From: Trichopria drosophilae
Lineage: Eukaryota > Arthropoda > Insecta > Hymenoptera > Diapriidae
DNA length: 64,000 bases
Assembly (NCBI GenBank): GCA_030407085.1
Contig: CM059587.1
Coordinates: forward strand, 43,126,501 to 43,190,500
Reading direction: 5' to 3'
Both the position numbers and the translations under genes were made by a program. Position 1 is the stretch's first letter; each line of letters opens with the position of its first letter. Of the stretch, positions 1 through 64,000 are shown piece by piece. The notes under the pieces are model-generated. The model was not told the DNA's origin and did no database searches. It saw only the letters and a program-made list of their open reading frames with translations.

Positions 1-3000
1 CAACACTAAACACAAATAGCATTAAGATGATGGATTCATTTTCAACTTTGATGATGTTGTGAATTACTTGATACGTATCTTCTACTTATGACTAATTGGA
101 GAACAATATAATTGGTGACGATAATTCATGAATGGTAGATCTAATGAAGAGGTTACTGTCAGTAATTTGCATGGGTCGAACACTGACCTATTATTCATAT
201 GACTTTTACAGGTTTCAATAATAAACCAGGTTTTCAGAATAAAATTAATTTAATATAAGAGCAGGCAAAAAATGGCAATATTATAATTCGCGCCGGATTT
301 TGTATTCCTTAAAACTGAAAAGATGCGCATTAATTGGTAACGTCATTTCCACGTAAAAAAGTTCATTAATAAATTATTTTATAACGTAAGTCATGTTATG
401 TTAAATCATATATATGTGATGAATTCCTTTGCTCTTTTAACAGTCATTCTAAAAAAAAAAATACATTTTTTCTGATGGCACACCCTCCAGCCTGATAACA
501 TTTCTTTAGAGACGTCGTGACAATTATTTTTGAACACAGGTCTCAGTTCGGAAGGTTTACTTGCTCTACAATACATACGCAAACAAATAGTATTTTTCGG
601 TACTATAGCGCTGTCAAAAACATGACCCATACGGACTAAATAGAATCCGCAAAATCGAATTTTTACAGCTTTCAGTACCGAAAAATACTGTTCTACACAC
701 GACCGTAAGAATTTACGGTAAAACCAGATTTTTGGACCTGACTGCGATTCCAGCGTACAAGGACCGGCGAAGCCGCTCTAAAATAATTAGAACTATTAAC
801 TAGGATACGACACAGCCATATCGTTTTGAATTAATTTTACAAATTAGGAAGCCGATTATTTAAATAGTAAATTCATCTAAGAAAGTAATTGTGCCAGACC
901 CTAGTAATCAAATAGTTGAAACCACTTATTTGTTTTTTTCCATGTAATTAAATGCCTGTTTTAATAACAATATTTTTAAAACGGTTCATTAGACAAAAAT
1001 ATATGTATAAATAAGAAAAAAAAAGAATATAAATGTTCATTACATTGTTTCAAACATGGTGTATAAAGTCCATGCCATTTACATGCAAAAAATATAAATC
1101 GATGCTTTAACATCCATTCCAGGCTTGCATGCCGTACTAAATATTATCGCAGAGTTCTATTTAGGATTTCATTAATCGGAAAAAAATTCTTTTGAATCCA
1201 ACGTCTACCATAGCTACAATTTTGAAATTTCCAAATTTTATCGCGGAATCAGCAGCCCCAAAATTACCACCAGCTAGATTGCCCAGAACTATAGGTCTAA
1301 AGGGACAAGAATAAGTGAATTGCTAAACTATTTTGCCAAATTTTAATAATTTCGAGAGTATTCGAAATATCTAATTTCAATTTGAGTCCTCGTTAACATA
1401 GTTAATGAACATTAGCAATACGTTAGATACATTTTTTTAAACCGTATTCCAGTATGAAGCACACATAACAATTTGATCCAACCTGATTTTCAATAATTAT
1501 CCAGTAGACTTTTAAACAATGTAACTAACTAAAAATTGAACTACCAAAAATGATATCAAAACGGCGAAATCTTATATAAAAAATGATATATCTGCAATTA
1601 TATTTTTGTCTCCAAATGGTTGGGTACGACTGATTCTTAACGGTTTCCGTCACAGAAAATAGTCCAAAGGAGTCAAACCGCCCTTTCTTGGAGGCCTAAT
1701 ATATAGACATCATCATTTTGGCTGATTAAACGGTTTTCGAATACTGTCAGCAAAAGATCATTCGTAACATTGGCTGCATCCATATTAACGAAACTGCTTT
1801 CATATATAAATCTCAATATTCAATATTTTTAATAAACCCAGATATTTCGAAAAAACTGAAAATGTTTCTCATATTATGTGTACTACATTCTATCGACGAT
1901 TCGGTAGTTCCTGAGTCCTTATACACAGTAAAAAAAAAGTCTTAAAATTGTTACATATTATTTCAGCCTAAAAGTGTGCTAATTTTCTTAAATTAAGTCA
2001 ATAGTTGCGCTCAAAACCTTGTTTCTTGTTTCGAAAACTTATTTTTAGTCAATATTCAGGTTCGAAATAAGAATTCTCTTTTGGCGGATTTCAGACATTG
2101 TGCAATACATTATATATACATCGCGTAAATGAAATTACGATATTATTTTACTAAGGAAGTATACTCAATTCAAATATATATATAAAGATATTTTTTATTA
2201 TCTGGGTCAAAATAACGAGAAAAATTCAACAATTAATTTAAAAAATATTTCACTAAAATATGGTAAGTAAACAATTAATCATATAAAATTAGTAAAAAAC
2301 GTTAATAAAATTTATTTACTGAATATTCTTTCTCTCCTGTACGGACAATCAATATATCCTCATCATTAATAAATTCCTCGCGTATATCACCGCGGGTCAC
2401 GTTTTCCGCATCATTATAAAATATTATTTCTATCGCATATGCTATCCGTAATTTATGAGTTTAACGTCTGCATTCAATTCGCATAATTTCGTCTTGCATA
2501 TTTTCGTTCTGCAATAACTTCTTTAACATTTGCTATAACTTCTTAAGTATAGTACGCGATACAATTCATCGATGACAATGATTTATAAACAAAATATTAT
2601 ATATTTCACAACAAGAATTTTTCAAACGTAGAAAAGTGTCGCATTGGAGAAATCTTTGTTCACAATCGCAGAAGATTCGATATTCCCTCATTAGCGTCTT
2701 ATTGATTGGACAAGTTATGTTTCCAAGTATGTTGAAACGCTTGTAGGCTTTCGAAAGTCATGCCATTTATGTATCATTGCAATGCTGCATAAATGTCCGT
2801 TTATCAAATATTTGTAAATCTTTAAAAGTAAACACATTAATTATAATATAGTACCTAAACGATTCATTTCGCTGTTGAATTTGTATCGGCATTTTTCTTT
2901 AATTTTGTTAATGTACAACGGAAAAATGGCCAATTTCTTCAACTGGTGTCGTCTTCATGTCCTAATTTCTTGATGAAATATAGTCCCAAACTTCAAACTT

Positions 3001-4871
3001 TATTTCTCAAATTATGTAACTCCAAAGCACGGAAGGGAACGTGGAGCATGTGGCAAGAATGTTTCAAGGTGTTGTTATGTGTAGTATATGAAGGAGATTT
3101 TGTTTGTCCACCTGTATGAATAAAAAATAACAATTATTATTCGGTTTTATTTCGAACATACAGAGAAAACAATTAGTAAATGCATTGAAATCGAGATTAT
3201 AAAATATAGTTAAATGAAATATGCAGGTAATATATTTAACAATGCTCAAATATTCACCATACATAACCTCAAATGTACCAGTTTGGCAATTTAATGCTAC
3301 AATCATTTTAGGTCTTCCTGAGTAATATAATAAATAGATTAAAATTGACTAAGCAGAAATAACCTCTTGTCGCAATAAAAATAGTTATTGGGTGCTATAT
3401 TTTATAATATCATGAATGGCAAAAAGTGACATTTTTAATTAACGAAACTTGACATGTTTTTGATTCAACTATTAGCGTACGTTGCAACTTCCATCTATTT
3501 TTGATGACTTTAAACAATATTGTTACTTTGTTGTTCTATGATAATCGTTTTCCATTATAAATGACGATAATAACGTTATTTTGTTCAATTATTTTCACTG
3601 CAATTGATGCTTTAATATTTATCGTTGGCCCTATTAACGCGACGATACCCATACCTGACATTTTTTATAGGTAAGAACCGTTAGGAACACAGCGAATTAC
3701 AGATGTAAGTCTTTCGAATTTAAGAAGAAACTACGAGAGCTTAAAGACGTCAACTAATTAAATGAAAATTATGTTATCACATTGATATCAGTTACGAATG
3801 TTTTCATTTATTTACATTCCATTTGCTCTTCTGATAACTTCTAAACATTCCAATTTAGAAACGATTAAATATTTTTTTTTTATCTGATATTTATAATCAG
3901 TTATATATAAAATATTAGAAATTTATTAATTGGAATTTGAATACCTTTTCAAGATCGAGTAAAGATAAATTTGAATAAATGATTTGTTGACATAGTTCAA
4001 ATCAATAACTCAATTAATTTTATTGATTAATTTAAACTAGAACGAATTGTAAACCAAATAATTATACTTCCGTTAGTTTTAAATGATTGCAAGATTGGGA
4101 AATGTTCTTTTTAGTTGATACAAGAAAGCAAATTTTAAGTCAAATAATTCAGCAACAGACAAATAAAAAATAGCTTAATGCTACAATTTTTAAGTATATT
4201 ATACAATAGTTGCAAAAGTGCAGTCGATCACTATTTCTTTAATTTATACCTAATATTGAGGTGTGCACTTTTGCGAAATAGCAAAAATGTACATTTACAC
4301 TTCCTGACAATCACATTTGTCGAAAGTGAATTTTGATGGAGCGATTGGTATGGGATCATTTCCGATAAGATTAAACGATGCTGATTTTTTGAGAATTTTG
4401 ATTTTCCAAAAATGAATCTTGTTAGAAATATTTTATAAAAAAAACATGCATTTTTGTATTATCTCATAAACAATGAGAACCGAAACAAGTACTCAGTTTT
4501 AAGTGGATAATGTAAAAATAAAAGAAAATACCTAAGATTGATGTAATTGCTCTCTTTTTCTTTTTAGGCGAAATAAAATTATTTCGTTAAGTTTTTAATT
4601 ATACCAATAAGAAGGTATGATATATATTGTTTAAAGTAACTTTGTCTATGAAAAATCCAACTATTAACGATCTTCTGAAGTTTTATGATTCTTAAATAAA
4701 AGTTTTCAATAACCTTTGAAATACTGTTCTATTCCTTTAGATAGGATTATTTTTCGTGAAGTTATTAAACTTTTAAGGTTTATAAATTTGGACCTTAGGT
4801 ATGGCAAAATAGTTGACAGGTGTGGGTAGATACGTTTTAACGAATTAGTCAAACTTCCGTCTATTAAAACA
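1..4871. other. AT-rich intergenic DNA, no gene seen
   Basis: No open frame here has splice signals or recognisable protein character on either strand. The DNA is AT-rich with many A and T runs. A short stretch near 640-780 contains the words 'ccgtaa' and 'ggaccggcgaagc', which recur near 28.6-28.8 kb, so it is probably a remnant of a dispersed repeat. The part next to 4871 lies downstream of the minus-strand locus 1 and may include its 3' untranslated region. Confidence 0.6.
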
Positions 4872-7113
4872 TTAGTAAATTTTCTTACCGTCAGATTTTC
4901 GATGAAAACTTTCAAATATGCTATCTACTGCAATTCGTGATCGATGACTGATCGCTCCAGCCGATAAACATCTGTTGTATATTTTTCCTATCTCGCGATT
5001 TATTTGTTCGTTATGAATTTCTTGAAATATCGTCTCGCACTTTATATACAGATCACGGAAATTAGTCTTCAATTGATTATTATAATTCAAGATCCCACGC
5101 GTCTGATTTCTTTGTATTTCGCCGATGGTCATTCCTTTCGCGATGCACATGTCGAGGGGAAGAAGATGCTTATGATTATTGTACTCATCGGCTGTGTAAA
5201 CATCCAATTCATCACAGGAGATAAATGAACTGATGTCGACGTCTGCAGCAGTTTGCCCTGCATTTAATAAATATTAGTTAGATAAATACAAACGTTTAAG
5301 GCATAAATTGTGTTGGTAAGTTAAATTAAATTAATATTGTGTACTTTATATATAAAACTTTTGTAAAATGTCACATCAAAATTAAATGTTGCCTTGTTTT
5401 TAAATATATTGTTTAATATAATTCACTTCTTGATAAAAAAAAAATTTAAATAGTTTAAACAAATTTTTTTCTAGATTGAATGATGAAATAAATGCAATCA
5501 TTTTACTTGGAGGCAATATGGTGTCATCTATTTTCTTTCTCAGTTCTGGAGATATGGCATTAGCGTCGAGACACCGTTCGTAGACTTTTTGCAGGAAGTG
5601 AAGCGATTTCCATTCAATAGGTTCACTTTTAAAAAAATCCTCGCACTTTACATACAGCCCCTTCTTCCAAGCATAATTCGGACGATGTTTCCCGTTGCCG
5701 TTTCTTTTTAGAACTTCGTCACTGAGCAAATATTGTCGCCAAGTGTCCTGTAAATCTTTAGTTCTGTTAACAATATAAAAGTGGTATGGGTTTTGTAATA
5801 TTAACAAATCCCTGATTTCAATAACACTTCTGGGATCAACACTCAGCTCTTCGAATATCCAGTCTCCTTTCCAGAACACGTATGTGTTGTTTTTTACCCT
5901 CACGCACTTTTCCCGATTTTTATTTTCGTCCGTTACGCGATCGTGAGATTCGTTACGTTGTTGGTACAACTTTGAAATTCTTTGGTCCTCGTTGATCATA
6001 TTTCGAAATTCTGCAAACACATCGTCGGCAATATTTTTGTCATTTTCCAACATCTCTTGGACGCGTGATTTTTTGTCGTAGATTAATAGTAGGGGGCTCT
6101 CGTAGCTCTTTTCGGCGTCGATCTCCGTCCACTTAACTGTCATATGCATATATAAGTCGTCTTCGAGTTTATCAAAATCGAACAATTTGTCGTAGTGCAT
6201 TAACGCCCCGGCAGTAGTTCCGTTGTATAGTAATTTCTGAGTTTTTCCTTCACCACTATAAAATGCTACGTACACTTGCACTTCATTTAAATTGAGATAC
6301 TCCGGTAGGTCGGGAAATTTCTCGTATTTTTTCCCGAATCTATTCTTTGTTGTAGGTGAAATGCTTCGACCATACCTATTTTTATCGTCTTCCGTCCTGG
6401 AATCCAAATTTGTTTTACCGTCACTTGAAGCGCTGAGGTTAGGCGTCAAATCATTTATATTTTTTAAAGTTCTCAAGACTGCCTGCTCCCACGCTTCCGT
6501 CATCGCATTCCAATTATCCTTTACGCACTTCACATCCAAATCTTGACACATTGAGCCATCTTGAAAATTGTTTAAAATATTTTTAAAATACTCATCTTCT
6601 CCGACAGAGCGCCGTAACCGCAGCTTGAGACCACCTTCAAACTGTGCATCTTCCGAGACGTTAGCATTACGTCTTTCTATGATCGTCAGTTCAATTAAAT
6701 AAATTCTCCAAAAAACGTAGGAGCCGAGCAAACAGAGAGTTATCAAAAATGACAAAGTACACAACTTTGCTGTTACTCGTGCGCATGTGTTATTCCTTTC
6801 TTTGTACACTTCATATATATTTCCGTTGAGTGGTGTTTGGAGTCTCTCCTCTACGGACGATTTATCCGACGACATCCCTGAAGCACAGAAATTGCACATT
6901 TATTGGTAACAAAGTAAATCTATTGTTACGATGACAGTGTGATATTCAATCAGCAATGATTAAGAAGAAAAGCATTATAAATATAGAAAATGATGCGTAA
7001 TGTTTATATAATCACATGCCAGTATAAGCAAAGTTCCTGATTAGAATTTCATCTATATTCAAACAATATGCAGGAAAATAAAATCTACCGTTTTTTTTCC
7101 ATGAATCCTTCAT
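4872..7113 (-). CDS. Locus 1: type II membrane protein with cysteine modules (B-A), about 593 aa
   Basis: I do not recognise this gene. Read on the minus strand it has three coding exons: 7113-7089 (25 nt, starts MKDSWKKN), 6877-5507 and 5257-4872. Both introns have GT/AG ends and are in phase 1, and the exons sum to 1782 nt (593 aa plus stop). Residues 1-46 are a polar N-terminus and about 47-65 form one hydrophobic segment, predicting type II topology. A furin-type site, R-L-R-R followed by S (cut after about residue 98), comes next. The end of exon 2 is a B module with C420 and C444. Exon 3 is an A module with C480, C503, C539 and C562, ending A-G-A-I-S. The ATG further upstream in the exon 2 frame is intronic: a 'cttcag' acceptor precedes the exon. 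A GTAAG donor at 4888 could allow another 3' end, but the next AG is only 28 nt on, too short for an intron, so the stop at 4872 is preferred. Confidence 0.75.
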
Positions 7114-7973
7114 CTTGCACTGCTCTTTGATAACTGACGCCGATTTAAACGAGTCTTGAGTTTCGTCGCTGAAACGAATTTCCTTCTCTACACCGATGCG
7201 CTGGTATTCGCGATCAGAAACAACGAGATGTCACGAGGTCACGCTGCTTTAAGTAGTGTATGCAGATTTCCGCATACAGTACAAAGCTTTCAGTAACGAA
7301 TCTATGAAGTTCCTGCCAAATTAATTCGATTTCATTAAAATATAATTAAATCCACGGAAGCATTTAAATTATCATTCGGATGCTCTGTAACAATGTTTTA
7401 TTATTAGTTGCAGTCTAACATTTTAGAAACTGATGTAATATTTCCTTTCTTGGAAACGTGAATGTTAGTTTGGACCAACGTTATTAAATACTTATTTAAT
7501 AAAGCGATAAATGCTGAATTACTCTCCAACAAATTTTCGTGTTATATTCATACTACTCTATTGTAATAGAGCTGAGAAAATGTTTAAAGTAAATATTAGT
7601 AATAAATTTTAAACTTTGTTGAAAAATGTATAGGAAACTTCTGTCAGTTGGTTTAAGCTTTCGACCAATTCCGTCAACAAAATTATCATTTTCTTGACAT
7701 TGATATATTTCTATAAATTTGGTTTTTAGAGTTCAATTTTACACGATATGTCGAAATATTTGATTATACATACGTAAATGTTGAAAAACAATGAGTCATA
7801 CATATGCATTAATTGATGAAACCGACATTATCCTCGCAATTTTAATCAATTATAAATTTTCTGTTTAGTCGGTGAAATTCTCTGTATGAATCAGTTTACT
7901 ATTTATTCGGTGACCTCTCTGGAAGCCACTGCTCTGTTTGGAAGTAAGAGTGTGCGTTATTTGCTCATGTATA
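7114..7973. other. Upstream flank of locus 1
   Basis: This is probably the promoter and 5' UTR of locus 1 (minus strand). A moderately GC-richer patch at about 7110-7260 has no clear TATA box. The rest is AT-rich and no gene is visible. Confidence 0.4.
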
Positions 7974-8228
7974 CAGTAGAGTCCCGATATATTTTCATCT
8001 CGCTATATTTACGTCCCAGCATATTTTCCCAGTTTCGTCTCGTTATATTTGTCTGTCGCCGCTCTCTTTTTCCCCCACCTTGCGCGCTGGGGCCTCAGAA
8101 AGGGCCTGCTGTGACGTTACGAACGTAACGCGACTGAGGAGTGTGGGAAAAGCGGCGCTCCCCTTCCTTTGACAAATATAAGGAGACGGGAGAGGATCCG
8201 AGCGGGCAAATATACCGGGACTCTACTG
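7974..8228. mobile_element. MITE with pogo/Tigger-like terminal inverted repeats
   Basis: The 255-bp element begins CAGTAGAGTCCCGATATATT and ends with the near-perfect reverse complement (CGGGACTCTACTG). It is flanked by TA on both sides (7972-7973 and 8229-8230). The similarity continues inward, with copies of a CTCG..ATATTT motif in opposite orientations. The core is GC-rich compared with the window. TA target duplication and CAGT-type ends are typical of Tc1/mariner elements, especially pogo. There is no coding capacity. Confidence 0.8.
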
Positions 8229-8230
8229 TA

Positions 8231-11200
8231 GTAGGTTTTGCATTACTTTAAGGTATATATTGATTTGGATTGTCATATCGATTTATTTATGCGTAGATAA
8301 AACCTTAAACTGAGCACTGACGTTGTTATCGTTACTTTAGATTATGAATTTTGATCACACAGATAAAATTAATCTCTACTCATCATCCAATATAGACCGA
8401 TTCTGTTAGTTATAATTGATTCATGATTTTCAATAATTTCGTTCTTTTTGTTGACAAGCGCATTTTTGCTAAATTAAAGGAACATATTATATAAACACAA
8501 AATGTTTCAATATTGTGTATTTTAATATATTTAATAGTCTTTTCCAAGGAAGAAAGTACTCTAAAAGCAAAGTAATTAAATCATTGGTATAATTGAAATA
8601 AAGATATATATTTTTGTACAGAACGTCAATTATAGTTCATTTTACATGTGTTAAAATCAAACCAGGCTCAAAATTTGAGGCCCTCAGAAGCAATAAAATG
8701 GCCCCGCTACATAAATATTTTATTTTATTTAATCTCCCGCCTTTCCCGAACTAAAGGTAATAAAAGGTTATTTAGTTATTCACGACGATGAATTTATTTT
8801 ACAGTTCTATTTATTAAATCTAGTCACAAGAAGTTTCTTTTCGCCTACCCGCATATAAATCTTTTTTTAATGTTATTCATAAAACGAGTTTGAGAATAAA
8901 TACATTTTATTCGAACTACAAAACAAAAGAAAACATTCTGAAATATCACTTACATCCATGTACGTGATGTGCGAATACCTAATATATACCTGATATGCAA
9001 TCCCATTTCATGTGTTCTTGAGAAAAGTTGAGTATTTTAGTGGACAAAACGAATGTACACATCATCTCTTGATCGTGCAATTGTTCGTGGTGGCATTTAC
9101 AGGGTTTGTTCTATATGTTCACATCCACTTTAAGTCGAATACGATTAACTTAAAATAATTCGAATTGGCTGATTTTATAGTACAGTATTAATATATTTAT
9201 GAAATATAACAACTGCGAAGAAACTTTTCTTCAGAAGTTACATCGATTTCTGTAAACGCGGGACATATAACACGAAACATGGAACTAGTTTCAAGAGGCC
9301 GATTTTGAGATAAGGAAAATGTCTCAGTCATTACGGATGATTAAGTTTGGAAACCACCGGTATTTTTTATTCATACGAAATACGTCATATGTTTAAAAGA
9401 AATATATTTCAAAGTGTATAGTTATGTTACTTGGATATTTACAATAGAAAAAAATTATTAACTTTTTCATAGCATGTAAATTTTGAACATGACTTCATTC
9501 AAATAGATGTAAATATTTTTTCTTTTAACCCTTTAAAACCTTTTCCTTTTGCGTACGATTTCATTAGCATTTCTAACGTTTTAAAACCGAACTTTCTGTA
9601 TCGTATAATCAATGAAATTTTTTACCATAATAAACTTATAAAAAAGTTTATTGGTAATCATATAATTGTTATAGGCTGAATCAATTTAAAATCATGTAGA
9701 TAGACCGAAGGCTTGTTATGACTTAACCTCATGCCGAAATATATTATGCCACTTGAAAAATAAAGATAATAACACGTGTGGTTTTGTTCATTTCCATACA
9801 CAATGTTTTTGCATTTTTTATGAATTTCTGAAGATTTTGTCAACAAAACAAGAATTTTGCAAAATTTGTATTTGAAGGCTCGGGATTTTCTCGATTTTTA
9901 AGCGTATCAGTCGCGTTTGGGTTATTTTCATTGCATTTTTTATACGCATTACAAAACGATGCCTCAAAAAAAATGAAAACTTTAGATAAACAATAACAAT
10001 AATTTAATTTTTGAAAAAGCAAATAAGTTTTTCCTCGAAAACCCCATTTTTCCCCAAATTTGCAGGATTTATAGGTACTCGTATGGTTATCTTAATATTA
10101 TGCGATTAATATCGATTATACGTCTATTATACGATTTATATAGATAAGCAACTTACCATAACAATTTCATTTAACATTTTTTGGTTTTGCAGGAGAAACT
10201 GTTTAGAATTTAAAAGAAAATCTCTAAAAATCCGCATTTTTATATGATTTCTACTTGTTTCATTCGTGTATTTTGTACAATTTCTAATACTTTTTCTTAA
10301 ATATATCGTTAAATTACGGAATATTGATAAGTGTCACTAACAGTCTAACGATTTAAGAGAAGTACGAGAAATAGTTAAAAAAAAACTTTTTTTTGTCCGT
10401 TTACCTTAACATTAATCATTTGTAATAAAAACATTTTTTTTAGGTAGATTATTTTGACCTGTGCTTTTTTTTATTTACACTGAGAAAAATTATTACCAAT
10501 AGTTAATATGTAAGCTAATTTCAGGGCTCTTACATTAACTATAAAGTTATAGCATGTCTGCACATGTCAACAATACAATTGGAATCAGACATTCATGATG
10601 TTTTAATGAGAGTACATCTCCAGATATCAAATACAAAAATATGTTCAAAAATAGAATAGAAACAAAAAACATGACATACAGTACTAACAAAAAAACAAGA
10701 AACTTCAGTTACCCGTCGAATCAATGGTCCGGATCGTAAGGGAAGAAATCAATGTACAGAATCCCCAAAAAGTCGATGAGTCCCATAAATACAAAGATAG
10801 ACAAGGGCATACAGAAGAAACATTGTTAACTTGTAATATTCATTGCATAATTCGAAAGAAATCACTCGTAATGATAGCAAATTAAAATGTATAAACGGTT
10901 ATGAAATAACACTGATTAAACCACCTACTCAAAAACAACTTCCAAAAGAAAAGATATGGTCTGTAAAGCCAGTTGTAATTCAATATTAGTCATAATTCAA
11001 TAGTAGTTTTCGATACAAGAGCGTAAAAGTTTTTTCTACGAATGTGAGGGTTGCGGACCGAGCTGAAAGCGAGGTTCGCATTCTATTGGTGCAATTGAAG
11101 AATTTGCTACTACCGCCAAGAACTACACCGACGCACAGTGCAGAACGGAGCGTTTATTCGGTTCAAAATCCTCTACAGATAAGTGTTCTTAACCAATTTT

Positions 11201-11380
11201 AATGAGTGAAAATGCAAAATATTCATAACAAAATTTACAAAAGATTGATGTGGAGCGATTTTAAACAAAAATAAATAAATTTTAATACCGGTGTTTTGAA
11301 AAAATTGTAATATATATTACATTTGTATTAAAATTTGAACGGTGCATGCGATTCACGTGCTATTGGTATACAAAGGTTTT
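8231..11380. other. Intergenic, no gene seen
   Basis: AT-rich DNA. Short open frames at 9658-10022 lack splice sites or protein-like composition. At about 11001-11025 lies the sequence that forms the left edge of the insertion found at 56009 in gene B's flank, so a member of that repeat family begins here. It is followed by a GC-richer tract to about 11170. Confidence 0.5.
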
Positions 11381-11384
11381 TGAG

Positions 11385-11630
11385 GTCGCTGATTTCGAAT
11401 ATGAATTCATCATTTTGAAATACAAAATGGCGGATCCAATATGGCGGAACAACTTACAAAATAACTGAAATTAGATGAAACTTCGCTTCTAGGCGTTTTC
11501 CGCCAGAGTGGATCCGCCATTATCAATCCAGTAATATTTTAGATTTTAGTTTCTCATCTTGAACACGCCATTTTGAATTCCAAAATTATGATCTTAGATC
11601 CGTAATTAGCGACATCGAAAATCCCCAATA
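11385..11630. repeat. Dispersed 122-bp unit, inverted pair
   Basis: The left half reads 'ttttgaggtcgctgat' and then 'aaaatggcggatccaatatg'. The right half carries the same unit reversed ('ggatccgccatt', then 'ccgtaattagcgac'). The unit is the one tandemly repeated at 46540-46935, here as a head-to-head palindrome. Confidence 0.65.
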
Positions 11631-12634
11631 TTTAATTTCGTTTAGGTTGAGTTGTATTATAGGTTTTTATCTCGACAAGTTATGAACGGTCCATTCTGAA
11701 ATTTTTACTGTATCTTCTACGGACTTTAATACGCATTTTCAGTGTAAAATAGTAAAAAAGAACATACCCAAAAATGATATAATCTAATTTGTTTATAAAA
11801 ATTGTCAAACTTATGGATTAAAAACCAATTAAAATTTTTTTTTTCGGTTTCTACATAAATTATAAATCAATAGGAAACTTTCATTCCTTGTAACATTTTT
11901 TGTACAATGAATACTTTTCGAGTTATGGGCATTTCAAAAAGTTACTTTTTTCTTTTCTTAAAAACTTTGAAAAATCATATCTCGAAAATATTGAATATCA
12001 TATTCAAATAAAAAAACACGTGTATTTTATTTTTTGTCAAAATCAAGAAAAAAATATTGCTTTGAAAAAACATTTGGATTGTAAATTTTACATGGAATGA
12101 CCCATACATATTATAAAAACAGTAGTTGCGTACTTTACGGACTGGATGAAGGAAAACCAAGTTCGTTTCTTGCCCATAAATTTCAACTTTACGGCCATGG
12201 ATCGAAAACTGCCATTCTCTCAGTGCACGTCAACCAACAAACATGTGAACCTATATTCTCTTCAGTTGTGCTACCAAAATGTTAACATTGCGCGACAAAG
12301 GTACGAATTCGAAACCGCTGTCGACCTCCATCGGCAGTTTGTGAGTACCGTCAGCTACTTTTCCACGGTCGGTGCGTAGTGACCATTACCTCGGACAAAG
12401 ATGAGATAAGACTCAGTTGATAACTAACAATAGGCACTCGCTACGGCATAGACCGCCGAATATGTTCATGGTGGTACCGACATTGGGGTGGAGGGACTGG
12501 CTCTGGATGGATGTTGTGATGTTCTGTTCCGTGATGTATAATATCTGTGTGTTGTCATCCTTTACCTCTCCACCCGAGAGCTGACCCGCCAATTAGCATC
12601 AAGCTCATTAAAGTGGGGGAAATTACAAATCCTT

Positions 12635-12830
12635 GACCAGGGAACAAAGTTCCGAAATTCAACACACCCCGAAAAGCCAAAACTTCTATATAGCATGGCT
12701 CAGCGTGATTTTCTCCACTTTGTCTTTGAAAATTTGGAAAAAAGAAATTAAATTAAAATACCGTGGACTAACGCAATATCGAAATTTTAGCCTTTCGGGG
12801 TTTTGATTTTCGAAACTTTGTTCCCCGGCC
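12635..12830. mobile_element. hAT-like MITE with 8-bp target duplication
   Basis: The 196-bp element is flanked on both sides by AAATCCTT (12627-12634 and 12831-12838). Its ends are imperfect inverted repeats of about 45 bp: left 'gaccagggaacaaagttccg', right 'ggccggggaacaaagtttcg' when reversed, continuing through 'accccgaaa'. An exact 8-bp duplication is the hAT signature. No transposase is present. It abuts a LINE endonuclease remnant. Confidence 0.75.
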
Positions 12831-12838
12831 AAATCCTT

Positions 12839-13175
12839 CATCCTTATCCTTTACCTAAACTCTTTAGTTCGAAACTGTACTTGCTTTCCATAGCAAGAAA
12901 GCCTGATATCATTTTATTAAAGGAAAACACTGTTACGCCGGACTTCCTTGACCCTGAATTAAAGTATATTCGATTGATAGAGAGGATCGATCATCTCTTA
13001 GTAGTATCCACCAAAAAGGAGGGGGTTCCTTAATTTACGTGAGAACTCGAATTTGGAGTGCACAAATAACTTTGGATAGCCTTATTCGGGTACGCCACGT
13101 ATTCGTTAAGTTATTAATAAAAAGTAGACCCAAGAAATGGATACACTCAGGATCTCCTTTTTTCACAAGATAGTG
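12839..13175 (+). pseudogene. LINE endonuclease-domain remnant
   Basis: The plus-strand frame reads a stretch with K-P-D-I-I-L-L and, later, R-I-D-H. After a one-base shift near 13020 comes L-I-Y-V-R. This layout matches the N-terminal part of the EEP endonuclease of jockey-like non-LTR retrotransposons, in which a K-P-D-I-I-x-L-x-E-T motif is followed by a G-G-V-x-I-Y-V-R strand. The piece is about 110 codons with a frameshift and stops, so it is dead. Confidence 0.55.
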
Positions 13176-13512
13176 ACTAGAATGCCAACACATGATAGAA
13201 AATTGAATTAAGGTCCACCTCCTGTAGAAGGTCTTTCGAATTACTTTCGCGAAGTAAAATGGAATTTTTAAGATGCTCAGAGTATGCAGTACTCATTAGG
13301 GCTATTATTATTTATCTTATTTATAACCGAAATTGTATCCGTCAATACATTCTCTAAATTTCTAATTTTTTGCAGATAAACTGAAAATACATCGCACCAT
13401 CTCGTGAGGCGTGATGGTGTATAGAATTAGCACCCCATATATACCAAACATTATAGTAAATATATTATGGTATAAAACATGTATGGAAACTTATTGACAT
13501 AAGCGTTTTTAA

Positions 13513-13713
13513 GGTTGCACGACGGTTAGATATCTACCTCAAGCAGCAATCAAGGAAACGTGCAGCGCCTTGGCCCATTTCGAATTTACTTTACAGCAAA
13601 ACGATAACAAAGTGGAAAACATTACGAGAATTGTGGAAAAGTTACTGCTATTGGAAAATTTACCGTCTTCTTCAAATATTGGACACATGTATGTGATGTA
13701 TCATCTAGGGTAA
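13513..13713 (+). other. Coding-like open stretch of unknown origin
   Basis: Sixty-six codons are open from just after a stop codon to TAA at 13711-13713. The translation looks protein-like: helical, leucine/glutamate-rich, with a run of four leucines. It has no start codon. Its 5' edge follows an AG, so it could be an exon or a transposon remnant. I do not recognise it. Confidence 0.25.
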
Positions 13714-13998
13714 TAAATTCCAACGTATTTACACTCAGTCATGCCATTTAAACGTGGTATTTAAACTAGTGGTATAATGATTTAAAACTCACCGTTCATT
13801 TATTGATTTCAATAGTATATTAGATTTGGTTCACGGATACGGAGAAATACATGTTAAATAAATTAAATCGGAATAATCTAAAGGGATTAGTTACCTCTTT
13901 TATAACCGATATTCATTATTAATTCTGGAGTATGTTGCAGTTACTTTATGATCATTTCATTTTATTAAAGTAAATTATAATTCTCTATAGCCCATACA

Positions 13999-16900
13999 CT
14001 ATGTAAATGTAACAATAAACCGTTTAGAGTTGTCTTCTGCGTAGTTCATTAAGCAAGTACTTAATAGATCGAATGGAAGGAAAATGGGTATCGTCGATGA
14101 TAGCAGATCATTACACGATACGAAAAGTCTATCCATATCTTGGTCGATTAGCCAGCCTTCGCCTACAAGTTGCCATTCTAGTAACATTATCTGACCCAAT
14201 GTGACGCCTATATTTCTGCAGAGACTTTGAAAGGTATCAGGTAAATCTTCGCAGTTTACAAGCAAATTTGAAATTTTTATAGTAAAATTGAAATTCGGGT
14301 GTTTGGTAAGTACATCATGGAACTCCTTGGTAGACACTAGAAAGATAATATCATTGTATGACATCTGTAACATTCATAAAATTCCCTACTAGCTATTGGT
14401 TAAACTACACAATCAATCAGACAAATAATTTTCGTATGTAAATAAGAACTTTGTTCAAGGATGGCGCCGAAAACCGTTTTTAAACAGGTTTTGTATATTT
14501 AATGCTTCTGCATCAAATAATTAAATTATAAAAATTGACCTACCTTTAACTACATCGAATATTCTGTGAAATTTCGTTTCAATAATAGATCGTTTATCTT
14601 TGTTTAAGGCACCTGCTACGACACATTGTTCATATTCGTGCAACAAATCGGCGGTAAACATGTTCAAATTTTCATCGAAAGCATCTTCACAATGCAAGAA
14701 ACGTTCTTTTAGTTTAGGAACTTGCTTCATATTTTTATGATTGCTTCGTTTGATCCCCATAACAATTTCAGCCGAAGACACTCCGTATCTTTCACATCTT
14801 TCCACTGCTGTCCACGAAGGGTTTATATACTTTTCATTAACAACAACAGTTCTAAAATGTTCACATCGGACGTATCTTTGCCAAATGTTAGTATCTTTTT
14901 CGTCGTTTTTAGACTTCATTTGTTGTACTGTATTCTTTCCTGCATCTGCGAATTCATGTTCATTCAATGTTGGCTTTTCAGCGCTATGTGTTTTATAAGA
15001 ATCGCTATTTGCAATATGCTGGTCTGTAAACTTAGTTGTACGTTCATAATTTTCCACCTTAATATCATGCGGCATCTTTTCGTCATTGGTGCCAGATATT
15101 GCCTTGTCACTAAAGTGTTTATTTTGCTTGTCAAATATTTTTTGCATATCTTCTAAAGTAAGATGATATTTCTGTGCAATTGTATTAAGCAATACGTCAA
15201 CATCGATCGACGACTCATTCATAATGGACGCGCTAAATCTGGCGCGGTTAACAATATTTTCATGCGATACAATGATAAAAATAATTGCAATTCCGATTAA
15301 TAACATGCAAGCACTAAATATCCCCAAGATCCATTTGCAACAGTTGCAGCTACGTCGATTGGATATATAATGAGCAGTTATGGGTATTTTATCTTCTTGC
15401 GTCCCCTGCATTTTTTCTGACCAATCTACAAGTAAATATACGTGTATTAATTTATTCAAGAACGTTTTATATTTAAGATAGCTTTTTTAGATTTCTCATT
15501 GTAGGTACAGCAAAATACTGCTTCCATGAAGGCTAGTGTTTAAAATCTTACTGATATACTGATTAAGTATCGTTATGTAATTAATTTTTATACGTCATTA
15601 AATCTGTTTTAGATTTGAGCAGCATGTTGGTACTTAACATGAAATGAACAGGACGTCATAATGTTTGTCAAGTGAGACGTTGCTTTAACTCATTAGTTGA
15701 CAGAAAAACGGAATTATTACGTTAATTATTCAAACAACTTAAGGATTACTTTTTCGAGATTTATTAATAGAGTTAGATATAATGAGTACATAAAGATATT
15801 GTACGGTCAAAGAGCTGAAGTTTTAAAAATTATAATATTATATAATTAAAATAAATCGATATTTCGTCTGTTGGCTGAGCAACTCTTTTCAAAAGTAATT
15901 TATTTCAATTTAATTGAAGTTAACTTCGTATAAAATTTTGAAATCCCAAAAGCATAAATTATAATTTAATAATGTAATAAGTTTGTAAACAAACATAAAA
16001 CGTTATTATTTTTAATAAAAAATAATAGATTTCTACATTTTCATAAAAGAAGATATATCAAACAATTTTTCGGCATATTTTAAAGTAGTAGGTATAGAGA
16101 AGGGTGGCTGCGAATAAAACTGGTGCGGGTCGAAATACCGACAAATCAAAAAACTGACAATCGAAAAATTAGGCACATCGACAAGCAGACAGTCCTTTTT
16201 GAAAGTGTCGGTTGCCGGTTTTTTGACTGTCAGTTTTTTCACCTGTCGGCTTTTTGATTTATCGGGTTTTCAACCCGCTCCCATAAAACTAACACGGAAC
16301 TTCTATTGGAATTGTGATTTATTTATTTAATTTCTATTACTATATTAATGACTCCTGAGCACCAGTTTTTCTTGTCCCATGTAAGCGAACAAAATGTAGT
16401 TCGGACAAATATATTCGTCGTGGTGCACAGGAGGGTTAATTTTTTTAATTTACTTGATTGTATTAAATAATTACAGATAACATGAAGGATATGTTATAAA
16501 AAATTCATCTTTTTTAACGACAAACCATATTCAACATTTTTAAGCTAAATTTCTGGGATGGTTTTCTTGGAATTAACGTAAGTATATATTTCATCAAGAG
16601 ATAATATTAATTTTAAGGTCTCAGTTATTGGAATGTACTCAAAACTTTCATGAATTCCCTGTATCGGTGTATTTAATTTGTATAATAAATTACTAATTTC
16701 AAATTTACTTAAAAGCATCTTAACATCTAGATCTCATAAAATAATATTCTTTTTTTCTGTGAAATTTAATAGTTCATATTCAAAGTATTGAGGCATGTTT
16801 GAAGTTAAGGCACTTTCACTTTTTATAACTCTGCTTATAGCTGTCACTGTAAGCGGAGTGACAAAATCTCACTCCCTTTGGAGTCAATTTTGTGTATATG

Positions 16901-17972
16901 CTTCTTCTTTTCCATTTATGTTTCTTTTATGTTCTATGCTATAACGTATATGTACTTCACGATATTTTGACTATGTACTGTGTAATGTTAGTCTATAATT
17001 AAACCGTTCACAGACATGATCTTTTAATAACTTGTTGTGAAACTTATCATCGATCGAGATTCGAAATGTCAAAAAATGCATTGCTTGAGGTTCTATTTAC
17101 TTTTTAAACACAGAGGCAAGATTGCCAACAGATATTGGCATCAAGGTAGAAAAACACGAAACGTACATATTGAAGCAACGTATTTGTATTATGACGAGAG
17201 TCGAAATAAAATACGAAATTTTATCATTGGATGCTAAGTTTTTACTTAAAAGAAAAAATAATTTTATTTTATTCTATGATTAATTATTACTGTCAACGTT
17301 TAGGTTATTATTTGATAGGTGTGCGATAAAGCCTGTTAAAAACTCATTTCAAGTTTCAATTCAGTGTTCACACCATATTTTATTTATTGTTTACAAAGAA
17401 CTCTGAATATAAACGTAAACAGTACAGATCCTTTCGTGTGATTTTATTTGTAACATTGAATTCAGACTTAGTCAAAACAAAAGAAAATTATTAAAAAATT
17501 GTATTAAATAAAGATCAATATCTAGAGAAATCATGTGGTAACGTAATCATGCCGTGTACGATAAAAATCCAAAACGTTGTTTGTTAAGAAAAATAATCGT
17601 TAATATACATTTTTTTATTTTTTTAAACCGAGTACAATGTCAGCATATGTGGCAGAACAAATTAATATTTAAAATAGAATATTTATTATTTATTAGAAAA
17701 AAGAATATTTTGATAGGCATTAATAGGAATATTTGTTAAACTTAAATATATTCTTGCTGTACAAAATATATAACCGTAGTACAAGCTGACACAAAATAAA
17801 TACAAAATATGCTTTACAAATTTATTTTTATTGTAATTTGGTAAACATATTGTTTACTAAGAAAACAATTAAAATAATTCTCAAACTAATCTATACTTAG
17901 TTACATACCTAAAGGTTTTTTTGGAGACTCCATTATGTTGGCTGTCTTTGTTGTAACTAAATCTAACTTCAT
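13999..17972 (-). CDS. Locus 2: type II membrane protein with cysteine modules (A-A'), 414-427 aa
   Basis: Unrecognised member of the same family. Exons on the minus strand are 17972-17909 (or from ATG at 17933), 15425-14544 and 14336-13999. The donors are GTATGT and GTAGGT, the acceptors end 'ttgtag' and 'tttctag', and all junctions are in phase 1. The total is 1245 nt from the inner ATG or 1284 nt from the upstream in-frame ATG. By the inner start, residues 40-61 form the membrane segment, preceded by a cytosolic Cys cluster (C-N-C-C). A long polar stalk follows. The end of exon 2 is a four-cysteine A module: C-x22-C, then Y-G-V-S, then F-L-H-C-E-D and E-Q-C-V-V-A-G-A-L. Exon 3 is a variant A' with a short C-x10-C spacing and N-I-G-V-T. 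The first intron is about 2.5 kb, so exon 1 is assigned by phase, donor strength and family resemblance only. Confidence 0.65.
16122..16282. mobile_element. hAT-like foldback MITE with 8-bp duplication
   Basis: The 161-bp element lies between two copies of ATAAAACT (16114-16121 and 16283-16290). It is almost entirely palindromic: 'gcgggtcgaaataccgacaa' at the left is matched by 'gggttttcaacccgc' at the right, with internal repeats of a CTGTCGG/TTTTTTGA motif. It sits in the first intron of locus 2 and has no coding capacity. Confidence 0.7.
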
Positions 17973-20900
17973 TTTTACAACCGTATTTTCGAGACACGTA
18001 CAAAGAATAAACCAGTGATATCATACACCTGACAATACCTTTGCTTCTATACTGTCGGATTTTATGCCGTATTCGAGACTTCCTGGTCAAGTTGCGTTTC
18101 AATAAAGTTATCTCTTTCCTCTTAAAATCCTGGCTTAATAACTCTTTATTTGGTTACTGAGCATAAAAAAATACTTACAGTTCACACTTTGCGAACATTC
18201 TAAAAAACTAAAACTGTGATAAGTATATCTATAAATAAGTTTGTGTGTGGTTCTATGTGAAATACTAATAGTAAATTAAAGTATACGTTTGTTGTTTTGT
18301 ATGCGTATTGACGTTGAAAGAGTTACATAATATATTAACAAATGATTTTCTATTGTTAAAATACATGGTTGAGACTCGGGATGGTGTTACTGACAGACAG
18401 ATGATTTCATGCTGATTACGACCTTTGCATTTGCATAGTTTAAAAAATAATTTAAGGATCTAACATGGTTCCATAACATATATAACAACTTATGGCAATT
18501 TATATTAGATATTTTTTCATTCCGCTTAACCCAGAATATGTTAAAGAATATTACATGGCTCTCTAGTTTAAAAAAAATGTGCAGAAAATCCAATAAACAA
18601 TCCTTATTCATTAATATGTACTTGTCCCGTATATTAAGATGTTTCCTTTTATACCTTTTACATTTTTGATGAATTATCTGCCTAACTAAATTATGTAAAC
18701 ATTACATCAGTCCTAATGAGATGAAAGTGACAAAAAATGCGGAATATTAAACAAATAATGCTGGATGTTTATCGATTAATAGTTTTTTAATGTATCCTGA
18801 TTGAAATCAAAATTTCACAATCTAGTACATAACCTACTAATCTCGAGTTAATTTAAATTAAATTATCATTCTCTTTAATTGTTTCTTAGATGGCCGTTGA
18901 AGTATGGTTATTTTCAGACCATCAATGAATTAGAGTATTTTGAATCATTTTCTTTTAGATTTAAAAAAATAGGTGCATTGACACAAGATTATTAACAATA
19001 TTTTTCTATAATAACAGATACAGAATAAGTACAAAAATATATGTAAAAATACATGTATAATAATTAATATCAGCCTTTCAGTTGTTTAAAATAATTTAAA
19101 AATGGTGCTGTTATCACTTTTTTTATTTATCAGTTAGTTAAATGAGATATTTTTTTTCTGAATACATATTGCATTAAAAAACGCTATTATAATTTAGTAT
19201 TGATATCTCTCTGCACGTGCTGTGAATACTATCAGCACGTACATATTCCTACAATAGTTCGAAACGAGTCTATTTTGTCTCGAAGAAACATGTAATAATT
19301 CAAGGTTTATATGTATTGTTAAAATAATGATCACGAAGAATACTAATGTATATATATTATTTTTAAAAGTATTGTTTTGTATATTTTTCTACAATTTCGA
19401 ATTTACAAAATATTTTTTCCCCGTAATCTGACTAACATAACATTTAACATTAGAATAAGGAAGGTATTTATTATTATGCAATTCGATTTTTTAAAAGCTA
19501 TTGTTATCTCTACTTTCTCTGCAACTTTCAACCCATTTTGCAACGTGACATTAATCTAAGAAATCATCATTTTAAAGTATGACGTAACTTATACAAAAAT
19601 TTAATGAACATTTGCAAATGTGTTTTATTATCAACTGCGAAAATTATTTCTTTATTTCTTATCAGTCATTTTTCTGCTTATTGTGTTTACGTTTCTCAAT
19701 GTCCGCAAATACTGATAAATTATAACCTGTAATGTGCTTATTTCATAGTCAATTTAAGTACAAAATTTCTGTTTAGTTCATATTTATTTCATATATAATA
19801 TTCAAATTTAATTTGAGTGTATTACCTCTACAATGATTTCTGTGCATCGCACAACAAAACGTATTTCGTCATTACAAATATATTAATTATTGTAGATTTG
19901 TAAATTTTCAATCATTTTCATTGAAAGAACTTATATGAAATGGGAAAAACATTTATTTAGTTAGGTGCAAAAATACATTTTCTGAATATTGAATATGCCT
20001 GCGTGGCATTTTAATGTTGTATTCGGTAATTAAAAATTCATGACAAGTATGCAAAATGATAAATAAAATTTCATAAACTTTTCATACCCAACGAGGGCAT
20101 GTTTATACATTACAACTATACACACACGTTGGTGTAATGCGCATTTTTTTTAATAAATCTTTTTATGTAATTTTTCTTTACGATACATTGACAACACCTG
20201 GAACATGTTTGACTATACTGACAACTGCAAAAAAATTAACAGCCTATAGTGAAGATACCTTAAATATCTCAACCGCTAACTGACTTCATCCGTGGATGTA
20301 ATTTTATGGTATAATTGGTAAGAATCAGTAACTTGACTTTGAAGGTAATCATTCCAATGTCATAATAAAAAGGCTTTCTTATGGGATTGGAGCAGAATAT
20401 ACTACTTAGCTAAGAAATTTTGCTACTATTTTCTTCGTGCATGAGATGATTAGTGCAATTGATATACTGTGTTTTTTGGAACCTCCAAAATTATTCTTTT
20501 AATACTCCTGTCATTCGTTTAAGAGTTAAATTAGAAGTTCATTCATATTTTTTTAGTCAAATTCGTGGTTACTAGGTGGTAAGTTAAATCTTTTAATCGT
20601 AAATATTTTTGTTCATAAGATCTTTCTATAGTTTAAAAATATATACATATACCAGAATATATTCTTAAATTCTTATACTCTAATTTTCGAGTTCGCCAAG
20701 TAAAGTGTCATAGCTTCGAATCTTTAGACGATATTGAAAAAGAGGACATGTAACCACTGCAGTAAAGTTTTCAACGTGGACGCATTCAATTTTAAGTCAT
20801 ATATTATTTTCTCTTAGATGTTGCATATTCAAAATGTTTTTGTTTTTTCAAAACCATTTTTATGATTTTTTGAAAATTATTGAACTGATTATTAACCGTT

Positions 20901-23303
20901 TATCACCATTTATCACCAAGTATTCGATTTTGTTAACTATAATTTATCACGATTTACCAGTTACCTCTTCAGCGGTCCCGAAAACTACCGATTAACGATT
21001 ATTGCATTAAAAGAAATACATGTGACGCAACAATGGGTTAACACGTAAGTATTATACAATAAGAAAATTATTGCCCATAAACAGTTAATAATTAATTTGA
21101 ATGGCAAAAGTGATTATTGCAAACACATAATAATTAATTCAAATAAGAAAAATAAATTTAAAATGTGAATTGTATTATAAAGTCATATATTTTGCATCGC
21201 TTTAAAAGAAGCGCATTAGATAAACTGCATATTCCCAATTTTTGGTCGGTAGAGTGCAAATTGTTTTCGAGCGAATCCTTAAATAATCATTTTGTAAGTA
21301 GGGCAAAACATCCCAGCAAAAGTATATTTTATTGCGATATTTTGAAAACATTCTTGAAGCATTATTTAGAGCCAACTGTATAGTGTCACTTATAATTTAT
21401 GTTTTCCTTTCATTCACTGCACATTTTCCATATTATAACGCACACCTTTATTAAAACTTATTATGGTAAATAAGACAGGGTATATACAAATAATTATAAC
21501 AATAACATTTTATTGTATTCATAAAATATCTTATATATTAATATTCGGCAATATCGTTTTGATTCGGGGAATTGACGTTCGAATAGACATTTTCCAAAGA
21601 TAAGCAAGGCAATTACTCTATTTATAAATACAGCACGTAAATCACAGCAAGTACCTATATGCTAAATTGTTATTATTCTATACAACGTTTAACTAGCACA
21701 AATTTTAATCAAAAATCGCCTTTTATATCGCTATAGATAAATCCATCACAACATGAAATTTAAAATATTTTTAGTAATATTTTATGTAGGACAAAAAAAT
21801 ACTGTTAATTTTTATTATATTTTTTGTTTATCATATTTATTATTTCGTTTTGTTTATTTACAAATTTTGAACTTTATTTCTTAACTTTTTTGAAACATAT
21901 GAATCTACTCGTATTTTAATATGTATTGCTCACAATATTCAAATTGTAGTATGCATGTTCTATATGGTTACGCCTGTAAATTTCTCCATAAAATTCGTAA
22001 GCAAGTATACTGAAAGTTTTATAGTCGTCATTAAAACGTTGAAAATTCTGGAATGCCCGATTGTTTAAGGATTTAACGTAACCATACCCAACATCATACG
22101 TATTGTTTTAAAGTATTTATATTCGCGAAATAAATAAATAAAAATAAAGCGAATATTTTAGCATGTCCACTATTTTACGGTCCTACTAAGTCAAATATCT
22201 TATATAACAATGGTGCAAATGTGTAAAAAAAATCTTATTCGAAACTTTACGAGTCACAATTATGAGACTTTTAAATCTTCTAAAAGTCATTATGCTTATA
22301 GCTGGGACAGTTAAAATAATAATATAATGTTGTTCGTTTCATACCTGAAATGTACATATATCAATAAAAAATGCGTGTTGAGTATATAGACATTCTGTAT
22401 ATAGTAATCTGTACAAATGTTATTAAACCAAGGAAAACATTAATGTGGTTGTGCATCGATTTTCGCGACACAAAGATAAACACTGCAATGAATGCATTAC
22501 ATGAAATACATTTTAAGCTTCCAATTTGACAACACTGTAAATCTGTTGGACTTAAACTTTAGTCTCTTGAACTGAAATTTAGGTCCAAAACATCTGGAGT
22601 GAACAGTTACACAAATTTCTTCCAGTTCAGATAGTATTGAGTCTGATAGGAGCACTTTCTCCCATCCATGGTACTTTTAATAACAGTATTTTAGTACATA
22701 ATTGTTTGAGTCTTAAAGCAATAATAATACCAGATTCAAGTGAATAAAAATGCGTGTGGTCATAATAACACTGACCTCGTCTTCACTCAGACATTTCTGG
22801 TACTGATATCTTTTAAATTATATAACAGCATATTACAACGATTGTAAATAATAAGATTGAAATAAAAGCTGCTCTGCAACAGGAAATTTGATCTCGTATT
22901 CTCTGTAAAAAATAGTGTAGTCTAAGTAAGTCGCTGTTAATATTTCATTTTTACATTAACGTTATGGCTAAAGCTTAAAGTCTTTGTAATTCGACAAGTA
23001 AAACTATGGTAGATTTGTAGACTATGAACTTACTTGTTACCACTACAACTAGTCACATATATGTACATCAGACAAAATCGGATTTTTCCCAATAACTGGT
23101 TTCTACTATATGTATACTCCTTTCTAGTTAATCGAAGTCACAATGGCTACCCCTGTTTTTAGATGTACTTATTTTCATGGCCAGAAAGCACAGTTTATAG
23201 TACTTAAAAATACTTTTCTTGATATTAAATGTACGTAATTGAACATTTACTCCATTCATTATTATATAAGATGTACAATAATATTATAGTGTTTATTATT
23301 ACA
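17973..23303. other. Intergenic, no gene seen
   Basis: About 5.3 kb of AT-rich DNA between loci 2 and 3. An open frame at 21165-21383 (plus strand) has no splice context or recognisable motif. A small hairpin (arms 'tgcacgtgctg' and 'cagcacgtaca') lies at about 19213-19243. The segment next to 23303 is the probable 3' flank of locus 3. Confidence 0.5.
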
Positions 23304-26300
23304 CTATGGGATTTGTGCCGTCACTGTAAATCGAGGCGTAACTCCTTGTATAAATTGCGGTTGTGGATTTATAAAACTATTTAACAAGCATCCGTAGTAC
23401 TCCTTCAATGGAAAAACAGTAAACGCATCCAAATGGTTGCCAGCAAAAATGTCGTTACACGCTAAGTATAGGTCACTAAGATCTTCAGTAATCAGCCACT
23501 TATCGTCTACAACATTCCAAATTAATGTTGTTATTTGCTTGATAGTAACTCCAATATTTTTGCACAGTTTCCTAACTTCTAGTGATGCATTTTTACATTG
23601 TACCAAATTATTTGTTATCGTCATTACAGGTGTCTTATTTCCGTGTGAGGTAATGTGTTTAACTTCCGATTTCCCATCTGTAATATTAAATCATAACTTT
23701 TCACGTATAATGTAATTATAAATGCGAAATACTACTTACGTTGTATTATCGAAAATAATTTCTGAAATTTATTTTCAATGATGTTTCTTAATGTATTATT
23801 TAATGCATTACTTTTTTTACATAATGCATAATCGTTAAGCAATTGACTGGTAAATCTATCCAAATTATCGTTAAAAACATCTGCGCAATGCACATAAGTA
23901 TTCTCTAATTTTCGTGTATTTGTTTCTTTGATAGTGCGTTTGCTAATTACTCCATTCTGTATATTATTCCTCGTAATTCCATCTTTCCAACATAAGTGCA
24001 GTGCATTCGGAGACGGAGATATGCGCGCAGAGTTCACGGAGATGAATTTCAAATGTTCGCACGGGACGAAAGAAAGAATTTTCATATGTTTCTTAGCTCT
24101 ATTTTTCTCCGACATTTGTTGATATGCATTTAGCTTATGTGGTTGTTCAACGGGACTTAATGTCTGGGAGTTTTTAACCGCTTGGTTAATTTCGTGTTTG
24201 CCGTGTGGAACAGTATTAGTGCTGATATTAGATTCGTTCGGCTTTATACCATGCAGGCGAAGTTCGTATTCTGTAGAAGTATTTAATTTACTATCAATTT
24301 GCACCGGAGGTTTGTTGACAGCATTTGTATTAATTAATCCAGCGGCATGATATTCAGTTGGTTTAAATAGTTCTTCAGCTGGTTGATGGTGTTTGTTGGC
24401 CACTTTATGACTAGATTCATTATATGTATAATCTTTTTGTAAAATAAATAATAAAATTGGATCATTGTCTTGCACCTCCAGATTTTGGGGAGAAGTCTTT
24501 TTCATGTTATTTGAACTTGTTGAAGTTTGCCTTATTTTAGCTGGCCTTGTATGATCAGAATATAGTGGCAATGTTTTGTTGTCTTTTGATTTTAGCAAGC
24601 CAAATATTTCATTCAACATTTTATATGAACGGTAACTCTCGTCACTTCTAACTGCATTATCGGTATCACTAGTCACCTGTGCGGTATCTCTTATAAATTT
24701 ATTGAGGTTGGCGTTTACTTCTTCAATTGTAGACAAATCTTTAGCTAGTTTATCTAAAGATTGATTAATTTTCAAATTAAGGCTTTTTAAATCTTCCGTT
24801 ATCATCTGATACGCTTCGTGATTTGATGTCCAGATATTTGCATTGTGTCTTGCAATATACCAAATTCCAATAACTGCAAATGTAATAAAGACAACGGTAG
24901 CTCCAGCTTTTTTCATGTTATTATTGACTTGAAAATTATCCTTATGTTGAGTTTCTAGTGATGTCAAATTTACTTCACTTGTTTCATTTTCTTTAACTGC
25001 AGAAATATCAGAGGTCCCATCTGCAAAGTAAATAAAATTATATTCGAAACAAACCGATTTCGTTACAATTATATTTATTTCTTAAAAATCATGCGAAACG
25101 TACATTGCTAAAAATAACTATTGCATGGATAAGATATAGATGTTTAGAATTATTACTTGCATAATGAGATGCAGACCACATAAGTTTAGTAGGTGGTTTT
25201 GTTATTTCATAAGTGAAATTAATATTGTATGACGCCTGATTGAGTTTAAGACGAGGGGGGCAGCAAAGCGTTCTAGGGCATCAAATAAAGGAAGATTCAA
25301 ATTACGAAACTTTTAAGAAAGTATATTTTGGACAGCAATATGATCTGTCAGCTGCTGTTAATTTTTCATATGATTGGACCATTTAAAAAGAAAGAAAACG
25401 CTCTCAGAAAACTGTAATATCAGTTACAACATTTAGTTAGATATGCCCCAACAAGAACAAATCGTGTAATACAAATAGGAATTTATACTGCTGTAGTTTA
25501 CAGAGAGGAAAGAAAACAGTAAATGGAATGATTTTATGAAAATAGCGCACGGATTACAAAAAATTGTTAAAGTAATTATTACTAAACCAGTTGTATTGTT
25601 TCGTTTACAATTACCTAGTACTTTAATATCCATCACATTGCAAAACCTCAAATATACTAGTATTACGATTTAACAATCACTTTAAATATTTCTGAGTAAC
25701 AGATTAAACGAAAATAACCTGCTGTAAGAATAAAAATAGTAAACGACATTTTTCGCGTTGTTAATTTTACTGTTATTACGTGATACAACCACTTCTACCT
25801 TTTTCCAAGGTTGCATTAACTATTTTTTTCTTTCTGAATGTTATTAAACATTACGTGTAGCAACATTACTATATACTGTTGTTGTGGCATAATTAACTAC
25901 TTTGGTAATATGATTCGACTTATTATAGTATAATTCATTCAACATTAAATAGTCGTGAAGTGTAATATTCCCCAAATGTTATATTAAGAGTTTTAAATAT
26001 TTTTTCTACGGTACATTTCGGTAGTTAGATAAGAAATTTTACATTTGTGATTAGAACGTTCAGCTACATATTTAGTGTCAAAATATTTTTGTATTTTTGT
26101 TTTATTGGCCACTTAATATTTTGTTGCTTATACTTTCGAAAAGAAATAAGAAGCGAAAATGGAATTTTGACCTCTTTTATTAAAACGGACAAGTTTTAAG
26201 TAAATGAATAGTAACTGCGTTAGCTAATTAAAAAGTACTGACAATGCATAGTCGACTGAAACATAGCCTTTTCCGAAGTTTACATTTTACGCATTCTTTC

Positions 26301-26370
26301 TAAATTATACGCTAAAAATTAATAACATACCTGAATTGGTCTTCAAACTTTCCTTCTTGTCGATCTTCAT
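23304..26370 (-). CDS. Locus 3: type II membrane protein with cysteine modules (A-A'), 564 aa
   Basis: Unrecognised family member, closest in layout to locus 2. Exons are 26370-26331 (40 nt, MKIDKKESLKTNS), 25020-23740 and 23677-23304. The introns are 1310 bp and 62 bp, both phase 1 with GTATGT and GTAAGT donors, and the exons sum to 1695 nt. About 50 polar residues precede the membrane segment (about 52-70). A predicted coiled-coil stretch follows (about 75-120, leucine/isoleucine heptads), then a long N/S/T/K-rich stalk. The end of exon 2 is an A module: C-x22-C, D-G-I-T, then Y-V-H-C-A-D and Y-A-L-C. Exon 3 is an A' module: C-x10-C, N-I-G-V-T, then L-Y-L-A-C-N-D and Y-Y-G-C. Exon 2 opens after a 'ctttgcag' acceptor, upstream of any internal methionine. 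No furin-type site is seen. Confidence 0.75.
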
Positions 26371-26867
26371 TTTGGTGACTACTGTAGGTTTGCCAATGGA
26401 TCTTTCGTTTTTAATTCAAAGTCCAAAAGAATATCAATATGTACGTGACAGAAAAATCAACACAAGAAATTCTTGATTTACGTTTTGCTCACGCGCGATA
26501 GAGATATACTTTATTATCTATACCGACGTGCGGGTATGTAATTAAAATAAAATTATTGACATTATTTTAAATCAGTTCAGGTTCAGGGACGTGAATTCAG
26601 TCTCTGGGGTGCTGTCATTATGTCCCCGTAAAAAAAAACAAATCAGACATTTTCATCATAGGTATCTATTTGTACTTCTCCAATGATGGATACCATTTGT
26701 CGTGTAAACTGCAGTTTTTTAAATAAAATGCATAATACATAGATCAATAAATAAGTTAGAATTTTCCCTTGTCTCTAGAAACTTTATGAAAAAGGGCAGT
26801 CAGGTTTTTGACAGTGAAGGAATTCTGGTAATAAGGGTCTATATAAGTACATTGTCAATTTTATTGT

Positions 26868-27243
26868 ATCAACATATAACTTTTCAACACAAGTATGTTT
26901 TCACCACAAGATAACTTCATCATAAACATTTCAACACACAAACATTTAATCATAAAATGTTTCAACAAATGACAATTTCAAAACTAAAAAATGTATATTA
27001 AACATTTTAACAAAATAGATTAAGTTAGTTTAGATTAGGTTATAAGGTTAGCTTAGGTTAGGTTAGATTTTCGTATTATTTTGGGTGTATAATATGTAAT
27101 TGTTACTTTTAAATTATTTTATTTAAATTCATTGTTTTTGATTCGTGTTGAAATGATCATGTGATGAAATGTTTGTGTTGAAAAGTCGTATGTTGAATTT
27201 CTATGATGAAATATCGTATGTTTAAAAGTGGTGTGTTGTATAG
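26868..27243. repeat. Inverted-repeat element with TTAGG-like core
   Basis: Two arms of about 100 bp made of degenerate words ('tttcaacacaaacattt' and 'tttcatcat' in one arm, their reverse complements in the other) flank about 155 bp. That core includes a short TTAGG-like run at about 27045-27065 (TTAGGTTAGGTTAG). TTAGG is the usual arthropod telomere repeat, but 2-3 units are too few to call an interstitial telomere. The whole is best seen as a foldback or MITE-like element. Confidence 0.5.
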
Positions 27244-29209
27244 TCGTAGTACCAAATTATATATGTGATGCCAATACTTGGCATTGCATTACCATTGTGT
27301 GACGTTTTCTTAAAGAATGGTTAGGTAGCCTAATTTGAGCATTAAAAAGTACATTTTTATAGAGTATTGTAATACTGAATGTGTTATCGACGTTAATGTC
27401 TTGAAAAACGTTGGTAGAAAGATTTTATGGATTTATATTTTTAGACAAAAATGTACTGTTAATCTTACTGTTTATTACTAAAAAGTTGATTGTCGAAAAT
27501 GCTATTATAGAAAATACCCATATATTGATTGCTAACAAATTTGTCACAACGTTTTTTTTTTTGCTATTAAGAACCTGGCAACTTTTTTTACACGAAAGTG
27601 TTTTTTTATTTCAGGGTTTTGTTTCAATGAAAGGAATAACTATAATGCATACATTTGGTTAATTTGCGATTCATTTCTCCTTCAATATATGTTTGTAACA
27701 AGGAAGTTATTATTATATACATCGAATTCTGGTACAACATATATACGTATGTTTTTTTTGTTTAATTAACCTCTTATCAATGCTTGGAGGCATAAATGAA
27801 TGATCCATTATCGCATGAAACATTTTTTATTTCTTGACATTTGATCAATGTATAAATTCAGAGCATGCTACTACTTTTTACGAACAGCACGCGTCGGAGA
27901 AATATTTTCATAACAATCACATTATTCGCTGTTGTTTTCCTATAGAAAGCTCGCTTTTCCTTTTCTAAAGTCGTTTCCATTAGCTTATCACTGCTCTTAT
28001 GTAGAACGGTTCATGCGAAGTGTCAATGCAATTAATAGGCTCGAATTATTTGTCTTCCTAATATATAGTATAATGTATTTTATGTCAAGCGGTATCTAAG
28101 ATGGTCAACCCTTAAGGCAATAATTTGCGCTGTCAATTTTTAAAGAAAATATAGATTTTTCAATTTATAAAACTTGTTCTCATATAAAACACTATATTTA
28201 TGCACGGATTTTCCATGTCTCATACCATGAGCAAACTTTACGCACTCCATCTACTTCACGCACTGAATATCATGACTTCACGCATTACAAATTTGTATAT
28301 AAAATATCGTATGCAACTCGTACAGTGCGTGAAGTTGTAATATACTATTAATCATTTAAGAAATACCAAAAGTATTCAATGGAATTCAATGGACAGTTAT
28401 ATTTTGAAATTGATTTTTTTCTTTCCTTATTACCAAACTGCTATGTTTGGTATAAGAATATATTTATAATGAATAAAATATCCGTTACGCAAAGTCCAAA
28501 ATCTATCTAGGCTCTTATTATATGTGTAGATTTTTGCGGAGACCTTGTAGGCGCACTATTTTAGATCGTCAGGGAAGATTCGCAGAGGTCAATTATAATT
28601 TTTTTTATACACGTGTCCGTAAAGTGTGATTTTACGGACTAATCTCCGCATTTTACGGACTAAAAACAGTCGGTAAAGTGCCTACTTTGCGAACAGTGTA
28701 TCAAAAAATAGCATTCGCTCCTCGGCCGTAAAATTGTTTGACCTTGTTTGGAGATTGTGCGTCCGAGGACCGGCGAAGCACCGAAACGGCCTAGGACCGA
28801 AAGTAGTATTATCCAGTGATTCCGTTCCATTCAGATTAATTGCTTATATTGTGAAATTTCGCAGAAATGCACTCCTATCTGAACTCCGTTTTACTCTAAC
28901 CTGGGAAAGTCCCATTTCCTCTTCAAATCTGCATTTTTGAGCGCTAGTAATACCCAAATAACTTTCCCTAAACCAATTTAATTTTAGGTATATAAGAAAA
29001 CTTTGATGACCAGTTAACCAATTTTTATTATTATTACTATTACTTTGTTACAAAATTCTGGTATACATTACAAATTAGACACTTCTGAAATTTGTATTGT
29101 TAAATCTATAAAATAAACAACGTAGGTTTGAGAAGATTCAATAAAATTTAATATAAATTTTGTATAAATAGTAGCTATGAAGGAGGTTACGTAAATAAAA
29201 CATTAGATT
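27244..29209. other. Intergenic with dispersed 'acggactaa/ttacgcac' repeat fragments
   Basis: No gene is visible. At 28225-28345 and 28610-28780 there are several copies of 'ttacgcac' and 'acggacta' words and a 'ggaccggcgaagc' word also found near 755. They look like decayed copies of one or two small dispersed elements. Confidence 0.4.
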
Positions 29210-30183
29210 TTACACGAGCGGCGAAGGTGATAAATCAATTTTTAATCCATAAATTACATTCAATTGTTCTTCTCTTGAAGATTCAGAAATATAAATCATT
29301 GATAAAATGTATCCCATTAAGACTATGATGACCACTAATCCGATCACAACCAAAACTATCGTAGAGAAAAATTCCGTTTTTGAACTTTCATTGGATAGGA
29401 ACTCGGGGTGAATCGGTATTTTTTCACCTTCCTCCGTCAAACTTAATACTTTATCTATAGACACAAAACTCATATTGTATGTTTATAAAACAATAGAGTT
29501 TACATAAAGGTGATTGTATTAAATAATGACGTTGTTTTTAATGTTAGTATATCTATCACGCTCGTAAATTATTTTGTTTACGCCTTATTTTAAGATTTCA
29601 ATATATTATGAAATTATTTCACTCGTTTGAATGTTTGACTGACTTCAATTAAATAATTTGTATTATATATTGTGTATTCATACTTAGCATAAGATATTCT
29701 TAAACAAAATATATGAAAAAAATAATAATGTAAAGAATGTAACTGTATGAGACATACATGAATTATCTGGAAGCTGACCGAATCAGTTATACTTCTAGGT
29801 GATTCAAGCATGTGCATACCTGATACTGACATACAATTTTTCCTTTGCAGCTATAACTCATTGTAGTATATGCGTATTTCTTACGAGAAATTGATTATCA
29901 TTTTACGTCTTTCATATTATGCAACAATTGCTTACAAATCAAATACATGACCGCTTTAAAATCCGAATTACATTTTGATTATAATATACTTTTCGATATG
30001 TTAAGAAATCTATTAAGTATTGGATATAAAAATTAATTTTCTTGTTTAATGCGTATTACTTAATAAAAATGAAATCTATCTGAAAATACTAGGAAAAAAT
30101 AATGCTTTCATTTTGTACACTTAAATAAATAATGAATTTATATAAATATTCCTACCATAACTATACTTCCATGGCTCCTTCAT
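29210..30183 (-). CDS. Locus 4: short single-pass membrane protein, 90 aa, truncated family member
   Basis: Exons are 30183-30156 (28 nt, MKEPWKYSY, GTAGG donor) and 29454-29210, with a phase 1 intron of 701 bp. The sum is 273 nt, 90 aa plus stop. It keeps the family signature of an MK-x-x-x-K micro-exon, a short acidic cytosolic stretch and one strong hydrophobic segment (about residues 40-62, valine/isoleucine-rich). It ends about 28 residues after the membrane with no cysteine module. It may be a relic that lost its ectodomain exons, or a real stub. Without the micro-exon the second exon alone would start at an ATG at 29473, but that lies upstream of the acceptor ('gtctatag'). Confidence 0.55.
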
Positions 30184-30849
30184 CTTCGTTTTCTGCAATT
30201 CAACTGTCGGATAAGAATACATTAAACCGGCGGCATATTTTAAGTTCATATCTAAGAGTTATCGCCGCCATTAATACTACACTGTTTTTAAAATAAGTGT
30301 TCTATTGCAAGAAATTTATACGATAAGTTCAGATTGATGTAATGTTGAAAGACTTAAAATATTCATACGGTATTATTAATTATAGCGCATTGCCCTGTAA
30401 TTATACAGGTAATGTACCAAGACACATTTTATAAAATGGTATTATGACTTACTTTTATGGTTATTTTAAATCGTCATATAAAAACTCTATATTGTCTGGT
30501 ATTTAACTTGCATTAGATTGAAACGAACTTTGGTTACGACGTTAAAATAATTTCTTGTCAAATTATTTTAAATTAACATTTCTTAATTTCTAGGTATAGC
30601 GGTATTGGTAACAGTTTCGACATGTTGCAACACATATCAAAGAAGAATAATAGAAAATAAGTAATTAATAGTAATAACGCATTATAGTGAGCTCAGGGCG
30701 AAAATTGCGCATTTATTAATTTTTCTCCAATATTCGTAAACCTGAAGTGGGAGATTCGTCGGTTCAATTCAGAGTTTAGGGCTAAATTTTGTATGGATAA
30801 ACTTTGTTGTCAAATAGGATTTCCTGATTATTTTATGATGTAAAGCAAT

Positions 30850-31455
30850 ATGAACATATTGGGAATATTCCAAAGTAATATTCCATCCATATTCCAGGAA
30901 CATTTAAATGTCCAACGTTCGGAATATTCCTTTGGAATACTCCAGGAACATTCCTTTGGAATATTCCAGGAAGATTGAAATATTCGGCATTAGAAATATT
31001 ATAAACAATATAAATTTTGTTAGAATATTCATAAAACTATCAAATAATATAGACGAAATAATAATGCGAAATAAATGAATATCATTTTTTAAGCTGATTT
31101 CAGAATATTTTATTAAGGTGTCACAATTATTAAATGATTTCCTAAAAATCTAGTAGGTAATTGTTAAAAATACAAATATATGTTAATTGTTTATAATCCC
31201 TCTACATTAATTGATAGAGCTTTTAAAATATGCGAATAAAATGTTCAATCTGCAATGCTTAATAATATTTATATTATACAGAATACATATACAGATACAG
31301 AATATTTCAATGTTCCTGGAATATTCCAAAGGTATATTCCGAATCTTGGACCTTCCAGTGGTCCTGGAATATGGATGGAATATTGCTTTGGAATATTCTC
31401 AATGTTCCAAAGGAATATTCCCAATCTTCCAAAGGAATATTCCGGGAATATGGAC
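30850..31455. repeat. Inverted repeat built of GGAATATTCC boxes
   Basis: The arms at about 30850-30990 and 31290-31455 are inverted copies of one another. Each is packed with the 10-bp palindrome GGAATATTCC or one-mismatch variants, joined by 'aaag', 'cttt' or 'atccat' spacers. The spacer of about 300 bp is AT-rich. The box has the nGAAnnTTCn form of a heat-shock element, but the long-range inverted layout argues for a foldback element first. Open frames read through here are shadows of the repeat. Confidence 0.65.
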
Positions 31456-31459
31456 GGCA

Positions 31460-34400
31460 TAAAACGTGCTATTGGGGTAGTGTTATAATAATATGGAGTG
31501 TTGTTACACTACTAATGTGGTATCAAATAGCAACCGTAATAATTTCTAATTGCCTATTATTAAAATTTTATTGATTTAAATAACCCTAAATAACGTATAA
31601 TGTACTTGTGCATTTTATCCATACCACCAAAGTTACACAGAGAAAAGTGTTTTTTACCCAGTATTAGAATTCTTATGCCCCGTAAAAGATAGTATTTTAC
31701 GCATAGGGATTGCCATCTTTCTATTACCTGTTAAAAGACGAAAATTTTAGACTATTCTAACCAATATGTCAGTTTATTTTAGCCTTTTCTCTTTAACTAA
31801 AAGCAATTTTTGTTTATGGAAATTTATCTAGCAAATTAAAATATTAAAGATGCCTTCTTTTAGTCATAATAAAACATTCTTTTGAAATAGGAGAGTTTAA
31901 TACAGTTTCGTATAACCTGTCAAAAACAAATGCTGAAAGACGGAGGATTTTACTAGTTATAATATTTCTTTTAAGGGCTATAATACACTTTTTAAAAGCC
32001 AAGGGATAGTAACTGATAAAATACACTTTTCTCAGTGTATACTTATAAATAATACATTTTTTTAAAAAGTATTCTTATTGGCCATATTTTACATGTTGGA
32101 TCCACAACTGGTGAATCATTAGGGGGATTCTAAATGAAATTAAGCCCAGTTTAAATACTGATACCGGCGATCTTCACCGACCTTACAATTTTCACATCGC
32201 CAACAAGTTCTTCATCGTTCTTTATATTAATCTGACAATTTTTGATAGTAACTAAGCTAATGGCGAACCTCTAATGCCTATAGAAGTCAATATGTCATTA
32301 TAAACTATTTTATACCCTTTTATGAAGAAGGCAGGATTGTTCACTCCGACTGATAAGAAGGAGTTTTTTTAATGATGGGCTTCAAAATTGTACAGAGGCA
32401 CTCCACCCGTGCAAATTTTAGTTCAGAGTTGACGGGATTTGATTAGTGGAGGCTGGAATCGTGTTTGAACTAAAAATTGTTTGTGCTAATGTAATGCTCA
32501 AATTTTCAGACGACATTCATCCTGAAAAAAGGGAACGAGAAGACACCCAGATAGCAGAATACAAAAAAAGTTTAGAATGATCTCATAATATATTGTACAA
32601 GGGGTCAGATGCAGCAAATTATGAGATCATAATGATTTCAAGTTCAGAAATAACCCCCATAATTTGACGCTCCCGACATCTTATAGAACACGCATTATAT
32701 CTTTACAGCAATATTCATGTTTTGTGAGGAAAAAATACCTAAATATTAGATACTATTCAGAATACAGATTCAAATTAAGCTAAACTTCGATTTTAATTGT
32801 AGATAATGTATAAGATTTAAATCCAACGACCATAATAATTGAACCGCAGAAATTAAGCTTGGAAATTTTAACCTTTTTTGTGGAGAATTTGATGTTCGGT
32901 CGCTTTGCAGGAATCATTTTTTTGTGTTGAAATTAATTAAAAAAAAAAAATTTTTTCTGTATTTTTTAATCGTTCTTCCCTTATTATATCGTCGGTCAAC
33001 CCCAAAAACTGATCAGATCTAAGTTTTGGCCATGTGAAATAAGAATATCAAACAGACATTCTATTCCGACTTTTTGTTTTCGAGTTACCGCATGTACAAA
33101 AATGTACCACATACGGATGGCCGGACGTACGCATAAGATTACGGACATTTTTTTATTGCGATCTATGGAGTCTGAACGTCGAAATTCGATGGAAAAATAG
33201 TGTGATTTTTTTTACCTAGGTGACCAAATTCAATACTTTGTCCGACCTACAGTCGAAGAAATACCGCATGCGAAAAATAGTATTCGTTATGAATTTTTAT
33301 TGGACGTATGTTATTGCGAAGAATTCCACGGAAGAATAAGATAAAAAAATTAATTAACATGTATATCGCATATAAATTATTATAGAATGTTTTTTATGAA
33401 ATCAACTGTAAAAACGCTGCTAAATCACATTTTATATCCTATAATGTACTCTAGGAAATACAATCAGTATTATGTTGATGTATTAAAAAATAAAATCACC
33501 AAAATTCGTCTACATAAAGACTAATTATTTCTGATGCGCAGAATTTTATTATAAATAATCTCCTAACCTACGCTTCTCGTGAAAATGATAAGAGACAAAC
33601 CTCTTGACAACTAAACATTTAGTAAATTCTACGTAGTACATAGTCTGTCGAAAATTGAAGATTCTGTTTAGCAAATTTAATCCGGTCTGTGTAGGATCTT
33701 GTTCTTCTCTTCCTGCATGAAAATAAAATTTATGTTAGTGTCCGTTGATTTTCCCTATAATGTTCGTACTCAGTCCGTTCAAATATGTAATTATGACGAG
33801 AAGAACCAATTCCTATAATCCGAAATAAGGTTTAAGTTTTTATTCTGAATATAAGAAAATAGTTATAAATATTTAATATCGGAGTTCGATATAACTATGT
33901 TACTTCTAATAATAATCGGATGGTTCTCTATATGTATATAAAGTTCTCTTTGAAAATAAATCTATTAAATATTATAGTTCACGGAAAAAATATTTCAAAA
34001 GTTATTTTGCTCATTCATTTAATGTCTACCCGACGAGGGTCACGGATGTCTATTGTTGACTACTTTATCAAGGCCGTAATTACACAATGCGATTTAGTGT
34101 TTTATAAACATGATATATAAGTTAAACTATTAAAGGATCCGAAGATGAACACGATACACTTTTTATTTTAAACCGAATTTTGATCGAATTGCTTTTTCAT
34201 TTTGTGTTATATTATTCTACCAATGTTTGACCATATCTGAACTGCCATATTAATATTTCAGCATTTTTTAAGTATACTTAAAAAGGAATAGTATAATTTT
34301 ACGGGTATCTTCCTAGTTTGAAGGCTATTTAATCCTTTCGTAAGGAATGTTAAAAATATTTTGTTTTAAATGTATGAATATTCATATCCTTTATCTTTAA

Positions 34401-36640
34401 TAATATTTTCAAATAAGAATATTCAGATAATTTTTGTATGTGATTTTAAAAATAGACAGATTTTGCCTTGGGCTAAAGGGCGTTCTTCTTTTAGCAACCA
34501 TTTGGAAACATACATATATAAAGCAATCGCTATAAACTATATCCGTTGAAATAACCTTAATCTTTTCGCTGTGGCGAGAATTTCATAAAAAGTGCCCAAA
34601 ATGCGGGAACAAAAATTTGGTTAGATTTTACTGTAAGGTGTATAGGGTTTTTTTTGGAATGCCGATTATGAATCAGACGTCAGATTTCGAAAATTAAAAA
34701 TGTCGGGTTCAATATGGCGGATGCCATAATCAAAATTAAAACTACTTAAGAATCTTATGTCAGCTTTTGCATGTTCAACATTAAGGCAATTTGTTATTCG
34801 TAGGTCTTCTGTAGAGCGTAGAACAGCTCGCTTTCTTGCCTCACAACAATATTGCTCGTGGCAGATTATTGGAGCAATAGAAACACCATCGTGATTGTTT
34901 ATAGAATATTTATAGGTACTGATTTTTTGTTTGTTCCAAAAACTTTTCCGATTCTTCAGCTACAAATCTATATTTTTATTTTTAGTTTTTATAGATATAT
35001 TACAGAGTTTATTATCTAACCAGATTATCCCGTTTAAATTTAATATTTTCTTATGTACTCCCGAGTTATCGTGTTAAATGTGGGAAAAAACACTGATTTC
35101 TAGAGTTCAAAATTTTACTGTTTTTATTTAAAAAAAATACAAAAAATATATGAAAAATATAAAAAAAGTGCACTTTGAAGACCTCCACGAACCTCCTCGT
35201 AGTGAAGTGTGTAAGTACACGGAAAATGTATTGGGAGATTCACTGCCGTAATGGCGAAAGCATGACCGCCAGTCACAGTGAAATGGCGCAACTTCGATGT
35301 TGACGCCTGCTTTCTGAATTTGGGAAGGCTGCGCTCCCAAATTCTGTCGGCAGCAATTTCATGCGTTAGGAATACAGCGCCCTCTGGATACATGTCGGTA
35401 GTATTCCCGCTCGTTTGTTCAGTGCACATATAGAAAGCGAGATACATACTTTCGTTATACATGTGGATATATATATATATATATGCCGGTAAAGACTTCC
35501 TTTTTGGAATTTTGATTTTAGAAAATAAAAAATTTGTTGTGAAAGTGGAGAACGATTATTTATCTACTAACTGTATTATATACGCCATTTTTAATTCTGA
35601 AAAACTAACATCACATTTACAATCAGCAACTGCCTTTTATATGTACTGACATAATTTATCTTCTTCTCTGAGAAATTCATGCTTTAAGGGGCTGCTAAAC
35701 CGGCCCCGCCGATAACGTCACTTCCTAACCTGGAATAAACATAACGTCAAAAAATACTACTGATAAGGATTTCAATATATAATATTGGCAATGAAATGTG
35801 TGATTTTATGGGTTTCGCTCTTCACCGCAGAAAGCAAATATTACTAACAAATAAATGTATATACCATTTTGTAATGGCATATATCAGCAAAATGTATACA
35901 TATAAAAATGTTATTTGCTAATAATAAAGATTAGGGGAGAGTCGGTAATTTTATATTGATTTTCCCAAATTATCAATGAAAACATATGATTTCTTGTAAA
36001 TTACGCGGTAAATTGATTGATAACCTGGAATATTTAAATTAAATAGAAACTGGACGTACTTTCAAGTAAAACTCGATGTTAGGGCGCTTTTACGCAATTT
36101 TTGAATGTACGCCAAATTTCAACGAAATCGGCTTAGAATTGGAAGAGAATTATCATCAAGAATAAAAATACAAACCATATAAATGTCATTGCAATTATAT
36201 TCTTTCTATTTTAATGATTAGCTATTAAAATACTATTTAAATCGAAAATCCCAAACTTCACTTACCTTATATAAGGTTAGAGGTCTAGTGCGGTTTCATT
36301 AACTCGCGATGTGGTCATGGTCTTTTTCTCGGCGCAGCAAGTTTCACGCGTCTTAGTTTTGCCGTTTTTCCAGAGTTTTGGGAATGTCACGCTCCCAAAC
36401 TCGGGCGAAATGACGAGCCAAAGGGGAGGGGAGGCTCCGTAACTCTGTTAGGTGGCGTTCATCTTCCAACATATTTTCCGTGTAGATACTATATATCGAA
36501 GCTAATGGGGGAAGGCGAAAATGAACCCGCGGTATTGGATCCGACATTGAATTTTCAAAATATATCATGAGATTTGTAATCAGCATCCTCGAAAACTCCA
36601 AAATAGAAAGTTTCAATCGATTTCATTAATTTTTAATGCA
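31460..36640. other. Intergenic, no firm gene
   Basis: AT-rich DNA. It holds one copy of the dispersed 122-bp unit (about 34650-34745), a (TA)n run of about 20 bp at 35466-35485, and GC-richer stretches at 35170-35440 and 36290-36560. The latter carry open minus-strand frames but no recognisable protein. A possible orphan exon at 33549-33712 is listed separately. Confidence 0.4.
33549..33712 (-). other. Possible orphan exon (phase 1 acceptor, 54 codons)
   Basis: On the minus strand, a good acceptor ('attttcatgcag') is followed by 54 open codons to TAA at 33549-33551, in the phase used by every intron of the neighbouring family. No matching micro-exon was found upstream and no cysteine-module motif is present, so this may be chance. 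Confidence 0.2.
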
Positions 36641-36649
36641 GAAATTGAC

Positions 36650-36902
36650 CTAATACGGTGTCAAAGCTCATGACAAAGATTTTTATCATGTCTTGTATCT
36701 CTTTTTGACACTATGTTTTTGAAAAATGACAACGGTATTTTGTTCGGAATGCCTTAGAAATGGTCGAGTTTTTAAATTGGATACATTATTGACTTCATTA
36801 GACTAACTTATATTATGACAAAGATTTGCGTTTTTGACGCAGTCAAGAGAAAAGCCCCAAATGACAAAGATCTTTGTCATCCGCGCGCAGCGAAGGGGTT
36901 AA
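36650..36902. repeat. Repeat with ATGACAAAGAT words and a 20-bp perfect palindrome
   Basis: Three copies of ATGACAAAGAT occur in this stretch. The last forms a perfect 20-bp palindrome, ATGACAAAGATCTTTGTCAT, at 36861-36880, followed by a GC-rich 'cgcgcgcagcgaaggggtt'. It looks like the end of a dispersed element just outside the duplicated segment. Confidence 0.4.
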
Positions 36903-36996
36903 GACTAGTGAAGTTAGGCGTTTCATCATAATTTACGAAGGACGTTTTAGATTATCAATGTACGTACGTTGACTTTCTAAATATAGCATTTTAAAC

Positions 36997-39900
36997 GGAC
37001 ATCTTTTGCCAGCCATTATGAATTTAGAAATTTTGACCTCACATGCGTAATCCACAACCTTGAAAACGTAGGGATACAAATTTTTCCGCATGTCGAGAAA
37101 CAACTTCCAAAGTTTCTCATACATAGCCGCCATATTGGGTCAACCATTTGAATTTCGAAATTTTTACTTCCAATTCGTAATCAGCATACCAAAAATATCT
37201 TAGATAGATAGATAGTTTAGTTGAAAATTTGTTTAAATGCTATAAATCCATACTGCCAAATTTTACAAAAATCCCTTGGAATAAGGGATAGCCGCCATTT
37301 TGGATATTTCAAGGTGAAATAAATGACTACCTGCATATCCTTGAAGTTCGAACATTTTATGCACTTTCTATGCAATTTTCCGGTCATAGAAATCACAGTA
37401 TCGACATGAAAAATGAAATTTAAAGAAAAAAAAAACATTACCCTCAAAAATGTGTTTTTTCACATACTTTTGCCAAATTAAAGGAAAATACTCAATTTTT
37501 TTCCAATTTGGAAGTCATTATTCGAAAGAGCAACCTCGAAAACAGTAAATAAGGTACGTTAAACAGGTTATATTATCCGTTTGTTTCACTCTGTTCGGAG
37601 TTCGGCTAAATAACGTGATGTACTTCGAAACTGTTATATGAATCCATATTTCAACAATATCTGCTTTTATTTCCTGTATTATGCCTTGATTTCAGAAAAA
37701 AACGTGTTAATGGAAATTTGAAATTCGCTTTGGTGTTCGTCTGTAGTTTAGGTATTTAAATCCCGAATTGTAAACATTTCTGAATAGATTCCAAGTAATA
37801 CATCGTAATCGTTTCGTGAAATTAAATTAAAGTAAAAAATTATACGTGACAGTGTAAATTTCCTACTACGTATATTTTACCACAGACTTGACATCTCAGA
37901 ATATACATAAATTTTATCGCCTCAACAATATCAAAACGGAAATTCAAGGTATTTCGTGCTTCGTCTTTAAAATGCAAAGTCCAGATTGTAGTAGTACTTT
38001 CATATTAGTTATAAACTGTACCATATACTTCAAAGAAATTTTGCAATAATATTTCTGACGATCGGTGTACAATTATCGGAACATTTATCTTTCTTTATAT
38101 GATCCAATATTTAAAATTTTAATTTGTATAACTGGACAATTTAGACAATTACTTTAGTACGGGCAACATAATTTGTGCAGATTTTTTATGTTCGCAATAA
38201 ATACATCTGTACTATTATTTGATCCTCTTGCAAATTTAATTACTGCAAACAAATTTTGCTGTCTGGAAGATTATCGGCTTGTTCAGCGCATTTTCAAATT
38301 TTGATCAAAAAGGACATTTTAACACTATTAACAGAATGTCACGCTGCAAGGGAGAAAAGCGAGCAATTTCAACAAGCTAAAAAATTAATTTAGCTATTAA
38401 AAACAGAAAGGGAGAAAAGTGGTTAGGATGCTCCCCTCGTTCTTTACGTCCTGAGTTCCAATCCTCGTTCGGCAACTTTTTCTATTTTTGTTCCACAGTG
38501 GACAAATCAGGAAACCTTAAGCAAAGATAGGAATTTAGAACTGTGTTGATTATGTGCAGTATTTGGAATTTGTTTATTTCTTTATGTCGTCCTGTGAGGG
38601 ATGATTATTTATAGACTTGTTCCATTAGCCATAGTTGACACAAGGTTGCCAAGTAAATCTGGCCAATGTATGTAAATATGTGTACGTAAAAGAAATAGGA
38701 CATCTAGATAGGACAAAATAACTCCGCTATTACTTTATTACATTTAAGACTAGATGTGTAAACTAACAAGGGGTTGTTCCAGAAGTATTTTAAAAAATAT
38801 TTTAAGTATTGTATAATTTTATTGTTTTTTTTACATTTATCAGAAGTACAGTCGTATATACTTTACAAAATGTTAATAACAAATATATCCCTTGCTTAAG
38901 TCCTTCTTAACATATATACAATCGTATTATCCGTCGGAATAAAACTGAAATATGCCGAATTTTTTAATAGATCTCAAATTACCTGATATTATCCGGATAT
39001 CAAATGCGGTTTTATAAATATACATAGTAAAATTCCTGTATTCAAGAATTCCACAATTTGGATTCAATAGCTAATTGTGCGCTTTTACTGATTGCACCAG
39101 CTGCTTTTACTTTCTCGTAAATTTTTCGCATTTTATCCGTGGCCTGTTCGGAATTAATTTGAGTGAATAAAATTTCACCGTGGATATATATATCGTCAAA
39201 GTTGAAATAAGGAGACATCTCTTCGTATAAGCTATTGTTGCCTTTCTTAAGGCCGGACCAAATGTCATTTTTGCTTAGAGCATTTTGATAACAAATATCA
39301 AATGGATGATGATTACTTGCTCGGATCCAAGCTGGATCAGATTCGGAGTAAGAATCTAAATCTGTACAGACAACCCACTGTTCTATTTTTTTTCGTTTTT
39401 GTTCCTGTTCTTGTTTGTATTTTTCATATTCTTTTTCATATTCTTCTTTTTGTTTTTCATATTCTTCATTTTCTTCTTCATATTCTTCATTTTCTTCTTC
39501 AGCAGTTAAATAATCAGCTGTTAACAACAAAGAAAAATTAGTTATGTTACATTATTTAGTTATTTCAGCTGAATATAAAATAAGTATAGTACGTACGTAA
39601 GATAGATCCTCCCAAGGTGGAATCTTCGTCCTCTTCTGTAAACATTGCAATAAAATTAATTTGATTCCGAGTATATGATTTAAAAAATATTTTGAAATAT
39701 TTCAGTGTATGTTTTTACTAATTATGATACGTACTCCATTCAGCGTTCCGGGCTGCAATTTCCTCAATCGTAGTTAGCAAATGTCGACTAATAGCTCCTG
39801 CATTTAGACACCGCTTCCAAATTTTTTGGAAGTAGTGAAGAGATTTCCATTGCTCATCTTCATGGAAAAAGAACTCATTGCACGTTATATACACACCACG

Positions 39901-42813
39901 AAATGGCATATACCCCTTATTATTGAGAGACTCTTTAAAAGCTTCATCTTCCGTTTTTCTGCCTAAGGTAGCATCTGACAGATAATTCCTAAATAAATTT
40001 TCGACATGTTTGTGCTGTAAAGCGTATAAGAGATAAGGAGATTCATGTAATAGAGTAGAAAACTCAACAAGTTGGTTCGGATTAATAGCTATTTTTTCCT
40101 TGTTTCCCAGACTATTAGAGAACACGAACGATTGGTTTTCAAACATAGCTTCAATATTCGATTGAACAGATTTGTCTATGGCCCCGAAATTCTTAAACTT
40201 GTCATAAATTGACTTCATTTTTTTTGTTGCGTACTTGAAATGGATGTTAGAAAATAGAACGTCAGCGTCAATGTATAAGCTGTCAATATCAACGAGAAGA
40301 GCAGTTACTCCACGTTCCGAAAAAATGCTTCTTTCAGCCTTCGTTATATTTTTATTGAAATCATCGATGGTTATGCCATATTTGTAACAAATGTCCAATG
40401 GATGGTAACCGGTGGCATTGACCCAAGAAGAATCAGATTCTGAGTAAGAATCTAAAGCTGTACATTTAATGAGCCGTCCAAAATAGATGTCCGATGACAG
40501 TTCGTCTATTATAATTAAAAGAAGATCAGTTAGATTTTATTATTAAATTAAGCTATTTCAATAGTAGAAAATAAGAGCACAATATACGTACTAGTTGGGG
40601 GATTTATAAGTGTACGGAATTTTTCTTGTAGCTCTTCGGTAATGGCTCCTGCTTTTTGGCAACGATTGAATATTTTTTGGAAATAATCAAGCTTGGTCCA
40701 CTGTACAGTTTCGTTTTTGAAGAAGTCTTCACACCTTATGTAAATTCCTCTCAACTCATCTGAAGACGTTCTACCCAAGATATCATCCGACAGATAATTC
40801 TTAAATATTTTAGAAACACGCCATTCTTGTGCTGAATAACTCAAATAAGGTGATTCCAGTGTTAGGGTGTGAAATTCAACAAGACCATTTGGATCAATCG
40901 AGATTTCCTCCTCTTTTCCAAACTTATTAACAAACATGTAGGTAGATCGCTTCTGTTTTCTCGGATAATATTGATAAGCATTATTATCATTTTTGAGATT
41001 TTCAGTTTTCTCAGTTTCCGTTGACCTTAGGGACCGTAGCTTAAGAGATTCTTCTAGCTGCATTTTGTGCAATACCGGATTATCCGAGCGTATGTGGTAT
41101 GTTTTAGTGAAAAGGATGGAATAGAGAGTGCAAAATAATATTCCAGACATGGTGATAACACATATTGCTAAAATAACTTTCGTTAAAGTAGACAACTCCG
41201 ATTTTCGTTGCACAGGCGGCAAGAGAAGCTCATTCAGGTCACGCCTTCCTCCATCCATATTTGACCACATGATTCCTATAAAAGATATTATTTTAAAATA
41301 CGATTATTGCAATATATGTCAGGGAAATTAATTTTGAGTTTAAAACAATTTATACGGAAACAATCTTAGATATGACGCTAATTAACCTCAGTGGTTATCT
41401 TAACAACTGACAATGAATACATTTTCATGATTGGGGTAAAATAATTTAAATACTATTTTTTTAAATATATAACTTTTTGTTGAACTTGTTTTAAAAAATG
41501 TATTATTCTCAGACCCTACAAACTACATCTTCTTTATAACTTTAAAAAATACAAGAAGTTTTTTAAATCTTTCATGTCATTGGGCTAAGCATATCGATTT
41601 CATAACTTTTCTTAATATTTATTAAATTATAATGTTTCTGTTATATTCAATTGGCAATAATCATGCAACTTTATCATGGATCTTATGTACAAAACACACG
41701 TTTCTATTATATACTGCGATCGCCCAAATGTTGAGAATCTAGTTGCTTCGATAAATGTGACAAAGTTTCTACTTTCCGGTTAACAGTTTCCGTACTAATA
41801 TTCAGTATTCGCTATTGAAATAGGAATATGGCATTGATACTAATCGTAATTTCATATTGTAAAACTATGCATGTTTAATAACTTGTATTGTACTACTATT
41901 TATAAAAGTGTGAATATATTAACCAAACTATTCTGATATTTTCCCGTAATAAATATCGAAATATACAGTTATGAATATAAGGTAATTTATAAATAAATAT
42001 TAAATAAATAGATATAATTAATAAAAACAATAAAAATAAATATAATATACATAATTGTATATACACTATATTTTATATAAAAATTTATGTTTGATTTGGT
42101 ATCATTGAAAATAGCTTTTTCCAAACCTCAGAATAAACCAAATATGTACAACTGTTCATTAAATAATGGAAACAATCATGAAATTTTAATTATCATTTAT
42201 AACAGAATATTAAATTATCCCTCATTTGACTGAACAGCAATAATGAAGTTTTTAATTCAAAATATAGTCTATTGATGATTTTTAACAATTTAATTTGGTC
42301 ATCCAAGGATATTTTAGTCTAAGTCTGAACAAACTTACCTTCGCTGACTTGTTTCCGATGGTCCGCCATATTAAACGGAGGTTTTGGAATCCTCGCACTT
42401 CTGCTCTACTCCTACTTTTGATCGAGTCTAATCTGAATTTTATTCTGTCGACCGAAATATACCGCAAAATAGATGCCAAGCCTTGAATATCCCCTCCAAT
42501 TTTTTGATAATGTATAACAGAATGGCAGATAGTAATGAACCGATGTGTCCTCCACTCCAAATCACAAAGGTTTTTTATTAATGACTGCTTAATTAATTGG
42601 GCCACCAATTTTATATTTAATGTAATTATCAATTCCTATTTTTATATTTAAGCTTATTAACAATTTCGAAGAAAGATATGCAAAATAATATTAATGTTGT
42701 ATATTAGTTAGGTTTTAATTTTAGTTATAACACATTTAAAGTTTATTATTCACAACAACGATACGTTGAAATCACCATGATGTATGCATACATTTAATAA
42801 TGGCGTACCGTAA
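36997..42813. repeat. Segmental duplication, copy A
   Basis: This stretch aligns with 54684-60712 in the same orientation along its whole length, starting at 'ggacatc-tttgcc' and ending near 'ggcgt-ccgta'. Copy A carries gene A. About 39860-42430 is almost identical to copy B, while both flanks differ at a few percent. Copy A lacks the two insertions found in copy B. Confidence 0.9.
39042..42369 (-). CDS. Gene A: type II membrane protein with B-A-B-A cysteine modules and acidic linker, 666 aa
   Basis: Unrecognised gene, read as five exons: 42369-42339 (MADHRKQVSE), 41275-40592, 40505-39735, 39635-39597 (39 nt) and 39517-39042. All four introns are phase 1 and the exons sum to 2001 nt. The membrane segment is at about residues 44-65. 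R-S-L-R before S95 fits the minimal convertase motif R-x-x-R and aligns with locus 1's site; R-K-Q-K-R before S121 is a second basic site. Exon 2 is a B module (C192, C216). Exon 3 is an A module (C253, C278; the C3/C4 pair is lost) plus a B module (C447, C471). Exon 4 is a 13-residue acidic linker. Exon 5 opens with an E/Y/K-rich predicted coiled coil (about 514-550), then an A module (C559, C584; C3/C4 again lost) ending in the stop. The open frames starting at internal methionines of exons 2 and 3 are partial readings of this gene. Confidence 0.8.
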
Positions 42814-42979
42814 ACTACTGGTAAACTATTATCATATTTAATATTTTAACTATATATATCTATACATGCTTACAATTATTCATCATCTAAGCAGTAGTAG
42901 GTCATTTCTGGATAAAAGAAATATATTATTGTATATAATGTGCAAATTAGTACACCGAGCAACTCTCATGAAAAAATGA

Positions 42980-43150
42980 ATATTCAACTCTTTATGAGTG
43001 GAAATTCACTCTTTCCTCCAAAGTTGTCAACATGATGACTCGGAGGTGAAAGAGTGAATTTTTTCACTCTTCAAGAGTTAAATATTCACTCTTTCACCAG
43101 AGTCGCTTGGTTTTCACTAACCAAAGAGTGAATTGTCACTCCAAGAAATT
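42980..43150. repeat. Hairpin array of ATTCACTCTTT motifs
   Basis: About 37-bp arms face each other around a 22-bp loop ('aactctttatgagtgg' through 'cactctttcctcc', then 'ggaggtgaaagagtg' through 'caagagtt'). A second smaller hairpin of the same word follows ('attcactctttcacca' and 'ccaaagagtgaat'). It lies just upstream of copy A's end and is absent from copy B's flank. It is a foldback element or an inverted regulatory-like array; transposon origin is more likely. Confidence 0.55.
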
Positions 43151-44980
43151 TAGAGAGTAGAATTTGCCATATTGTTTAGTAATTTTGACTACATTCCTGG
43201 TAGTATAACTTTTTTCTGGAAACGATCGTTCATTATTTCTCCCAGTGTAACCTTCATTTTTCCAAAACAAATAAAAAAAATGTTTTAAAAATTCGCGTGT
43301 GTATATGTTGTTTAAATTAGAAAGATAAGATTATGGGACTATAGTAATCAAGAGAACTTTTTTGGATGTTACTTTATAAGTAGTAAATCACAGTACCCCA
43401 GGTATCACATAACACTCCAATGCCCATGTTCGAATTGGCCTTCGAATTTTTTATATTGTTTGCACATTTTGGTTATTATAGATCAGAATAGTAACAAATT
43501 CTTGTCATTTTAAAAAGGGAAGTAAAACTTTTGTATTAAAAAATGTATTTCTTGAAATTTTAATTATTAGTGAACGTTTGGAAAACATATATTAAATAAA
43601 TGCTTCCCACAAATTTTGAATCTCGGAATTTTGCTAACTACCTTCGTAACGTATTTCCAAACTAAATAGAGCTTCAAAGCTAGTCTTGAGAAAAGCGATC
43701 ACAAATGGGATTACGATTGATGTATATGCGATTGATGATGATTATTAAAGTTATTTCTATTAAATCCGTTATTTTTGTCAATATGTGATAATGGTAATAC
43801 CAATAATTTCGTTCCAAGCAACAATCTTTAGTTTTCTTAACCGTTTAATTATGAATTCAATCGTGAATATTAATTTCTCGGTGTGAAGATTTGTGTACTA
43901 TTAAACAGGGGAAATATAAATATGTACATATAGGTGTACAAATCGAGATTGGATATAAGCTATACAGCAAGGTTCGTAAAACATGTGAGTCAAGAGTGTT
44001 ATCGCCAATGATTTCTTAAACATTTAAGTTTCGAAAATAAAATTCTCTCTGCCAGTAACAAAATATGATAGTACCATATAATTTTACAATTCAATTTAGT
44101 GTCACGGATTAAATATATTTTTCTGACTATGATGATTTTGAAATCTTGAATTATAAATTGCCTTAATGCTCATAAATAACTCATTAACATTAAAGTGATT
44201 AGTGGGATAATGTTTGATTTATAGTTCAAGGTTGGTAATCAATGATTAACCATCTCATTAGGTCGTGTTCTGTAGGAACAGTGTCAGCCCTCCGCACGAA
44301 GACTGACAGAAAACAGAGTCGCAAAGAATAACACGTGGTTTTATATGCTATGGAAACTAACATGAAATGTAAAAAGTATATTTCGTACCTAGAGTACCAA
44401 ATTATATTTTGCGCCCCATGGGTGAACGGTGTGAACATAGTTGCAATACTGCATAATAATCATTCTATGCAAATCGTAATATCCACATATATTATTTTTA
44501 TTAATTAAATAAATCAAAATATAATTTTTTCAATTGCATAACAAAATGTGTTAAAATAGTTAGATCTAAAATATTCTATTATTTTAAGCTACTTCCTCAA
44601 GAAAGTTTCCTATCCTACCCTGCAATGACGTAGCAGTACGTACGAAAATAAGTTTGATATTCCAAATCAAGAAAATAAAAAAATACGAATGTTTTTGTTT
44701 TGCAAAAACAAACCGCAAAGTTGCGAGCATTTACAAAATTACGCTACTTTCATAACTTTTGTCCGAAACAGTTGGGAAATTATTTTTAAACTCTCTCTAT
44801 TTTTGTTAAAAAACATAATTTTACTGTTTTCAATTGAGGAACATTTGATAGCTTCTTTCTTTGCAATCTTTTAGTGTTACATCATTTTGAAACTTAACAA
44901 AATGGCGTCTGTTTTTTGAAAAAATAAAAAAACTTGATTTTCTCAAAGACATCATTTTTTAAAAATTCAATTTTTCATAT
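43151..44980. other. Intergenic, no gene seen
   Basis: AT-rich DNA between the hairpin array and the composite transposon. Open frames here are short, lack splice context and resemble no protein. Confidence 0.5.
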
Positions 44981-45599
44981 ACAGCGTGGCCGATTTACGT
45001 GAAGACATAGAAATATCTCGAGAACTATGCACAGAATCAAAAAAGGTGTGGGATGAAAGTTGTTCGACACGAAGGAGGGGATCCAGTGATAATGAAATTG
45101 ACCCCCTGGGGGTGGGGTGGGGGAAAAACAATAAAACTTAAATAGGAACCTCCATTTTTTATTGCAAATTTGGATTCTCTGGAAAAAAGTACACCAACTT
45201 GACCTAGAAGCTATTGCATTTTGGTTCACAGGTGGCGCTGTAATCGATCAAAATCCAAAGTTATCTGAAGACATTGAAATATCTCGAGAACTATGCACAG
45301 AATCAAAAAAGGTGTGGGATGAAAGTTGTCCGACACGAAGGGGGGCATCCAGTGATAATGAAATCAACCCCCTCCCCCGCCCCCTGTGGGAGAGGGGAGG
45401 GGGACAATAAAACTTAAATAGGGACCCCCATTTTTTATTGCAGATTTGGATTCCTCCGAAAAAAGTGCACCAATTTGATCCACGAGTTTTTGCGTTTGGT
45501 TCGATGATAAAAAGGAAAATGTGTAAAATATCGTTACAAATTGAGAATGTCAACAGAATTCGTTTCAGATCAAAGAAAGTAAAATGGTTGCCCAACACA

Positions 45600-45943
45600 T
45601 TTTTCAAGAGTAGCAAGGGAAGTACTAGACCGTGATTCCAATGGTCGGTGGATTGGTAGAGGTGGCCCTATTAATTGGCCGGCGAGGGCACCTGATTTAA
45701 CATCCTATACATCGGATTTCTTCCTATGGGGTTACCTAAAAGGTAAGGTATATGAACAAGTACCAACGATTCATGAAAACATGGTGGAACGCATTAGAAC
45801 TGCGTGCGCAGAAATTTCTGCAGATATGATACTATCCTGTATAAAGTCATTTGAAGAAAAAATAAATAAATGCATTGAAGTGGAAGGTCAACATTTCGAA
45901 CACTTACTCAAGAAAGTGAACAGTGAGAGGCAAGGGGACTAAC
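45600..45943 (+). pseudogene. Mariner/Tc1-like (DDE_3) transposase C-terminal remnant
   Basis: The plus-strand frame carries G-R-W-I-G-R-G-G-P-I-N-W-P, then P-D-L-T and D-F-F-L-W-G-Y-L-K, the conserved final block of DDE_3 transposases related to mariner that are abundant in insects. A C-terminal helix ends H-F-E-H-L-L. Only about 110 codons remain: the helix-turn-helix part and the first two catalytic acids are missing. A small in-frame insertion splits the P-D-L-T / D-F-F-L-W block. A partial inverted copy lies at 51187-51320. Confidence 0.75.
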
Positions 45944-46539
45944 GTAAAACAAACACCCCAAAGGGAACAGAAAAATACTACGTCCACGTCGCGACGTTGT
46001 GCCTGGGTAACGCTAAATGTATTTTTTCCCGGCTTTGTTAGAATGACCGTATTCCATATCCCTTACACGGAAAGAAAGAAACACGACCGAGTCCTGTCTA
46101 CGCAGCACTGGTTACTGCGTGGCCGGTTTGCAAATACTTTTTATTTCAACTCGCTATAACTCGATCAATTTTGAGAATTTTGAAACGAATAAAAAGTGAA
46201 ATTGTTCACTACAGCTTCCCAGATCTAGTGCAGAAAGAAAACATTATATATCTTAATAAATCAAAAAGTTATTAATTTTTTAATGCAGAACTGCGAAAGA
46301 GCCTCTGTAAAATATGCCCGTTTTTCGTACCTCGAATATTGAAACTTTTTTTATGCCAATTGGTTACATATGATGACCCAATATTCCCTGCAAAATTTCA
46401 AAGTGAGCATATGCCCCATTTCGGAAATATGAGGGGTCAAAGTTGACCATGTCCAATAAAAAGTGTACATCAATTTCACATTTATACTCGAATAATAATA
46501 TTAAAAAACAATCAGACGATATGGTTCTTTACAGATTTT

Positions 46540-46935
46540 CGGCTGCTGATTACAAATCTGAAGTCAGATTTTAAAAATTCAAAGTGGCGGATCCAATATG
46601 GCGGACGACTTTTTTGAAAATCGATATAATTTGCCTAAAAATTATTACTCGGGGGTTTTTGGGGTCGCTGATTACGAATCTGAAGTCAGATTTTAAAAAT
46701 TCAAAATGGCGGATCCAATATGGTGGACGACTTTTTTGAAAATCGATGTAATTTGCCTAAAAATTATTACTGGGGGGTTTTTGGGGTCGCTGATTACGAA
46801 TTTGAAGTCAGATTTTAAAAATTCAAAATGTCGGATCCCATATGGCGGACGACTCTTTTGAAAATCGATGTAATTTTCGTAAAAATTATTACTCGGGGGT
46901 TTTTGAGGTCGCTGATTACGAATCTGAAGTCAGAT
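46540..46935. repeat. Tandem array of a 122-bp unit
   Basis: The word 'gctgat' of the unit recurs at 46545, 46667, 46789 and 46911, an exact 122-bp period over just over three copies. Each unit carries 'gaagtcagattttaaaaatt' and 'ggcggatccaatatgg'. The same unit occurs singly or inverted at 11385-11630, 34650-34745, about 37110-37330, 54800-54990 and 49985-50185. Confidence 0.85.
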
Positions 46936-46949
46936 AAAAAAAAATGTTA

Positions 46950-47098
46950 ACAAAGGCAAGATGCAATAATCCAACCAAGGCAAGATGTAATACTCCAACC
47001 GGCAAAGGTAAGATCATATAATCCAACCAACTAAGGCGAGATGCAATAATCCAACCGGCAAAGGTAAGATCGTATAATCCAACCAAGAAAGGTAAGAG
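46950..47098. repeat. Short tandem repeats of an 'aaggcaagatgcaataatccaacc' type unit
   Basis: About six degenerate copies of a 24-27 bp unit ('ggcaagatgcaataatcc' or 'ggtaagatcatataatcc') abut the 3' end of the transposase pseudogene. They are probably subterminal repeats of that transposon. Confidence 0.7.
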
Positions 47099-47112
47099 GT
47101 TATCTAGTTTCT

Positions 47113-49147
47113 TTAGTCTTCTGTTTGCATTGGTTGCGGGTTTTTCTTAGGTATAGTTATAGATACGTCACATATTCCAGGGTTGGGTATATTTATTTCA
47201 TGATATTGGCCGTATCCAAGAAACCAAATAATTGTCATAATATGACTACAACAGCCAACTGTTCTAGCGCCACTTTCGCACATACAAAAGTATTCTTTAA
47301 TAGAATTTCTTCCTGTTAAGGTTCTGTCAAAAAGAACAAAGATGTGATGGTTGGTGCTTTCCACCACGGTATCGTGATTTCATGTACGCCTTTATTAATG
47401 TAGGATCTTGGATATCAATATCAAAGTCTGTGTATTTAATAGCCGCTGTTTGATGTTTTCGATTTGGTTGAAACTTAGAAACCAGAAATATTCCATCATT
47501 TTGATGTTCTGCATAATAAGAAATTGCATTTTGCATTTGATAAGGACCCAGACTAATATTATATAAATCGTCTAGTGTACGTTGTGGAAAGCGGAGCTGT
47601 TGGTTGTTTTCATCATTGTCAAGTGCTACATATTCGACTTGCAAAAACGCGGCTCTAACTTTCGAAAGGTTGAATTTTTCTACAATGCATTGCAATTTGT
47701 TTGGAATGTGTAGTCTCGATTTCATTAAATCAGCAATATCCTCATTCATCCTATCAGAAAGAATAGGTTTATGAAATAAGTTCAGCAATGCAAAAGCTAT
47801 CAGAAGTGATTGATAATCACGAAGCAACGTTGAATTATGTGCAGGAATGGAAAATATTGGAAACTGAACTTTTAGTCTACCAAAAACTTGTTCAATAACC
47901 CAGCGACATTTTGTAACAAATCTAGACCAGTTTGCATCTATAGTATTTAATTGACCAAGTCCTGGACAATGAACCTTCAATCCTTTCTCTTTAGTAAGGA
48001 ATTCTATAACATCCCGAAAGCCTCTATCAACTAAAATGACCTCATTTTCATGAATAACATTCATTTCAGAAGTGTATCTATCAAAACAATCTTTCAATAT
48101 TGTTGCAGCATTGTGAGTAGCATCAAATGGGCCAAGAACGAATTGTACCCAACCGTCAGCGGTACATCCTACCATGGGTTTCATTAAGGGCATTTTCTTT
48201 TGCTCACTCCATAGTTGCTTTTGTCCTGAGTAATTTATAGACTTTTTCACGAAACGGTAAGTAGCATCAAATATTAAGCAAGCGTTATTTTCCGGTATGT
48301 CGAAAACTGTTTTTGCAATAGGAGTAACATGAGCAGTAAGTACTGTTCGATCCTTACTATTAATGAATTTAGGAACTAAGTGTTCCCCTAAGTCTTCTAC
48401 TGCTAATTTAATAAAATTGCAAATTGTTTTTTCGCAAACTCTAAATAAGAAGCTAATCTGCTTATTTGAGAGAGCTGTGCGTAGTTTACATAGAAGGACA
48501 CCTACATGTACTGGGTTACTTTTTACGGTATAGGTACAGCTTTGTTTAAATTGTTCTCTATTGTACGCAAACCAGGCTTTAAATGTATCATCATCAATAG
48601 AATCGATGTTATTCATATCAAAAACTATTTGCTTTTTTGATTTGAGCTCTTCATAATACTCTAACAGTTTATCAGTAATTAAAGCTTGATCTTATGACGG
48701 TACTTCTTCAGATTGTTTGACGAGAGGCCAGTAATTCGCAATACCAACATGATCAGAACACATTCGAGCACCCGATGGAACAAAGAATTTATAAGTCATA
48801 AGAAGATCACGACAAATTAATGGTGGAACCATAATTAGGTTATTAACACTTTGACATGAAAATGTGCACCGACGGCGAGAACTCAGACCTCTTCTATAAA
48901 TCGATAAATCTGGTTCCATAACATCAGCTGAAACATTTGAACTTTTCCGTAATTGATAGCAACCTGTGCAGAATTTAGCATCTAATGAAATATCACTTAT
49001 GTCATCAAGCTTACGTTTTTTTGAGTTGCGAAATTGTCTCATATAATTAATAACGGTTAATGGATTTTCAATATTGTTAACAGGAAAGAACTTGTCATCT
49101 TTACTTCTCGTTTGCTTATCGCAGCTAACGCATTTAATAAAAGGCAT
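47113..49147 (-). pseudogene. DDE_Tnp_4-type transposase with N-terminal zinc cysteines and C-terminal SWIM finger
   Basis: On the minus strand a reading from ATG at 49147 has two C-x2-C pairs in its first 60 codons (C-V-S-C and C-T-G-C). It then has a DDE core with D-A-T-Y, V-D-R-G-F-R-D and V-I-E-Q-V-F-G-R, the D, D and E blocks of the DDE_Tnp_4 (Harbinger/IS5-like) superfamily. A SWIM-type C-M-C and C-C-S-H finger closes it. Two lesions make it a pseudogene: an in-frame TAA at 48692-48694 (25 open codons separate it from the next methionine) and a frameshift near 47330-47365 before the SWIM finger. Otherwise the frame is long and intact, so death is recent. It is probably the gene of the element nested between the inverted arms. 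Confidence 0.8.
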
Positions 49148-49289
49148 TTTTATTTAAAAAAACCAAAAATCTCTTAAGTAGCGAGTATGACAAACGTTTA
49201 AACCGATCTTTTCTTCATTATCATAAATACAAGATTCACAAAAAATACTTACCATCTATCATGAACATATATTTTCAGATTATCAAACT

Positions 49290-49800
49290 TTTTTACTACC
49301 TTTGCAAGCAAACGATACAAATAAGATGAAGGATGGAATGCAAATTAATGAATTAATGATCCGATGATCGTCTTTTCTTTTTAGGGTTTGGTGTTTATAT
49401 GCTGAAATCCTTCAACTTCAGACTTTCAAAACTGCAATAACTTATTTTATCACATTTGCAAGCAGACGATTCAAATAAGATGTACACTGGAATGGAAATA
49501 AATGAAATGATAATCTGCTGATCGTTTTTTGTTTTTAGGGTTTTTGAATATAGGCTGAAATCTTTTAGAAATTTGAGATTTTCAACACTACAGATACTTT
49601 TATTTTATCACATTCGCAAGCAAACGATTCAAATAAGATGTAAAATGGAATGGAAATAAATGAAATGATAATCTGCTGATCGTTTTTTGTTTTTAGGGTT
49701 TTTCAATATAGGCTGAAATCTTTTATAAATTCAAGATTTTCAACACTAAAGATACTTTTATTTTATCACATTCGCAAGCCCACGATTCAAATAAGATGTC
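49290..49800. repeat. Tandem array of a 154-158 bp unit
   Basis: The phrase 'cacattcgcaagc..acgattcaaataagatg' recurs starting near 49301, 49455, 49613 and 49771, so periods are 154, 158 and 158 bp. The last full copies are nearly identical and the first is more diverged. It lies just upstream of the transposase pseudogene's start and may be the other subterminal region of that element. Confidence 0.8.
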
Positions 49801-50439
49801 TTAAAAGATGCATTAAACCTTGGATTTTTTTAGATTTTCTTTTGTTTCCTATGCAGGGTCCAAACAGATTTAATGCAGCGACAAAGAAAGCTGAGTGCCT
49901 TTTCAATATCAATTCAACGTTAGATTAGTCTTCATAGACTACAAAAACCTTAAGCTGACGAGTTTCAAGCGAATTACATTAAATTTTTCAAAAGTCATCC
50001 GTTATATTGGACCTGCCGTTTTCAATTTTGAAAAACTAACATCCGATTCGTAATCAGCGACCCCAAAAACCCCCCGAGTAATAATGTTTAGGCAAATTAG
50101 ATCGATTTTCAAAAAAGTCGTCCGCCATATTGGATCCGCCATTTTGGATTTTTAAAATCTGACTTCAGATTTGTAATCAGCAGCCGAAAATCTGTAAAGA
50201 ACCATATCGTCTGATTGTTTTTTAATATTATTATTCGAGTATAAATGTGAAATTGATGTACACTTTTTATTGGACATGGTCAACTTTGACCCCTCATATT
50301 TCCGAAACGGGGCATATGCTCACTTTGAAATTTTGCAGGGAATATTGGGTCATCGTATGTAACCAATTGGCATCAAAAAAGTTTCAATATTCGAGGTACG
50401 AAAAACGGGCATTTTTTGCATGGGGCTTACAGAGGCTCT

Positions 50440-50816
50440 TTGTGTTTTTATAGATTCAGGCGCTTCGTTTATCGAGCGAATTTCAAGCATCCGAAAACTT
50501 TCAGCGAGAAAGTTGTTCATTAAGGTATGAACAAATTTTCTGGAAAGTTTCATCTCAATTTCATTAATAGTTTTAAAATTAATGAATGTTTAAAATAGGT
50601 AGCGGCCGACGGCCAGCGCGTCGTGTGTGCCACGGCGATGCGCGCAAGGCCACGACCAACATTAAACATTCATTACGTTTTAAACTATTAATGCAATGGA
50701 GATGAAACTTTCCAGAAAATTTGTTCATACCTTAATGAACAACTTTCTCGCTGAAAGTTTTCGGATGCTTGAAATTCGCTCGATAAACGAAGCGCCTGAA
50801 CGTATAAAAACACAAA
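50440..50816. mobile_element. Foldback element inserted in the right inverted arm
   Basis: Near-perfect arms of about 155 bp (50440-50598 and 50664-50816, beginning 'tgtttttata' with 'aggcgcttcgtttatcgag' inside) surround a GC-rich loop of about 65 bp ('gcggccgacggccagcgcg'). The left arm of the large inverted repeat at about 46285-46300 shows the empty site ('ggctctttcgcag'), so the insertion is defined by comparison. The exact target duplication is unclear. Confidence 0.75.
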
Positions 50817-51324
50817 TTTCGCAGTTCTGCATTAAAAAATTAATAACTTTTTTATTTGTTAAGATATATCACTTTTTCTTAGTGCACTAGATCTGTAAAA
50901 CTATAATAAACAATTTTATTTTTTATTCGTTTCAAAATTCTCAAAATTGACTGAGTTATAGCGAGTTGAAATAGAATGTATTTGCGAACCGGCCACGCAG
51001 TAACCAGTGCCGCGTAGACAGGACTCGGTCGTGTTTCTTTCTTTCCGTGTAAAGGATATGGAATACGGTCATTCTAACAAAGCCGGGAAAAAATACATTT
51101 AGAGTTACCCAGGCACAACGTCGCGACGTGGACGTAGTATTTTTCTGTTCCCTTCGGGGTGTTTGTTTTACGTTAGTCCCCTTGCCTCTCACTGTTCACT
51201 TTCTTGAGTAAGTGTTCGAAATGTTGACCTTCCACTTCAATGTTTATTTATTTTTTCTTCAAATGACTTTATACAGGATAGTATCATATCTGCAGAAATT
51301 TCTGCGCACGCAGTTCTAATGTCG

Positions 51325-51560
51325 TGTTTCTTCCTTTCCGTGTACGCGGGGCGAAAGTTGTCTTTCTGCGTTCTGCGTGCCCGTGCGCATGCGCACTTCG
51401 TTCTCATTACTCCCGTGGGACGTAAAGTGCTGCCCGCGGGAGTAATGGATGCGGCCAGGAAAAAACTAGCGTATGCTTCCCGAGAGGAATGCGCGTGCAC
51501 CTAGTGAGAGCGCTGCCCTCGCTTCGTTCGCGTAGCAAACATTCCACTCGGGGATCACAC
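51325..51560. other. GC-rich block with CATTACTCCCG hairpin
   Basis: The block is clearly more GC-rich than its surroundings. It contains 'cattactcccg' facing 'cgggagtaatg' around a short loop (about 51397-51445). It replaces the sequence expected in the right inverted arm, so it is inserted or joined DNA of other origin. No RNA gene or protein was recognised. Confidence 0.45.
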
Positions 51561-52296
51561 TCTTTCCTCCCTTAAAGCATAATATACTATTTTTTACACA
51601 CAACCAAATCCATGATTATTTTTCAGATAATTTCCTTTGTAGCGGCTAGAAAACACATTACAAGAATAATATAAAGTCAAAGAAAAACGAACATTTCGTA
51701 GTGGTGGGATTGAATAGTATTTTTAAAATAAAATACGTTTAGTATTATTTATCAGATGTGATGTGAATTCTGGAGACGTCGAATTTTGGGTATTTTTTAC
51801 TTTCGCTTTTTGTCGACTACAGCATCACCTGTGAACCACAATGTAATAGCTCCTAGGTCAAGTTGGTGTCCTTTTTTCCAGAGAATCCAAATTCTGCAAT
51901 AAAAAATGGAGGTTCCTATTTAAGTTTTATTGTTTTTCCCCCACCCCATTTCCAGGAGGTGGGGAAGGGGGTCAATTTCATTATTACTGGATGCCCCCCT
52001 TCGTGTCGAACAACTTTCATCTCACGCCTTTTTTGATTCTGTGCATAGTTCTCGAGGTATTTCAATTTCTTCAGATAAATTTGAATTTTTATCGATTACA
52101 GCGCCACCTGTGAACCAAAATGCAACAGCTCCAAGGTCAAATTGTTGTAAGTTTTTCCGGAGAATCCAAATCTGCAATAAAAATATGGTGGTTCCTATTT
52201 AAGTTTTATTGTTTTTCCCCCACCCCACCCCCAGGGGGTCAATTTCATTATTACTGGATCCCCTCCTTCGTGTCGAACAACTTTCATTTCTGTATA

Positions 52297-52977
52297 CAGG
52301 GTGGCCGATTTATCTGAAGACATAGAAATATCTCGAGAACTAAGTACAGAATCAAAAAAGGTGTGGGATGAAAGTTGTTCGACACGAAGGGGGGCATCCA
52401 GTGATAATTAAATTTACCCCCTCCCCCATCCCCTGGAGGTGGAGTGGGGGCAAAAACAATAAAACTTAAATAGGAACCCCCATTTTTTATTGCAGATTTG
52501 GATTCTCCGGAAAAAAGTACACGAATTTGACCTAGGAGCTATTGCATTTTGGTTCACAGGTGGCACTGTAATCGATAAAAATCTAAATTTATCCGAAGAC
52601 ATTGAAATACCTCGAGAACTATGCACAGAATCAAAAAAGTTGTCGGATGAAAGTTGTTCGACACGAAGGGGGGCATCCAGTAATAATGAAATTTACCCCC
52701 TCCCCCATCCCCTGGGGGTGGAGTGGGGGCAAAAACAATAAAACTTAAATAGGAACCCCCAGTTTTTATTGCAGATTTGGATTCTCCAATATTGACAATT
52801 TTCGCCCGCGTAGCGGATATGGAATACGGTCATTCTAACAAAGCCGGGAAAAAATACATTTAATTATCACTGGATGCCCCCCTTCGTGTCGAACAACTTT
52901 TATCTGACAACTTTTTTGATTCTGTGCATAGTTCTCGAGACATTTCGATGTCTTCAGATAAATCGGCCACCCTGTAT
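52297..52977. mobile_element. Deletion derivative with complete mariner-type ends
   Basis: Both ends are present: 'tacagggtggccgatttatc' at the left and its reverse complement at the right, within TATA. Inside are two forward copies and one reversed copy of the 250-bp module. A short piece ('gaatacggtcattctaacaa') also found at about 51060 joins directly to the reversed module at about 52855. It looks like an internally deleted copy of the larger element. Confidence 0.7.
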
Positions 52978-53379
52978 ATATAGACATGCAATGATTAATT
53001 AATTCGATTAATAAATAAATTAATTCGCAAAATTTATGTCAGTCATGGAGATTGTTAGTGGACATTTATTTTAGTCAATTATACCTCAATAGGATTTTTC
53101 CATTTCTTGTATCGTTATAAGAAAATCTCATAGTAAATTGATACTTTTTAGACAAACCAGAAAGGAAATTTTTCCGATGCGTTTGGTTGGAGCTAAAACG
53201 CCCTGAGAGCGACAAGAATTTTTTTTCTAAAAAAATGATAGGTATTTGTCAGGTTGCATCTACGTCTTCTTTTTAGTTACCACAATAAAAGGAAACTTTT
53301 GGATATGTGTATTAAAAGTCGAAACTTTCAAATATTAATAATAACCAAATAAGACGATATGAACTTGTGGATTTACCTC

Positions 53380-54683
53380 TCAGTTGATAACCCGACTTGC
53401 TTCATTTGCAAGAAGAAAGGACACATCACATAAAATGCCTTACTATACAGAAAAAGCAACCGCGGGAAACACAGAATTACTCTGTACTCAGTCCTTAATA
53501 ACATCGCAAATGAAAGGTACTTCAAACACAGACACCACAAAAGATGTAAATGTTGACTTACACAATAAGAACCTAGAATATACATAGTTAGAAGAATCAC
53601 CAAAGGAAATCACAAACACAACGTGTAATAAACGTCCTATGTCGTTCTACAGCTCGACGGAAACTTCGTATAAGGCGAAAATGGAATACCAACACAGCTC
53701 TAACGATGAAAATAACTAAACAGCGTCTTTAGGCAATGTAAAAACAAAAAAAAAGAAATCGAAATTAAACACTTCTGAGAAAACGAAGGTTCTGGACTTC
53801 AATACGGTCCTCAAACCAATTGAAGACTTTGATGTACACAGAGACAGATATAAGATCACCAGAAGTAAATTGAAAGAATTTATAATAAAATCATATGAGA
53901 ACAATAATGTTTATGATTTGGCAAAAGATCAAACAAATGCGGTAGCATAACTGTTAAAACTGCTAAAGGACATTTACATCCTATTTCAAGAGCGCACCAT
54001 AAAAAACCGTATCACAAGAATAAATAAGAAACTAGAAAATCGATGGACGCGTGACGTGGAAGGAGAACTTGGATTCCAGTCCTCCAGTATACAAGTAGAT
54101 AGCGAATATCCAGCTAATTCTAGATCAGTGAAAATTAAAACATGTACAAGTGGAGTGACTTAAAAATAGTGTTCCTGAATGCTAGAAGCATTCAAATCAT
54201 ATTTATAACTGTGGAAACGTGGCTCAAGCCGGGCATCACCTTCAAACATCCTAGTTTTACAGGCGCCAGGCTATAAAGCAGATAGACCTGGAGGGAGTAT
54301 TCTTATGATAATAAAAAACAACATTCAGTTTCAAAAACTGAACCGACAATGTAACGACCTCCCTAGAAACTAACGCAGTGAAATTAACAAATATTAACCT
54401 AAATGTAAATATTACTCCATGCTATCTTGCTCCGAATACCAATCCAAACCAAACGGAATAGGATGATTTATCCAGCAGAACCGTAAATAATGAACCACGT
54501 TTAATTGTTGGGGATTTTAGCACGCATAGCATTGTTTGGAACTGCCGAAAGGAAGATGTACTGGGCAAAAGACTGCTGGAATCAATTAGAACTTAAGACC
54601 TATTCCTTCACAATCCAAACTCATCAACTTATGTACACTCTCACACTGAAAAACAAATTTTCCACCAAACTTATCAACACCAG
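53380..54683 (+). pseudogene. Jockey-like LINE fragment: ORF1 end and ORF2 endonuclease
   Basis: Plus-strand frames show a decayed zinc knuckle at about 53396-53440 (C-F-I-C-K-K-K-G-H). A basic ORF1 tail lies at about 53780-54050. A start-like V-F-L-N-A-R-S-I near 54165 matches the first strand of the EEP endonuclease. The later endonuclease blocks include N-G or G-D-F-S-x-H near 54510 and V-W-N-C-R-K. Many stops and shifts are present. It ends where duplicated copy B begins. Confidence 0.65.
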
Positions 54684-56008
54684 GGACATCCTTTGCCGGC
54701 CATTTTGAATTTAGAAATTTTGACCTCACACACGTAATCCACAACCTCGAAAACGTAGGGAAACAAATTTTTCCGCATGTCGAGAAACAACTTCCAAAGT
54801 TTCTCATATATAGTCGCCATATTGGGTCAACCATTTTGAATTTCGAAATTTTTACTTCAGATTCGTAATCAGCATACCAAAAATATCCTGGATAGATAGA
54901 TAGTTTAGTTGAAAATTCGTTTAAAATGCTATATTTGCATACTGCCAAAATTTTACAAAAATTCCTTGGAATAAGCCGCCATTTTGGATATTTCAAGGTC
55001 AAATAAAAATTACTACCTGCATATTCATAAGTTCGAACATTTTACGCACTTTCTATGCAATTTTCCGGTCATAGAAATCACGGTATCGACATGAAAAATG
55101 AAATTAAAAAAGAAACATTACCCTCAAAAATGTTTTTTTTTTTCACATACTTTTGCCAAATTAAAGGAAAATACTCAATTTTTTCCAATTTGGAAGTCAT
55201 CATTCGAAAGAGCAACCTCGAAAATAGTAAATAAGGTACGTTAAAGGGTTTAACAGGCTATATTATCCGTTTGTTTCACTCTGTTCGGACTTCGGAGTTC
55301 GGCTAAATTACGTGATGTACTTTGAAACTGTTATACGAATTTATGAATTTCAACAATATCAGCTTTTATTTCCTGTATTTTGCCTTGATTTCAGAAAAAA
55401 AACGTGTTAATGGAAATTTGAAATTTGCCTTGGTGTTCGTCTGTAGTTTAGGTATTTAAATCCCGAATTGTAAACATTTCTGAATAGATTCCAAGTAATA
55501 CATCGTAATAGTTTCGTGAAATTAAATTAAAGTAAAAAATTATACGTGACAGTGTAAATTTCCTACTACGTATATTTTACCACAGACTTGACATCTCAGA
55601 ATACACATAAATTTTATCGTCTCAACAATATCAAAACGGAAATTCAAGGTATTTCGTGCTTCGTCTTAAAATGCAAAGTCCAGATTGTAGTAGTACTTTC
55701 ATATTAGTTATAAACTGTACCATATGCTTCAAAGAAATTTTGCAATAATATTTCTGACGATCGGTGTACAATTATGGGAACATTTATCTTTTTTTATATG
55801 ACCCAATATTTAAAATTTTAATTTGTATAACTGGACAATTTAGACAATTACTTTAGTACGGGCAACATAATTTGTGCAGATTTTTATGTTCGCAATAAAT
55901 ACATCTGTACTGTTATTTGATCCTCTTGCAAATTTAATTACTGCAAACAAATTTTGCTGTCTGGAAGATTATCGGCTTGTTCAGCGCATTTTCAAATTTT
56001 GATCAAAA

Positions 56009-56170
56009 TAGTAGTTTTCGATACAAGTGCGTATGCGTAAAGAACTTTACACATACACACGTGTGCCGAAATATTGTTTACGTACGGCTTTTCCGTGCGT
56101 AAAGTATAATCGAGTGCGTAAAGTTTACTTTACGCACGAGTTTACTTTACGCACCGAAAAGACGTACATA
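56009..56170. mobile_element. Copy B-specific insertion with GTGCGTAAAG palindromes
   Basis: Copy A reads straight through here ('gatcaaaaaggacat'), so 162 bp were gained in B or lost in A. The insert starts 'tagtagttttcgatacaag', a sequence also found at about 11001. It holds several facing copies of GTGCGTAAAG and CTTTACGCAC. Gain is more likely because the insert belongs to a dispersed family. Confidence 0.7.
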
Positions 56171-56904
56171 AAGGACATTTTAACACTATTAACAGAATGT
56201 TATGCTGCAAGGGAGAAAAGCGAGCAATTTCAACAAGCTAAAAAATTAATTTAGCTATTAAAAACAGAAAGGGAGAAAAGTGGTTAGGATGCTCCCCTCG
56301 TTCTTTACGTTATAAGTTCCAATCCTCGTTCGGCAACTTTTTCTATTTTTGTTCCACAGTGGACAAATCAGGAAACCTTAAGCAAAGATAGGAATTTAGA
56401 ACTGTGTTGATTATGTGCAGTATTTGGAATTTGTTTATTTGTTTGTGTCGTCCTGTGAGGGATGATTATTTATAGACTTGTTCCATTAGCCATAGTTGAT
56501 ACAAGGTTGCCCAGTAAATCTGGCCAATGTATGTAAATATGTGTACGTAAAAGAAATAGGACATCTGGATAGGACAAAATAACTCCGCCATTACTTTATT
56601 ACATTTAAGACTAGATGTGTAAACTAACAAGGGTTTGTTCCAGAAGTATTTTAAAAAATATTTTAAGTATTGTATAATTTTATTGTTTTTTTTTTACATT
56701 TATCAGAAGTACAGTGGTATATACTTTACAAAATGTTAATAACAAAAATATCCCTTGCTTACGTCCTTCTGAACATATATACAATCGTATTATCCGTCTG
56801 AATAAAACTGAAATATGCCGAATTTTTTAATAGATCTCAAATTACCTGAGATTATCCGGATATCAAATGCGGTTTTATAAATATACATAGTAAAATTGCT
56901 ATAT

Positions 56905-59900
56905 TCACGAATTCCACAATTTGGATTCAATCGCTAATTGTGCGCTTTTACTGACTGCACCGGCTGCTTTTACTTTCTCGTAAATTTTTCGCATTTTATC
57001 CGTGGCCTGTTCGGAATTAATTTGAGTGAATAAAACTTCACCATGGATATACATATTGGCAAAGCTGGAAAAAGGAGACATCTCTTCGTATAAGCTATTG
57101 TTGCCTTTCTTAAGGCCGGACCAAATGTCATTTTTGCTTAGAGCATTTTGATAACAAATATCAAATGGATGATGATTACTTGCTCGGATCCAAGCTGGAT
57201 CAGATTCGGAGTAAGAATCTAAATCTGTACAGACCACCCACTTGTCGTAAATGACTTTTTCAGTCAAATGGTCCGTACGTAAGAATGGTCTACCCCTGCC
57301 GGAATTTATCATCTTGTCTGTAAACATTACAATAAAATTAATTTGATCCCGAGTATATGGTTTAATAGTATTTTATGCAACAAGGGCGAAATTTTCGATC
57401 TTCGACAAGTGTGAAGTTTGTCGCTCGAGCGGAGCGAGGGTGACAATCACAATCGACGGAGATCGATATTTCGCCCATGTTCCATACGATATTTTTTAAT
57501 ACTACGTGCGTAGAGCGCAATTTTACGTACATGAAAATTTCGTCCTAGTGCGTAAAATCGTGTTTTACGCAGGGAGTGTTAAAAAAGATATTTTGAAATA
57601 TTTCAGTGTATGTTTTTACTAATTATGATACGTACTCCTTTTAGCGTTCCGGGCTACACGTTCCTCAATCATATTTAGCAAATGTCGACTAATAGCTCCT
57701 GCATTTAGACACCGCTTCCAAATTTTTTGCAAGTAGTGAAGAGATCGCCATTGCTCATCTTCATGGAAAAAGAACTCATTGCACGTTATATACACACCAC
57801 GAAATGGCATATACCCCTTATTATTGAGAGACTCTTTAAAAGCTTCATCTTCCGTTTTTCTGCCTAAGGTAGCATCTGACAGATAATTCCTAAATAAATT
57901 TTCGACATGTTTGTGCTGTAAAGCGTATAAGAGATAAGGAGATTCATGTAATAGAGTAGAAAACTCAACAAGTTGGTTCGGATTAATAGCTATTTTTTCC
58001 TTGTTTCCCAGACTATTAGAGAACACGAACGATTGGTTTTCAAACATAGCTTCAATATTCGATTGAACAGATTTGTCTATGGCCCCGAAATTCTTAAACT
58101 TGTCATAAATTGACTTCATTTTTTTTGTTGCGTACTTGAAATGGATGTTAGAAAATAGAACGTCAGCGTCAATGTATAAGCTGTCAATATCAACGAGAAG
58201 TGCAGTTACTCCACGTTCCGAAAAAATGCTTCTTTCAGCCTTCGTTATATTTTTATTGAAATCATCGATGGTTATGCCATATTTGTAACAAATGTCCAAT
58301 GGATGGTAACCGGTGGCATTGACCCAAGAAGAATCAGATTCTGAGTAAGAATCTAAAGCTGTACATTTAATGAGCCGTCCAAAATAGATGTCCGATGACA
58401 GTTCGTCTATTATAATTAAAAGAAGATCAGTTAGATTTTATTATTAAATTAAGCTATTTCAATAGTAGAAAATAAGAGCACAATATACGTACTAGTTGGG
58501 GGATTTATAAGTGTACGGAATTTTTCTTGTAGCTCTTCGGTAATGGCTCCTGCTTTTTGGCAACGATTGAATATTTTTTGGAAATAATCAAGCTTGGTCC
58601 ACTGTACAGTTTCGTTTTTGAAGAAGTCTTCACACCTTATGTAAATTCCTCTCAACTCATCTGAAGACGTTCTACCCAAGATATCATCCGACAGATAATT
58701 CTTAAATATTTTAGAAACACGCCATTCTTGTGCTGAATAACTCAAATAAGGTGATTCCAGTGTTAGGGTGTGAAATTCAACAAGACCATTTGGATCAATC
58801 GAGATTTCCTCCTCTTTTCCAAACTTATTAACAAACATGTAGGTAGATCGCTTCTGTTTTCTCGGATAATATTGATAAGCATTATTATCATTTTTGAGAT
58901 TTTCAGTTTTCTCAGTTTCCGTTGACCTTAGGGACCGTAGCTTAAGAGATTCTTCTAGCTGCATTTTGTGCAATACCGGATTATCCGAGCGTATGTGGTA
59001 TGTTTTAGTGAAAAGGATGGAATAGAGAGTGCAAAATAATATTCCAGACATGGTGATAACACATATTGCTAAAATAACTTTCGTTAAAGTAGACAACTCC
59101 GATTTTCGTTGCACAGGCGGCAAGAGAAGCTCATTCAGGTCACGCCTTCCTCCATCCATATTTGACCACATGATTCCTATAAAAGATATTATTTTAAAAT
59201 ACGATTATTGCAATATATGTCAGGGAAATTAATTTTGAGTTTAAAACAATTTATACGGAAACAATCTTAGATATGACGCTAATTAACCTCAGTGGTTATC
59301 TTAACAACTGACAATGAATACATTTTCATGATTGGGGTAAAATAATTTAAATACTATTTTTTTAAATATATAACTTTTTGTTGAACTTGTTTTAAAAAAT
59401 GTATTATTCTCAGACCCTACAAACTACATCTTCTTTATAACTTTAAAAAATACAAGAAGTTTTTTAAATCTTTCATGTCATTGGGCTAAGCATATCGATT
59501 TCATAACTTTTCTTAATATTTATTAAATTATAATGTTTCTGTTATATTCAATTGGCAATAATCATGCAACTTTATCATGGATCTTATGTACAAAACACAC
59601 GTTTCTATTATATACTGCGATCGCCCAAATGTTGAGAATCTAGTTGCTTCGATAAATGTGACAAAGTTTCTACTTTCCGGTTAACAGTTTCCGTACTAAT
59701 ATTCAGTATTCGCTATTGAAATAGGAATATGGCATTGATACTAATCGTAATTTCATATTGTAAAACTATGCATGTTTAATAACTTGTATTGTACTACTAT
59801 TTATAAAAGTGTGAATATATTAACCAAACTATTCTGATATTTTCCCGTAATAAATATCGAAATATACAGTTATGAATATAAGGTAATTTATAAATAAATA

Positions 59901-60270
59901 TTAAATAAATAGATATAATTAATAAAAACAATAAAAATAAATATAATATACATAATTGTATATACACTATATTTTATATAAAAATTTATGTTTGATTTGG
60001 TATCATTGAAAATAGCTTTTTCCAAACCTCAGAATAAACCAAATATGTACAACTGTTCATTAAATAATGGAAACAATCATGAAATTTTAATTATCATTTA
60101 TAACAGAATATTAAATTATCCCTCATTTGACTGAACAGCAATAATGAAGTTTTTAATTCAAAATATAGTCTATTGATGATTTTTAACAATTTAATTTGGT
60201 CATCCAAGGATATTTTAGTCTAAGTCTGAACAAACTTACCTTCGCTGACTTGTTTCCGATGGTCCGCCAT
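56905..60270 (-). CDS. Gene B: type II membrane protein with B-A-B-A cysteine modules, 632 aa
   Basis: Paralogue of gene A on the second copy. Exons are 60270-60240, 59176-58493, 58406-57636 and 57317-56905, all phase 1, total 1899 nt. Exons 1 and 2 encode the same protein as gene A, and exon 3 differs only near its end (for example R-S-L-H-Y-L for K-S-L-H-Y-F). Membrane segment, convertase-type R-x-x-R site and modules are as in gene A. The last exon differs. It opens at the acceptor used by gene A's 39-nt exon and reads straight into the A module through a basic stretch (S-G-R-G-R-P), so the acidic coiled-coil linker and one intron are absent. The last intron is lengthened by an insertion of about 214 bp. 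Start and splice choices rest on phase and on identity with gene A. Confidence 0.8.
57366..57579. mobile_element. Insertion in gene B's last intron
   Basis: Copy A lacks this segment. The left and right flanks both show TTAA next to the insert, but no CCC-type piggyBac terminus is seen. Inside, 'gggcgaaattttcgatcttc' faces 'gagatcgatatttcgccc', and 'gcgtaaaatcgtgttttacgc' forms a small palindrome. It is related in vocabulary to the insertion at 56009. Confidence 0.6.
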
Positions 60271-60712
60271 ATTAAACGGAGGTTTTGGAATCCTCGCACT
60301 TCTGCTCTACTCCTACTTTTGATCGAGTCTAATCTGCATTTTATTCTGTCGACGGAAATATACCGCAAAATAGATGTCAAGCCTTGAATATCCCCTCCAA
60401 TTTTTTGATAATGTATAACAGAATGGCAGATAGTAATGAATCGATGTGTCCTCCACTCCAAATCACAAAGGCGTTTAATTAATGACTGCTTAATTTGGGC
60501 CAACAATTTTATATTTAATGTAATTCTCAAATCCTATTTTTATATTTTAGCTTATTAATAATTTCGAAGAAAGATATGCAAAATAATATAAATGTTGTAT
60601 ATTAGTTAGGTTTTAATTTAATTTATAACACATTTAATGTTCATTATTTACAACAACGATACGTTGAAATCACCATTAAGTATGCATAGATTTAGTATTG
60701 GCGTGCCGTATT

Positions 60713-62127
60713 TAGTACTTTTATTCAAATAGCTGAATAGCAGGATGAAACCTCCCTGTAAGTGTACCGAAAAGAAAAATGTGATATTACGTATATTAGG
60801 TAAGAATCCGCGTTTTTACCTTGGATGTCATTTAACAATAATCATTAAAATGTTTATTGGTCTAACAACAAATTTAAATTATTTATGGAACATGAAATTA
60901 ATACTGTAACCCTCGGTAGCGATTTTGTATAGAATTTCATATTAATTTCAGATTAAAATATATTTTATTTCAATACTAAAGTCCCCGAAGAAAACATGTC
61001 ATGAAATGGTACATCTATTTATTTTTGTTTTTGGTCTTAACGGTATTATATTATCTGCTTAAAGACAGATCTACATGTTCTTAACATAATAATTATAATT
61101 CCGTTATGTCATTTACGAACAATCCAAGTTTTGTGTTATTCAGGTCGAGCAAAATAGATCAAATCAAATTCAAAGAATTTTTGTAACAAATTAGAACGAT
61201 AACGATAAACTTAATTTGATTTATAGCATTATCAAAATGAATCCATACGACGGAATTGACAAAAACAAAAGTTTTTATAAGCTGAATTGATGAGTTTTTA
61301 CCACATTTGAATGAAACAGTATTTTATCTTTATTTTCAGGGATCAAATTCATTTTTCTATGAAATGTTTTATTTTTATTATTATTCCGAAAGTTATACAT
61401 TTCCATTGGACAAATGTCGTTTTTCTGAGGCTAAATTTGTTTTACATTCTTTGTTTACAAATAAGCACTATTATACATATATTAATTATTAATATACATT
61501 ATACGTATAAATGCTCATCCATACATGAAACTATTTTGGCCCATACAAGGACCTTTCTTAAAATTAACGATCCAAAAATAAATTTGAACCACTTGGAGGA
61601 CGTTAATGATGTTTTCTATTCAGTGGGCGTAAAATGCCCGTTTCACTCCTCGAGGGCGTAAAATGCCACTTTTACGCTTCGAGGGCGTGAAATAAAATTA
61701 ATGTGAAAATTAACGATTTATTGAAAGAAAAACAATAAATACGATTTCTTATTTAAGTAACATTATAATTAATGTAATATTTAATACATTATGATAACAG
61801 CGGAAGGCAATTATAGAAAACGACACTTTTTAATACAAATAAACGCGCAGTACTCATTTTATTTTGTACAGTTATATCGCTCCCCACTTCTGCCTTTATG
61901 AAAATATTTTCAAAACTTCGACCCAACAGCCTCTTTTGCCTCTAAATTTTTATTGTATAGTATATGTATACTGTCTATTATCTGCGTCTATTCGCCTCCC
62001 CCCACCCTACCGCCTCCTCTTCTCGTTTTTTTTATTTTTACAAATTTGTATACTACTACGCATAAAATGCGTGTTTTACTACCACTTTTGCCGTATTTTC
62101 ATCATGAAAAATACGTGAGAAACCCAG
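60713..62127. other. Intergenic with 'ggcgtaaaatgcc' words
   Basis: No gene is visible. At 61622-61690 three copies of 'gggcgt(a/g)aaat' lie next to 'ctcgaggg'/'ttcgaggg', another trace of the TTTTACGC-type dispersed family. The DNA is otherwise AT-rich. Confidence 0.4.
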
Positions 62128-63430
62128 GTGACTAGTGCTTGGGCCACATACTTCTTAAAGATCTTAAAGATCTGGCGAATATTGATTGGCATGCTTGTTT
62201 CAATTCCGCCAGTATTGACTTCAAACAGACTTTCGTATCCACAACTATTACTGAAACACTTGACATTCATGCTCCGGTACGTTCGCTATCTTTTGGTAAA
62301 AATCCGTCCCCTTGCCTTGGCTTTCTAGAGAACTGAGAGATTTAATAAAATCTCGCAACACTCTCTATAAAAAAAGTAAACGTACGCATGATCCAATTAC
62401 TTTCGTAGACTATGTAAACATGCATAGATTTGTTAGGAGACGTATTTTACGTGCGCAAGAGAAATATTGTTTATCGTGTCTGAATTTGGCTAAATCACCT
62501 CAATCAATGTGGAATGAACTGCGGCGGTAAGGTGTTGTAAAGCCCAAGGCTGCCCCTCCAAGTCCAATAGCATCACCTGATGAATTAAACAGTTATTTCA
62601 CCTGCAGACCACATACTGGGCGGATCAATTAAGAAATTACGTTATCTTGCGATCTATTTGCAAATAGCCAATGGATATATGGTGCATATATGATCCAGAT
62701 ATAAATCATTTTTTCCCGGGGTGCTTTTCCCACGGAATGGAAGAAGGCACTTGTTAGATCACTAAACAAAGTACCTTCTCCTTCATCACTATCTGATTTT
62801 AGACCAATTGCTCTTCTTTGCTTTCTTGCAAAGTTACTTGATCGAATCATCTTTGAGCAGATTATCGAGTACATAAACCGTCGGAACCTACTTAATTCAA
62901 TGCAGTCCGGCTTCCGTAGAGGTTATAGCACGCAAACAACACTCACCAAAGCCACTGAATTTATCAGAGAGGGATTCGATGCTGGTCTTGTTATGATAGT
63001 AATACTTTTTGATTTTACAAAAACATTTGACTCTGTTGAGATTCCATTATTACTAACTAAACTAAAATCATATGGTTTCTCATCCCCTGTCCTCCAATGG
63101 ATAGCATCTTACTTGATTGGGCGTTCACAAGCGGTCATAGGCTCAAATGGAGACATTTCATCTTGGAGAGAGGTTTCTGCTGGAGTGCCTGAAGGGTCCA
63201 TTTGGGCCCTCTCCTTTTTTCTCTTTTTATAAACGATATTTCTCTGCACATTAAGCACTCAATGCATCTACTATATGCGGGCGATCTTCAATTACTTTTT
63301 CGTTGTAAGGTCAGTGACCTTGATCAAGCATTGTCATCTATCAATGAGGACATTTGTTCGGTATTTGAGTGGCTAAGAGTTAATAGTTTACATTTAAATC
63401 GGGAAAAAACTAAGGCAATCTTACAGACGC
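62128..63430 (+). pseudogene. Jockey-like LINE ORF2: linker and reverse transcriptase remnant
   Basis: Successive plus-strand frames give the linker before RT (W-L-S-R-E-L-R-D-L-I-K-S-R), F-R-P-I-A-L-L, S-G-F-R-R-G-Y-S-T, then F-D-F-T-K-T-F-D-S-V (RT block A) and G-V-P-E-G-S (block B). The catalytic block reads Y-A-G-D where Y-A-D-D is expected, so the first aspartate is lost. Several frameshifts and stops are present (for example near 63220). It is a dead fragment of a jockey/CR1-type element. Confidence 0.8.
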
Positions 63431-63990
63431 AAGGCTATAAAGTACAGATAGGCCTGGAGGGAGTTTTCTTGTGATAATAAAAAACAACATTCAGTTTCAA
63501 AAACTGAACCGACAATGTAACGACGTCCCTAGAAACTAACGCAGTGAAATTAACAAATATTAACCTAAATGTAAATATTACTCCATGCTATCTTGCTCCG
63601 AATATCAATCCAAACCAAACGGAATGGGATGATTTATCCAGCAGAACCGTAAATAATGAACCACGTTTAATTGTTGGGGATTTTAGCATGCATAGCACTG
63701 TTTGGAACTGCCGAAAGGAAGATGTACAGGGCAAAAGACTGCTGGAATCAATTCGAACTTATGACCTATTCCTTCACAATCCAAACTCATCAACTTATGT
63801 ACACTCTCACACTGAAAACCTATCCAACTATTCTGACTTTACCTAGTATAGCCCACTCAATAAGACAATGGGATCAGATCAGTACCCTATTAAAATAAAC
63901 ATGAGCACGAAGAAAGCTATCCATAGATTTCAAATTAAATCGACTATTCTCCAAAGAACAAATTGGACAAAGCACTAAATGATACTAAGC
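63430..63990 (+). pseudogene. Jockey-like LINE endonuclease fragment joined after the RT
   Basis: From about 63430 the sequence matches 54262-54650 closely ('aaggctataaag', 'aaaaaacaacattcagtttc') and encodes the endonuclease part: L-I-V-G-D-F-S-x-H, V-W-N-C-R-K, then L-F-L-H-N-P. In an intact element the endonuclease precedes the reverse transcriptase. Here it follows, so two fragments were joined. The fragment runs to the window end. Confidence 0.7.
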
Positions 63991-64000
63991 AGCAAATTTA

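What the first reader, a model, noticed from the sequence alone, without database searches (positions are those of the whole stretch)
4872..60270. Unrecognised tandem gene family with phase 1 micro-exon architecture
Six minus-strand loci share one plan: a first exon of 25-64 nt encoding an N-terminus often starting MK, a phase 1 intron, an exon with one membrane segment, then phase 1 exons of cysteine modules. In all six the hand-built exons sum to a multiple of three (1782, 1245, 1695, 273, 2001 and 1899 nt), which would be unlikely if the splice choices were wrong. I recognise no known domain, so this may be a lineage-specific surface or secreted family.
Basis: partly seen in the sequence, partly recalled or inferred. 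Interest (0 to 1): 0.9.

Follow-up and report, generated by a model that had tools for sequence, protein, structure and literature searches.

The report
Tandem membrane proteins with unknown module
A single-strand cluster of related insect-type genes appears to encode membrane-anchored proteins built from a repeated four-cysteine module that matched no protein family held here; the gene family looks real, but what it does is not known.

Summary
The gene family is real and larger than reported. I rebuilt all six minus-strand models; the exon sums agree (G2 by its shorter start). Five of the six (G1, G2, G3, G5, G6) carry a homologous four-cysteine module; G4 has only the membrane exon. G5/G6 are a duplicate pair partly homogenised by gene conversion. 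The array continues on the same strand to about 191 kb in window coordinates: 14 membrane exons in all, eight of them outside the window, with nine further modules. Three whole-genome searches of the 936-Mb assembly matched only this cluster.

Corrections: sums divisible by three are automatic for phase-1 joins and prove nothing. A phase-blind splice test supports phase 1 (19 of 21 acceptors, 12 of 14 donors). The 'micro' first exon is only the coding part of exon 1; a shared MK[DE]xW start supports it in five genes, two in the window.

Pfam, PDB and held-protein searches gave no convincing match; two AlphaFold models (pLDDT 82, 79) have no Foldseek PDB match below E 3. Best reading: membrane-anchored, partly shed recognition or ligand-binding proteins built from a new class 1-1 module. 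Function is inferred.

The parts
7089..7113 (-). G1 coding part of exon 1 (MKDSWKKN, 25 nt)
   Evidence: MK[DE]xW start shared by five genes of the cluster
5507..6877 (-). G1 exon 2: membrane segment, RLRR furin-like site, module A (two Cys)
4872..5257 (-). G1 exon 3: four-Cys module (G1_B); alternative donor at 4889 just before the stop
   Evidence: AF2 model
17909..17972 (-). G2 candidate first exon (64 nt; inner ATG at 17933 gives 25 nt)
   Evidence: not supported by homology
14544..15425 (-). G2 exon 2: membrane segment, module G2_A
   Evidence: AF2
13999..14336 (-). G2 exon 3: module G2_B (weakest in the leave-one-out test, E 0.019)
26331..26370 (-). G3 candidate first exon (MKIDKKESLKTNS)
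   Evidence: good donor, no homology support
23740..25020 (-). G3 exon 2: membrane segment, long stalk, module G3_A
23304..23677 (-). G3 exon 3: module G3_B
30156..30183 (-). G4 coding part of exon 1 (MKEPWKYSY)
   Evidence: shared MK[DE]xW start
29210..29454 (-). G4 exon 2: membrane segment only, no module found
42339..42369 (-). G5 candidate first exon (MADHRKQVSE), consensus donor
40592..41275 (-). G5 exon 2: membrane segment, KQKR site, module A1
39735..40505 (-). G5 exon 3: modules B and A2
39597..39635 (-). G5 internal 39-nt exon, phase 1-1
   Evidence: splice sites only
39042..39517 (-). G5 last exon: acidic repeat and module C
60240..60270 (-). G6 candidate first exon, identical to that of G5
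58493..59176 (-). G6 exon 2, identical to that of G5
57636..58406 (-). G6 exon 3: modules B and A2
56905..57317 (-). G6 last exon: module C without the acidic repeat
39847..42435 (.). gene-conversion tract shared with G6 (one mismatch, at 40300)

Best explanation
A single-locus tandem array of at least 14 genes, all on one strand, encodes membrane-anchored proteins. Each has a short cytoplasmic N-terminus, often with MK[DE]xW at the start and a PI motif further on, often a Cys-containing juxtamembrane stretch, and one transmembrane signal-anchor. Outside lies a stalk, mucin-like in two genes, and in seven genes two to six helix-rich modules, mostly with four cysteines, on phase 1-1 exons. Two disulfides, C1-C2 and C3-C4, hold a full module. 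Some members carry furin-like sites after the membrane and are probably shed. The modules bind variable partners (surface recognition, decoy or ligand capture), and the array diversifies by tandem duplication, module gain and gene conversion. Shown by sequence: the cluster, module homology, phase-1 splice sites, duplication and conversion. Inferred: topology, disulfides, shedding, recognition role.
For: Module profile and leave-one-gene-out tests; cluster extension and confinement to one locus; ATGAARGANNNNTGG occurs five times in 304 kb on both strands, all minus, all 180-728 nt before a membrane exon, against 0.31 expected; I wrote the pattern after four of the five had shown up in candidate lists; phase-blind splice test; one hydrophobic segment in the stretch examined, with more positive charge on the N side in 10 of 14; cysteines lost only as C1+C2 or C3+C4 pairs, two clades; furin-like sites after the membrane in G1, G5/G6 and T90; position-matched module pairs between neighbouring genes; conversion tract.
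Against: No expression data. Charge is tied in three genes and reversed in one of 14; N-glycosylation sequons are only somewhat denser outside (76 in 5233 residues, 32 of them in T191) than inside (5 in about 540). Seven of the 14 membrane exons (G4, T67, T76, T90, T94, T101, T191) have no detected module in or after them. pN/pS between G5 and G6 is 0.67, so no positive selection is shown.
Confidence: 0.5

Rival explanations
1. Structural surface or barrier glycoproteins (mucin-like coat of gut, cuticle or egg) whose modules only stabilise or cross-link; divergence is relaxed constraint, not recognition.
For: Mucin-like Ser/Thr-rich exons at 149298-151400 and 189428-191500; pN/pS below 1 in the G5/G6 comparison.
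Against: Only these two long mucin-like exons were seen among 14 genes (by eye), and modules keep a strict four-Cys plan in 14 of 19.
Confidence: 0.22
2. Effector proteins used against a plant or animal host, working like aphid bicycle proteins: fast evolving, phase-1 exons, small helical domains, delivered from a secretory gland.
For: All 14 introns of the window models phase 1, as nearly all internal bicycle exons are (PMC9168663, passages); helical disulfide module with no convincing database match.
Against: Large exons (up to a 2.6-kb ORF) rather than many micro-exons; a membrane anchor instead of a secretion signal; the models have short strands and no saposin match. The species' way of life is unknown.
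Confidence: 0.12
3. Tethered carriers of small hydrophobic ligands, working like odorant-binding proteins with four cysteines.
For: Helical, four Cys, spacing loosely like that of minus-C odorant-binding proteins (recalled).
Against: PF01395 is not among the families matched by exons or modules; the genome-wide PF01395 search lists one match, on C1, none in the cluster.
Confidence: 0.1
4. A decaying array: many copies are pseudogenes with little function.
For: G4 is 90 aa without modules; seven of 14 membrane exons have no module detected.
Against: Long open frames scoring high for codon use, on the minus strand (the table was trained on ten exons of this family, so partly circular); shared start motif, phase and Cys pairs.
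Confidence: 0.06

Closest known systems
Class 1-1 extracellular modules of animal modular proteins (exon-shuffling domains)
   Same: Module flanked by phase-1 introns at both ends, in the presumed extracellular part of membrane proteins, repeated in tandem (PMC8001218, passages)
   Different: The module matches no Pfam domain convincingly and is predicted helix-rich, whereas that paper says shuffled class 1-1 modules are mainly of the beta class
Aphid bicycle genes (PMC9168663, passages; PMC13041983, abstract and first part of Results)
   Same: Fast-evolving insect family, nearly all internal exons starting at codon position 2 (phase-1 introns), small helical domains, disulfide-bonded in one of the two solved structures, no sequence relatives
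   Different: Characterised bicycle genes have about 17 exons on average and a minimum of 5, many of them micro-exons; the one protein whose signal I read of has a secretion signal. Here 2 to 5 exons in the window models, mostly long, and a membrane anchor
Odorant-binding proteins, minus-C type (PF01395)
   Same: Insect, helical, four cysteines (recalled)
   Different: No profile match; membrane-anchored and multi-module
Type II surface receptor clusters such as the vertebrate NK complex (recalled, no call)
   Same: Tandem array of type II membrane proteins, recent duplicates, gene conversion
   Different: No C-type lectin profile match; function unknown

Membership tests
Class 1-1 module proteins | Domain boundaries marked by introns, all phase 1 | tested here: met
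   All 14 introns in six models phase 1; best-scoring sites phase 1 in 19 of 21 acceptors and 12 of 14 donors when phase is ignored. G5 exon 3 holds two modules in one exon
Class 1-1 module proteins | Same module in proteins of different architecture (shuffling) | tested here: inconclusive
   Module number differs between genes (2 to 6 where present), but whole-genome searches matched the module only in this cluster
Aphid bicycle genes | Internal introns phase 1 | tested here: met
   bicycle:
Aphid bicycle genes | Many micro-exons, mean about 17 exons, minimum 5 | tested here: not met
   2 to 5 exons in the window models; of 20 coding exons, 13 are 245-1371 nt
Aphid bicycle genes | Saposin-like fold | tested here: inconclusive
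   Two AF2 models without PDB match below E 3; no direct superposition on a saposin was possible
Aphid bicycle genes | N-terminal secretion signal | tested here: inconclusive
   Hydrophobic segment starts at residue 25-56 of the stretch used; no signal-peptide predictor on hand
Odorant-binding proteins (PF01395) | Profile match | tested here: not met
   Not among hits at E<=1 in exons and modules; genome-wide PF01395 search lists one match, on C1
Saposin B (Pfam) | Profile match | tested here: not met
   Not among hits of modules or exons scanned
Any family in Pfam, PDB or the held protein database | Significant similarity shared by the family | tested here: not met
   In one search one of 16 modules has a Pfam match at 1.2e-4 (Dynein_attach_N) and one at 0.0087 (zf-C3Hc3H), neither shared by a second module. 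Membrane exons T67 and T191 were not scanned

The most novel reading that the evidence does not exclude
An undescribed helix-rich class 1-1 extracellular module, and possibly a new fold, builds a single-locus, fast-diversifying set of membrane-anchored and shed recognition proteins: an insect counterpart of the vertebrate type II receptor clusters.
Probability: 0.2. Interest if true: 0.8.

Novelty: new variant of a known kind. Interest (0 to 1): 0.55.

Why it matters
Animal extracellular and transmembrane proteins made by exon shuffling come from a few dozen domain types, mainly beta-class (PMC8001218, passages). A further, helix-rich one confined to a single tandem array would be a clear case of a young extracellular module. 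Arrays like this one often sit at contacts with pathogens, mates or hosts (general knowledge, no call), so the cluster gives a concrete set of genes to test. Annotation by the family profiles searched here would miss it.

Tried and rejected
Rejected: divisibility by three as evidence, because any phase-1 chain from ATG to an in-frame stop sums to a multiple of three. Rejected: strong positive selection between G5 and G6. A first tally over exons 1-3 gave 10 nonsynonymous to 1 synonymous, but Nei-Gojobori over the end of exon 3 (from codon 307, much of it inside the conversion tract) plus module C gives pN/pS 0.67, and a binomial test p 0.82; the module C tally was in the wrong frame and was redone. 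Rejected: sequon distribution as proof of topology. My note says 12 of 14 for charge; the right count is 10 of 14. Internal symmetry of the module (first half like second half) was tested with hhalign: probability 5.9%, E and P 0.0064, so it stays an impression. BRO proteins recur among the viral fold matches (six of 14 rows), but all at E 3.4 or worse. No Rfam match in the window at gathering scores. Viral and prokaryote contig collections: pattern matches in two of three scans, none confirmed as a relative. The organism could not be named: mitochondrial-type ferrochelatase pieces in the left flank and one PF01395 match, with a stop inside, fit an insect but do not prove it.

Full report
What was checked. 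The six loci were rebuilt exon by exon on the minus strand. All 14 introns in these models are GT-AG and phase 1.

Is the divisibility argument sound? No. Any chain of phase-1 joins from an ATG to an in-frame stop sums to a multiple of three. I therefore asked, for 22 exon ORFs of the cluster, which splice site scores best when phase is ignored. It was phase 1 in 19 of 21 acceptors and 12 of 14 donors. By my count from that output, the exons outside the window give 10 of 12 acceptors and 7 of 9 donors. One acceptor and one donor miss are the two ends of the T94 join, which looks phase 0. The T166 acceptor was missed because the stretch searched stopped one base short; the same fault makes the T191 acceptor a chance hit. 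Two donors are ties, one counted for phase 1 and one against.

The module. A profile from ten window modules finds 12 exon ORFs at E<=1e-18 among 2034 window ORFs, nine of which hold training modules; the next ORF is at 0.84. With each gene left out in turn, 8 of 9 exons of the left-out genes are found at E<=5e-8 and one (last exon of G2) at 0.019; five shuffles of all 7060 ORFs of the larger stretch give a best E of 0.055. The consensus is roughly FVxCxxL..PS..C...GVT.......LYxxCxDxF....T..L...Y..CKxAGAxS......IE..F. Of 19 different modules, 14 have all four cysteines, three lack C1 and C2 together, two lack C3 and C4 together, none lacks one of a pair (the near-copy in G6 is left out). These five fall in two clades (supports 100/99 and 91/85), so they count as two events, and they suggest C1-C2 and C3-C4 bonds.

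The cluster. Flanks of 100 kb left and 140 kb right were read. To the left no ORF scores better than E 2 with the module profile. To the right, on the same strand, are gene H7 (six modules, window coordinates 146472-151812, membrane exon ORF 151942-152586), gene H8 (three modules, 162497-163834, membrane segment in the same 879-aa ORF as its first module, 163457-166093) and further membrane exons at 67530, 76569, 89927, 93524, 101272 and 189428. That makes 14 membrane exons, of which seven have modules in or after them (G1, G2, G3, G5, G6, H7, H8). Three whole-genome searches in the 936-Mb assembly, with the G5 exon (8 matches at E<=0.001), an H8 module (13 matches at E<=1) and the membrane exon at 76569 (2 matches at E<=1), listed only places in this cluster; the tool calls such counts lower bounds.

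First exons. The string ATGAARGANNNNTGG occurs five times in 304 kb on both strands. All five are on the minus strand and 180-728 nt before a membrane exon (G1, G4, T76, T101, T152), against 0.31 expected from a first-order Markov model. I wrote the pattern after G1, G4, T101 and T152 had come up in candidate lists; only T76 was new, so the expectation is a guide and not a clean test. The start MK[DE]xW still ties five genes together. For G2, G3 and G5/G6 the first exons have fair to perfect donors but no such support; candidates of that sort occur 61 times on the minus strand of the window. Because exon 1 should also hold the 5' leader, 'micro-exon' is not the right name. The 39-nt internal exon of G5 is one, by splice sites only.

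Membrane plan. By patterns written after looking at them, eight of 13 N-termini carry a PI motif before the membrane segment and eight an S..hW motif at its end. There is one hydrophobic segment in the stretch examined: whole models for G1-G6, the membrane ORF alone for the other eight. The N side is more positive in 10 of 14 cases, tied in three and reversed in one, which fits an N-in signal-anchor. Furin-like sites follow the membrane in G1 (RLRR), G5/G6 (KQKR) and T90 (RMRR); another (KDKR, in G2) is inside a module. Stalks include mucin-like repeats in H7 and T191.

Evolution. G5 and G6 are 98.75% identical over 3131 nt. From 39847 to 42435 they differ at one base, while the flanks differ by about 3 to 7%, so a gene-conversion tract covers exons 1-2 and most of exon 3. 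pN/pS over the end of exon 3 and module C is 0.67, which shows no positive selection. In the module tree, H7_f pairs with H8_c, H7_e with H8_b, G2_A with G3_A and G2_B with G3_B, each with support of at least 95/93; H7_d with H8_a only 80/79. Genes seem to have duplicated after their module arrays had formed.

What it most likely does. Phase 1-1 modules are the mark of shuffled animal extracellular domains (PMC8001218, passages read). Together with the anchor, stalks, possible shedding sites and recent duplication, this points to surface or shed proteins that bind partners. Which partners is open: immune, reproductive, host-directed or barrier roles all remain. Bicycle genes (PMC9168663, passages; PMC13041983, abstract and first part of Results) are the nearest precedent I saw in intron phase and lack of relatives, but the exon plan and the anchor differ.

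Noticed in passing
39847-42435 and its copy in G6 (about 57.7-60.3 kb): A 2.6-kb stretch with one mismatch between two copies whose flanks differ by about 3 to 7%: a gene-conversion tract.
   Followed up: yes
47327-48691 (-): DDE_Tnp_4 transposase ORF (Harbinger-type by recall), 454 aa, apparently open.
   Followed up: partly
62705-63846 (+): Pieces of a LINE-like element: reverse transcriptase and endonuclease ORFs; a near copy of 63421-63818 lies at 54257-54652.
   Followed up: no
44978-46947 and 49963-52784: Direct and inverted repeat copies, 76-95% alike, probably mobile elements, with a transposase-like ORF at 45583-45942 (by recall; no Pfam match).
   Followed up: no
4889 (-): Good phase-1 donor just before the stop of G1 exon 3; a further exon may exist downstream.
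   Followed up: no
L017 (window coordinates 149298-151400) and L029-L032 region (189428-191500): Long mucin-like Ser/Thr-rich exons, the second with near-identical internal repeats.
   Followed up: partly
L023-L024 region (about 43 to 59 kb left of the window): Ferrochelatase exons and a methyltransferase-domain ORF lie left of the cluster.
   Followed up: partly
93096-93440 (window coordinates, right flank, -): Open exon after the T94 membrane exon with no module similarity and a best acceptor in phase 0: some members may carry another kind of ectodomain.
   Followed up: no
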